DNA from: Archivesica marissinica
Lineage: Eukaryota; Mollusca; Bivalvia; Venerida; Vesicomyidae
Length of the DNA stretch: 64,000 nt
Direction: 5' to 3'
NCBI GenBank assembly: GCA_014843695.1
Contig: CM026397.1
Location: forward strand, 44,403,272 to 44,467,271
Part shown: positions 1 to 64,000 of the stretch, piece by piece
Layout: every line of letters starts with the position of its first letter
Position numbering within the stretch: the stretch's first letter is position 1
Position numbers and translations under genes: made by a program
The notes under the pieces: generated by a model
The model's input: only the letters and a program-made list of their open reading frames with translations
What the model was told of the DNA's origin: nothing
Database searches by the model: none

Positions 1-185
1 TTAATGGTAAGATATTTGGACACGGTATCTGCCATAGTTAATGGTAAGATATTTGGACACGGTATCTGCCATAGTTAATGGTAAGACATTTGGACACGGC
101 ATCTGCCATAGTTAATGGTAAGATATTTGGACACGGTATCTGCCATAGTTAATGGTAAGACATTTGGTCACGGTATCTGCCATAG
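1..185. repeat. 37-bp minisatellite, 5 copies, cut by window edge
   Basis: Five direct copies of a 37-bp unit (starts TTAATGGTAAGATATTTGG) run from the left edge. The copies differ by a few substitutions (gatatt/gacatt, ggacac/ggtcac). The array continues outside the window. It lies in the intron after AP3D1 exon M. Confidence 0.95.
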
Positions 186-446
186 TAGATAGTGATTTCG
201 AACCATGGTGGTGATGTTCATAGACAAGACTCCATCCAAAATGAAGTCTCGAGAGCGATTAAACTTGCATGTTCGGGTTTTACGCCTTCGTTAGCATGAT
301 TTTGGGCTATATCGCTGGCTGGCAGTTTTCCTAACAACATCTTTCCTGGGCATTAGTGCACCAACCTCCGTAAGAAACTGCCAACTTCGTAAGAAACTGC
401 CAACTTCATATAAACAGACATGGCCTGAGCGGGGATTATCTACTGC
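186..446. mobile_element. Two SINE fragments, opposite orientations
   Basis: The segment 225-268 resembles the 3' body of the SINE at 4846-5074 (tctcgagagcgattaa). The segment 269-446 resembles the minus-strand element at 53215-53470 (shared gttcgggtttacgcct, gcataattttgggctata-like and gagcgggg parts). Both are degraded and headless. Similarity was judged by eye. Confidence 0.55.
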
Positions 447-452
447 TGAATC

Positions 453-557
453 GGGGGGGGGGGGAGGGAGGAGGAGGGGGGGGGGGTTAGTCACTGAAGT
501 CAACACAAATCTAGGGGGGAGGGGGGGGGAGTTAGTCACTGAAGTCAACACAAATCT
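453..557. repeat. Duplicated G-run block (possible G-quadruplex)
   Basis: Two long G-runs (453-487 and 514-530) are each followed by the same 27-bp segment beginning GTTAGTCACTGAAGTC. On the AP3D1 transcript strand these are C-runs, 30-130 nt past the exon M donor. The G-rich strand could fold into quadruplexes. Run length is also a common sequencing error, so exact lengths are uncertain. Confidence 0.7.
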
Positions 558-585
558 ATGACAGGAAAGTAAACATATTACTTAC

Positions 586-665
586 GCATTTGACTAGTAA
601 GCACACATGATGTCCTTGTATAGACCGACTGTATAACGAGGCACTATTATCCACCTTTTCCACAA
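586..665 (-). CDS. AP3D1: AP3D1 exon M (C-terminal ear)
   Basis: This 80-bp exon lies between acceptor CTGTTACAG (666-674) and donor GTAAGT (580-585). Read on from exon L it gives VVEKVDNSASLYSRS then IQGHHVCLLVKC. The stretch YSRSIQGHHVCLLVK is, as I recall it, identical in human AP3D1, which makes this the strongest identifier in the window. Reading through the donor would stop after about 10 more codons. Vertebrate proteins continue for about 30 residues after this point, so a last exon is expected outside the window. The first 10 exon bases and the acceptor are part of the 49-bp repeat array at 656-1243. Confidence 0.93.
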
Positions 666-1243
666 CTGTAACAGAAACACAGGTTGTACATACACGTAAT
701 TCAGTTTTCCACAACTGTAACAGAAACACAGGTTGTACATACACGTAATTCAGTTTTCCACAACTGTAACAGAAACACAGGTTGTACATACACGTAATTC
801 AGTTTTCCACAACTGTAACAGAAACACAGGTTGTACATACACGTAATTCAGTTTTCCACAACTGTAACAGAAACACAGGTTGTACATACACGTAATTCAG
901 TTTTCCACAACTGTAACAGAAACACAGGTTGTACATACACGTAATTCAGTTTTCCACAACTGTAACAGAAACACAGGTTGTACATACACGTAATTCAGTT
1001 TTCCACAACTGTAACAGAAACACAGGTTGTACATACACGTAATTCAGTTTTCCACAACTGTAACAGAAACACAGGTTGTACATACACGTAATTCAGTTTT
1101 CCACAACTGTAACAGAAACACAGGTTGTACATACACGTAATTCAGTTTTCCACAACTGTAACAGAAACACAGGTTGTACATACACGTAATTCAGTTTTCC
1201 ACAACTGTAACAGAAACACAGGTTGTACATACACGTAATTCAG
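656..1243 (-). repeat. 49-bp minisatellite x12 carrying the exon M 3' splice site
   Basis: Exactly 588 bp, or 12 copies of a 49-bp unit, nearly or fully identical. On the minus strand each unit contains a pyrimidine-rich tract, TTTCTGTTACAG and then TTGTGGAAAA, the first 10 bases of exon M. The copy at 656-704 supplies the real acceptor. The other 11 lie upstream of it in the intron. Using any of those reads GTG GAA AAC TGA, an immediate stop. Confidence 0.95.
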
Positions 1244-1867
1244 TTTTCAATTCTGCAGCATATTCAGCCTAAACCGGATCCCACATACCAGTTTACTTGG
1301 CTAAAAATCCAAAAATGTGTCCGTCCACTTCTCAGTAATAGCTTGCATGAAATATTATGAAACTTAAAATAAATATGTATCACAATCTGTGGTGGTTCAG
1401 GTGAACATTTCGTCAGGATCCAGTTAGTTATTGCCCGGAGCCTTTTTCCAGTACCCAAATGGTTGAATTTTATTAACTTAATATCACTATAGAGCGGTGT
1501 TGCATGTGAGACTTTTGAGATATAAATTCATCGAACATTCTTGTTTATCTTCCACCAATTTATCTGTCCAGAGCAAGTTCGACGGAGATGTATATTCATG
1601 GAATTTTCTTCTTTATCTTTTCGATTTATCTGTCCAGAGCAAGTTCCGAGGAGACAAAAATTGAAAAGATAAACAATAAAGTTCAATAAATTTATATCAT
1701 TGAAGTAAAATTTTCCTCCTAAGCCGTTATTACTCAACATCAACCGTAATGCCAAAGACATTATAATCGCAATCTATTTATTTTTCCCCAAGTCCATAAT
1801 ACAATGAGACGTTGTATTGTTCCACATTACGGCCGACGGCATATGGGATCAATAACGACAGACTGAC
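1244..1867. other. Intron L-M, non-repetitive part
   Basis: No exon, RNA gene or clear transposon is seen. There is one imperfect direct repeat of about 75-bp spacing (the segment with TTTATCTGTCCAGAGCAAG occurs near 1558 and 1625). Small open frames here have no recognisable content. Confidence 0.6.
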
Positions 1868-1992
1868 CTTTAAAATGATTATAGAAGCAAACTCTAAGTA
1901 GGGAAACATCAAAGTTTGGATCAAGAGGTGAACATTTCATGGTTGACTTTTCCGTAAGGTCCCCTGAACCCAGGAATGATGCGAAGTCTGGT
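1868..1992 (-). CDS. AP3D1: AP3D1 exon L (ear domain)
   Basis: This 125-bp exon lies between acceptor TCTTCTTTCAG (1993 up) and donor GTCAGT (1862-1867). It is entered in phase 2 and left in phase 1. It reads PDFASFLGSGDLTEKST, then MKCSPLDPNFDVSLLR, then VCFYNHFK. Human AP3D1 has a matching block (FAKLLESGDLS, then about 17 residues, then ICFHHHF) just before VVERVD. Length and order match, with no internal stop. The donor GTCAGT is weaker than the GTAAGT donors of its neighbours. Confidence 0.92.
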
Positions 1993-3182
1993 CTGAAAGA
2001 AGAGAGAAAATATTCCAATGATTTTGTTTAGTAGCAGTCCTTTTGTACGTACATTTATCGGCTCCTATAGCACAGCATTTGTTCATATCTCACTGCAATA
2101 TATATTGTTGATTTTTGAACTCGAGACATCAAATATCCATTGGATATTATGTAGGATATCTGTCAAGATATAATATATTTCAATTCTGGAAATGTTACTA
2201 CAACACACAACGAATATTTTGGACAGACACTTGAAGTTGTTTTATAAATTCTATAAGTAAGTATCACATCATATACCAGGATGGATGTAGATAGCACATG
2301 CGTGGGAGAACTAGAACTTTATACATTTTATATAAATACTTTTTATAAAAAACTGTATATACATACGTAAATAGGCAGAAGTGCATCCGATTGGACCACT
2401 CGAATGTAGTCCCAATAACTAATATAGTTAATTTTTCTTTTTGGTAAAAAATGCATTTTCATGACAGGCAGTGTTTTTTTTGTGTTTTTTGAGAAATTAT
2501 GTGACTTGAGAAGACTTCAGACTAGTTGATATGTAGAAAAGATGTGGTATAAGAAGGTTGGTATACTGTATTGTTTAGCAGAGGAATACAGTGTGTAAAC
2601 ACAGTGATGTTATTCACAGGTGCTGGCTATGCGAATCATTACATTTGTGATATTTTTGCTGTTTTCCAGTTAGATTTGAATACTTCTTCACAGTGGTATC
2701 AGAAGAAATGAAAGATTGGAAATATAAATGAACAGACTGTATGTTTTTATTATGTATTTAATAGGCAATTTATTTGTTGTTTTACAACCTGTAAAGCAGA
2801 GAGGCCAGCTACATGAATGACTCTTAATACATTTAACACAATATATTTAATTAATGGAAACGTCGGACTAAAATTAAGTTAGGCTGAACAAACTCTCATA
2901 CTTCATGGTGATGGTGCACCACGATGGTGGTGATGGTGGTGATAAACACTGTACGAATGGTTATGTTAGAGCACCAATATCTTAGGGCTCGGGGCAGTTT
3001 TGGCAATTTCTGATACTAGTATATTGGTATGTTTGTGAATTAGAACGACCGTTGCTGGTATTTCATGCTTGCTTGTATATTGATGCAAAAATAATTAAAA
3101 TTTTATAATAAAAGTACATGTCAACCAAATTGTTTGACGTCTCAGTTTTTCTATGCTTTCGGATTAATCCATGAAAACTTAC
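1993..3182. other. Intron K-L, mostly AT-rich unique sequence
   Basis: No coding exon is seen. A short GATGGTGGT microsatellite lies near 2903-2942. The rest is AT-rich with no repeat longer than a few bases. Confidence 0.6.
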
Positions 3183-3341
3183 CTGTTACACGGCACAGCA
3201 ACAAGGAAAGCACTACACGGCAACTCCAGACGGTATATCTAACTTATAATGTAAAACTTACCCTTTACACGGCACAGCAACAAGGAAAGCACTACACGGC
3301 AACTCCAGACGGAAATCTAACTTATCGTGTGTTGATCCTTC
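3183..3341 (-). repeat. 79-bp tandem duplication spanning the exon K donor
   Basis: Two copies of a 79-bp unit (3183-3261 and 3262-3340). Each holds about 57 bp of the exon K 3' end followed by GTAAGT on the minus strand. The copy at 3262 continues into the full exon. The copy at 3183 lacks an acceptor and the exon's 5' part, so it is a second, distal donor rather than a complete duplicate exon. Reading from the first copy into the second hits TAA just after the first donor (AAA GGG TAA). Confidence 0.9.
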
Positions 3342-3347
3342 ATCCGT
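3262..3347 (-). CDS. AP3D1: AP3D1 exon K (ear domain)
   Basis: This 86-bp exon lies between acceptor TTTGTTTGTAG (3348 up) and donor GTAAGT (3256-3261), phase 0 in and 2 out. It reads TDEGSTHDKLDFRLELP then CSAFLVAVPCK. Human AP3D1 has NDEGATHEKLDFRL in the same place, between KGTLSF and the SGDL block. I chose the proximal of two donors because extension to the distal donor at 3182 meets an in-frame stop. Both donors leave the same phase; the distal copy ends AACAG instead of AAAGG. Confidence 0.93.
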
Positions 3348-3434
3348 CTACAAACAAATAATTAATTTCAAACCAATTCTGTATATTACTGGTAATTACC
3401 TGCACGTAGATTAGATAGCTATGCCTTATCAGGG

Positions 3435-3627
3435 TTCTATTTCATCCCAGATCACATTCTAGCTTTAATATCCTAAATTATAATTCTATTTTATCCCAGA
3501 TCACATTCTAGCTTTAATATCCTAATTTATAATTCTATTTTATCCCAGATCACATTCTAGCTTTAATATCCTAAATTATAATTCTATTTTATCCCAGATC
3601 ACATTCTAGCTTTACTATCTTAATTTT
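3435..3627. repeat. 49-bp minisatellite, about 4 copies
   Basis: The unit contains TTTTATCCCAGATCACATTC, with one or two changes per copy. It lies in intron J-K and does not touch an exon. Confidence 0.9.
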
Positions 3628-3745
3628 ACCAGGATTACATTTTTATTCTACATAACTCACAGGCTTAGACATTATTTTATTTTGATCAGGATTTTATGTC
3701 AGAATTGTATTCTTTTTATCTGGATGAGGATTACAATTTTATCCA

Positions 3746-4160
3746 GGATGGGCAGGTCTGGATGTTTATGCAGGATGGGTAGGTCTGGATGTTTATGCAG
3801 GATGGGCAGGTCTGGATGTTTATGCAGGATGGGCAGGTCTAGATGTTTATCCAGGATGGGCAGGTCTGGATGTTTATCCAGGATGGGCAGGTCTGGATGT
3901 TTATGCAGGATGGGCAGGTCTAGATGTTTATCCAGGATGGGCAGGTCTGGATGTTTATCTAGGATGGGCAGTCTGGATGTTTATGCAGGATGGGCAGGTC
4001 TGGATCCAGGATGGGCAGGTCTGGATGTTTATCCAGGATGGGCAGGTCTGGATGTTTATGCAGGATGGGCAGGTCTGGATGTTTATGCAGGATGGGCAGG
4101 TCTGGATGTTTATCCAGGATGGGCAGGTCTGGATGTTTATCCAGGATGGGCAGGTCTGGT
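3746..4160. repeat. 27-bp minisatellite, about 16 copies
   Basis: The unit is GGATGGGCAGGTCTGGATGT plus TTATGCA or TTATCCA. One copy is 9 bp short (near 4003) and one lacks a single base (near 3970). Open frames of up to 161 codons here are the repeat read in three frames and are not a gene. Confidence 0.93.
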
Positions 4161-4200
4161 TTTTTAAGGATCAGAAAAGAATTTGATACCGGTCATATGA

Positions 4201-4400
4201 TATTTTCACCCGCCTATTTTTTCACCCGGGGTGATTTCACCCGCGGGTGAAAAAGATGCCATGAGATTTTCACCCCCCCCCCTATGAGACTTGGTTAGGG
4301 TTAGGGTTAAAATATTGGGGGGCGGGTGAGGGGGTGAAAATCTCATGGCATTTTTTTCACCCGCAGGTGAAAATATCGCGCAGGTGAAAATCTCATGTGA
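4201..4400. mobile_element. Inverted-repeat (foldback) element with two TTAGGG units
   Basis: Arms at about 4250-4275 (aaaagatgccatgagatttt) and 4330-4356 (its near-perfect reverse complement) enclose a 50-bp loop. Outside them are several copies of TTCACCCG / CGGGTGAA in both orientations. The loop holds TTAGGGTTAGGGTT at 4295-4308. The structure suggests a foldback or MITE-type element. No clear target duplication was identified. Confidence 0.6.
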
Positions 4401-4562
4401 CACCGGCAGTGGTATTTGAACCTACATCTGTGAGGGGCAAGTGATTTGAAGTAAACGATATTAACCACTCGGCCATCCCTCACCCTGTAGGTTTCAACCA
4501 CTCGGCCACCCCTCACCTTGTAGGTTTCAACCACTCGGCCATCCCTCACCCTGTGGGTTTCA
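4401..4562 (-). mobile_element. SINE tRNA-like end with 33-bp repeat x3
   Basis: A minus-strand tRNA-like segment (cactcggcc ... tgaacctaca on the plus strand; B-box-like on the minus) is followed by three copies of a 33-bp unit (AACCACTCGGCCATCCCTCA) at 4463-4562. The repeat grew from the tRNA-like end itself. Related segments occur near 9560-9650, 37040-37110 and 56777-56850. Confidence 0.6.
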
Positions 4563-4845
4563 ATCCACTGGGAATGTCAAATTATGTCATGTAAGCTATG
4601 CAGCTGGTTTACAGATGGTTGGTGGTTGTACCTGGACGGCCATTGCCTGACATACTGCTAGTAATGGCACTCGGGTCTTCAACCACAAACCACAATCTTA
4701 CTGGTTTCATTAACCAACCAACAATGCAACCGTTCACCTAATTTATACATGAAGTACACAGTTTGTTTATCGTACATCGATATCTACCCAATCAAACATA
4801 ATGCAGATCTTTAGTGTAGGGTACACATCGGGGGTCAAGCCTCAA

Positions 4846-5074
4846 TTGGAAGTCGTGATAGCGCAGTGGTAGTGTGTTTGCTTCAGGTGCGAAAGGCCCA
4901 GAGTTTGAGCTCCATGAGAGCCATTACGATTGTGCCCTTAAGCAAGGCATTTAAGTTCCATGTTGCCTCTCCCCCGTGGCGATGGATTCCATCAGGAATG
5001 AGGTCTCGAGAGTGATTAATTTAAGTTGTAAGAACTTGTTTCACAATCAAGCTAAAACAAATTTGTATAAACTA
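4846..5074 (+). mobile_element. tRNA-derived SINE (family with GATGGATTCCATCAGGAATG)
   Basis: The tRNA-like head at 4852-4915 has an A box (TAGCGCAGTGGTAG) and a B box (GAGTTTGAGCTCC). The body holds GTGGCGATGGATTCCATCAG and TCTCGAGAGTGATTAA, and the tail is AT-rich. Other copies lie at 8040-8255, 33062-33280, 57737-57960 and 62930-63155 (minus), with fragments at 225-268 and 41556-41700. These are non-coding and rely on LINE enzymes supplied elsewhere. Confidence 0.8.
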
Positions 5075-5129
5075 AGCCTCAATTTCATGTTTATTACATA
5101 CTCCCAGTAAATCTATCTCCGTTGCTTAC

Positions 5130-5270
5130 CTTAACCATATACGTCAAAGTTCCTTTCATCTTGGAAGCTTGTGTAATACTATCTACGGAGAATGCAAACT
5201 GCCCCTCATTACTGACGTCTGCAGGAAGCACAAACGGCACCTGAACAGCGTCATGTACCGACTGGCCCAT
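5130..5270 (-). CDS. AP3D1: AP3D1 exon J (ear domain)
   Basis: This 141-bp exon (47 codons, phase 0-0) lies between acceptor CTAATTTCAG (5271 up) and donor GTAAGC (5124-5129). It reads MGQSVHDAVQVPFVLPADVS, then NEGQFAFSVDSITQAS, then KMKGTLTYMVK. Human AP3D1 has SSVHDGVPVPFQLPPGVSNE at the same point, followed by KLKGTLSF. It follows exon I and precedes exon K exactly as in the human protein. The ATG at the start is internal, not a translation start. Confidence 0.94.
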
Positions 5271-5295
5271 CTGAAATTAGGTCACAAAATGTTTT

Positions 5296-5496
5296 TATAT
5301 GTTTATTTATTGTAGCCTCCTCGTTAACCGGGGTGATGTCTCCAGAAGTGTACGAGTCATATTATACGTTTATTTATTGTAGCCACCTTGTTAACCGGGG
5401 TGATGTCTCCAGAAGTGTACGAGTCATATTATACGTTTATTTATTGTAGCATCCTCGTTAACCGGGGTGATGTCTCCAGAAGTGTACGAGTCATAT
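5296..5496. repeat. 67-bp direct repeat x3
   Basis: Three copies of a unit containing GTTAACCGGGGTGATGTCTC. It begins about 25 bp into the intron upstream of exon J's acceptor and does not include the splice site. Confidence 0.92.
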
Positions 5497-5589
5497 TATT
5501 TTTTATGGGATACAGGATTACAAAGGCATACCTGTTTTTATTTACCTCGGTTTAATGTCCCCTCTGACAAGACTGTTAATTATTATGGT

Positions 5590-5690
5590 CTGACGGAGGG
5601 AGGGGGAGGTCAGACGGAGGGAGGGGGAGGTCAGACAGAGGGAGGGGGAGGTCAGACGGAGGGAGAGGGAGGTCGGAGGGAAGGTGCAAT
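5590..5690. repeat. 21-bp G-rich minisatellite, about 5 copies
   Basis: The unit is GACGGAGGGAGGGGGAGGTCA with minor changes. It is purine-rich on the plus strand. Confidence 0.9.
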
Positions 5691-5699
5691 CCACATATC

Positions 5700-5835
5700 T
5701 TCCCATCTGTGTTTTACGTTTATTTATCATCGCTACCGGTTGCCCATATGAACGACGCCGCCTGAAGAGATTAGTCATTTTAGATTTTTGAAGGATAGTG
5801 CAATGATAGTCTCCTCTGGTTCTTTTAACATCAGG
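5700..5835 (-). mobile_element. SINE 3' fragment (family with CATATGGGCAACCGG)
   Basis: This is the minus-strand copy of the 3' half of the SINE at 32303-32585: on the minus strand, CTAAAATGACTAATCTCTTC, then GTCGTTCATATGGGCAACCG and GATGATAAATAAACG. The tRNA head is missing. Confidence 0.75.
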
Positions 5836-6263
5836 AGTACATTTCTGATGTAATAGCACACATGTGTGGGAAAACCTTTAATATGCTGATCAGGAATACA
5901 TGTAAGGGATGTCCACACCAAATATACTTGTTTCTTTGCCAAATGTACTTGCTTCTCTGCCAACATAAACAGTCAGTACAGTTCCATGTATAAATAACGA
6001 CCGTATAAATCATTATTAGAAATAGACCAATACTCATGAATATGTATCATGCTATACAACTAATAATAGAGGTAATTAATTAATTAACATATAATTAACA
6101 TATCCATTATGTTACACTGGTAGTAACCACTGTCAGTTCTAAGTCTACGTCTACCAATTATACTCAACATTATTCTGAAGTACAGGTTGGAAATATTTAC
6201 TCGATTCATTCTGTGGCGTTATTTACGACTACAGATTGCTTCGATTTAATTTTAATATAAACG
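5836..6263. other. Intron I-J unique sequence
   Basis: AT-rich. No exon, RNA gene or repeat array is seen. Short minus-strand open frames show no family resemblance. Confidence 0.6.
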
Positions 6264-6325
6264 TCTCTGTGGCCTAATTGTTAACGAGTCCGCCTATGGA
6301 GCAGGCGGTCAAAGGTTCGAACTTA
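6264..6325 (+). mobile_element. tRNA-like SINE head fragment
   Basis: It has an A-box-like GTGGCCTAATTGTTAACG and a B-box GGTTCGAACTT, with a GC stem (CCGCC/GGCGG) between them. It lacks a proper acceptor stem and runs straight into the 29-bp array, so it is a SINE head rather than a functional tRNA gene. Confidence 0.55.
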
Positions 6326-7662
6326 CACATCTAGTGAAACATGCATGTTGCTTACCCCTCTAGTGAGACAGGCATGTAACTTACCCCTCTAGTGAAACAT
6401 GCATGTAGCTTACCCCTCTAGTGAAACATGCATGTAACTTACCCCTCTAGTGAAACATGCATGTAACTTACCCCTCTAGTGAAACATGCATGTAGCTTAC
6501 CCCTCTAGTGAAACATGCATGTAGCTTACCCCTCTAGTGAAACATGCATGTAACTTACCCCTCTAGTGAAACATGCATGTAGCTTACCCCTCTAGTGAAA
6601 CATGCATGTAGCTTACCCCTCTAGTGAAACATGCATGTAACTTACCCCTCTAGTGAAACATGCATGTAGCTTACCCCTCTAGTGAAACATGCATGTAGCT
6701 TACCCCTCTAGTGAAACAGGCATGTAACTTACCCCTCTAGTGAAACAGGCATGTAACTTACCCCTCTAGTGAAACAGGCATGTAACTTACCCCTCTAGTG
6801 AAACAGGCATGTAACTTACCACTCTAGTGAAACATGCATGTAACTTACCCCTCTAGTGACACGGGCATAGAACTTACCCTCTAGTGACACATGCATGTAG
6901 CTTATCCCTCTAGTGAAACATGCATGTAGCTTATCCCTCTAGTGAAACATGCATGTAGCTTACCCCTCTAGTGACACATGTATGTAACTTACCCCTCTAG
7001 TGAAACATGCATGTAACTTACCCCTCTAGTGACACATGCATGTAACTTACCCATCTAGTGAGACATGCATGTAACTTACCCCTCTAGTGAAACATGCATG
7101 TAGCTTACCCCTCTAGTGAAACATGCATGTAGCTTACCCCTCTAGTGAAACATGCATGTAGCTTACCCCTCTAGTGAAACATGCATGTAGCTTACCCCTC
7201 TAGTGAAACATGCATGTAACTTACCCCTCTAGTGAAACATGCATGTAACTTACCCCTCTACTGAAACAGGCATGTAACTTACCCCTCTACTGAAACAGGC
7301 ATGTAACTTACCCCTCTAGTGAAACAGGCATGTAACTTACACCTCTAGTGAAACATGTGTGTAACTTACCCCTCTAGTGAAACATGCATGTAACTTACAC
7401 CTCTAGTGAAACAGGCATGTAACTTACCCCTCTAGTGAAACATGCATGTAACTTACCACTCTAGTGAAACATGCATGTAGCTTACCCCTCTAGTGAAACA
7501 TGCATGTAACTTACCCCTCTAGTGAAACAAGCATGTAACTTACCCCTCTAGTGAAACATGCATGTAACTTACCCCTCTAGTGAAACATGCATGTAACTTA
7601 CTCCTCTAGTGAGACAGGCATGTAACTTACCCCTCTAGTGAAACAGGCATGTAACTTACCCC
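6326..7662 (-). repeat. 29-bp minisatellite, about 46 copies, carrying the exon I 5' splice site
   Basis: The unit on the plus strand is ACTTACCCCTCTAGTGAAAC plus ATGCATGTA. On the minus strand each unit contains AGAGGG followed by GTAAGT (or GTAAGC), identical to the last six bases of exon I and its donor. The real donor is the rightmost copy (7654-7659). The rest follow it as about 46 further donor-like sites over 1.34 kb. Variation is mostly acat/acag and aact/agct. Confidence 0.95.
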
Positions 7663-7797
7663 TCTTAACAGCTTGGTATTGAGTGTATCCATGACGTTAA
7701 ACTCCAGGTTTTTTATATGGCTGCCAGACAGATTGGTGAACACAACAGACAGTACTATCTGGTCCGTTCTCTGTGAACTCACTCTTGTCTCACATGC
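7660..7797 (-). CDS. AP3D1: AP3D1 exon I (start of ear domain)
   Basis: This 138-bp exon (46 codons, phase 0-0) lies between acceptor GTTGATTTCAG (7798 up) and a consensus donor GTAAGT (7654-7659). It reads ACETRVSSQRTDQIVLSVVF, then TNLSGSHIKNLEFNVMD, then TLNTKLLRG. Human AP3D1 has TCDIRGSLQEDSQVTVAIVL followed by LKGMELSVLDSLNARM. The pattern is conserved as an immunoglobulin-like beta sandwich start. It follows a 36.9 kb intron and its 3' end seeds the 29-bp array. Confidence 0.93.
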
Positions 7798-7937
7798 CTG
7801 AAATCAACAAATCATCTCAGTTCATGAAGCTTCAACTTTTCCATTTTCTGTGGTGACTAGTACGAATATACACAAGAAATGCTTGGTTTGTTTCTGGTTA
7901 GAATTGCTTAATAAGCGACGTGTTTGAGTAAGCTTTA

Positions 7938-8013
7938 ACGAACCTCTTGTGTGTTACATCACAAGCTTTAACGAACCTCCTGTGTGTTACATCACAAGCT
8001 TTAACGAGCCTCC
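7938..8013. repeat. 33-bp repeat, about 2.3 copies
   Basis: Direct copies of a unit containing AAGCTTTAACGAACCTC, in the H-I intron. Confidence 0.85.
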
Positions 8014-8039
8014 TGTTTGCTTATTAGTTTATACAACTT

Positions 8040-8255
8040 CATTTTTAGCTCGATTGCTAAACAAATTCTTACAACTTATATTAACCACTCTCGAGACCAC
8101 ATTCCTGATGGAATCCATCGCCACGAGGGAGAGAGAAGAGGCAATGAGGTACTTAAAATGCCTTGCCTAAGGGCACAATTGTAACGGCTCCAGCGGGGCT
8201 CGAACCGTTAGCACCTGAAGTGAACGCACTACGACTGCACTATCACGACTTCTCG
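8040..8255 (-). mobile_element. tRNA-derived SINE, minus strand
   Basis: Same family as 4846-5074, reversed. The B-box is read on the minus strand as GGTTCGAGCCCCG (about 8193-8205). The body motif is CGATGGATTCCATCAGGAAT. It ends about 85 bp left of the Harbinger-like element. Confidence 0.8.
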
Positions 8256-9254
8256 TGTATCACTAATGATTCTTCAGTGTGTTTCATCACAAACTTTCAA
8301 ATAGCTTATTGTTGCATTTTTTTTCATTTTTCAAATAGTACTGGGCCCCGTTTTATCAACAACGTCGGTCGCAAGTCGGTCTTATCTTAAGACCGCTACT
8401 TGCGACGTTTCCTGCGACAATCGTACGACCGTTTTATCAACACGGTCGTAAGTCTTAGGGTGCAGCTAAGATTTTCTTTCGTCGTACGACCTTAAAAACA
8501 GTGACACAGTCCGAAATGTAAACTTCCGGTGCACGCATCTTCGCACGCAAATGTCAACATCGGACATGTTTAAAACACGGCGCCCCTGTATATATTATTC
8601 ATAACTTCTTTATTTCTTGGAATATGTTACTATTTCTTATATCGAATTAAACCTTACGCGCAGGCCTCTCCAGACATGCAATATATATTAAATCCAATAT
8701 GACGTAGTTGGTCAAATCCGTAGAAGAGATTTTTTAACACGCCGGTATTGGAAAGGAAAACACGGCCCCACTAAATCTTCCTTGTTACTGTGAATGTATA
8801 ATCTATTTCAGTATAACTGGTATGTTTCCATCGTGCAACAATATTTTAAATCTGATACGTTGTTTTCATATATTGAATTATTAAACATTTCAGACTTTTT
8901 ATTATGCTTTAAATAACTTATACATCGTTTTTGCGTAAATGCAAAACAGTGCTCCCACCCCAAAACTTCTTTGCTAATAGGATTATGTTGTTAAATATTA
9001 TTTCATTTTCAATGGTATGTTCCAGATTTGTGTCTGTAAATAAGTTGAGGCTATTGAATAGGGCCTACGGTATTTACATGTTACCACAATATCTAGTGAT
9101 GTAAATACTGAATAGACTCCATTCATTAATACACACTTTTGTATCAGCATGTCTTTTTATAACGGCGATTCTAGCATATATAAAATACAAATGTACAAGC
9201 TGTTATTGACTGGTCATACATTAGTCGTATATATCTGTGTGATGAGATTAATAT

Positions 9255-9750
9255 ATCAAATACAGACGGGTCAATAGTTCAGTGGTGAACACATTGGTCT
9301 GTAGATCCAAGGTTCGATCATTAGTCTTTAAGTCCATGAATAACGCCGTTCACGTAAAAAAACCAGATAATACTGGCATGGGTCTCTATTTGTTTTTGGG
9401 GTTTAATGTATCACCAACAGCTCAAGTAATATGGTGACTTTCCAGCTATTATTGGTGGAGGAAGATCCTGGGCGCCCCTCCATACAGTATGTCAAGTGTG
9501 AAAGGTCACCTGCCTGGGTAGAACCACAAACATTCCGAATAGTTTCCTTGCACGAAATAATCCGACACCCCTGGTGAGAGTCTAAACATCAGCTATGAGA
9601 GGCAAGTGATTCGAAGTCAACAACATTAACCAATCGACCACATACTCCGTCTCTGTCTCTATCACCGCAATATCCTCAAAAATCTAAAATGACTAATCTC
9701 TTCAAGAGACGTCGCTCATATGGGCAACCGGTAGCGACAATAATTAAGCT
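9255..9750 (+). mobile_element. SINE sequences inside Harbinger copy 1
   Basis: A tRNA-like head (GGGTCAATAGTTCAGTGGTG ... AAGGTTCGATCA) at about 9263-9325 is followed by body sequence and, at about 9675-9745, the SINE tail with CATATGGGCAACCGG. The same nest is at about 36735-37215 in copy 2, so the SINEs inserted before the element was duplicated. Confidence 0.65.
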
Positions 9751-10539
9751 CAAAATCACAATAGATCAAAAACGATGATAAATGGTCGCTTTAACTACCA
9801 CATTGTTGTCAAGTTAACTTGGTCGGTAAGTTATATTGAAACTAATTATAACCAGCACAATCATGGATGTTATGAAGTAGAAATAAAACAACGGAACTAT
9901 TCTAAATTTTATTATTTATAATGTCACTGCAAATATACCCCAATATAATTTTATAATACATATAGAGATACATATTGACACTTGTAACATTACTGATAAT
10001 ATGGGTAATGCAGTTTTTAATCCTCGCATATATGGAATAGAATTATCATAGAATTGCCAAGATGAATTTGTTTAAACAATATTTATTGCAAACCATAAAA
10101 CACATATAACATACAACAACATACATAATGAAAATGATTAAGTAGGAAGCTAAAAGTAACAATGCTTTGAATTTGTGGTACAAAGAATGTGTTTGTTGAA
10201 ATGTTGGCAGCACGTACGTTTAAGGACTTGAGTAAAGTCATTTATTACGTCACATATTGTTGTCTAAGTACGATTTAGCCTATGGCACAGTAGCATCATT
10301 TTCTATCATAAAAACACTTTTCAGCCATAATAAAAAGAAAATTTGTTTGTTAAGTGAATGATCGAATAATACTTTACTCAAAAACATAGAAAGCTTTAAT
10401 ACCACTCGTGACTAGCTTCACACTTGGTAATAATGCTTTCAATATTCATTTGGTGAAATATTATTCGATCATACACTGAAACAAACACATATCCTCTTAT
10501 AATTATATCGTAGGAACAAGAAAAAACAATAAAAAACTA

Positions 10540-10775
10540 GATCACATGGGCTTTTTACCCCGTTCGAGACCCCGCTATACCATACTAAAATCAGTCTTTC
10601 AGATGAGAATGAGAATTTAAACAGAGGTCTTGTGCCGGTGCTTTACACAATGCAAATAAAAGAACTGGAGGAGACATCATTGCACTATCCTCCAAATCTA
10701 ATATAACTAATCTCTTCAGTAGGTGTCGCTAAAATGGGCAACTGGTAACTATGATAAATAAACGTAAAACACTCA
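10540..10775 (+). mobile_element. 5'-truncated SINE inside Harbinger copy 1
   Basis: This resembles the 32303-32585 SINE body: TTTCAGATGAGAATG, GAGGTCTTGTGCCGGTG, AACTAATCTCTTC-like and GGGCAACTGGTAACTATGAT. A matching copy is at about 38025-38260 in the second Harbinger element. Confidence 0.65.
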
Positions 10776-11128
10776 CAGGTATTCATGTATTATGTATATC
10801 AACATATATATTGTATCGGATTGCTTTGTGTAATGTTACAGCTTCTGTTACAGTGTAGTGGGAAGTATATTGAAGCAGTTACATTTTCATACCAAAGTCT
10901 GTCTGTCACACCCTATGCAATCTGATACAACAAATTATATTTACTGTGAATCTATTTTCGTGTTTTGTTGCATCAACATTTCTGATTTCATAGTAAAAGA
11001 AGATTTGTTGCACAAGATATAGATTGAAGATCTGTAGTGAACACAGTATGATAGACAATCTTGTTTGTACACAGGCTTCAATACCATATAATTACCAGGG
11101 TGTTTTCATGCACATCTAATATATATAT

Positions 11129-11516
11129 ATATCTATTGTTTGCTTTATTTGTAGAAACCTTAAATCACAAAAATTAAGACCGGAAATTTCTTTCATAATT
11201 TTTAAAACTGTGCCACTTGTCAAAATGAAATCTTAATAGTCTATAAAAGAAAAGTACCAAACAGTATGCATTTGTATCACTGGATAGTTGCTCAGTTTTC
11301 ATCAGTTTTCGTGCCTTATTATATATATCGTTTGCTTTATTTGTGGAAACCTTAAATCACAAAAATTAAGACCGGAAATTTCTTTCATAATTTTTAAAAC
11401 TGTGCCACTTGTCAAAATGAAATCTTAATAGTCTATAAAAGAAAAGTACCAAACAGTATGCATTTGTATCACTGGATAGGTGCTCAGTTTTCATCAGTTT
11501 TCATCAGTTTTCAAGA
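11129..11516. repeat. ~200-bp tandem duplication unique to Harbinger copy 1
   Basis: The segment starting TTGCTTTATTTGTAGAAACC recurs at about 11332 (TTTGCTTTATTTGTGGAAAC), through CATCAGTTTTC. Copy 2 has it once (about 38655-38830). The duplication therefore arose after the two insertions separated. Confidence 0.8.
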
Positions 11517-12166
11517 TTTCTAAACTCTAAAGCCATATCATCAGGGAATCTGCAAGAAATAACATATAAAAACTCTATTATCATCAAACTTCTACATTTC
11601 TATCTGTTAAATTTGAACACTGGAATGATTGTGAACAAAATTTGGACATGCATCATTAATATTAAGCATTTGTGAGGGTGGACCTGACAGATATTAATTT
11701 TTTTAAGAACAATGTATAAGTGATTAGTACAGTGTATGTACATTAATATGTATTCCATAAATCTGGGTTGCTGTGACGAAACTAAATATATTTGGAGTTC
11801 GGCCTAATTCTGTTTTTGAAAAAACTATGGTTAACTTTTGTGTTTTTACATCGTTCTTCATTGTTAATGTTAGAATAATCAACTGTATAAATATTATTTA
11901 CTTTACAACATTTTCGAAACAAGATTATAATATTAAGCACTCTCGTTGAAAGCGTATAATTATGTAGTCATTCGTGTGGGACATAACCGGAGAAAACTCA
12001 CATGTCCGATTTGGGGACCACCGTACCATCTCACACACTTCTCAGTCAGTGTAAGGAACCCGGAATGCATTGACTAGAAGCGAGCGTGCTAATCACTACG
12101 CTAATCAGACAGCTAATCGAATAAACTTAGCTGAATTAATGATCATGTCGAAAAGAGTTCACCTAC

Positions 12167-12237
12167 CTGTTGATGCCATGAAAATCTGCGACTGGACAAT
12201 ACATCACCCTTTGATAGGTATCTAAATCAATAAGCAT
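12167..12237 (-). pseudogene. Harbinger transposase HTH exon remnant, copy 1
   Basis: It is flanked by an acceptor (TTCATTTCAG) and a donor (CAG then GTAGGT). In one frame copy 2 reads FRYLSKGDVLSKVADFHGIN, matching the helix-turn-helix stretch of Harbinger transposases (FLATGSF...GVSxSTVSR type). Here a 2-bp loss (tgtccagt versus tgtctaaagt) breaks that frame. A stop/frameshift just upstream is shared with copy 2. It is not functional. Confidence 0.7.
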
Positions 12238-12499
12238 CTGAAATGAACAAAACGTTTCAACTATTATTGATACATAAAATAGTCAGTGTTTTCAACACAC
12301 TATAATTATATTACAATGCAACTTTGTGGTCATTGGTTGTGGTAGTAGTTTGTAACCCAATATACATGTAAACACAGAGTTCGATATATTCCGATTGATT
12401 TCAAACTGGACAGTGTATCTATATATAATTATGGTCATCCCGACTCATCGTGTCTATCATCGCATTAAGATCAATCATGACAACTTGTAATATGGATTA

Positions 12500-12800
12500 C
12501 ACTTCTTTTGGCTGTCCAATTCGCGCAGTAGTTAGCCATGCTCGCTTCTCACCAATTCAACCCTGGTTCGATGGACAGTATGTGATATGGTACGGTGACA
12601 GATTGAACAGGACGATTTCCTCCGGGCGTCCGTGGCATGGTGTCGGATTTGGAATCAAACTGTCCCATGTTCGATACTCGGTCAGTCCACGTATGTAGTG
12701 TCATTGAGCAAGTCACCTCACAGACATAGTTTAGTACTGGTTAACCGCTTAGGTCGGCTAAGCCTGTCCAGAAAAACATTTGCATTTGGACACGTGGGGA
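12500..12800 (+). mobile_element. Two tRNA-like SINE heads inside Harbinger copy 1
   Basis: The first head is around 12510-12575 (CGCAGTAGTTAGCC ... CCTGGTTCGATGGAC). The second, 12626-12800 (GGCATGGTGTCGGATTTGGA ... GTTCGATACTC ... TAACCGCTTAGGTCGGCTAA), belongs to the same family as 48408-48590. Matching copies lie at about 40010-40300. Open frames over this region are SINE sequence. Confidence 0.65.
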
Positions 12801-13140
12801 CGTTTAATTATGTGTACGAATACTGTAGCAATACACGAGCATTTAAAAAGAAACAGACGACATTATAAACACAAGCATTTAATTCCCTACCGGCACACTG
12901 TATCAATTTACTTAGTTAATGCATTGCAGAAACAGAATACGTATCGTCATTCAGTTCCAAAAACATAATAAGTCATGACTTGTGTGTAGTATCGATATAA
13001 ATAGCGATAGATTCTTATGGAAGTAGCGTCCCTTGTAATCTTAAAATAGAAATAAAGGCCTACTGTACAGAAATTACGCAAATAACACTGATATGCACCT
13101 TAATAATGCAAGATATAGAAATATATCAATTTCACTTTAC

Positions 13141-13351
13141 CTAGGTCAAACCGGGTATCGAATGAGAGTGGTTCGTCCCCTTGTCCAAGTCATTCCCCCA
13201 CCATATCCACAAGCAAAACAACCCATAGCCTCATCCTGCGATATCGGGACAGGATATTGGTGTCACACGTCTCCAATGTCTCTACCGGCCCTGAATATTC
13301 TTGCATCACATCACGTCTCTGATGCACGGATTCTGCTGATTCGGCCGCCAT
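13141..13351 (-). pseudogene. Harbinger transposase N-terminal exon remnant, copy 1
   Basis: An ATG at 13351-13349 opens about 53 codons including NILSRYRRM and VVLLVDMVGE, the spacing seen near the N terminus of Harbinger transposases, and then meets TGA. In a neighbouring frame the segment continues as DLDKGTNHSHSIPGLT and a TAG at the donor (CCTAG/GTAAAG, 13135-13140). The frameshift and the TAG are shared with copy 2. Confidence 0.65.
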
Positions 13352-13553
13352 TTTTAAGACTTTTTCCGAAGTTGCGATTGCATCGAACCAGTCGTAAAGT
13401 TAAGACTTTATTTACGATATCTTAGCTGCGACTTTGTTGATAAAACGGACCGTGGTCTTAACTTAGACATTACGACGGCGTAACTCGGTCTTAAGCAATA
13501 ATCTTAACTAAGACTGACTTACGACCGTTGATAAAACGGGGCCCTGGGTTGCA

Positions 13554-13684
13554 GGTTATAAAACTTTTCTCAGATCTCAAAATCAAGCTCCAGAGATTTG
13601 ATTGGTTGATTGTGAGATTTACTCTTAGCTGAACCAATCAGAAGTTTGAGACTGAGTTTGAGATTGGAGAATAGTTTTATAACC
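13554..13684. mobile_element. MITE-like element with 18-bp inverted ends
   Basis: GGTTATAAAACTTTTCTC (13554 on) and its near-complement at the right end (GAGAATAGTTTTATAACC) bound 131 bp with an imperfect inner palindrome. A degraded relative covers about 52148-52255. It sits 10 bp from the Harbinger right end, probably an independent insertion. Confidence 0.65.
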
Positions 13685-14111
13685 TTGGGACCTTGTCAAA
13701 TGTAGTAAATATTGAGACAAGTTTCATCATTTTTTTAAATAGCAACTTGATTTGTCAAAAGTAATATTTTGACTACAGCTTAATGCGTGACCTTGAACAA
13801 GCAACTAGTCAAGATGACCTCAAATGAAAGAACCACCTTGAAAACATTACATAGCACAATATTGTAGCAACGTTTGATCAAGATGTTCAAACTAATTATC
13901 ACTCTCAGAAAGTTAGAAAAAAACAAGTAACTATGGGTACCATATAATCGTAGTTCACGTAATTTCAAATCTTTTGGGAGTTATCCTAATATTATGTGTG
14001 TCTTGACGGTGAACTGACATTGTTGTGTCCCGGGATTTGTGCGGTATGGTTGCCAGGCAATCGATTTGAGTGCTACTGGACTGTCTCGTATCTCTGGGAG
14101 TGCATAACTCT
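13685..14111. other. Unique sequence in intron H-I
   Basis: No exon, RNA or transposon signature is seen. It leads into the 57-bp array. Open frames reaching into it come from that array. Confidence 0.55.
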
Positions 14112-14631
14112 AAAGAAATTTGTATAGATGAACCTAGTCTTGTACTTGCAGAGTCATAGATGTTAACTGTAGAAAGTTGTATAGATGAACCTAGTCTTGT
14201 ACTTGCAGAGTCATAGGTGTTAACTGTAGAAAGTTGTATAGATGAACCTAGTCTTATACTTGCAGAGTCATAGGTGTTAACTGTAGAAAGTTGTATAGAT
14301 GAACCTAGTCTTGTACTTGCAGAGTCATAGATGTTAACTGTAGAAAGTTGTATAGATGAACCTAGTCTTGTACTTGCAGAGTCATAGATGTTAACTGTAG
14401 AAAGTTGTATAGCTGAACCTAGTCTTGTACTTGCAGTCATAGATGTTAACTGTAGAAAGTTGTATAGATGAACCTAGTCTTGTACTTGCAGAGTCATAGA
14501 TGTTAACTGTAGAAAGTTGTATAGATGAACCTAGTCTTGTACTTGCAGTCATAGATGTTAACTGTAGAAAGTTGTATAGATGAACCTAGTCTTGTACTTG
14601 CAGAGTCATAGATGTTAACTGTAGAAAGTTG
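14112..14631. repeat. 57-bp minisatellite, about 9 copies
   Basis: The unit contains TATAGATGAACCTAGTCTTG. Two copies lack 3 bp (gcagagtcat versus gcagtcat). Confidence 0.93.
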
Positions 14632-14827
14632 CAGGTTGTCAAGAAGTGTTGTGACGGTCGTAATTCATCACAGGGAGGAGAGTTCTTGTTTAAGTTAACC
14701 TCATTCAATCAATTATGCACGGAAAGTGAAAATGAAACAGATTATTTTCCTATACAAAATGTCCGGAAGGCATGTTCTGCCACTGACAAATGTGTTGTTG
14801 AGCAATACTGGGAACTTTCATTCCTCA

Positions 14828-15276
14828 GACTGATCGATTGTATGGAACAATCAGCCGGTGATATGTCACTCTCAGACTGATTGCCTGTATGGAACAATCA
14901 GCCGGTGATGTGTCACTCTCAGACTGATTGCTTGTATGGAACAATCAGCCGGTGATATGTCACTCTCAGACTGATTGCTTGTATGGAACAATCAGCCGGT
15001 GATATGTCACTCTCAGACTGATTGCTTGTATGGAACAATCAGCCGGTGATATGTCACTCTCAGACTGATTGCCTGTATGGAACAATCAGCCGGTGAGGTG
15101 TCACTCTCAGACTGATTGCTTGTATGGAACAATCAGCCGGTGATGTGTCACTCTCAGACTGATTGCTTGTATTGTACAATCAGCCGGTGATATGTCACTC
15201 TCAGACTGATTGCTTGTATTGTACAATCGGCCGGTGATGTGTCACTCTCAGACTGATTGCTTGTATGGTACAATCG
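14828..15276. repeat. 47-bp minisatellite, about 9.5 copies
   Basis: The unit contains GGAACAATCAGCCGGTGATA. The right-hand copies carry a shared ttgtacaatc change, a gradient of variants along the array. The 285 bp after it hold no feature. Confidence 0.93.
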
Positions 15277-15561
15277 GTCAGTCAGTCAGTCAATTTTCAT
15301 TAACTTTATCATGTTTTAATTAATAAATTACTATATCCCAACAGATGTTCTACATTATCTACAATGGATATTTCACTGTAAACATTTGTTATCATTTAAT
15401 TAACCTGATGTTGATAAAATCACATTAATCATACCACAACATCTGGTTAGGGAACAACAATAAAAACAAAGGATTCCAACTAGAATGACCAATATAATTA
15501 GACTTTATCTGTCAAGGGAGGTAATAGAATAACAAGCAATGTCTCTCATTGTATTGACAAA

Positions 15562-15670
15562 GTGTGCATTGGGTTCTAGGAAGGATATGCGAGGGATTTA
15601 TGACAAAGTGTGCATTGGGTTCTAGGAAGGAAATGCGAGGGATTTATGACAAAATGTGCATTGGGTTCAA
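15562..15670. repeat. 46-bp repeat, about 2.4 copies
   Basis: The unit contains TGTGCATTGGGTTCTAGGAA. It lies immediately left of the large 36/42-bp array. Confidence 0.88.
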
Positions 15671-15689
15671 GATCAATAAATACAGAGAC

Positions 15690-18600
15690 CTAGATGTAGA
15701 GGTATTGCTAGATCATTACTGGGACAGAGACCTAGATGTATTGCTAGATCATTACTGGGACAGAGACCTAGATGTAGAGGTATTGCTAGATCATTACTGG
15801 GACAGAGACCTAGATGTAGAGGTATTGATAGATCATTACTGGGACAGAGACCTAGATGTAGAGGTATTGCTAGATCATTACTGGGACAGAGACCTACAGG
15901 TATTGCTAGATCATTACTGGGACAGAGACCTAGATGTACATGTATTGCTAGAGCATTACTGGGACAGAGACCTAGATGTAGAGGTATTGCTAGATCATTA
16001 CTGGGACAGAGACATAGATGTAGAGGTATTGCTAGATCATTACTGGGACAGAGACCTAGATGTAGAGGTATTGCTATATCATTACTGGGACAGAGACCTA
16101 GATGTACAGGTATTGCTAGATCATTACTGGGACAGAGACCTAGATGTAGAGGTATTGCTAGATCATTACTGGGACAGAGACCTAGATGTAGGCTACAGGT
16201 ATTGCTAGATCATTACTGGGACAGAGACCTAGATGTATTGCTAGATCATTACTGGGACAGAGACCTAGATGTAGAGGTATTGCTAGATCATTACTGGGAC
16301 AGAGACCTAGAGGTATTGCTAGATCATTACTGGGACAGAGACCTAGATGTAGAGGTATTGATAGATCATTACTGGGACAGAGACCTAGATGTAGAGGTAT
16401 TGATAGATCATTACTGGGACAGAGACCTAGATGTAGAGGTATTGCTAGATCATTACTGGGACAGAGACCTAGATGTATTGCTAGATCATTAATGGGACAG
16501 AGACCTAGATGTATTGCTAGATCATTACTGGGACATAGACCTAGATGTATTGCTAGATCATTACTGGGACAGAGACCTAGATGTACATGTATTGCTAGAT
16601 CATTACTGGGACAGAGACCTAGATGTACAGATATTGCTAGAGCATTACTGGGACAGAGACCTAGATGTAGAGGTATTGCTAGATCATTACTGGGACAGAT
16701 ACCTAGATGTAGAGGTATTGATAGATCATTACTGAGACAGAGAACTGATGTACAGGTATTGCTAGATCATTACTGGGACAGAGACCTAGATGTACAGGTA
16801 TTGCTAGATCATTACTGGGACAGAGACCTAGATGTAGAGGTATTGATAGATCATTACTGAGACAGAGAACTTATGTACAGATATTGCTAGATCATTACTG
16901 GGACATAGACCTAGATGTACAGGTATTGCTAGATCATTACTGGGACATAGACCTAGATGTATTGATAGATCATTACTGGGACAGAGACCTAGATGTATTG
17001 CTAGATCATTACTGGGACAGAGACCTAGATATATTGCTAGATCATTACTGGGACAGAGACCTAGATGTATTGCTAGATCATTACTGGGACAGAGACCTAG
17101 GTGTATTGATAGATCATTACTGGGACAGAGACCTAGATGTATTGCTAGATCATTACTGGGACAGAGACCTAGATGTATTGCTAGATCATTACTGGGACAG
17201 AGACCTAGATGTATTGCTAGATCATTACTGGGACAGAGACCTAGATGTATTGCTAGATCATTACTGGGACAGAGACCTAGATGTAGAGGTATTGCTAGAT
17301 CATTACTGGGACAGAGACCTAGATGTAGAGGTATTGATAGATCATTACTGGGACAGAGACCTAGCTGTAGAGGTATTGCTAGATCATTACTGGGACAGAG
17401 ACCTAGATGTACAGGTATTGCTAGATCATTACTGGGACAGAGACCTAGATGTAGAGGTATTGCTAGATCATTACTGGGACAGAGACCTAGATGTAGAGGT
17501 ATTGCTAGATCATTACTGGGACAGAGACCTAGATGTAGAGGTATTGCTAGATCATTACTGGGACAGAGACCTAGATGTAGAGGTATTGCTAGATCATTAC
17601 TGGGACAGAGACCTAGATGTAGAGGTATTGCTAGATCATTACTGGGACAGAGACCTAGATGTAGAGGTATTGCTAGATCATTACTGGGACAGAGACCTAG
17701 ATGTAGAGGTATTGATAGATCATTACTGGGACAGAGACCTAGATGTATTGCTAGATCATTACTGGGACAGAGACCTAGATGTAGAGGTATTGCTATATCA
17801 TTACTGGGACAGAGACCTAGATGTACAGGTATTGCTAGATCATTACTGGGACAGAGACCTAGATGTATTGCTAGATCATTACTGGGACAGAGACCTAGAG
17901 GTATTGCTAGATCATTACTGGGACAGAGACCTGATGTACAGGTATTGCTAGATCATTACTGGGACAGAGACCTAGATGTACAGGTATTGCTAGATCATTA
18001 CTGGGACAGAGACCTAGATGTAGAGGTATTGATAGATCATTACTGAGACAGAGAACTGATGTACAGGTATTGCTAGATCATTACTGGGACAGAGACCTAG
18101 ATGTACAGGTATTGCTAGATCATTACTGGGACAGAGACCTAGATGTAGAGGTATTGATAGATCATTACTGAGACAGAGAACTGATGTACAGGTATTGCTA
18201 GATCATTACTGGGACAGAGACCTAGATGTACAGGTATTGCTAGATCATTACTGGGACAGAGACCTAGATGTAGAGGTATTGATAGATCATTACTGAGACA
18301 GAGAACTGATGTACAGGTATTGCTAGATCATTACTGGGACAGAGACCTAGATGTACAGGTATTGATAGATCATTACTGAGACAGAGAACTGATGTACAGA
18401 TATTGCTAGATCATTACTGGGACATAGACCTAGATGTACAGGTATTGCTAGATCATTACTGGGACAGAGACCTAGATGTATTGATAGATCATTACTGGGA
18501 CAGAGACCTAGATGTATTGCTAGATCATTACTGGGACAGAGACCTAGATGTAGAGGTATTGATAGATCATTACTGGGACAGAGACCTAGATGTACAGGTA

Positions 18601-21600
18601 TTGCTAGAGCATTACTGGGACAGAGACCTATATGTAGAGGTATTGATAGATCATTACTGGAACAGAGACCTAGATGTAGAGGTATTGATAGATCATTACT
18701 GGGACAGAGACCTAGATGTACAGATATTGCTAGAGCATTACTGGGACAGAGACCTAGATGTAGAGGTATTGCTATATCATTACTGGGACAGAGACCTAGA
18801 TGTAGAGGTATTGCTAGATCATTACTGGGACAGAGACCTAGATATACAGATATTGCTAGAGCATTACTGGGACAGAGACCTAGATGTAGAGGTATTGATA
18901 GATCATTACTGGGACAGAGACCTAGATGTACAGGTATTGCTAGATCATTACTGGGACAGAGACCTAGATGTATTGCTAGATCATTACTGGGACAGAGACC
19001 TAGATGTAGAGGTATTGATAGATCATTACTGAGACAGAGAACTGATGTACAGGTATTGCTAGATCATTACTGGGACAGAGACCTAGATGTATTGCTAGAT
19101 CATTACTGGGACAGAGACCTAGATGTACAGATATTGCTAGATCATTACTGGGACAGAGACCTAGATGTAGAGGTATTGCTAAATCATTACTGGGACAGAG
19201 ACCTAGATGTACAGGTATTGCTAGAGCATTACTGGGACAGAGACCTAGATGTACAGGTATTGCTAGATCATTACTGGGACAGAGACATATATGTAGAGGT
19301 ATTGCTAGATCATTACTGGGACAGAGACTTAGATGTACAGGTATTGCTAGGTCATCACTGGGACAGAGACCTAGATGTATTGCTAGATCATTACTGGGAC
19401 AGAGACCTAGATGTATTGCTAGATCATTACTGGGACAGAGACCTAGATGTATTGCTAGATCATTACTGGGACAGAGACCTAGATGTATTGCTAGATCATT
19501 ACTGGGACAGAGACCTATATGTATTGCTAGATCATTACTGGGACAGAGACCTAGATGTATTGCTAGATCATTACTGGGACAGAGACCTAGATGTAGAGGT
19601 ATTGATAGATCATTACTGGGACAGAGACCTAGATGTAGAGGTATTGATAGATCATTACTGAGACAGAGAACTGATGTACAGGTATTGCTAGATCATTACT
19701 GGGACAGATACCTATATGTATTGCTAGATCATTACTGGGACAGAGACCTAGATGTATTGCTAGATCATTACTGGGACAGAGACCTAGATGTAGAGGTATT
19801 GATAGATCATTACTGGGACAGAGACCTAAATGTAGAGGTAATGATAGATCATTACTGAGACAGAGAACTGATGTACAGGTATTGCTAGATCATTACTGGG
19901 ACAGAGACCTAGATGTATTGCTAGATCATTACTGGGACAGAGACCTAGATGTATTGCTAGATCATTACTGGGACAGAGACCTAGATGTAGAGGTATTGAT
20001 AGATCATTACTGAGACAGAGAACTGATGTACAGGTATTGCTAGATCATTACTGGGACAGAGACCTAGATGTAGAGGTATTGCTAGATCATTACTGGGACA
20101 GAGACCTAGATGTATTGCTAGATCATTACTGGGACAGAGACCTAGATGTATTGCTAGATCATTACTGGGACAGAGACCTAGATGTATTGCTAGATCATTA
20201 CTGGGACAGAGACCTGGATGTAGAGGTATTGATAGATCATTACTGAGACAGAGAACTGATGTACAGGTATTGCTAGATCATTACTGAGACAGAGACCTAG
20301 ATGTATTGCTAGATCATTACTGGGACAGAGACCTAGATGTATTGCTAGATCATTACTGGGACAGAGACCTAGATGTAGAGGTATTGATAGATCATTACTG
20401 GGACAAAGACCTAGATGTAGAGGTATTGCTAGATCATTACTGGGACAGAGACCTAGATGTAGAGGTATTGCTAGATCATTACTGGGACAGAGACCTAGAT
20501 GTACAGGTATTGCTAGATCATTACTGGGACAGAGAACTAGATGTACAGGTATTGCTAGATCATTACTGGGACAGAGACCTAGATGTTTTGCTAGATCATT
20601 ACTGGGACAGAGACCTAGATGTACAGGTATTGCTAGATCATTACTGGGACAGAGACCTAGATGTAGAGGTATTGCTAGATCATTACTGGGACAGAGAACT
20701 AGATGTACAGGTATTGATAGATCATTACTGGGCCAGAGACCTAGATGTATTGCTAGATCATTAATGGGACAGAGACCTAGATGTATTGCTAGATCATTAC
20801 TGGGACATAGACCTAGATGTATTGCTAGATCATTACTGGGACAGAGACCTAGATGTACATGTATTGCTAGATCATTACTGGGACAGAGACCTAGATGTAC
20901 AGGTATTGCTAGAGCATTACTGGGACAGAGACCTAGATGTAGAGGTATTGCTAGATCATTACTGGGACAGAGACCTAGATGTAGAGGTATTGATAGATCA
21001 TTACTGAGACAGAGAACTGATGTACAGGTATTGCTAGATCATTACTGGGACAGAGACCTAGATGTACAGGTATTGCTAGATCATTACTGGGACAGAGACC
21101 TAGATGTAGAGGTATTGATAGATCATTACTGAGACAGAGAACTTATGTACAGATATTGCTAGATCATTACTGGGACATAGACCTAGATGTACAGGTATTG
21201 CTAGATCATTACTGGGACATAGACCTAGATGTATTGATAGATCATTACTGGGACAGAGACCTAGATGTATTGCTAGATCATTACTGGGACAGAGACCTAG
21301 ATGTATTGCTAGATCATTACTGGGACAGAGACCTAGATGTATTGCTAGATCATTACTGGGACAGAGACCTAGATGTATTGCTAGATCATTACTGGGACAG
21401 AGACCTAGGTGTATTGCTAGATCATTACTGGGACAGAGACCTAGATGTATTGCTAGATCATTACTGGGACAGAGACCTAGATGTATTGCTAGATCATTAC
21501 TGGGACAGAGACCTAGGTATTGCTAGATCATTACTGGGACAGAGACCTAGATGTAGAGGTATTGCTAGATCATTACTGGGACAGAGACCTAGATGTAGAG

Positions 21601-24600
21601 GTATTGCTAGATCATTACTGGGACAGAGACCTAGATGTAGAGGTATTGCTAGATCATTACTGGGACAGAGACCTAGATGTAGAGGTATTGCTAGATCATT
21701 ACTGGGACAGAGACCTAGATGTAGAGGTATTGCTAGATCATTACTGGGACAGAGACCTAGATGTAGAGGTATTGCTAGATCATTACTGGGACAGAGACCT
21801 AGATGTAGAGGTATTGCTAGATCATTACTGGGACAGAGACCTAGATGTAGAGGTATTGCTAGATCATTACTGGGACAGAGACCTAGATGTAGAGGTATTG
21901 CTAGATCATTACTGGGACAGAGACCTAGATGTAGAGGTATTGCTAGATCATTACTGGGACAGAGACCTAGATGTAAGGTATTGCTAGATCATTACTGGGA
22001 CAGAGACCTAGATGTAGAGGTATTGCTAGATCATTACTGGGACAGAGACCTAGATGTAGAGGTATTGATAGATCATTACTGGGACAGAGACCTAGATGTA
22101 TTGCTAGATCATTACTGGGACAGAGACCTATATGTAGAGGTATTGCTATATCATTACTGGGACAGAGACCTAGATGTAGGCTACAGGTATTGCTAGATCA
22201 TTACTGGGACAGAGACCTAGATGTATTGCTAGATCATTACTGGGACAGATACCTAGATGTAGAGGTATTGCTAGATCATTACTGGGACAGAGACCTAGAT
22301 GTATTGCTAGATCATTACGGGGACAGAGACCTAGATGTATTGCTAGATCATTACTGGGACATAGACCTAGATGTATTGCTAGATCATTACTGGGACAGAG
22401 ACCTAGATGTACAGGTATTGCTAGATCATTACTGGGACAGAGACCTAGATGTACAGATATTGCTAGAGCATTACTGGGACAGAGACCTAGGTGTAGAGGT
22501 ATTGCTAGATCATTACTGGGACAGATACCTAGATGTAGAGGTATTGATAGATCATTACTGAGACAGAGAACTGATGTACAGGTATTGCTAGATCATTACT
22601 GGGACAGAGACCTAGATGTACAGGTATTGCTAGATCATTATTGGGACAGAGACCTAGATGTAGAGGTATTGATAGATCATTACTGAGACAGAGAACTGAT
22701 GTACAGGTATTGCTAGATCATTACTGGGACAGAGACCTAGATGTACAGGTATTGATAGATCATTACTGAGACAGAGAACTGATGTACAGGTATTGCTAGA
22801 TCATTACTGGGACAGAGACCTAGATGTATTGATAGATCATTACTGGGACAGAGACCTAGATGTATTGCTAGATCATTACTGGGACAGAGACCTAGATGTA
22901 GAGGTATTGATAGATCATTACTGGGACAGAGACCTAGATGTACAGGTATTGCTAGAGCATTACTGGGACAGAGACCTATATGTAGAGGTATTGATAGATC
23001 ATTACTGGAACAGAGACCTAGATGTAGAGGTATTGATAGATCATTACTGGGACAGAGACCTAGATGTACAGATATTGCTAGAGCATTACTGGGACAGAGA
23101 CCTAGATGTAGAGGTATTGCTATATCATTACTGGGACAGAGACCTAGATGTAGAGGTATTGCTAGATCATTACTGGGACAGAGACCTAGATATACAGATA
23201 TTGCTAGAGCATTACTGGGACAGAGACCTAGATGTAGAGGTATTGATAGATCATTACTGGGACAGAGACCTAGATGTACAGGTATTGCTAGATCATTACT
23301 GGGACAGAGACCTAGATGTATTGCTAGATCATTACTGGGACAGAGACCTAGATGTAGAGGTATTGATAGATCATTACTGAGACAGAGAACTGATGTACAG
23401 GTATTGCTAGATCATTACTGGGACAGAGACCTAGATGTATTGCTAGATCATTACTGGGACAGAGACCTAGATGTACAGATATTGCTAGATCATTACTGGG
23501 ACAGAGACCTAGATGTAGAGGTATTGCTATATCATTACTGGGACAGAGACCTAGATGTACAGGTATTGCTAGAGCATTACTGGGACAGAGACCTAGATGT
23601 ACAGGTATTGCTAGATCATTACTGGGACAGAGACCTATATGTAGAGGTATTGCTAGATCATTACTGGGACAGAGACTTAGATGTACAGGTATTGCTAGGT
23701 CATCACTGGGACAGAGACCTAGATGTATTGCTAGATCATTACTGGGACAGAGACCTAGATGTATTGCTAGATCATTACTGGGACAGAGACCTAGATGTAG
23801 AGGTATTGATAGATCATTACTGGGACAGAGACCTAGATGTAGAGGTATTGATAGATCATTACTGAGACAGAGAACTGATGTACAGGTATTGCTAGATCAT
23901 TACTGGGACAGATACCTATATGTATTGCTAGATCATTACTGGGACAGAGACCTAGATGTATTGCTAGATCATTACTGGGACAGAGACCTAGATGTAGAGG
24001 TATTGATAGATCATTACTGGGACAGAGACCTAAATGTAGAGGTAATGATAGATCATTACTGAGACAGAGAACTGATGTACAGGTATTGCTAGATCATTAC
24101 TGGGACAGAGACCTAGATGTATTGCTAGATCATTACTGGGACAGAGACCTAGATGTATTGCTAGATCATTACTGGGACAGAGACCTAGATGTAGAGGTAT
24201 TGATAGATCATTACTGAGACAGAGAACTGATGTACAGGTATTGCTAGATCATTACTGGGACAGAGACCTAGATGTAGAGGTATTGCTAGATCATTACTGA
24301 GACAGAGACCTAGATGTATTGCTAGATCATTACTGGGACAGAGACCTAGATGTATTGCTAGATCATTACTGGGACAGAGACCTAGATGTATTGCTAGATC
24401 ATTACTGGGACAGAGACCTGGATGTAGAGGTATTGATAGATCATTACTGAGACAGAGAACTGATGTACAGGTATTGCTAGATCATTACTGAGACAGAGAC
24501 CTAGATGTATTGCTAGATCATTACTGGGACAGAGACCTAGATGTATTGCTAGATCATTACTGGGACAGAGACCTAGATGTAGAGGTATTGATAGATCATT

Positions 24601-24836
24601 ACTGGGACAAAGACCTAGATGTAGAGGTATTGCTAGATCATTACTGGGACAGAGACCTAGATGTAGAGGTATTGCTAGATCATTACTGGGACAGAGACCT
24701 AGATGTACAGGTATTGCTAGATCATTACTGGGACAGAGAACTAGATGTACAGGTATTGCTAGATCATTACTGGGACAGAGACCTAGATGTTTTGCTAGAT
24801 CATTACTGGGACAGAGACCTAGATGTAGAGGTATTG
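15690..24836. repeat. 9.1-kb 36/42-bp satellite with higher-order structure
   Basis: About 230 units share TAGATCATTACTGGGACAGA. The main unit types are 42 bp (with gtagaggtattg or gtacaggtattg) and 36 bp (with gtattg only), plus a variant with TGAGACAGAGAACTGATGTA. Blocks recur in the same order: 16492-16860 matches 20764-21132 (offset 4272), 19056 on matches 23404 on (offset 4348), and 20306 on matches 24510 on (offset 4204). This indicates a segmental duplication of about 4.2-4.35 kb. Because 36 and 42 are multiples of three, long open frames (HYWDRDLDV repeats) appear, but TGA in the variant unit ends them repeatedly. It is not a gene. Confidence 0.95.
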
Positions 24837-26692
24837 GAACAAACATACATACACGACTGGAACAAACATACATACATACATGACTGGAACGAACATACAT
24901 GCATACATGACTGGAACAAACATACATACATGACTGGAACAAACATACATACATGACTGGAACGAACATATATACATGACTGGAACAAACATACATACAT
25001 ACATGACTGGAACAAACATACATACATACCTGGAACAAACATACATACATGACTGGAACAAACATACATACATGACTGGAATGAACATATATACATGACT
25101 GGAACAAACATACATACATGACTGGAACAAACATACATACATGACTGGAACAAACATACATACCTGGAACAAACATACATACATGACTGGAACAAACATA
25201 CATACATACCTGGAACACACATATATACATGACTGGAACGAACATACATACATGACTGGAATGAACATATATACATGACTGGAATGAACATATATACATG
25301 ACTGGAACAAACATACATACATACATGACTGGAACAAACATACCTACATGACTGGAACAAACATACCTACATGACTGGAACAAACATACATACATGACTG
25401 GAACAAACATACATACATGACTGGAACAAACATACATACACGACTGGAACAAACATACATACATGACTGGAACAAACTTACCTACATGACTGGAACGAAC
25501 ATACATATATGACTGGAATGAACATATATACATGACTGGAACAAACATACATACATGACTGGAACAAACATACATATATGACTGGAACAAACATATATAC
25601 ATGACTGGAACAAACTTTTGGAACAAACATATATACATGACTGGAACAAACTTACATACATGAGTGGAACAAACATATATACATGACTGGAACAAACTTT
25701 TGGGAACAAACATATATACATGACTGGAACAAACATACATACATGACTGGAACAAACATATATACATGACTGGAACAAACGTACATACATACCTGGAACA
25801 AACACATATACATGACTGGAACAAACATACATACATATCTGGAACAAACATACATACATGACTGGAACAAACATATATACATGACTGGAACAAACATATA
25901 TACATGACTGGAACAAACATACATACATACATACCTGGAACATACATACATACATGACTGGAACAAACATACCTACATGACTGGAACAAACATACATACC
26001 TGGAACAAACATACATACATGTCTGGAACAAACATACATACATACATACATGACTGGAACAAACATACATACATACCTGGAACAAACATACATACATGGC
26101 TGGAACAAACATACATACATGACTGGAACAAACATACATACATACCTGGAACAAACATACATACATGGCTGGAACAAACATACATACATGACTGGAACAA
26201 ACATACATACACGACTGGAACAAACATACATACATGACTGGAACAAACTTACCTACATGACTGGAACGAACATACATATATGACTGGAACAAACATATAT
26301 ACATGACTGGAACAAACATACCTATGCTGGAACAAACATACATACATGGCTGGAAATACCTACATGACTGGAAACAAACTACTACATACTGGATGAACAT
26401 CCATACATGCTGGAACAAACATACATACTGCATACATGACTGGAACAAACATACATACATACCTGGACAAACATCATACATGACTGTACAAACTACAACT
26501 ACATACCTGGAACAACCTACATCCTAACCTGTAACAACATACATACATACCTGGACAAATAGTATATACTGACTGGAACAAATACATTACACTTAATGGG
26601 AACCAACATATATACTGACCTGGAACAAACATACATACACACACGACGTAACAAACATAATACATGGTGGACATACCTACATGACTGACACA
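24836..26692. repeat. 23-bp minisatellite, about 80 copies
   Basis: The unit is AACAAACATACATACATGAC plus TGG, with CATA-number variation. It begins abruptly at the end of the previous array. From about 26330 on, copies show dense single-base insertions and deletions, unlike the clean left part. A 695-codon minus-strand open frame here is repeat sequence. Confidence 0.94.
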
Positions 26693-28057
26693 AAGAACAC
26701 TACATGAAACCCATAAATACTACACTATTCTACCACGTATAACACTTGTCCATGACACCCATAGATACTACACTATTCTAACCACGTATAACACTTGTCC
26801 ATGAAACCCATATATACTACACTATTCTACCACGTATAAAACTTGTCCATGAAACCTATATATACTACACTATTCTACCACGTATAACACTTGTCCATGA
26901 AACCTATAGATACTACACTATTCTAACCATGTATAACACTTTTCCATGAAATCCATAGATGCTACACTATTCTACCACGTATAACACTTGTCCATGAAAC
27001 CTATAGATACTACACTATTCTACCACGTATAACACTTGTCCATGAAACCTATAGATACTACACTATTCTACCACGTATAACACTTGTCCATGAAACCTAT
27101 AGATACTACACTATTCTACCACGTATAACACTTGTCCATGAAACCCATAGATACTACACTATTCTACCACGTATAACACTTGTCCATGAAACCTATAGAT
27201 ACTACACTATTCTAACCACGTATAACACTTGTCCATGAAACCCATAGATACTACACTATTCTAACCACGTATAACACTTGTCCATGAAACCCATAGATAC
27301 TACACTATTCTAACCACGTATAACACTTGTCCATGAAACCCATATATACTACACTATTCTACCACGTATAACACTTGTCCATGAAACCCATAGATACTAC
27401 ACTATTCTAACCACGTATAACACTTGTCCATGAAACCCATAGATACTACACTATTCTACCACGTATAACACTTGTCCATGAAACCTATATATACTACACT
27501 ATTCTACCACGTATAACACTTGTCCATGAAACCTATAGATACTACACTATTCTACCACGTATAACACTTGTCCATGAAACCCATATATACTACACTATTT
27601 CTACCACGTATACTTGTCCGATGACACTATAGATACTACACTATTCTACACGTATACACTTGTCCATGAAACTATGATACTAACTATTCTAAACCACGTA
27701 TAAACTTGTCCATGAAACCTAATAGATACTACCTATTCTAACCAGTATCACTTGTCCATGAAATCCATAGATGCTACACTATTCTACCACGTATAACACT
27801 TGTCCGTGAAACCCATAGATGCTACACTATTCTAACCACGTATAACACTTGTCCATAAAACCCATAGATACTACACTATTCTAACCACGTATAACACTTG
27901 TCCATGAAACCCATAAATACTACACTATTCTACCACGTATAACACTTGTCCATGAAACCCATATATACTACACTATTCTAACCACGTATAACACTTGTCC
28001 ATGAAACCCATATATACTGCACTATTCTACCACGTATAACACTTGTCCATGAAACCT
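26693..28057. repeat. 48-bp minisatellite, about 28 copies, runs into the gap
   Basis: The unit contains CACGTATAACACTTGTCCAT. One stretch (about 27595-27745) has clustered one-base indels. The array is cut by the N block. Confidence 0.94.
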
Positions 28058-29057
28058 NNNNNNNNNNNNNNNNNNNNNNNNNNNNNNNNNNNNNNNNNNN
28101 NNNNNNNNNNNNNNNNNNNNNNNNNNNNNNNNNNNNNNNNNNNNNNNNNNNNNNNNNNNNNNNNNNNNNNNNNNNNNNNNNNNNNNNNNNNNNNNNNNNN
28201 NNNNNNNNNNNNNNNNNNNNNNNNNNNNNNNNNNNNNNNNNNNNNNNNNNNNNNNNNNNNNNNNNNNNNNNNNNNNNNNNNNNNNNNNNNNNNNNNNNNN
28301 NNNNNNNNNNNNNNNNNNNNNNNNNNNNNNNNNNNNNNNNNNNNNNNNNNNNNNNNNNNNNNNNNNNNNNNNNNNNNNNNNNNNNNNNNNNNNNNNNNNN
28401 NNNNNNNNNNNNNNNNNNNNNNNNNNNNNNNNNNNNNNNNNNNNNNNNNNNNNNNNNNNNNNNNNNNNNNNNNNNNNNNNNNNNNNNNNNNNNNNNNNNN
28501 NNNNNNNNNNNNNNNNNNNNNNNNNNNNNNNNNNNNNNNNNNNNNNNNNNNNNNNNNNNNNNNNNNNNNNNNNNNNNNNNNNNNNNNNNNNNNNNNNNNN
28601 NNNNNNNNNNNNNNNNNNNNNNNNNNNNNNNNNNNNNNNNNNNNNNNNNNNNNNNNNNNNNNNNNNNNNNNNNNNNNNNNNNNNNNNNNNNNNNNNNNNN
28701 NNNNNNNNNNNNNNNNNNNNNNNNNNNNNNNNNNNNNNNNNNNNNNNNNNNNNNNNNNNNNNNNNNNNNNNNNNNNNNNNNNNNNNNNNNNNNNNNNNNN
28801 NNNNNNNNNNNNNNNNNNNNNNNNNNNNNNNNNNNNNNNNNNNNNNNNNNNNNNNNNNNNNNNNNNNNNNNNNNNNNNNNNNNNNNNNNNNNNNNNNNNN
28901 NNNNNNNNNNNNNNNNNNNNNNNNNNNNNNNNNNNNNNNNNNNNNNNNNNNNNNNNNNNNNNNNNNNNNNNNNNNNNNNNNNNNNNNNNNNNNNNNNNNN
29001 NNNNNNNNNNNNNNNNNNNNNNNNNNNNNNNNNNNNNNNNNNNNNNNNNNNNNNNNN
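28058..29057. other. Assembly gap, 1000 N
   Basis: Exactly 1000 N, the usual placeholder for a gap of unknown size. The left edge is inside the 48-bp array and the right edge is unique sequence, so at minimum the array's end is missing. Open frames across it are artefacts. Confidence 0.98.
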
Positions 29058-29861
29058 GTGCCGCTAATTATCATTGTTAATGTGTTGAGTTTGACAAGTT
29101 TGACTAGCTGTTGACATGATGAAATTATGTCACTTTAAATACTAGAACTTGTTGAGATTTACTCACTCACTGACACAAACACGCTATTATACTGATTGCA
29201 TAAATGAAGTCATGAGCAGATGATCGGCGAATAGGAAGTTAGCCGTCTACGTCGAAGCACATGGGTACACAGAAAGAGAATATGGCATATTAACGATTTA
29301 GTGGTCATACACGACTTCATTATCACGACTAGTAATGCTTACAAATCACATTTAGTGTTCATATATTTATTATTAGTTTTCGCAACATTTGGTCCTTTTC
29401 TTCAAAGATGCGTTTTATACAGCAAATAAGATTTTTTCCCCTGGAATTTTTTTAACTGCGTCTTATACTCCAGTGCGACCTATACTCAAACGATTACGGT
29501 AGTTGTCATGTCAAGTTTGAACAAATTCTGCGTAGTGGCAGTGAAAGAAACAGACATTACTCATTGGTCTAACATGTTTTGGATTGAATCACCAAGCCGA
29601 CATTCTAGATATATTTGATTGAATCACCAAGCTGACATTTTAGATGTATTGCTTTGCAGGTAAAGATCTGGTACTCAGTCTCTAATAAAAAGAACCCACT
29701 CATTAGTTTGCCTATTGCATAATGTTCTGCATCATTATATCTCATCTGTGGACATGAGTAACAGACACACTGATAGCATCTGACACTCCAAGATTGTGTA
29801 CACAGATTAAGGTTACTGCATCCTCTTCTTAAACAAACAACTAAGTCATAAAACAAGAGGA
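29058..29861. other. Intron H-I, unique plus an old transposon-like fragment
   Basis: No exon is seen. The segment 29393-29507 (GCGTCTTATACTCCAGTGCG ... CGATTACGGTAG) has the look of the end of an old DNA transposon, recalled only by motif. The rest is unremarkable, with a short direct repeat near 29583-29640. Confidence 0.45.
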
Positions 29862-30780
29862 CCATGATGGGGCCCTGTATCGCTCACCTCCATTATTTTC
29901 CCCGGGGGTCACCATTTAAACAACTTTGAAAGAGCATTCCAACGAAATGTTTGCCAAAATCCAACCGGTGGTTCGCTAGAATGAACAATTTGTGTTAGTT
30001 TTAGACGGTGACCATCTTTTATTCCCGATAATCTTCATTTTAACAAATCTGAAAAGGCTTCACACATGGACCATAACTGTGAAATTGTGGCTACCATTGG
30101 CCAAGCAGTTTGGGTGAAGAAGAATTTTGAAATCTATAATAAAAGAACAATCTTTTGACCTTTCGGCGGCCATCTTGGATGACAAAATCATCTAAATTGT
30201 GATCGTCTCGGTATATGACATGACCATATTCACTCGAAGACAAAATTTGACCCCAACTTGATATCCCGGGCAATGCCCATTTTTGATCTCGGATCATCAT
30301 TTGAATAACGTTGAAAGAGCATTGTACATCAATCATTCTTATCCAGATTTGTCAAAATACGGCTGGCGGTTCGTGAGAAGATTTTTTAAAAAGAATTTGT
30401 GCTATTTTTAGACGGCGACCATCCTGAATTTCAGGGGGACTTTATTTTAACAAGTAGAGTTCTTGAACATTGGCTGATCAGTTTGTGAGAAGAAGATGTT
30501 TGAAATCTCTCATAAAATGTTGACCCTTTGACGGCCATCTTGGATGACATAATTAACCGATTTTGATGAAAATTGCATTAGAGTGATTGGTACCATCGAT
30601 TTGATATATGAAACGTCCATATTCGCTCAAAAATAAAATGTGACCCATATTTGAACTCCCTGACAACTCCCTGACAATTTTTGATCCCGAGGTCACCTTT
30701 TGAATAGCTTTGAAAGAGCATCGATCATTCCTATCAAGTTTCGCAAACTCTGGCTGGCAGTCCGTGAGAAGACACAATCG
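29862..30780. repeat. Interspersed repeat with three internal modules
   Basis: It begins AAGAGGACCATGATGGGGCC and CTGTATCGCTCACCT, a motif I associate with bivalve genomes (recalled, not searched). A module containing TTGAAAGAGCAT followed by GGCGGTTCG/GGCAGTCCG-type sequence recurs at about 29925, 30310 and 30707. The partner GGCGGCCATCTTGGATGACA recurs at about 30163 and 30532. Spacing is about 390 bp. No coding frame survives. Confidence 0.65.
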
Positions 30781-30931
30781 GGCGTGTAGCGCCTATTAGG
30801 CAGTGAAGGCTTGGGCCTGCAGATTGTCACAGAGAAGGAAATATCCAAAATAGGCCAAAAATGCAATAATAAGGTGCGGGTTATTAACATGTCAGTATGG
30901 TATAGAGTCTAGACCAGCAACATAATATATA

Positions 30932-31108
30932 CAGTCTACATCTGCTAAGTCGGTTATGTCGAATTAACCGGTTATCTCGAAGTCGGATCAAAGTCCTGTT
31001 TCAGACACTATCATTTTACATTTATATCGAATTTCGTTAAGTTAAACTTCGGTTATGTCGAAGTATTTTGTTCGGTCCAACGAAATTCGACATAGCGGAT
31101 GTACACTG
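30932..31108. mobile_element. pogo/Tc1-mariner-like MITE, 177 bp
   Basis: It has TA on both sides and imperfect inverted ends CAGTCTACATCTGCTAAGTC and, reversed from the right end, CAGTGTACATCCGCTATGTC. TA duplication and CAGT..CTCCGNTA-type ends fit pogo/Tigger-like elements. No coding capacity. Confidence 0.72.
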
Positions 31109-31235
31109 TATTTTGTTTTGTAGTCAATGTGACATTTTATCTCTGTATAACAATTTTAGACTCAATTTGGTATCATTTTGAAAATACATACCGGTATGTA
31201 CATATCGATATTTGAACGTCTAAAACATACATTAA

Positions 31236-31463
31236 CCCTTTCAACACCACAGACCTCTAAATAGGCTTACAAAAAGTGTAGATCCAGATGAGCCGGCTCG
31301 TGACGAGCCGTCTCATCAGGATCTGCACTTTTTGCCAGTAATATACGATTTTAAGCAAATTACCCATTTTTGATAATGGACTGGTCCCAAAGGTGATTTT
31401 CCTGATTAATTATTGGTCTAAATATATCTGAACAGTCCCATGTGATTCTTGGTGTTGAAAGGG
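31236..31463. mobile_element. piggyBac-like MITE with inner palindrome, copy a
   Basis: TTAA lies on both sides (31232-31235 and 31464-31467). The ends are CCCTTTCAACACCA and its complement. Inside, about 31274-31330 form a long near-palindrome centred on GGCTCGTGACGAGCC. TTAA duplication with CCC ends fits piggyBac. Copies b and c lie at 31712-31948 and 35333-35552. Confidence 0.82.
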
Positions 31464-31711
31464 TTAACATGATCACAGTTAAAGCGCAATGTCGGCCGTT
31501 CTAGTATGGGCCACATTCAAAATGCTACGCTATACACTCCATTACATTTATGTTCCCTTTACATGCCCCTTGTGGTTCTTTACTGGAGTGTGTGTTACGT
31601 TTTTTATCTTTGGCTAACCATTGCCCTTTGAGCGATTGCCCTAAAGAATTAGTCATTTTTAGATTTTTGGAGTGATGGTTGTTTACTAGACTCATTGGTC
31701 TGTAGTTTACA

Positions 31712-31948
31712 CCCTTTCACCCCACAGGCCTCTAAAATAGGCTTTGAAAAGTGTAGATCCATTGAGCCTGACTCGTGACGAGCCGTCTCATCAGGATCTG
31801 CACTTTTTTGCCAGTAATAATTATTACTATTTTTAGATAAAATTACCCATTTTGATAAATGAACTGGTCCAAAGGTAATTTACTTATTAATTTATTGGTC
31901 TGAAAATATCACGCACCAGTCCATGCGAGTTACTTGGGGTTGAATGGG
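31712..31948. mobile_element. piggyBac-like MITE, copy b
   Basis: Same element as 31236-31463 but more diverged. The left flank reads TTAC, the right TTAA. The inner palindrome (CTCGTGACGAGCCGTCTCAT) is kept. A SINE tail fragment (minus) lies just to its left at about 31620-31682. Confidence 0.75.
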
Positions 31949-32302
31949 TTAATAGTGCACAAGCCTAAGCTTTCACTGAAATCTACATTAACCAATCAAA
32001 TACCAAGATAACATTCTGATAAAAACATACATAAAATACTCAAATCTGTCAGTAGAGACTTCTTTATTCAACATGGAAAACAGTGCACAATCTTAGGCAA
32101 AAAAGCCAGGAATAATTCTTGATGGAAACCAGACTATTTCTAATTTATTTCAATTAGTAAATATGAAAAATTCCCATCCAAAATAGATACATTTCAGACT
32201 TCAAGGATAAAATAATCTATGTATAACTTCATCATTGATAGAATCTTGTTTGCTATTCTGTCTGTATTTAATGCCACCCACCACATAGGCATGTACATAC
32301 AG
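31949..32302. other. Unique AT-rich intron sequence
   Basis: No exon, RNA gene or repeat is seen here. Confidence 0.5.
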
Positions 32303-32585
32303 CCGGATCTGTAGTCCAGTGGTAACACGCTGGACTGGTAATCCAGGGATCGCAGGTTTGACCCCCCGTCTGACCCTAATAAAATTAACAATCTTTCAGA
32401 TGGGACGTTAAACCGAGGTCTCGTGTCGGTGCATTACACCGTGCACGTAAAAGAACCAGAAGAGACTCTGGAATGGGCCTCTGTCTGTATCATGCACTAT
32501 CCTCGAAAATCTAAAATGACTAATCTCTTCAGGAGGCGTCGCTCATATGGGCAACCGGTAGCGACGATAAATAAATGTAAAACAA
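32303..32585 (+). mobile_element. tRNA-derived SINE, full-length-looking
   Basis: The head 32305-32376 resembles a tRNA: A box TAGTCCAGTGGTAAC, anticodon-arm-like CTGGACTGGTAATCCAG, B box GCAGGTTTGACCC. The body follows (TCTTTCAGATGGGACGTTAA, CGGTGCATTACACCGTGCAC, GTAAAAGAACC) and ends CATATGGGCAACCGGTAGCG plus an ATAAATAA tail. This is the best reference copy for the fragments at 5700-5835, 9675-9745, 10540-10775 and 31620-31682. Confidence 0.8.
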
Positions 32586-33061
32586 ACACAGGCATGTACA
32601 ACATAAGGTTTGCCCAGTGTCTCTTTGGACAGATGTATTATTTCACTCTATCAAATAACTTTGCTTGTGTTCCATTTCATACAGCCATCACATATTTTCT
32701 TACATGCACACATGTGTAAAAGTAAAACAACCTGGAAGAATTCTAATTGGTTGAGAGAGTAATCCTTATAATTTGGAAATTAAACTTTAAATTATGCATA
32801 TTTCTAGGTGAATTGGTACATAACGTTAACGATAAGACAAACAGTTAATGCGATTTAAAAGAAGTCATGACTTCCCCAATTTCGGAATGATCAGAACCAA
32901 CTGCTGTAACAAGATACAGTGTACAGTGCAAATACACAGATTTCAGATCACAGGCCGAGCATCTGGATTATTGGCTTGCATCATGCTATATCAAGCGATA
33001 CATAAATCAAAACAATACACACATTTAGTGGTTTATAGGATTGTTCTATCTTTAAAGCTTA
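32586..33061. other. Unique intron sequence
   Basis: Nothing recognised on either strand. Confidence 0.5.
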
Positions 33062-33280
33062 GTCTATACAAATTTATTATAGCTCGATTGCGAAATAAGT
33101 TTTTACAACTTATATTATTCATTTTCGAGACCTCATCGCCACGAGGGAGAGAGAAGAGGCAATGTGGAATTTAAATGCCTTGCCTAAAGGCACAATCGTA
33201 ACGGATCCAGTGGGCCTCGTACTCCGAGCCTTTCACACACGGTTCGAATGTGCTACCACTGCGTTATCACGATTTCCACT
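33062..33280 (-). mobile_element. tRNA-derived SINE, minus strand
   Basis: Same family as 4846-5074. It lacks the GATGGAATCCATC step of the body (a short internal deletion near 33134). The tRNA-like end at 33225-33275 is degraded. Confidence 0.75.
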
Positions 33281-33391
33281 TTTAAGTCATTGTGATCCAA
33301 TAACACTGATAAAATATTGCTTTTCCGTTGTTTGATTTCACTTTATTGATACTATTTCAACACATTTGACACACAAGATGGTGACCTCACT

Positions 33392-34786
33392 TGGTATTAA
33401 ATTTGGTGTATCTACAATATTTTGGTGTATCTACATTTGGTCTATCTACATTTGGTACAGTTGGTCTATCTTCATTTGATCTATCTACATTTGGTATATC
33501 TACATTTGGTCTATCTACATTTGGTCTATATACATTTGGTCTGTCTACATTTGGTCTATATACATTTGGTATATCTACGTTTGGTCTATCTACATTTGGT
33601 ACAGTTGGTCTATCTTCATTTGATCTATCTACATTTGGTATATCTACATTTGGTCTATCTACATTTGGTCTATCTACATTTGGTCTATCTACATTTGGTC
33701 TATATACATTTGGTCTATCTACATTTGGTCTATATACATTTGGTATATCTACGTTTGGTCTATCTACATTTGGTCTATATACATTTGGTATATCTACATT
33801 TGGTCTATCTACATTTGGTCTATATACATTTGGTATATCTGCATTTGGTCTATCTACATTTGGTCTATATACATTTGGTATATCTACATTTGGTCTATCT
33901 ACATTAAATTTTGGTCTATCTACATTTGGTCTATATACATTTGGTCTATCTACATTTGGTCTATATACATTTGGTCTATATACATTTGGTCTATATACAT
34001 TTGGTCTATCTACATTTGGTCTATCTACATTTGGTCTATATACATTTGGTCTATCTACATTTGTCGGTCTGCTACATTTGGGTCGTATTATATACATACG
34101 GTTATATCTACATTCTGAGTCTATCTAATACATTCTTTGGTGTCTTAGTTACATTTTGGTATATATAAGATGTTGTTCATTCTACATTTTGGTTTTAGAC
34201 ATTTCGGTTATATTCGACCTTTGGTCTAATCTACATTTGGTCTATATACCGTTGGTATATTACATTTGGTCTAGGTCTACAGTAAATTGGTTGGTCTATC
34301 TATCATTTTGGGTCTATATACATTTGGTCTACTCATGTTGGTTTATTCATTTGGTCTCAGCCCCCTATCTACATGTTTGTTCTATATACATTGGGTCCGA
34401 TATATCTACATTTCGTGCTCTTATACATTTGGTATATCTACATTTGGTCTATCTACAGTTGGTCTATATACATTTGGTCTATATACATTTGGTCTGTCTA
34501 CATTTGGTCTATATACATTTGGTATATCTACATTTGGTCTATCTACATTTGGTCTATATACATTTGGTATATCTACATTTGGTCTATCTACATTTGGTCT
34601 ACATACATTTGGTATATCTACATTTGGTCTATCTACATTTGGTCTATATACATTTGGTATATCTACATTTGGTCAATCTACATTTGGTATATCTACATTT
34701 GGTCTATCTACATTTGGTCTATCTACATTTGGTCTTTGGTATATCTACATTTGGTCTATCTACATTTGGTCTATCTACATTTGTAT
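33392..34786. repeat. 15-bp minisatellite, about 90 copies
   Basis: The unit is GGTCTATCTACATTT, with regular variants (ctatat, gtatat). The middle, about 34065-34440, is disrupted by indels and substitutions while both sides are clean. Frames of up to 245 codons on both strands are repeat sequence. Confidence 0.94.
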
Positions 34787-35332
34787 AACCAAGGTTCCCA
34801 TTGCTCAAACGTATACTTACAACAATATATGAAACTTACTGCACAAATGTAGCCCTATATTTGGTAATCTTAGAAATGTGATGTATGAGGATGAAAGGAA
34901 CAGTATATATACTACTTATGATTGCTTTCCTCATGCTACAATCATGATAAACTCACTTGTAACTGTTCTAACTGGCTATAATATTTGCAGTGTATATTTT
35001 GAGGCCCCTGACAGATTCATTTTACAACATAACTTTATGGGGGTTTATATTACCATATTGATCTTAATTAACGCACCTGGGGCGTAATATTTTACAAAAG
35101 ATTCAGATTTATTTTCCCAAATAATTTGTGATTAAATGACAATAATTATAATTCAAATAAAATTATATAAGTTTTCAACTTTTAATTGATTATTGATAAC
35201 TGTGCCTGTGCCACAATTTGTTACTACATGCAGTATTGACAGGTAATATAACAGTAAAACCCATGCATTGCTCTAGGTTCACCTGCCAGACTTGTCAATC
35301 TAAGTCGGCCCATTGTCCATAACCCTTTCAAC
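34787..35332. other. Unique AT-rich intron sequence
   Basis: No feature recognised. A short plus-strand frame near 34878-35087 shows no family resemblance. Confidence 0.5.
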
Positions 35333-35552
35333 ACTACAGACCTCTAAATAGGCTTACACAAAGTGTAGATCCATATGAGTTGGCTCGTGACGAGTCTCGT
35401 CAGGATCTGTATTTTGTGCCAGTAATATTACTGTTTATAGACAAAATTACCCATTTTGACAAATGAACTGGTCCAAATGTAATTCTCTTATTAATTTATT
35501 GGTCTAAAATTATTATGCACCAGTCCATGTCAGTTACTTGTTGTTGAATGGG
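35333..35552. mobile_element. piggyBac-like MITE, copy c
   Basis: Third copy of the 31236-31463 element. The flanks are ATAA (left) and TTAA (right). The inner palindrome is shortened (GGCTCGTGACGAGTCTCGTC). Confidence 0.75.
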
Positions 35553-35616
35553 TTAAGCATGTCAATTACTCAATCTGAGGGAATCCTTATCACTCCAAAA
35601 AATGTGGACAAAATTC

Positions 35617-35822
35617 ACTGAAAATCTTGTGTGGCAAGGTCGGCAGTATACACACATCCCAATACACAGTAGTCATATACTACTGGAAATCTTGTGTGGC
35701 CAGGTCAGCAGTATACACACATCCCAATAAACAGCAGTCATATACTACTGGAAATCTTGTGTGGCCAGGTCAGCAGTATTATACACACATCCCAATAAAT
35801 AGCAGTCATATACTACTGGCTG
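35617..35822. repeat. 65-bp repeat x3, ending at Harbinger copy 2
   Basis: Three copies of a unit containing TACTGGAAATCTTGTGTGGC. The last stops after TACTACTGG, where Harbinger copy 2 begins with its CTG duplication. Confidence 0.9.
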
Positions 35823-38800
35823 GGCCCCGTTTTATCAACAACGTCGGTCGCAAGTCGGTCTTATCTTAAGACCGCTACTTGCGACGTTTCCTGCGACAAT
35901 CGTACGACCGTTTTATCAACACGGTCGTAAGTCTTAGGGTGCAGCTAAGATTTTCTTTCGTCGTACGACCTTAAAAACAGTGACACAGTCCGAAATGTAA
36001 ACTTCCGGTGCACGCATCTTCGCACGCAAATGTCAACATCGGACATGTTTAAAACACGGCGCCCCTGTATATATTATTCATAACTTCTTTATTTCTTGGA
36101 ATATGTTACTATTTCTTATATCGAATTAAACCTTACGCGCAGGCCTCTCCAGACATGCAATATATATTAAATCCAATATGACGTAGTTGGTCAAATCCGT
36201 AGAAGAGATTTTTTAACACGCCGGTATTGGAAAGGAAAACACGGCCCCACTAAATCTTCCTTGTTTAATACTGTGAATGTATAATCTATTTCAGTATTAC
36301 TGGTATGTTTCCATCGTGCAACAATATTTTAAATCTGATACGTTGTTTTCATATATTGAATTGTTAAACATTTCAGACTTTTTATTATACTTTAAATAAC
36401 TTATACATCGTTTTTGCGTAAATGCAAAACTGCTCCCACCCCAAAACTTCTTTGCTAATAGGATTATGTTAAATATTATTTTATTTTCAAGGGTATGTTC
36501 CAGATTTGTGTTTGTAAATAATGTTGAGGCAACTGAATAGGGCCTACGGTATTTACATGTTACCACACTATCTAGTGATGTAACTACGGAATAGACTCCA
36601 TTCATTAATACACACTTTTGTATCAGCATGTCTTTATAACGGCGATTCTAGCATATATAATATACAGGCTGTCATAGACTGGCCATACATTAGTCGTATA
36701 TATCTGTGTGATGAGATTAATCGATCAAATACAGACGGGTCAATAGTTCAGTGGTGAACACATTGGTCTGTAGATCCAAGGTTCGATAATCAGTCTTTAA
36801 GTCTGTGAATAACACCGTTCACGTAAACAAAACCCAGATAATACTCTGGCATGGGTCTCTGTTTGTTTTTGGGGTTTAATGTATCACCAACAGCTCAAGT
36901 AATATGGTGACTTTCCAGCTATTATTGGTAGAGGAAGATCCTGGGCGCCCCTCCATACAGTATGTCAAGTGTGAAAGGTCACCTGCCTGGGTAAAACCAC
37001 AAACATTCCGAATAGTTTCCTTGCATGAAATAATCCGACACCCCTGGTGAGAGTCTAAACATCAGCTGTGAGAGGCAAGTGATTCGAAGTCAACAACATT
37101 AACCAATCGACCACATACTCCGTCTCTGTCTCTATCACTGCAATATCCTCAAAAATCTAAAATGACTAATCTCTTCAAGAGGCGTCACTCATATGGGCAA
37201 CCGGTAGCGACGATAATTAAGCTCAAAAACACAATATATCAAAGACGATGATAAATGGTCGCTTTAACTACCAAATTGTTGTCAAGTTAACTTGGTCGGT
37301 AAGTTATATTGAAACTAATTATAACCAGCACAATCATGGATGTTAGGAAGTAGAAATAAAACAACGGAACTATTCTAAATTTCATTATTTATAATGTCAC
37401 TGCAAATATACCCCAATATAATGTTATAATACATATAGAGATACATATTGACACTTGTAACATTACTGATAATATGGGTAATGCAGTTTTTAATCCTCGC
37501 ATATATGGAATAGAATTATCATAGAATTGCCAAGATGAATTGGTTTAAACAATATTTATTGCAAACCATAAATCACATATAACATACAACATACATAATG
37601 AAAAGGATTAAGTAGGAAGCTAAAAGTAACAATGCTTTGAATTTGTTGTACAAAAGAATGTGTTTGTTGAAATGTTGGCAGCACGTACGTTAACGGACTC
37701 GAACAAAGTCATTCATTACGTCTTTTATGACGTCACATATTGTTGTCTAAGTACGATTTAGCCTATGGCACAGTTTGCAGAATTTTCTATCATAAAAACA
37801 CTTTTCAGCCAAAATAAAAAGAAAATTTGTTTGTTAAGTGAATGATCGAATAATACTTTACTCAAAAACATAGAAAGCTATTAATATCACTCGTGACTAG
37901 CTTCACACTTGGTAATAATGATTTCAATATTCATTCGGTGAAATATTATTCGATCATACACTGAAACAAACACATATCCTCTTATAATTATATCGTAGGA
38001 ACAAAAAGAAAAAACAATAAAAAACTAGATCACATGGGCTTTTTACCCCGTTCGAAACCCCGCTATACCATACAAAAACTAAAATCAAGTCTTTCAGATG
38101 AGAATTTAAACAGAGGTCTTGTGCCAGTACTTTACACAATGCAAATAAAAGAACCAGAGGAGACATCATTGCACTATCCTCCAAATCTAAAATAACTAAT
38201 CTCTTCAGTAGGTGTCGCTAAAATGGGCAACTGGTAACTATGATAAATAAACGTAAAACACTCACAGGTATTCATGTATTATGTATATCAACATATATAT
38301 TGTATCGGATTGCTTTGTGTAATGTTACAGCTTCTGTTACAGTGTAGTGGGAAGTATATTGAAGCAGTTACATTTTCACACCAAAGTCTGTCTGTCACAC
38401 CCTATGCAATCTGATACAACAAATTATATTTACTGTGAATCTATTTTCGTGTTTTGTTGCATCAACATTTCTGATTTCATAGTAAAAGAAGATTGGTTGC
38501 ACAAGATATAGATTGAAGATCTGTAGTGAACACAGTATGATAGACAATCTTGTTTGTACACAGGCTTCAATACCATATAATTACCAGGGTGTTTTCATGC
38601 ACATCTAATTTTGCTTGTTTGGCATACATATATATATATATATATATATCTATTGTTTGCTTTATTTGTGGAAACCTTAAATCACAAAAATTAAGACCGG
38701 AAATTTCTTTCATAATTTTTAAAACTGTGCCGCTTGTCAAAATGAAATCTTAATAGTCTATAAAAGAAAAGTACCAAACAGTATGCATTTGTATCACTGG

Positions 38801-38834
38801 ATAGTTGCTCAGTTTTCATCAGTTTTCAAGATTT

Positions 38835-39063
38835 CTAAACTGTAAATATGACAGCTAAGATTAGTGTCCTTAAATCAAGTGGTGTTGACAGAGGTATGAA
38901 CTGATCTGTTGAAATAGTGTTGTCCACTCTTGATTTTCTTGGCCATGCTATCACACAATCATAGATCAATAGACCATCAACTGAGCCAACTGTATTCTGT
39001 ATAATATGGCACTTCCGATAAAAATCCTGCTGTACATCAATTAAAGCCATATCATCAGGGAAT
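38835..39063 (-). pseudogene. Harbinger transposase nuclease-exon remnant, copy 2
   Basis: After an acceptor (ATTTCTTGCAG) the minus strand reads FPDDMALIDVQQDFYRKC, then HIIQNTVGSVDGLLI, then YDCVIAWPRKSRVDN, and ends at TAG (38835). FP..., DFY and VGSVDG fit the first catalytic-Asp block of Harbinger DDE transposases (FPxxxGxxDGxH type). About 30 residues normally between that block and the WPGS-like block are missing, and no later catalytic residues were found. Copy 1 has lost this exon (junction near 11523). Confidence 0.7.
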
Positions 39064-39666
39064 CTGCAAGAAATAACATATAAAAACTCTATTAACATCA
39101 AACTTCTACATTTCTATCTGTTAAATTTGAACACTGGAATGATTGTGAACAAAATTTGGACATGTATCATTAATATTAAGCATTTGTGAGGGTGGACCTG
39201 ACAGATATTAATTTTTTTACATGTGTATGTACATTAATAAGATGGAAACTATTCCATAAATCTGGGTTGCTGTGACGAAACTAAATATATTTGGAGTTCG
39301 GCCCAATTCTGTTTTTGAAAAAACTATGGTTAACTTTTGTGTTTTTACATCGTTCTTCATTTTTAATGTTAGAATAATCAACTGTATAAATATTATTTAC
39401 TTTACAACATTTTCGAAACAAGATTATAATATTAAGCACTCTCGTTTGTGAAAGCGTATAATTATGTAGTCATTTTGTGGGGACATAACCGGAGAAAACT
39501 CACATGTCCGATTTGGGGACCACCGTACCATCTCACACACTTCTCAGTCAGTGTAAGGAACCCGGAATGCATTGACTAGAAGCGAGCGTGCTAATCACTA
39601 CGCTAATCAGACAGCTAATCGAATAAACTTAGCAATTAATGATCATGTCGAAAAGAGTTCACCTAC

Positions 39667-39739
39667 CTGTTGATGCCATGAAAATCTGCGACTTTAGACA
39701 ATACATCACCCTTTGATAGGTATCTAAATCAATAAGCAT
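39667..39739 (-). pseudogene. Harbinger transposase HTH exon remnant, copy 2
   Basis: The 73 bp lie between TTCATTTCAG and GTAGGT. They read FRYLSKGDVLSKVADFHGIN in the frame that matches Harbinger transposases. The preceding bases (ATGCTTATTGATTTAG) need one extra base to join that frame, so a 1-bp loss is inferred, shared with copy 1. Confidence 0.72.
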
Positions 39740-40635
39740 CTGAAATGAACAAAACGTTTCAACTATTATTGATACATAAAACAGTCAGTGTTTTCAACAC
39801 ACTATAATTATATTACAATGCAACTTTGTGGTCATTGGTTGTGGTAGTAGTTTGTAACCCAATATACATGTAAACACAGAGTTCGATATATTCCGATTGA
39901 TTTCAAACTGGACAGTGTATCTATATATAATTATGGTCATCCCGACTCATCGTGTCTATCATCGCATTAAGATCAATCATGACATCTTGTAATATGGATT
40001 ACACTTCTTTTGGCTGTCCAATTCGCGCAGTAGTTAGGCACTCGCTTCTCACCAATTCAACCCTGGTTCGATGGACAGTATGTGATATGGTACGGTGACA
40101 GATTGAACAGGATGATTTCCTCCGGGCGTCCGTGGCATGGTGTCGGATTTGGAATCAAACTGTCCCATGTTCGATACTCGGTCAGTCCACGTATGTAGTG
40201 TCATTGAGCAAGTCACCTCACAGACATAGTTTAGTACTGGTTAACCGCTTAGGTCGGCTAAGCCTGTCCAGAAAAACATTTGCATTTGGTCACGTGGGGA
40301 CGTTTAATTATGTGTACGAATACTGTAGCAATACACGAGCATTTAAAAAGAAACAGACGACATTATAAACACAAGCATTTAATTCCCTACCTGCACACTA
40401 TCAATTTACTTAGTTAATGCGTTGCAGAAACAGAATACGTATCGTCATTCAGTTCCAAAATCATAATAAGTCATGACTTGTGTGTAGTATAAATAGCGAT
40501 AGATTCTTATGGAAGTAGCATCCCTTGTAATCTTAAAATAGAAATAAGGACCTACTGTACAGAAATGTGTACGCAAATAACACTGATATGCACCTTAATA
40601 ATGCAAGATATAGAAATATATCAATTTCACTTTAC

Positions 40636-40843
40636 CTAGGTCAAACCGGGTATCGAATGAGAGCGGTTCGTCCCCTTGTCCAAGTCATTCACCCACCATA
40701 TCCTCAAGCAAGACAATCCATAGCCTCGTCCTGCGATATCGGGCCAGGATATTGGTGTCACACGTCTCCAATGTCTCTACCGGCCCTGAATATTCTTGCA
40801 TCACGTCTCTCTGATGCACGGATTCTGCTGATTCGGCCGCCAT
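40636..40843 (-). pseudogene. Harbinger transposase N-terminal exon remnant, copy 2
   Basis: Same structure as 13141-13351: ATG at 40843, NILSRYR-type segment, frameshift around VGE/TGA, then DLDKGTNRSHSIPGLT and TAG directly before the donor GTAAAG (40630-40635). Three bases shorter than copy 1. Confidence 0.65.
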
Positions 40844-41064
40844 TTTTAAGACTTTTTCCGAAGTTGCGACTGCATCGAACCAGTCGTAAAGTTAAGACTT
40901 TATTTACGATATCTTAGCTGCGACTTTGTTGATAAAACGGACCGTGGTCTTAACTAAGAGGTTACGACGGCGTAACTCGGTCTTAAGCAATAATCTTAAC
41001 TAAGACTGACTTACGACCGTTGATAAAACGGGGCCCTGGATCATTAATCAATGCCTTTTGAGTT

Positions 41065-42396
41065 AAATTATACTGGGTACATGTATTATAACATGTATTC
41101 AATAAATTATACTGGGTACATGTATTATAATATGTATTCAATAAATTATACTGGGTACATGTATTATAATATGTATTCAATAAATTATACTGGGTACATG
41201 TATTATAATATGTATTCAATAAATTATACTGGGTACATGTATTATAACATATATTCAATAAATTATACTGGGTCAGGGCTCGACGCTAATGTTTTACCTT
41301 GGTTGCCCTTCGGGCAACCATGACTGCAGATTTACCTGCCCGAATGAGATTTTCACCTGCCCGAAGTTTTACTTCTGATTATTTGTTCATATTTAATTTT
41401 TCAACACTGTATACAGGTTCATAACATTACTGTTTTCTGACTGTGCATTTTGGAAGAAAAAGCAAAGATATCCCAAATCGTGCTTAATATTGCACCACTC
41501 TAAATCTTATGTGATGCTGTGTGCAGCTGTATCACAAACAATCCCAATGAGTTCGAGCCCTACCATTGTTTCCTTGAGCAAGAAACTTTATCCAAAATTG
41601 TGTAGTACTGTGGTTGGTCACAGGAACAGACGTAAGCATGCCATGATTAATCGAAGTTGTAGTACTTGTTTGATAATCGAGCTTAAAATAAATTAGTATA
41701 GACTAGCTCTCGAACTATTTGGCTGATTATCAAATGATGATGAAATCATTCATTGACCATTACTGCGCTGGAAACGAGTATACTCGTTTTTGCAAACAGC
41801 ATAGAGCCATATCAGATTGCACAGAACATACCATCTGATCAGACTCTATGCTGTTTGCTATTCAGATATTGGAGCCAAAACACTGGGCTTAGGGTCAAAA
41901 CGCGTGGTTGATGTCATTATTCAGTTGGGTGGTTGAGAAAAAAGGCTTACGTTATTATTGTCGAGCAAGAGTAGCTATCGTTTCGTAAAATATTGAAACA
42001 AAAACTAGTTTTTTTTATATATTTTTTTTAAAAACTAGTTGCCCGTCGGGCAAGCGAGTAACAACAAGTATTTGCCCGCCGCCAACATTTACCTGCCCCG
42101 GGCAATCGGGCAGTGGTTAGTGTCGAGCCCTGTGGGTACATGTATTATAATATGTATTCAATAAATTATACTGGGTACATGTATTATAATATGTATTCAA
42201 TAAATTATACTGGGTACATGTATTATAATATGTATTCAATAAATTATACTGGGTACATGTATTATAATATGTATTCAATAAATTATACTGGGTACATGTA
42301 TTATAATATGTATTCAATAAATTATACTGGGTACATGTATTATAATATGTATTCAATAAATTATACTGGGTACATGTATTATAATATGTATTCAAT
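41065..42396. repeat. 39-bp minisatellite split by an insertion
   Basis: The unit contains ATTATACTGGGTACATGTAT. About 5.4 copies lie at 41065-41273 and 6.8 copies at 42133-42396, nearly identical on both sides of the 859-bp insertion. Confidence 0.93.
41274..42132. mobile_element. hAT-like TIR element inserted in the 39-bp array (859 bp)
   Basis: The ends are CAGGGCTCGACGCTAA and, reversed from the right, CAGGGCTCGACACTAA. The flanking TGGGT is present on both sides (41269-41273, 42133-42137). Subterminal TTGCCC...GGGCAA hairpins lie at both ends. CAGGG ends suggest hAT-like, but hAT usually duplicates 8 bp and only 5 are seen, so the class is uncertain. A SINE fragment (about 41556-41700) is inside and no transposase was found. 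Confidence 0.75.
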
Positions 42397-42491
42397 CAAA
42401 TATAAATAACATTTCTGGTCAATATTTTTCATCCATCTAATAAACAAATACAGCCTTGGAATATAGATATTTGCCTTGTGTGCTTGCCTAC

Positions 42492-43480
42492 ATTGGTGTA
42501 ACACTCGGTTAATATTGTATAATACATTGGTGTAACACTCAGTTAATATTGCATAATGCATTGGTGTAACACTCGGTTAATATTGCATAATGCATTGGTG
42601 TAACACTCGGTTAATATTGCATAATGCATTGGTGTAACACTCGGTTAATATTGCATAATACATTGGTGTAACACTTGGTTAATATTGCATAATACATTGG
42701 TGTAACACTCGGTTAATATTGCATAATACATTGGTGTAACACTCGGTTAATATTGCATAATACATTGGTGTAACACTCAGTTAATATTGCATAATACATT
42801 GGTGTAACACTTGGTTAATATTGCATAATACATTGGTGTAACACTTGGTTAATATTGCATAATACATTGGTGTAACACTCGGTTAATATTGCATAATACA
42901 TTGGTGTAACACTCGGTTAATATTGCATAATACATTGGTGTAACAACTCGGTTAATATTGCATAATACATTGGTGTAACACTCGGTTAATATTGCATACT
43001 ACATTGGTGTAACACTCTGTTAATATTGCATAATACATTGGTGTAACACTTGGTTAATATTGCATAATACATTGGTGTAACACTTGGTTAATATTGCATA
43101 ATACATTGGTGTAACACTCGGTTAATATTGCATAATACATTGGTGTAACACTCTGTTAATATTGCATAATACATTGGTGTAACACTTGGTTAATATTGCA
43201 TAATACATTGGTGTAACACTTGGTTAATATTGCATAATACATTGGTGTAACACTTGGTTAATATTGCATAATACATTGGTGTAACACTTGGTTAATATTG
43301 CATAATACATTGGTGTAACACTCGGTTAATATTGCATAATACATTGGTGTAACACTTGGTTAATATTGCATAATACATTGGTGTAACACTTGGTTAATAT
43401 TGCATAATACATTGGTGTAACACTTGGTTAATATTGCATAATACATTGGTGTAACACTCGGTTAATATTGCATAATACAT
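42492..43480. repeat. 34-bp minisatellite, about 29 copies
   Basis: The unit contains TTGGTGTAACACTCGGTTAA. The cgg/tgg/cag/ctg variants alternate without a fixed period. The 140 bp after it hold nothing recognised. Confidence 0.94.
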
Positions 43481-43621
43481 GTAGTACTTAATAACATTAA
43501 CAACTAGCACCAAAGTTAGGTAATTATATAATTGTGGTTGGTACCCAACCTGCAGAACTGGATCAAATATATTTATACACAACCCAAAAATTATGAAATC
43601 TCTACACAATTTGCTTCAGCA

Positions 43622-44652
43622 GATATAGCCAGGATATGGTGTACCAGATATATCTAGGATATGGTGTACCAGATATAGCCAGGATATGGTGTACCAGATA
43701 TATCTAGGATATGGTGTACCAGATATATCTAGGATATGGTGTACCAGATATATCTAGGATATGGTGTACCAGATATATCTAGGATATGGTGTACCAGATA
43801 TATCTAGGATATGGTGTACCAGATATATCTAGGATATGGTGTACCAGATATATCCAGGATATGGTGTACCAGATATATCCAGGATATGGTGTACCAGATA
43901 TATCTAGGATATGGTGTACCAGATATAGCCAGGATATGGTGTACCAGATATATCTAGGATTTGGTGTACCAGATATATCTAGGATATGGTGTACCAGATA
44001 TAGCCAGGATATGGTGTACCAGATATATCTAGGATTTGGTGTACCAGATATAGCCAGGATATGGTGTACCATATATATCTAGGATATGGTGTACCAGATA
44101 TATCTAGGATTTGGTGTACCAGATATATCTAGGATTTGGTGTACCAGATATAGCCAGGATATGGTGTACCAGATATAGCCAGGATATGGTGTACCAGATA
44201 TATCTAGGATATGGTGTACCAGATATATCTAGGATTTGGTGTACCAGATATATCTAGGATTTGGTGTACCAGATATATCTAGGATATGGTGTACCAGATA
44301 TATCTAGGATATGGTGTACCAGATATATCTAGGATATGGTGTACCAGATATATCTAGGATATGGTGTACCAGATATATCTAGGATTTGGTGTACCAGATA
44401 TATCTAGGATATGGTTTACCAGATATATCTAGGATATGGTGTACCAGATATATCTAGGATATGGTGTACCAGATATATATAGGATATGGTGTACCAGATA
44501 TATCTAGGATATGGTGTACCAGATATATCTAGGATATGGTGTACCAGATATATCTAGGATATGGTGTACCAGATATATCCAGGATATGGTGTACCAGATA
44601 TATCTAGGATTTGGTGTACCAGATATATCTAGGATTTGGTGTACCAGATCTG
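43622..44652. repeat. 25-bp minisatellite, about 41 copies
   Basis: The unit is GATATGGTGTACCAGATATA plus TCTAG. It ends 36 bp before the donor of exon H but does not contain it. Confidence 0.94.
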
Positions 44653-44688
44653 TCCACGATTATCTAACCCTTAGTAATCAATTCTTAC

Positions 44689-44736
44689 CATTTTCACACT
44701 GGGATTCTCAGCTAATAATCTGTAACTTGACATTGG
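44689..44736 (-). CDS. AP3D1: AP3D1 exon H (48-bp exon)
   Basis: This exon of 16 codons, phase 0-0, lies between acceptor TTATTATTTTCAG (44737 up) and donor GTAAGAATT (44688 down). It reads PMSSYRLLAENPSVKM. Human AP3D1 has PPESSYSLLAENSYVKM directly before TCDIRG, which here opens exon I. It separates a 4.6 kb intron from the 36.9 kb one and has minisatellites within about 50 bp on both sides. The match and phase on both sides make the call firm despite its small size. Confidence 0.92.
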
Positions 44737-44782
44737 CTGAAAATAATAAGAAACTAGAAATTATTATTGAAAAGAATATGTA

Positions 44783-47700
44783 TGTCTGTCCACTCACTGT
44801 TGTTTCAGTGGAGCAATAAACATGTGTCTGCCCACTCACTGTTGCTTCAGTGGAGTAATAAACATGTGTCTGCCCACTCACTGTTGTTTCAGTGGAGCAA
44901 TAAACATGTGTCTGCCCACTCACTGTTGCTTCAGTGGAGCAATAAACATGTGTCTGCCCACTCACTGTTGCTTCAGTGGAGCAATAAACATGTGTCTGCC
45001 CACTCACTGTTGCTTCAGTGGAGTAATAAACATGTATCTGCCCACTCACTGTTGCTTCAGTGGAATAACATGTATCTGCCCACTCACTGTTGCTTCAGTG
45101 GAGTAATAAACATGTGTCTGCCCACTCACTGCTGCTTCAGTGGAGTAATAAACATGTGTCTGCCCACTCACTGTTGCTTCAGTGGAGTAATAAACATGTA
45201 TCTGCCCACTCACTGTTGCTTCAGTGGAGTAATAAACATGTGTCTGCCCACTCACTGTTGCTTCAGTGGAGTAATAAACATGTGTCTGCCCACTCACTGT
45301 TGCTTCAGTGGAGTAATAAAATATCTGCCCACTCACTGTTGCTTCAGTGGAGTAATAAACATGTGTCTGCCCACTCACTGTTGCTTCAGTGGAGTAATAA
45401 ACATGTGTCCCACTCACTGTTGCTTCAGTGGAAATAAACATCTGCCCACTCACTGTTGCTTCAGTGGAGCAATAAACATGTGTCTTCCCACTCACTGTTG
45501 CTTCAGTGGACAATAAACATCTTCCCACTCACTGTTGCTTCAGTGGACATAACATGTGTCTTCCCACTCACTGTTGCTTCAGTGGAATAACATATATCTG
45601 CCCACTCACTGTTGCTTCAGTGGAGAATAAACATGTATCTGCCCACTCACTGTTGCTTCAGTGGAGTAATAAACATGTGTCTGCCCACTCACTGTTGCTT
45701 CAGTGGAGTAATAAACATGTGTCTGCCCACTCACTGTTGCTTCAGTGGAGTAATAAACATACATCTTCCCACTCACTGTTGCTTCAGTGGAAAAAACATG
45801 TGTCTTCCCACTCACTGTTGCTTCAGTGGAGTAATAAACATGTGTCTGCCCACTCACTGTTGCTTCAGTGGAGTAATAAACATACATCTTCCCACTCACT
45901 GTTGCTTCAGTGGATAATAACATATGTCTTCCCACTCACTGTTGCTTCAGTGGAGAATAAACATATGTCTGCCCACTCACTGTTGCTTCAGTGGAGTAAT
46001 AAACATGTATCTGCCCACTCACTGTTGCTTCAGTGGAGTAATAAACATGTGTCTGCCCACTCACTGTTGCTTCAGTGGAGTAACAAACATGTGTCTTCCC
46101 ACTCACTGTTGCTTCAGTGGAGCAATAAACATATATCTTCCCACTCACTGTTGCTTCAGTGGACATACATCTTCCCACTCACTGTTGCTTCAGTGGAGCA
46201 ATAAACATGTATCTGCCCACTCACTGTTGCTTCAGTGGAGCAATAAACATGTATCTGCCCACTCACTGTTGCTTCAGTGGAGTAATAAACATGTATCTGC
46301 CCACTCACTGTTGTTTCAGTGGAGCAATAAACATGTGTCTGCCCACTCACTGTTGCTTCAGTGGAGCAATAAACATGTGTCTGCCCACTCACTGTTGTTT
46401 CAGTGGAGCAATAAACATGTGTCTCCCCACTCACTGTTGCTTCAGTGGAGCAATAAACATGTATCTGCCCACTCACTGTTGCTTCAGTGGAGTAATAAAC
46501 ATGTGTCTGCCCACTCACTGTTGCTTCAGTGGAGCAATAAACATGTATCTGCCCACTCACTGTTGCTTCAGTGGAGCAATAAACATGTATCTGCCCACTC
46601 ACTGCTGCTTCAGTGGAGCAATAAACATGTATCTGCCCACTCACTGCTGCTTCAGTGGAGCAATAAACATGTATCTGCCCACTCACTGTTGCTTCAGTGG
46701 AGCAATAAACATGTGTCTCCCCACTCACTGTTGCTTCAGTGGAGTAATAAACATGTGTCTGCCCACTCACTGTTGCTTCAGTGGAGCAATAAACATGTGT
46801 CTCCCCACTCACTGTTGCTTCAGTGGAGTAATAAACATGTGTCTGCCCACTCACTGTTGCTTCAGTGGAGCAATAAACATGTATCTGCCCACTCACTGCT
46901 GCTTCAGTGGAGTAATAAACATGTGTCTCCCCACTCACTGTTGCTTCAGTGGAGCAATAAACATGTGTCTGCCCACTCACTGTTGCTTCAGTGGAGCAAT
47001 AAACATGTGTCTCCCCACTCACTGTTGCTTCAGTGGAGTAATAAACATGTATCTGCCCACTCACTGTTGCTTCAGTGGAGCAATAAACATGTGTCTGCCC
47101 ACTCACTGCTGCTTCAGTGGAGTAATAAACATGTATCTGCCCACTCACTGTTGCTTCAGTGGAGTAATAAACATGTGTCTGCCCACTCACTGTTACTTCA
47201 GTGGAGTAATAAACATGTGTCTGCCCACTCACTGTTGTTTCAGTGGAGCAATAAACATGTGTCTGCCCACTCACTGTTGCTTCAGTGGAGTAATAAACAT
47301 GTGTCTGCCCACTCACTGTTGCTTCAGTGGAGTAATAAACATGTGTCTGCCCACTCACTGTTATTTCAGTGGAGTAATAAACATGTGTCTGCCCACTCAC
47401 TGTTGTTTCAGTGGAGCAATAAACATGTGTCTGCCCACTCACTGTTGCTTCAGTGGAGTAATAAACATGTGTCTGCCCACTCACTGTTGCTTCAGTGGAG
47501 TAATAAACATGTGTCTGCCCACTCACTGTTATTTCAGTGGAGTAATAAACATGTGTCTGCCCACTCACTGTTGTTTCAGTGGAGCAATAAACATGTGTCT
47601 GCCCACTCACTGTTGCTTCAGTGGAGTAATAAACATGTGTCTGCCCACTCACTGTTGCTTCAGTGGAGTAATAAACATGTGTCTGCCCACTCACTGTTAT

Positions 47701-47975
47701 TTCAGTGGAGTAATAAACATGTGTCTGCCCACTCACTGTTGTTTCAGTGGAGCAATAAACATGTGTCTGCCCACTCACTGTTGCTTCAGTGGAGTAATAA
47801 ACATGTGTCTGCCCACTCACTGTTGCTTCAGTGGAGTAATAAACATGTGTCTGCCCACTCACTGTTGCTTCAGTGGAGTAATAAACATGTGTCTCCCCAC
47901 TCACTGTTGTTTCAGTGGATTAATAAATGCATGTCTGCCCACTCACTGTTGTTTCAGTGGATTAATAAATGCATG
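44783..47975. repeat. 42-bp minisatellite, about 76 copies, with 168-bp higher order
   Basis: The unit contains CACTCACTGTTGCTTCAGTG. The left third has many short indels. The right part (about 47170-47860) repeats a four-unit block: ttacttc/ttatttc, ttgtttc with gcaat, ttgcttc, ttgcttc. Frames of up to 693 codons on both strands are repeat sequence (42 is a multiple of three). Confidence 0.95.
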
Positions 47976-48407
47976 GACGTGAAATATATGACGCCATTGC
48001 AATAAAAGCCATATGTAGTATTATGAAATAGTATATACAAATAGACGCTTCGTGCCAGATATGGTGAAAAAGCCAGCAGGCGTTTTGGCGAAGTTTTGTG
48101 CTCTATGTTGAAATGGTCGTAAATTCACAAAATAAAATCACCCAACCAAAACTGGACTACAATATGCACAAATAGACATCCCAACGAATGCTTTTGGAGA
48201 TGATCTGCGGACAAGGTAAATATGGACAGATGGACGGATGTACCAAAACTGTGTACTCCAGTGGCTATCCCATTGTTGTATATAGTCAATCTAAGCAACA
48301 TAAGATCTATCCCTAGACAGTCAATTCTATTGTACGCCTGTTATATTTATGGACAGATGGACGGACGGCAAAGGGATAAACAACATGCTTATAAATAAAT
48401 AGTGTGG
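47976..48407. other. Unique sequence in intron G-H
   Basis: No exon seen. There are short GGACAGATGGACGGA-type repeats near 48222 and 48352. It may be an old transposon remnant, but I cannot name it. Confidence 0.5.
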
Positions 48408-48590
48408 CGTCTGTGGTCCAATGCTAAAGCGTCGGATTTGGAATCGAACGGTCCCGGGTTCGTTACTCGTCAGGCCAGGTATGCTTAGTACTGGTTAACC
48501 ACTTAGGTCGGCTAAGCATGCCCAGGAAAACATGTCTAGGTCCCCGCAAGGGGTTTGATATTGATGGAACATACATACATACATACAATC
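48408..48590 (+). mobile_element. tRNA-derived SINE (family with TTAGGTCGGCTAAGC)
   Basis: The head is GTGGTCCAATGCTAAAGCGT ... CCCGGGTTCGTTACTC (A and B boxes). The body is CTGGTTAACCACTTAGGTCG, and it ends with a CATACATACATACATA tail. Same family as 12626-12800 and about 40126-40300. Confidence 0.75.
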
Positions 48591-48617
48591 CAAAATTGCT
48601 GAAACAATAACAAAATC

Positions 48618-49317
48618 AGCGATATAAGAAAGAAAGAGCACCTAAGCATTAACTGGAGTATCGATCTGGGAGAGAGACACCTGCTCCAGCGATATAAGAA
48701 AGAAAGAGCACCTTAGCATTAACTGGAGTATAGATCTGGGAGAGAGACACCTGCTCCAGCGATATAAGAAAGAAAGAGCACCTTAGCATTAACTGGAGTA
48801 TCGATCTGGGAGAGAGACACCTGCTCCAGCGATATAAGAAAGAAAGAGCACCTTAGCATTAACTGGAGTATCGATCTGGGAGAGAGACACCTGCTCCAGC
48901 GATATAAGAAAGAAAGAGCACCTTAGCATTAACTGGAGTATCAATCTGGGAGAGAGACACCTGCTCCAGCGATATAAGAAAGAAAGAGCACCTTAGCATT
49001 AACTGGAGTATCAATCTGGGAGAGAGACACCTGCTCCAGCGATATAAGAAAGAAAGAGCACCTTAGCATTAACTGGAGTATCAATCTGGGAGAGAGACAC
49101 CTGCTCCAGCGATATAAGAAAGAAAGAGCACCTTAGCATTAACTGGAGTATCGATCTGGGAGAGAGACACCTGCTCCAGCGATATAAGAAAGAAAGAGCA
49201 CCTTAGCATTAACTGGAGTATCCATCTGGGAGAGAGACACCTGCTCCAGCGATATAAGAAAGAAAGAGCACCTTAGCATTAACTGGAGTATCAATCTGGG
49301 AGAGAGACACCTGCTCC
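48618..49317 (-). repeat. 70-bp minisatellite x10 carrying the exon G 5' splice site
   Basis: Exactly 700 bp or 10 units. On the minus strand each unit begins GGAGCAG then GTGTCTCTCTCCCAG. GGAGCAG is the last seven bases of exon G and GTGTCT its donor. The copy at 49311-49317 is in the exon, so nine further donor copies follow in the intron. Each unit also holds CTCTCTCCCAG, which resembles an acceptor. Units differ mainly at one base (tcgatct/tcaatct). Confidence 0.95.
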
Positions 49318-49451
49318 TTGGATGGCGTGGTTATCCCCCCTGTCTCCTCATACCCGTCTGCTGTTAATCTATTTTTAGATTTCTTTTTCTCCTTCCTCTC
49401 TCTCTTTTCTCGTTTTTCTTTCTTTTCTTTCTTCTTCTTTCTGGAATGTGA
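49311..49451 (-). CDS. AP3D1: AP3D1 exon G (Lys/Glu-rich hinge)
   Basis: 141 bp, 47 codons, phase 0-0. It reads SHSRKKKKEKKEKREKRERK, then EKKKSKNRLTADGYEE, then TGGITTPSKEQ. Two acceptors are possible. The outer (CTTTCAG, 49452 up) keeps phase 0; the inner (TCCAG) would shift the frame and stop. The very basic stretch fits the charged hinge of AP-3 delta, and it must join exon H (EQ/PMSSY; human EEEQLPPESSY). The donor GTGTCT is non-consensus after GT and is repeated ten times in the adjoining array. Confidence 0.88.
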
Positions 49452-49456
49452 CTGAA

Positions 49457-50870
49457 AGACAAACATTATGTACAGGTGTAATACAACATGAGCCCAACCA
49501 AACATTATGTACAGGTGTAACACAACATGATACCAACCAAACATTATGTACAGGTGTAACACAACATGATACCAACCAAACATTATGTACAGGTGTAATA
49601 CAACATGAGCTCAACCAAACATTATGTACAGGTGTAATACAACATGAGCCCAACCAAACATTATGTACAGGTGTAACACAACATGAGCCCAACCAAACAT
49701 TATGTACAGGTGTAACACAACATGAGCCCAACCAAACATTATGTACAGGTGTAATACAACATGAGCCCAACCAAACATTATGTACAGGTGTAACGCAACA
49801 TGAGCCCAACCAAACATTATGTACAGGTGTAACACAACATGAGCCCAACCAAACATTATGTACAGGTGTAACACAACATGAGCTCAACCAAACATTATGT
49901 ACAGGTGTAACGCAACATGATACCAACCAAACATTATGTACAGGTGTAACACAACATGAGCCCAACCAAACATTATGTACAGGTGTAATACAACATGAGC
50001 CCAACCAAACATTATGTACAGGTGTAACACAACATGAGCCACCAAACATTATGTACAGGTGTAATACAACATGATACCAACCAAACATTATGTACAGGTG
50101 TAACACAACATGATACCAACCAAACATTATGTACAGGTGTAACACAACATGATACCAACCAAACATTATGTACAGGTGTAATACAACATGAGCCCAACCA
50201 AACATTATGTACAGGTGTAACGCAACATGATACCAACCAAACATTATGTACAGGTGTAACACAACATGATACCAACCAAACATTATGTACAGGTGTAACG
50301 CAACATGATACCAACCAAACATTATGTACAGGTGTAACGCAACATGAGCCCAACCAAACATTATGTACAGGTGTAACGCAACATGAGCCCAACCAAACAT
50401 TATGTACAGGTGTAACACAACATGATACCAACCAAACATTATGTACAGGTGTAATACAACATGATACCAACCAAACATTATGTACAGGTGTAACGCAACA
50501 TGAGCCCAACCAAACATTATGTACAGGTGTAACACAACATGAGCCCAACCAAACATTATGTACAGGTGTAACACAACATGAGCTCAACCAAACATTATGT
50601 ACAGGTGTAACGCAACATGAGACCAACCAAACATTATGTACAGGTGTAACACAACATGAGCCCAACCAAACATTATGTACAGGTGTAACACAACATGAGA
50701 CCAACCAAATATTATGTACAGGTGTAACGCAACATGAGCCCAACCAAACATTATGTACAGGTGTCACACAACATGAGCCCAACCAAACATTATGTACAGG
50801 TGTCACACAACATGAGCCCAACCAAATATTATGTACAGGTGTAACACAACATGAGCCCAACCAAACATGG
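49457..50870. repeat. 39-bp minisatellite, about 36 copies, abutting the exon G acceptor
   Basis: The unit contains AACATTATGTACAGGTGTAA. It starts 5 bp from the acceptor CAG, so the branch point region of exon G must lie in repeat sequence. The common unit has no AG on the transcript strand, leaving about 150 nt free of competing AG next to the acceptor. Confidence 0.94.
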
Positions 50871-51082
50871 TTGCCATTGTCATTGTGGTGGACCTTCAAA
50901 ACTAGCAAGGTTTTATTTTATATCTCAACACTAATATCAGAGGTGTAGCTACGACCTGTGTTTAATCTCACGTCATAATGATTCCTTTTTTCTTCATCTT
51001 AAGCGATCAAAATATATATGCGGCACAACCACCTGCCAATCATGTCCAGCTGTTTATTGAAAGAATATCCGTAAACTATGGT

Positions 51083-51953
51083 TATGTTCACACCTATGGT
51101 CCAGCATGTGGATTTTGTTCACATTTATGGTTCAGCATGTGGATTATGTTCACACTTATGGTCCAGCATGTGGATTATGTTTGCACTTATGGTCCAGCAT
51201 GTGGATTATGTTCACAATTATGGTCCAGCATGTGGATTATGTTCACACTTATGGTCCAGCATGTGGATTATGTTCACACTTATGGTCCAGCATGTGGATT
51301 ATGTTCACACTTATGGTCCAGCATGTGGATTTTGTTCACACTTATGGTCCAGCATGTGGATTATGTTCACAATTATGGTCCAGCATGTGGATTATGTTCA
51401 CAATTATGGTCCAGCATGTGGATTATGTTCACACTTATGGTCCAGCATGTGGATTATGTTCACACTTATGGTCCAGCATGTGGATTATGTTCACACTTAT
51501 GGTCCAGCATGTGGATTTTGTTCACACTTATGGTCCAGCATGTGGATTATGTTCACAATTATGGTCCAGCATGTGGATTATGTTCACACTTATGGTCCAG
51601 CATGTGGATTATGTTCACACTTATGGTCCAACATGTGTATTATGTTCACACTTATGGTCCAGCATGTGGATTATGTTCACACTTATGGTCCAGCATGTGG
51701 ATTATGTTCACATGTATGGTCCAGCATGTGGATTATGTTCACACTTATGGTCCAGCATGTGGATTATGTTTGCACGTATGGTCCAGCATGTGGATTATGT
51801 TCACACTTATGGTCCAGCATGTGGATTATGTTCACACTTATGGTCCAGCATGTGGATTATGTTCACAAGTATGGTCCAGCATGTGGATTATGTTCACACT
51901 TATGGTCCAGCATGTGGATTATGTTCACACTTATGGTCCAGCATGTGGATTAT
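51083..51953. repeat. 31-bp minisatellite, about 28 copies
   Basis: The unit contains TATGGTCCAGCATGTGGATT. Open frames exist in all three plus frames because 31 is not a multiple of three and the unit lacks stops. The 200 bp to its left show nothing. Confidence 0.94.
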
Positions 51954-52422
51954 TGGCCCCCGGACAACACAGTTGTATTCATTACTCTATAACACTAATT
52001 AAAAATGGCGTGTGCTTAGTAATTTATAGGACTCAGTCTTATAATTTAAACTGTTGAACAAAATGTACTAATCAAACATGTACTTATATGTTCAAATCGA
52101 CGTTGCCGGTGTCATCCGTCATCAGATGCATGACAATCGCCCGATTCAGTTTATTACTATCTCAAATCTCAATTGATATGATTGAGATTTGCTCTTGGTT
52201 CAACCAATTAGAAATCTGGAGACTGAGTTTGAGATTGGAGCAAAGTTTTATAACCCCCTGTCCTGGCTGCCAAATACATATCAAGCAACAACAAGAGACG
52301 ACTTCGAACCTATAGTGGTGATGAGCAAATGAACTGAAGTCAATGCCCATAATCACTCAATCACTCAATCACTCTATATACAGGAGAAACTCATTATATA
52401 GTGCTTGCTTCATCTTGCATAC
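51954..52422. other. Intron F-G remainder with MITE remnant
   Basis: The segment 52148-52255 resembles the 13554-13684 MITE (GACTGAGTTTGAGATTGGAG and TTTTATAACC). Otherwise nothing is recognised. Confidence 0.55.
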
Positions 52423-52563
52423 CTTAATTTCCTCATCTTCAGAGGACAGCTCTGGAACATGCGACACCTTGACCTTCACAGGCTCTTCACTGGGGGCCTC
52501 CGGTGGTTTATCGTTAATGGAGTTAGCGTCGTTCCCCGACAACCAGAAATCTATGTCATTCAT
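52423..52563 (-). CDS. AP3D1: AP3D1 exon F (acidic hinge)
   Basis: 141 bp, 47 codons, phase 0-0, between acceptor GCTATCTTCAG (52564 up) and donor GTATGC (52417-52422). It reads MNDIDFWLSGNDANSINDKP, then PEAPSEEPVKVKVSH, then VPELSSEDEEIK. The placement comes from phase and position between exons E and G. The sequence itself has no close counterpart that I can recall in the vertebrate hinge, which is poorly conserved. An acidic cluster follows the basic segments, as usual in this hinge. Confidence 0.85.
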
Positions 52564-52567
52564 CTGA

Positions 52568-52960
52568 AGATAGCACCATACCCATCATTGATACACATAT
52601 ATCTGTCCACTACCACCATAGGCAATCTCATAGCACCATACCCATCATTGATACACATATATCTGTCCACTACCACCATAGGCAATCTCATAGCACCATA
52701 CCCATCATTGATACACATATATCTGTCAATCTTGTAACGTGTTTCATAGTGAAATCATATGTATCAATCTTGTAGCAGGTTTCATACAGTGAAATCATAT
52801 GTATCAATCTTGTAGCAGTTTTCATACAGTGAAATCATATGTATCAATCTTGTAGCAGGTTTCATACAGTGAAATCATATGTATCAATCTTGTAGCATGT
52901 TTCATACAGTGAAATCATATGTATCAATCTTGTAGCAGGTTTCATACAGTGAAATCACCT
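52568..52960. repeat. 60-bp x2.8 and 40-bp x~6 repeats
   Basis: 52568-52734 holds three copies of a 60-bp unit (ATAGCACCATACCCATCATT) starting 2-5 bp beyond the exon F acceptor. 52727-52960 holds about six copies of a 40-bp unit (AATCTTGTAGCAGGTTTCAT). Neither includes the splice site. About 53010-53165 is a looser ~50-bp repeat (GGAAGT.AA...TGT). Confidence 0.9.
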
Positions 52961-53214
52961 CCAAATAAAGATCACATAACAAAAACATGTCTCTCTGTGC
53001 CACAATTCTGATCTGAGATCAAGCAATTATCAAACCTGTCTGGACAAATTGTGTACATTGGAAGTCAAACCTGTGTCCAAGATTTGTGAACATTCAAAGT
53101 TAAACTTGTCTAGAATTGGTTATATTGGAAGTAAGTCCTGTCTCTAAGAATTGTGTTCATTGGAAGTTAAATGATTCTTGTCCTGTTTTATCACATCTAT
53201 AGTCTCACCTTACA

Positions 53215-53470
53215 AGGAATGCTGTTTGTTAGTTCGGGTTTACGCCTGCATCAGCATAATTTTGGGCTATATTGCCGCCAGGCAGTTTACCTAACATCAC
53301 GTTTCCTGGGCAGGCTCCAACGGTGTAACCAGTACTTGGCTGCACAAACCATAAGAAACGGCTAACTTTTTCATATAAATATGACACGGAGCGGGGCTCG
53401 AACCCGTGACCATCAGTGATGATAGGTTACAGTGGTATACAATCAGCGACCGTAATCACGGAGGCGGACG
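53215..53470 (-). mobile_element. tRNA-derived SINE, minus strand
   Basis: On the minus strand the head has the B box GGGTTCGAGCCCCGC (near 53392-53406) and upstream GATTACGGTCGCTGATTGTA. The body includes CAGGAAACG and TAGCCCAAAATTATGC. It lies 42 bp into intron E-F. A relative lies at 269-446. Confidence 0.7.
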
Positions 53471-53512
53471 GACGTTACAAGGAATTCATCAACAAAGCAC
53501 AGTACTACTTAC

Positions 53513-53692
53513 CTTATCACCATTTTCTACGTTGTTTTCATCAATATTATTCACCATGACAGGGCCATCAGCCCTGGGGGACTGCAGCGGGGTATTGTCC
53601 CCGTCTATAACCTCATGGTCTTCCATCATCAAGCTGGGCTCCGCCGCCGCCCCTGCCAATGCCGCTTTATGGGATTTCTTCTTACGTTTTTT
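53513..53692 (-). CDS. AP3D1: AP3D1 exon E (hinge)
   Basis: 180 bp, 60 codons, phase 0-0, between acceptor CATTATTTGTTAG (53693 up) and donor GTAAGT (53507-53512). It reads KKRKKKSHKAALAGAAAEPS, then LMMEDHEVIDGDNTPLQ, then SPRADGPVMVNN, then IDENNVENGDK. It opens with a basic run that continues exon D's Lys-rich tract, then turns acidic and Asn-rich. It is assigned by phase, splice signals and position; little of it is conserved with vertebrates. Confidence 0.87.
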
Positions 53693-53737
53693 CTAACAAA
53701 TAATGAAAGCACGATTATTGCCAAATATATATGCAGC

Positions 53738-56700
53738 CAGCACTGATCATTTCAATCACTCGAGCACTGATCATTTCAATCACTCGAGCACTGATCATTT
53801 CAATCACTCGAGCACTGATCATTTCAATCACTCGAGCACTGATCATTTCAATCACTCGAGCACTGATCTATTCAATCACTAACCAGCACTGATCATTTCA
53901 ATCACTCGAGCACTGATCTATTCAATCACTAACCAGCACTGATCATTTCAATCACTCGAGCACTGATCTATTCAATCACTAACCAGCACTGATCATTTCA
54001 ATCACTCGAGCACTGATCTATTCAATCACTAACCAGCACTGATCATTTCAATCACTCGAGCACTGATCTATTCAATCACTAACCAGCACTGATCATTTCA
54101 ATCACTCGAGCACTGATCTATTCAATCACTAACCAGCACTGATCATTTCAATCACTCGAGCACTGATCTATTCAATCACTAACCAGCACTGATCATTTCA
54201 ATCACTCGAGCACTGATCTATTCAATCACTAACCAGCACTGATCATTTCAATCACTCGAGCACTGATCTATTCAATCACTAACCAGCACTGATCATTTCA
54301 ATCACTCGAGCACTGATCTATTCAATCACTAACCAGCACTGATCATTTCAATCACTCGAGCACTGATCTATTCAATCACTAACCAGCACTGATCATTTCA
54401 ATCACTCGAGCACTGATCTATTCAATCACTAACCTGCACTGATCTATTCAATCACTAACCAGCACTATTCTATTCAATCACTAACCAGCACTGATCTATT
54501 CAATCACTAACCAGCACTGATCTATTCAATCACTAACCAGCACTGATCTATTCAATCACTAACCAGCAGTGATCTATTCAATCACTAACCAGCACTGATC
54601 TATTCAATCATTAACCAGCACTGATCTATTCAATCACTAACCAGCACTGATCTATTCAATCACTAACCAGCACTGATCTATTCAATCACTAACCAGCACT
54701 GATCTATTCAATCACTAACCAGCACTGATCTATTCAATCACTAACCAGCAGTGATCATGATCTATTCAATCACTAACCAGCACTGATCTATTCAATCATT
54801 AACCAGCCCTGATATATTCAATCACTAACCAGCACCGATCTATTCAATCACTAACCAGCACTGATCTATTCAATCACTAAACTGATCATGATCTATCCAA
54901 TCACTAACCAGCAGTGATCTATTCAATCACTAACCAGCACTGATCTATTCAATCACTAACAAGCAGTGATCTATTCAATCACTAACCAGCACTGATCATG
55001 ATCTATTCAATCACTAACCAGCAGTGATCATGATCTATTCAATCACTAACCAGCACTGATCATGATCTATTCAATCACTAACCAGCAGTGATCAGTCTAT
55101 TCAATCACTAACCAGCACTGATCATAGTCTATTCAATCACTAACCAGCACTGATCATGATCTATTCAATCACTAACCAGCAGTGATCACAGTCTATTCAA
55201 TCACTAACCATCACTGATCACATGCTATTCAATCACTAACCAGCACTGATCACAGTCTATTCAATCACTAACCAGCAGTGATCACAGTCTATTCAATCAC
55301 TAACCAGCACTGATCACATGCTATTCAATCACTAACCAGCACTGATCACATGCTATTCAATCACTAACCAGCACTGATCACATGCTATTCAATCACTAAC
55401 CAGCACTGATCACAGTCTATTCAATCACTAACCAGCAGTGATCACAGTCTATTCAATCACTAACCAGCAGTGATCACAGTCTATTCAATCACTAACCAGC
55501 AGTGATCATGATCTATTCAATCACTAACCAGCACTGATCATGATCTATTCAATCACTAACCAGCACTGATCATGATCTATTCAATCACTAACCAGCACTG
55601 ATCATGATCTATTCAATCACTAACCAGCAGGGATCACAGTCTATTCAATCACTAACCAGCAGTGATCACGATCTATTCAATCACTAACCAGCAGTGATCA
55701 CAGTCTATTCAATCACTAACCAGCAGTGATCACAGTCTATTCAATCACTAACCAGCACTGATCACAGTCTATTCAATCACTAACCAGCACTGATCACAGT
55801 CTATTCAATCACTAACCAGCAGTGATCACAATCTATTCAATCACTAACCAGCACTGATCACATGCTATTCAATCACTAACCAGCACTGATCACAGTTTAT
55901 TCAATCACTAACCAGCAGTGATCATGATCTATTCAATCACTAACCAGCACTGATCACAGTCTATTCAATCACTAACCAGCACTGATCACGGTCTATTCAA
56001 TCACTAACCAGCACTGATCACAGTCTATTCAATCACTAACCAGCACTGATCACAATCTATTCAATCACTAACCAGCACTGATCACAGTCTATTCAATCAC
56101 TAACCAGCACTGATCATGATCTATTCAATCACTAACCAGCACTGATCACAGTCTATTCAATCACTAACAAGCACTGATCACAGTCTATTCAATCACTAAC
56201 CAGCACTGATCACAGTCTATTCAATCACTAACCAGCACTGATCACAATCTATTCAATCACTAACCAGCACTGACCACATTCTATTCAATCACTAACCAGC
56301 ACTGATCACAGTCTATTCAATCACTAACCAGCAGTGATCATGATCTATTCAATCACTAACCAGCAGTGATCACGATCTATTCAATCACTAACCAGCAGTG
56401 ATCACGATCTATTCAATCACTAACCAGCACTGATCACAGTCTATTCAATCACTAACCAGCACTGATCACAGTCTATTCAATCACTAACCAGCACTGATCA
56501 TGGTCTATTCAATCACTAACCAGCACTGATCACAGTCTATTCAATCACTAACCAGCACTGATCACAGTCTATTCAATCACTAACCAGCACTGATCACAAT
56601 CTATTCAATCACTAACCAGCACTGATCACAGTCTATTCAATCACTAACCAGCACTGATCACAGTCTATTCAATCACTAACCAGCAGTGATCATGATCTAT

Positions 56701-56776
56701 TCAATCACTAACCAGCACTGATCATGATATATTCAATCACTAACCAGCACTGATCATGATCTATTCAATCACTAAC
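53738..56776. repeat. 3-kb graded minisatellite (24 to 50 to 26 to 31 bp)
   Basis: It starts with a 24-bp unit (TCAATCACTCGAGCACTGAT), becomes a 50-bp composite (24 + 26 bp, about 10 copies to 54430), then a 26-bp unit (TTCAATCACTAACCAGCACT), then 31-32-bp units with an added catga, cacag or cacat. The order suggests growth by successive unit changes. The 190 bp to its right include a degraded SINE end (56777-56850). Confidence 0.94.
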
Positions 56777-56966
56777 TGGTAGTGTGAAATTCAAATCTAC
56801 AGCGGTGAGGGAGGGGCAAGTGGGCAAAACCACTCTGCCACGAAAGCGCCTACATAACCAAAGTACTCATTTGTTTGATACGCACGGACGGACGGAACAG
56901 TACTATGCCGAAGCGATATCCCTCCACCCTTGATGGAAGAAAGATTATAAAACTTGCGCAACAAAC

Positions 56967-57141
56967 CGTATCTTTTTCTTCAGCTTTCTCTTCCTTCCGT
57001 TTCTTCTTTTCTTTTCTACTTTCTTTCTCTCTTCTATGTTTACTCTTCTTTTTCTCCGTCCCATCTTCCGTTGGTGACAATGGTTGATCGGCTACAATAT
57101 GATGCGTTCTCACAGGCAGGATTTCATTGGGTTGCAAAGGT
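56967..57141 (-). CDS. AP3D1: AP3D1 exon D (Lys-rich hinge)
   Basis: 175 bp, phase 2 in and 0 out, between acceptor TTAATCACTTCAG (57142 up) and donor GTTTGT (56961-56966). After completing GA/A it reads PLQPNEILPVRTHHIVADQP, then LSPTEDGTEKKKSKHRRE, then KESRKEKKKRKEEKAEEKDT. Human AP3D1 has LDKPLADSEKLPIQKHR followed by SPEKD and EKKSKKPKKKEKKHKEKE, in the same order. This is the best conserved stretch of the basic hinge. Confidence 0.92.
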
Positions 57142-57599
57142 CTGAAGTGATTAACACATCGATTGTTATTCATTTCTTACAGGTCCATGTGCATATAAGC
57201 AGCACAATAGAGGCCGTCGGACCGTCCAGTTTTTAATGTGGTTTGAGGCAGTCTGGTTGTGGCAATCTTGTGCAAAAGCCTCTGCACTACTGACGTTCGA
57301 TGATAGTGCATGTGAGGTCACCTTCTCATGACTTTTCCGCTAGCGAATCAGACGCTCGCTTTCAAGGTTTTGAACGTACGGAGATATTTAACCGAATTGA
57401 AAGCTGGTTCCCAAAGTTTGTTTATAACACATTTTGAATTGAACAACATTATCCACATGGCCACGGAAATCGTGAATTCAAATGTAATCATACAGAAAAG
57501 ATAGCATTTTAACGTGTTATGACACAGCGCTTGCCAACAAAGACCATACTTTGCGGTTACCACGGAGGCTATAACAAATGATGTGAAATGTAGGCATAC
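57142..57599. other. Intron C-D, unique
   Basis: 458 bp. No repeat array or exon seen. It is one of only two introns in the gene segment without a clear minisatellite (with L-M's unique part excluded). Confidence 0.6.
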
Positions 57600-57676
57600 T
57601 CATCGAGGTTGATGTCCAGTTTCTTGTACAATTCATCTCCTCCGCCATCTTCTTGGTCGGACATTGTGCTTGCACC
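57600..57676 (-). CDS. AP3D1: AP3D1 exon C
   Basis: 77 bp, phase 0 in and 2 out, between acceptor ATGATTTCAG (57677 up) and donor GTATGC (57594-57599). It reads GASTMSDQEDGGGDELYKKL then DINLD and GA of the next Glu. Human AP3D1 has ENALPSDEDDKDPNDPYRAL then DIDLDK, followed by PLADSEKLP as exon D requires. Confidence 0.92.
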
Positions 57677-57736
57677 CTGAAATCATTCATCCAATATACT
57701 GAAATCACAGTACACATTGTCTTGTTAGTTTCTACA

Positions 57737-57960
57737 AATTTAATTTAGCTCGATTGTGAAACAAGTTTGTACAACTTATATTAATCACCCTCAAGACCTC
57801 ATTCCTGATGGAATCCATCGCCACGAGGGAAAGAGAAGAGGCAACGTGGATTTAAATGCCTTGTCTAAGGGTACAATTGAAATGACTACAGCTGGGCGCG
57901 AACTCGGCGCCTACAGCGGTGAGGGGTCAACGAACAAGAACGGTCACAGAGACCCTCGAC
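57737..57960 (-). mobile_element. tRNA-derived SINE, minus strand
   Basis: Same family as 4846-5074, with CTGATGGAATCCATCGCCAC and GAGGGAAAGAGAAGAGGCAA on the plus strand. The tRNA-like end near 57890-57950 is degraded. It starts 60 bp from exon C. From 57961 to 58242 nothing is recognised except a short inverted repeat near 58100-58165. Confidence 0.78.
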
Positions 57961-58242
57961 GATGGCATGAGAGACAGATGGCACGAGACTGCGCAAAGCT
58001 ATAGTCACCCGCACCGGTAGTGAACTAAATATAACTGAATCGGTACAAATAATGTGTGTAGAGAATGATGAGCCAAGAATTAGAGAATATTAGATTACTG
58101 TCTTATAAATTTTAATTTATTAGGCGAGTTGGAGAAAATATACTATTAATTTAAAATTTATAAAACAGTAACCTAATATTCTATTTATCCTATTTTCGGA
58201 AAAAATATGTTTTAGAGAAGAAAGATTACCGAATATCTGAAA

Positions 58243-60140
58243 TTCATTATACCATCTGTGAACATATGACGTCATACACAGCATTATACCATCTGTGAAC
58301 ATAGGATGTCATACACACAGCATTATACCATCTGTGAACATATGACGTCATACACAGCATTATACCATCTGTGAACATAGGATGTCATACACACAGCATT
58401 ATACCATCTGTGAACATATGATGTCATACACACAGCATTATACCATCTGTGAACATATGACGTCATACACAGCATTATACCATCTGTGAACATAGGATGT
58501 CATACACACAGCATTATACCATCTGTGAACATATGATGTCATACACACAGCATTATACCATCTGTGAACATATGATGTCATACACACAGCATAATACCAT
58601 CTGTGAACATATGACGTCATACACAGCATTATACCATCTGTGAACATATGATGCCATACACACAGCATTATACCATCTGTGAACATATGACGTCATACAC
58701 AGCATAATACCATCTGTGAACATATGACGTCATACACAGCATTATACCATCTGTGAACATATGATGTCATACACACAGCATTATACCATCTGTGAACATA
58801 TGACGTCATACACAGCATTATACCATCTGTGAACATATGATGTCATACACACAGCATTATACCATCTGTGAACATATGATGTCATACACACAGCATTATA
58901 CCATCTGTGAACATATGATGTCATCACACAGCATTATACCATCTGTGAACATATGACGTCATACACACAGCATTATACCATCTGTGAACATATGACGTCA
59001 TACACACAGCATTATACCATCTGTGAACATATGATGTCATACACACAGCATTATACCATCTGTGAACATATGATGTCATACACACAGCATTATACCATCT
59101 GTGAACATATGACGTCATACACACAGCATTATACCATCTGTGAACATATGATGTCATACACAGCATTATACCATCTGTGAACATATGACGCCATACACAC
59201 AGCATTATACCATCTGTGAACATATGATGTCATACACACAGCATTATACCATCTGTGAACATATGACGACATACACACAGCATTATACCATCTGTGAACA
59301 TATGATGTCATACACAGCATTATACCATCTGTGAACATATGACGCCATACACACAGCATTATACCATCTGTGAACATAGGATGTCATACACACAGCATTA
59401 TACCATCTGTGAACATATGATGTCATACACACAGCATTATACCATCTGTGAACATATGATGTCATACACACAGCATTATACCATCTGTGAACATATGATG
59501 TCATACACACAGCATTATACCATCTGTGAACATATGATGTCATACACACAGCATTATACCATCTGTGAACATATGACGTCATACACACAGCATTATACCA
59601 TCTGTGAACATATGATGTCATACACACAGCATTATACCATCTGTGAACATATGATGTCATACACACAGCATTATACCATCTGTGAACATATGATGTCATA
59701 CACACAGCATTATACCATCTGTGAACATATGACGCCATACACACAGCATTATACCATCTGTGAACATATGACGCCATACACACAGCATTATACCATCTGT
59801 GAACATATGATGTCATACACACAGCATTATACCATCTGTGAACATATGATGCCATACACACAGCATTATACCATCTGTGAACATATGATGCCATACACAC
59901 AGCATTATACCATCTGTGAACATATGATGCCATACACACAGCATTATACCATCTGTGAACATAGGATGTCATACACACAGCATTATACCATCTGTGAACA
60001 TATGATGTCATACACACAGCATTATACCATCTGTGAACATATGATGCCATACACACAGCATTATACCATCTGTGAACATAGGATGTCATACACACAGCAT
60101 TATACCATCTGTGAACATATGACGCCATACACACAGCATA
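58243..60140. repeat. 37/39-bp minisatellite, about 49 copies, many with TGACGTCA
   Basis: The unit contains ATACCATCTGTGAACATATG followed by (a/g)(t/c)gtcatacacacagcatt. Eleven units carry the palindrome TGACGTCA, the consensus cAMP-response element core. Others have TGATGTCA or TGACGCCA. The 37-bp units lack one 'ca' pair. Long frames are repeat sequence. Confidence 0.94.
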
Positions 60141-60154
60141 ATGCATTACGTCTT

Positions 60155-62628
60155 TATTAGGCACTGACTAATAAAGCCATGTTTATCAGGCATCAGGCAC
60201 TGACTAATAAAGTCATGTTTATCAGGCACTGACTAATAAAGTCATGTTTATCAGGCACTGACTAATAAAGTCATGTTTATCAGGCATCAGGCACTGACTA
60301 ATAAAGTCATGTTTATCAGGCACTGACTAATAAAGCCATGTTTATCAGGCACTGACTAATAAAGCCATGTTTATCAGGCACTGACTAATAAAGCCATGTT
60401 TATCAGGCACTGACTAATAAAGCCATGTTTATCAGGCACTGACTAATAAAGTCATGTTTATCAGGCATCAGGCACTGACTAATAAAGTCATGTTTATCAG
60501 GCACTGACTAATAAAGCCATGTTTATCAGGCACTGACTAATAAAGCCATGTTTATCAGGCACTGACTAATAAAGCCATGTTTATCAGGCACTGACTAATA
60601 AGCCATGTTTATCAGGCACTGACTAATAAAGTCATGTTTATCAGGCACTGACTAATAAAGCCATGTGTATCAGGCACTGACTAATAAAGCCATGTTTATC
60701 AGGCATCAGGCACTGACTAATAAAGCCATGTTTATCAGGCATCAGGCACTGACTAATAAAGCCATGTTTATCAGGCATCAGGCACTGACTAATAAAGCCA
60801 TGTTTATCAGGCATCAGGCACTGACTAATAAAGCCATGTTTATCAGGCACTGACTAATAAAGTCATGTTTATCAGGCACTGACTAATAAAGCCATGTTTA
60901 TCAGGCACTGACTAATAAAGCCATGTTTATCAGGCATCAGGCACTGACTAATAAAGCCATGCTTATCAGGCATCAGGCACTGACTAATAAAGCCATGTTT
61001 ATCAGGCATCAGGCACTGACTAATAAAGCCATGTTTATCAAGCACTGACTAATAAAGCCATGTTTATCAGGCATCAGGCACTGACTAATAAAGTCATGTT
61101 TATCAGGCACTGACTAATAAAGCCATGTTTATCAGGCACTGACTAATAAAGTCATGTTTATCAGGCACTGACTAATAAAGCCATGTTTATCAGGCACTGA
61201 CTAATAAAGCCATGTTTATCAGGCATCAGGCACTGACTAATAAAGCCATGTTTATCAGGCATCAGGCACTGACTAATAAAGCCATGTTTATCAGGCACTG
61301 ACTAATAAAGTCATGTTTATCAGGCACTGACTAATAAAGCCATGTTTATCAGGTATCAGGCACTGACTAATAAAGCCATGTTTATCAGGCATCAGGCACT
61401 GACTAATAAAGCCATGTTTATCAGGCACTGACTAATACAGTCATGTTTATCAGGCACTGACTAATAAAGCCATGTTTATCAGGCACTGACTAATAAAGCC
61501 ATGTTTATCAGGCACTGACTAATAAAGTCATGTTTATCAGGCACTGACTAATAAAGCCATGTTTATCAGGCACTGACTAATAAAGCCATGTTTATCAGGC
61601 ATCAGGCACTGACTAATAAAGCCATGTTTATCAGGCATCAGGCACTGACTAATAAAGCCATGTTTATCAGGCATCAGGCACTGACTAATAAAGCCATGCT
61701 TATCAGGCACTGACTAATAAAGCCATGTTTATCAGGCATCAGGCACTGACTAATAAAGTCATGTTTATCAGGCACTGACTAATAAAGCCATGTTTATCAG
61801 GCACTGATTAATAAAGCCATGTTTATCAGGCACTGACTAATAAAGTCATGTTTATCAGGCACTGACTAATAAAGCCATGTTTATCAGGCATCAGGCACTG
61901 ACTAATAAAGTCATGTTTATCAGGCACTGACTAATAAAGCCATGTTTATCAGGCACTGATTAATAAAGCCATGTTTATCAGGCACTGACTAATAAAGTCA
62001 TGTTTATCAGGCACTGACTAATAAAGCCATGTTTATCAGGCATCAGGCACTGACTAATAAAGTCATGTTTATCAGGCACTGACTAATAAAGCCATGTTTA
62101 TCAGGCACTGATTAATAAAGCCATGTTTATCAGGCACTGACTAATAAAGTCATGTTTATCAGGCACTGACTAATAAAGCCATGTTTATCAGGCATCAGGC
62201 ACTGACTAATAAAGTCATGTTTATCAGGCACTGACTAATAAAGCCATGTTTATCAGGCACTGATTAATAAAGCCATGTTTATCAGGCACTGACTAATAAA
62301 GCCATGTTTATCAGGCATCAGGCACTGACTAATAAAGCCATGTTTATCAGGCATCAGGCACTGACTAATAAAGTCATGTTTATCAGGCATCAGGCACTGA
62401 CTAATAAAGCCATGTTTATCAGGCACTGACTAATAAAGTCATGTTTATCAGGCACTGACTAATAAAGCTATGTTTATCAGGCATTGACTAATAAAGCCAT
62501 GTTTATCAGGCACTGACTAATAAAGCCATGTTTATCAGGCACCGACTAATAAAGTCATGTTTATCAGGCACTGACTAATAAAGCCATGTTTATCAGGCAC
62601 CGACTAATAAAGCCATGTTTATCAGGCA
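60155..62628. repeat. 29/36-bp minisatellite, about 80 copies
   Basis: The unit is AGGCACTGACTAATAAAGCC plus ATGTTTATC. A 36-bp form adds AGGCATC. Each unit has AATAAA on the plus strand, which matters only for antisense RNA. It ends about 95 bp from the exon B donor. Confidence 0.95.
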
Positions 62629-62724
62629 GGCAATTTTTCACAATTATTACTCATGAAGGTAGGATTAATCTATTCTTGCCACAAAAGTTGATGAGTTACA
62701 ACAAAGCTTGTGATTATCTCTAAC

Positions 62725-62885
62725 CTCCGGCATCTCAACGACGGTGCTGACTTCATGGTGCTGTGCAACGTCCTCCTCATCACTCTCCTCGGCCCCTTTC
62801 TTCCTACGCCTCTTCTTCTTCGACTGTTTTCTCTTCCTTCCTTCTGTAGCATCCAGTTGCATGTACTTGTCTGATGCAGTCATAC
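62725..62885 (-). CDS. AP3D1: AP3D1 exon B (start of basic hinge)
   Basis: 161 bp, phase 1 in and 0 out, between acceptor TACATTTATAG (62886 up) and donor GTTAGA (62719-62724). After completing Gly it reads MTASDKYMQLDATEGRKRKQ, then SKKKRRRKKGAEESDEED, then VAQHHEVSTVVEMPE. Human AP3D1 has LPMSDQYVKLEEERRHRQ, a basic run, TESDED and VDIVTEEMPE in that order. The Ser-Asp-Glu cluster is a likely acidic/casein-kinase-type stretch (inference). Confidence 0.93.
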
Positions 62886-62929
62886 CTATAAATGTATCAC
62901 AAACTGAATTCCTGTGACAACTTTCTCAT

Positions 62930-63155
62930 AATAGTTTATACAAATTTATTTTAGCTCAATTGCGAAACAAGTTCTTACAACTTATATTAATCACTCTCGA
63001 GACCTCATTCCTGATGGAATCCATCGCCATGAGGGAGAGAGAAGAGGCAATGTGGATTTAAATGCCTTGCCTAAGGGCACAATCGTAACGAGCCTTGCCT
63101 AAGGGCACAATCGTAACGAGCGTTGCCTAAGGGCACAATCGTAACGGTTCCAGCA
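62930..63155 (-). mobile_element. tRNA-derived SINE, minus strand, with local 34-bp triplication
   Basis: Same family as 4846-5074 (CTGATGGAATCCATCGCCAT). The segment GCCTAAGGGCACAATCGTAA occurs three times at 63068-63147, a small tandem expansion inside the SINE. The tRNA-like end is lost after GTTCCAGC. Confidence 0.78.
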
Positions 63156-63228
63156 AACGTTTTGTGGAATCCTGCTAACAGATAAACGTAGATAATAACA
63201 TATCCTCCTTGGTGGAGGTAACGATGCT

Positions 63229-63710
63229 ATAAAACCACATACCTGGTACGTGTAGAGGCACATACCTGGTACGTGTAGAGGCACATACCTGGTACGTGTA
63301 GAGGCACATACCTGGTACGTGTAGAGGCACTGATAGATGCTATAAAGCCACATACCTGGTACGTGTAGAGGCACTGATAGATGCTATAAAGCCACATACC
63401 TGGTACGTGTAGAGGCACTGATAGATGCTATAAAGCCACATACCTGGTACGTGTAGAGGCACATACCTGGTACGTGTAGAGGCACTGATAGATGCTATAA
63501 ACCCACATACCTGGTACTTGTAGAGGCACTGATAGATGCTATAAAGCCACATACCTGGTACGTGTAGAGGCACTGATAGATGCTATAAAGCCACATACCT
63601 GGTACGTGTAGAGGCACTGATAGATGCTATAAACCCACATACCTGGTACGTGTAGAGGCACTGATAGATGCTATAAAGCCACATACCTGGTACGTGTAGA
63701 GGCACTGATA
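63229..63710 (-). repeat. 44/23-bp minisatellite carrying the exon A 5' splice site, 13 donors
   Basis: On the minus strand each unit has TGCCTCTACACGTACCAG then GTATGT; the long unit adds GGCTTTATAGCATCTATCAG. The bases TATCAGTGCCTCTACACGTA and CCAG are also the last 24 of exon A. The true donor is 63681-63686. Twelve more copies follow downstream, one with a change (tacttg). Read-through from exon A stays open for long stretches. Confidence 0.95.
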
Positions 63711-63768
63711 GATCAATTTCTGCAACCGGTATACCAGACATCGTCTCACCAAGCGCAGCTTTTCTTCT
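63687..63768 (-). CDS. AP3D1: AP3D1 exon A (end of trunk/hinge junction)
   Basis: 82 bp, phase 0 in and 1 out, between acceptor GATGGTTTTCAG (63769 up) and donor GTATGT (63681-63686). It reads RRKAALGETMSG then IPVAEIDLSVPLHVP and G of Gly. Human AP3D1 has EHIPVVQIDLSVPLKVPG at this point, followed by LPMSDQYVKLE as exon B requires. The exon is enclosed by repeats: a 37-bp array starts 3 bp beyond its acceptor and the 44/23-bp array covers its donor. Confidence 0.93.
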
Positions 63769-63771
63769 CTG

Positions 63772-64000
63772 AAAACCATCATGTTATATATTATAGATGG
63801 CGTCTCGCAAAACCATCATGTTATATATTATAGATGGCGTCTCGCAAAACCATCATGTTATATATTATAGATGGCGTCTCGCAAAACCATCATGTTATAT
63901 ATTATAGATGGCGTCTCGCAAAACCATCATGTTATATATTATAGATGGCGTCTCGCAAAACCATCATGTTATATATTATAGATGGCGTCTCGCAAATCGG
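63772..64000. repeat. 37-bp minisatellite, about 6 copies, abutting the exon A acceptor
   Basis: The unit contains AAAACCATCATGTTATATAT. The copy next to exon A supplies GATGGTTTT of the acceptor tract, but the CAG itself is not repeated (other units continue GCGAGACG). The array reaches or nearly reaches the window edge. Confidence 0.93.

Follow-up and report, generated by a model that had tools for sequence, protein, structure and literature searches.

Minisatellites that copy a splice site are known from amphioxus, where the available passages of two papers describe "mirages" as minisatellite-like tandem duplications across exon-intron borders, at donors as well as acceptors, with units of 10 to about 160 bp (PMC3087553, PMC3902484). 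They occur in Adh3, the globins BflGb6 and BflGb9, troponin C and PGBD5, many copies preserve AG or GT, and splicing is reported to be undisturbed (PMC3087553, PMC3902484). The former paper has them debated both as a peculiarity of amphioxus and as a route by which introns might be gained, and the Rogers model, in which introns are gained through tandem duplication of AG/GT sequences, is cited (PMC3087553). In human, the minisatellite units of IFI6 (G1P3, 6-16) hold a splice donor, according to the title of Turri 1995, and the passages on internal tandem repeats in segmental duplications describe minisatellites of ~30 bp at borders that alter splicing or create introns (PMC2812944). Among molluscs, intron 3 of an abalone TSSK1-like gene carries many repeats of a 27-bp unit whose length varies among individuals; it is an intronic array like those of the clam, and the passages are silent on a splice site in the unit (PMC6905558). 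A literature search for splice-site minisatellites in molluscs found none.

Here, we analysed a 64,000-nt stretch of the genome of the clam Archivesica marissinica (the window), which contains the 3' part of AP3D1 on the minus strand. As in the amphioxus mirages so described, its arrays cover donors and acceptors and many copies carry AG or GT. Unlike them, they belong to a mollusc rather than a cephalochordate, reach 46 copies, are read from genomic sequence, and are set in a very high array load, with 57% of the window, 55% of 134 kb and 34% of the sampled exon flanks of other genes under tandem arrays. The clam units at exons A, G, I and K contain a splice donor, as the title of Turri 1995 states for IFI6, and a duplication with splice signals adjoins the exon, as in the Rogers model as cited. 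The human segmental-duplication repeats belong, in the passages cited, to young duplicated primate genes (PMC2812944), whereas AP3D1 is a conserved gene. The original prediction that no such system had been described has to be withdrawn, since the mirages, as far as these passages go, are of the same kind, and IFI6 is so for donors, going by its title. The kind as such is already known, from amphioxus and human IFI6.

Tandem arrays over AP3D1 splice sites

The thirteen exons in the window (A-M; Table 1) have canonical AG/GT sites and are open in one frame, and the joined frame of exons A-N remains open down to the stop. A comparison of the predicted protein with the PDB gives human AP-3 delta (3.5e-96). 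Over residues 370-571, read with the exon-proximal junctions, it shares 86% identity with the AP3D1 of Mactra antiquata at full coverage, and its ear is collinear with the Mactra protein. This identity points to a bivalve near Mactra and led us to reject amphioxus as the source. Junctions G/H, I/J, K/L and L/M read identically in sequences P0001 and P0002. The conserved protein is readable without any extra exon, which, at the level of the predicted protein, differs from the Rogers model with its new intron flanked by repeats inside an old exon.

Five of the 26 borders of these exons lie inside arrays detected with TRF, at the donors of A, G, I and K and at the acceptor of M, so that both 5' and 3' borders are hit, a mirage-like trait. 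These are the same borders at which the original prediction had seen repeats copying the splice site, and its main unit lengths (44/23, 70, 29, 79 and 49 bp) are correct by TRF. It had also put the copied exon sequence at 6 to 57 bases; the copying and the lower end stand, and the upper end is 64 by TRF. Unit length differs from site to site, from 29 to 79 bp, and because the unit sequences are unlike one another the arrays represent separate events, as first proposed.

Table 1. Exons of AP3D1 in the window and the tandem arrays at their borders (positions in nt of the window)
Feature	Position	Strand	Basis	Details
Exon A	63687..63768	-	splice sites and frame; homology	
Exon B	62725..62885	-	splice sites and frame	
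Exon C	57600..57676	-	splice sites and frame	
Exon D	56967..57141	-	splice sites and frame	
Exon E	53513..53692	-	splice sites and frame	
Exon F	52423..52563	-	splice sites and frame	
Exon G	49272..49451	-	splice sites and frame	
Exon H	44689..44736	-	splice sites and frame	
Exon I	7660..7797	-	splice sites and frame	
Exon J	5130..5270	-	splice sites and frame	
Exon K	3262..3347	-	splice sites and frame	
Exon L	1868..1992	-	splice sites and frame	
Exon M	586..665	-	splice sites and frame	
Array at exon A donor	63223..63713	-	TRF, two overlapping rows	44-bp units and shorter variants (44/23); 13 donor copies; 27 exon bases
Array at exon G donor	48617..49317	-	TRF	70-bp unit, 10 copies; 46 exon bases
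Array at exon I donor	6320..7665	-	TRF	29-bp unit, 46 copies; 6 exon bases
Tandem duplication at exon K donor	3174..3325	-	TRF	79-bp unit, only 1.9 copies; 64 exon bases
Array at exon M acceptor	656..1248	-	TRF	49-bp unit, 12 copies; 10 exon bases

A sixth spanning array lies at 64,871, just beyond the window, and is the sole one in 23 further AP3D1 borders, two of which fell below the splice-score cut yet were retained. Spanning arrays are thus present at 12% of the located AP3D1 borders (6/50), which represent part of the gene and leave out the exons between the first exon and ~97,100 as well as a probable short exon around 93,900.

Probable random seeding and possible seeding near borders

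We consider it likely that the AP3D1 border arrays are mirage-type minisatellites, that is, random duplications that fell over borders, were tolerated and then grew. Short tandem duplications would arise and expand in many introns of the clam genome, and an occasional one would happen to cover an exon border. It would be tolerated because the exon-touching copy keeps a complete splice site, presumably the one used by the splicing machinery, everything beyond turning into intron; growth and homogenisation would then lead to 2 to 46 copies. The earlier suggestion that selection tolerates growth at borders is, in our judgement, a fair reading.

As a null model, the 42 merged arrays of the window were seeded at random, wholly exonic seeds being rejected. 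When detected interspersed repeats are taken out of the sequence open to seeding, 3.6 border-spanning arrays are expected (P(≥5) = 0.29). Seeding in all uncovered sequence gives 1.7 (P(≥5) = 0.03), which the observed five of 26 exceed; this excess, and a modest crowding of array starts at the edge of the intron, run against random seeding. Both would fit a preferential onset of tandem growth at exon borders, where duplication might be promoted, for example, by the splicing, transcription or chromatin of the adjoining intron end, the former only if interspersed repeats count as possible seed sites. In unique sequence, array starts number 3.3 per kb up to 80 bases from a border versus 1.7 per kb at 200-1400 bases, and even with detected interspersed repeats removed their density in these first 80 bases of the intron is 1.9 times that further in (P = 0.007). 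We nevertheless find this alternative unlikely. Removing the interspersed repeats detectable in a small sample reduced the near-border excess from about fourfold to twofold, so undetected transposons may account for the remainder. Moreover, the near-border density predicts 15.8 arrays that include exon bases, versus five observed (P(≤5) = 0.002), which places the excess within the intron rather than over the splice site.

Spanning arrays in other genes

We compared AP3D1 with a sample of three families, the adaptin, kinesin and myosin genes, in which 68 loci, 6 of them duplicates, gave 62 unique exons and 124 exon ends; 19 ends with no splice site above the cut were excluded, and matches with in-frame stops (20/62) were retained. 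Arrays span 5 of 104 borders (about 5%), where 2.9 to 8.2 are expected, at four donors and one acceptor with units of 35 to 96 bp. A recount with TRF rows left unmerged returned the same five arrays (5/105). An additional kinesin array has a 113-bp unit that carries an acceptor and P-loop codons. L043 was rejected as spanning, since its scored donor lies inside the array, and the open frame and homology put the donor before it. Others do not span when read by their splice sites: in L045 the donor, below the score cut, is located before its array, and the arrays of L030 and L072 start 8 and 2 bases into the intron, respectively, the donor of L072 having been placed by hand from homology.

The rate is higher in the window (5/26 vs 5/104, Fisher P = 0.027), a further point against random seeding, and the located AP3D1 gene compares with the other genes at P = 0.18 (6/50 vs 5/104, Fisher). 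As the count in the other genes is near expectation, spanning arrays appear to be a background effect across several genes rather than a product of splice-site seeding. The proposed initiation of arrays at splice sites is accordingly not supported, either here or in the window, where five arrays were observed against 3.6 expected once detected interspersed repeats are excluded. It seems unlikely that, in the clam lineage, a splicing- or transcription-linked process favours the onset of tandem duplication at ~100 bases or less from an exon border; if it did, ~1/20 exon borders genome-wide would be loaded with a splice-site array, and borders would be a steady supply of new splice sites and introns.

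Spare splice sites and the reading frame

Under random duplication and tolerance, as we favour, the copies beyond the exon are intron; the original prediction saw in them "tens of equal competing splice sites". We checked 76 spare AP3D1 splice sites, and none keeps the AP3D1 frame; none of the unit lengths is a multiple of 3. On the predicted frame, only the exon-touching copy at each border can yield the normal protein, and at the protein level the idea of equal competitors is unsupported. Spare signals are kept in nearly all full-length copies of the arrays at I (43/45), G (9/9) and M (12/12), and a motif scan found the spare donors kept at A (8/8) and K (2/2). In some arrays of other genes they are worn, spare copies having lost AG or GT: they are kept in 4/8 full-length copies of the L006 array and in 2/5 of the kinesin array. 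The high retention in AP3D1 fits recent homogenised arrays and would equally be expected of sites that are in use. It speaks for the copies being functional alternative splice sites that selection maintains, either for regulated isoforms or for adjusting the output of AP3D1 via nonsense-mediated decay. So does human IFI6, in which two downstream repeat units are said, in the introduction of PMC4526556, to act as splice donors, unlike the clam with its frame-breaking spare sites. We hold such a function to be very unlikely, as all spare sites checked break the frame, the unit lengths are not divisible by 3, splice-signal columns are not clearly better preserved than the remaining columns of the arrays, and the signals are lost in at least half of the copies in the L006 and kinesin arrays.

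That the arrays are assembly artefacts is barely credible: tandem arrays are difficult to assemble, and one amphioxus mirage was apparently misassembled in the draft genome, as the passages of PMC3087553 have it, but substitutions distinguish copies within the I and G arrays, one array in a kinesin stretch has 51 versus 23 units in two near-identical copies on different contigs, like real length variation, and some 40 false arrays would be required in the window. Near-exon arrays in near-identical copies of other genes, AP3D1 not among them, differ in length in 4/8 pairs.

A bivalve with arrays on ~5% of sampled borders, and on 12% of those located in AP3D1, would offer a larger natural experiment, both for asking which of several identical adjacent sites the splicing machinery picks and for studying intron gain. 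The AP3D1 model of Mactra antiquata opens with ~16 five-residue repeats, resembling a splice-site array translated as protein, and is a warning to annotators about border arrays read as protein.

AP3D1 splice sites inside tandem arrays

The window occupies positions 44403272-44467271 of contig C12 in the 1.54-Gb genome (G000). The fourteen 3′ exons of AP3D1, A to N on the minus strand, all end at canonical AG/GT sites; their joined frame is open as far as the stop, and human AP-3 delta matches both the product (3.5e-96) and an exon further upstream (1.6e-26). Identity to Mactra antiquata AP3D1 (P0001) reaches 86% over residues 370-571, and the junctions G/H, I/J, K/L and L/M are read identically in P0001 and in another homologue (P0002). 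Judged by this one gene, the animal would be a bivalve related to Mactra rather than amphioxus.

The share of sequence in tandem arrays called by TRF is 57% for the window and 55% for a 134-kb region. Five of the 26 borders of exons A to M lie inside such arrays with exon bases copied, confirming the original prediction on this point. One of 23 further AP3D1 borders is spanned outside the window and the acceptor of N is not, giving 6 of 50 located borders, a set that lacks some 5′ exons. Other arrays only come near: the acceptors of A, F and G have one starting 3, 6 and 8 bases away, respectively, and at four borders more upstream in the gene the distance is 3 to 14 bases. Between exons H and I, the intron also holds a duplicated or transposed block and a long minisatellite.

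Spanned borders and other features in AP3D1 and a kinesin gene
Feature	Position	Description
A donor		array copies 27 exon bases (TRF)
G donor		array copies 46 exon bases (TRF)
I donor		array copies 6 exon bases (TRF)
K donor		64 exon bases copied; plain duplication, 1.9 copies (TRF)
M acceptor		array copies 10 exon bases (TRF)
Further donor	64,871 (outside window)	spanned; 52-bp unit, 3 copies
Upstream exon	C12:44489634	match to human AP-3 delta
Exon with RVQAI-like motif	82,855-82,981	AP3D1 exon
Minisatellite	15,682-24,836	42-bp unit, ~229 copies, 9.2 kb; intron H-I
Duplicated block	~8,300-13,400 and ~35,800-41,000	two ~5 kb stretches, same orientation, nearly identical series of open frames
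N run	~28,060-29,060	1000 N in a row, either an assembly gap or withheld sequence; other loci also hold N runs up to 1000
Kinesin L076	G000:C6:90884200-90885400	113-bp unit with acceptor and P-loop codons, 6 tandem copies

Duplicate loci bear on whether such arrays are real. Array length differs in four of eight pairs compared and is equal in three, one pair being unalignable. In the clearest pair, L020 (C17) and L021 (small contig C2063), possibly two haplotypes, the loci are 98.3% identical and carry one 21-bp array at 51 versus 23 units. Judged from the assembly, these differences fit real length variation, and misassembly might also have produced them.

Splicing across the arrays

Most likely, a duplication over a donor would leave the exon-proximal donor intact and the remainder would become intron; over an acceptor, the last copy would keep the intact site, the remainder again being intron. 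The conserved AP3D1 protein is obtained when exon-proximal sites are chosen. Scanning the five arrays gave 81 splice sites, 76 of them spare, and none of these 76 keeps the frame. We infer that the cell uses the exon-proximal copy. Among full-length copies, spare signals are mostly intact in AP3D1 (I, 43/45; G, 9/9; M, 12/12), and variably worn at loci in other genes (L005, 16/19; L029, 8/9; L068, 5/6; L006, 4/8; kinesin array, 2/5). In the kinesin array, the acceptor AG is gone from the middle copies.

Where arrays start

The original prediction also proposed that tandem growth is started at exon borders or is tolerated there by selection. Each of the 42 merged window arrays was reduced to a single unit, and these units were placed anew at random; any seed falling entirely within an exon was discarded, and a border counted as spanned when covered with at least 4 exon bases. 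Over all sequence, the mean was 1.7 spanning arrays (P of 5 or more = 0.03); with interspersed repeats excluded it was 3.6 (P = 0.29). We think the latter null the fairer, because young inserts had less time to seed arrays; its repeats were those detected through self-comparison of ~320 kb, and a several-kb duplicated stretch within the window was treated as interspersed.

Searches for the Adaptin_N, kinesin and myosin families provided 68 exon loci, of which 62 were unique; each was taken with flanks of 1.5 kb. An acceptable splice site was present at 105 of 124 exon ends. Arrays occupy 34% of these flanks. Six spanning arrays (at least 4 exon bases) were initially counted at the 105 ends, and six further arrays start within 10 bases of a splice site. 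L043 was dropped on inspection, and the final count is 5 of 104 borders (four donors, one acceptor), with the same five cases in unmerged TRF rows; L076, noticed via six overlapping matches in tandem, was left out of it. The difference from located AP3D1 borders is not significant (6/50; Fisher P = 0.18), and that from the window alone is (5/26; P = 0.027), the window being a selected sample chosen for its striking look.

The density of array starts peaks just inside introns: successive bins out to 80 bases have 3.3, 2.4, 1.9 and 2.4 per kb, versus ~0.6 per kb beyond 200 bases. In the first 80 bases, 3 to 13% of the uncovered sequence belongs to detected interspersed repeats; beyond 200 bases their share is 40 to 48%. 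Once these repeats are removed, a 1.9-fold near-border excess is left (3.3 vs 1.7 starts per kb, P = 0.007), which transposons that escaped detection would shrink further. This excess at intron ends is modest. The five spanning arrays in other genes compare with 8.2 expected at deep unique-sequence density, 2.9 at raw deep density and 15.8 at near density; the splice site itself is therefore not a preferred start, and arrays entering exons are, if anything, thinned out. The data offer no good evidence that arrays are specially seeded at splice sites.

Comparable systems

The AP3D1 border arrays are a system of known kind, in a phylum for which we found no case in the open-licence literature, where titles and abstracts gave no recognisable border-spanning example from a mollusc. 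Human IFI6 is reportedly among the known comparable cases. Contrary to the earlier view that no such system had been described, amphioxus globins and Adh3 have exon-intron boundaries with minisatellite-like tandem duplications, called mirages, which the accessible text presents as length-variable, thought harmless to splicing and a proposed intron source (PMC3087553); PGBD5 and troponin C were added in PMC3902484, and human tandem repeats at boundaries are treated in PMC2812944. For abalone, the available part of PMC6905558 reports an intronic 27-bp minisatellite and mentions no splice site in its unit.

The annotated start of P0001 (residues 1-95) consists of ~16 imperfect five-residue repeats like RVQAI, a motif that also belongs to an AP3D1 exon of this clam. 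From sequence, the repeats look like the translation of a tandem array that, in the sister genus, sits within that exon or next to it.
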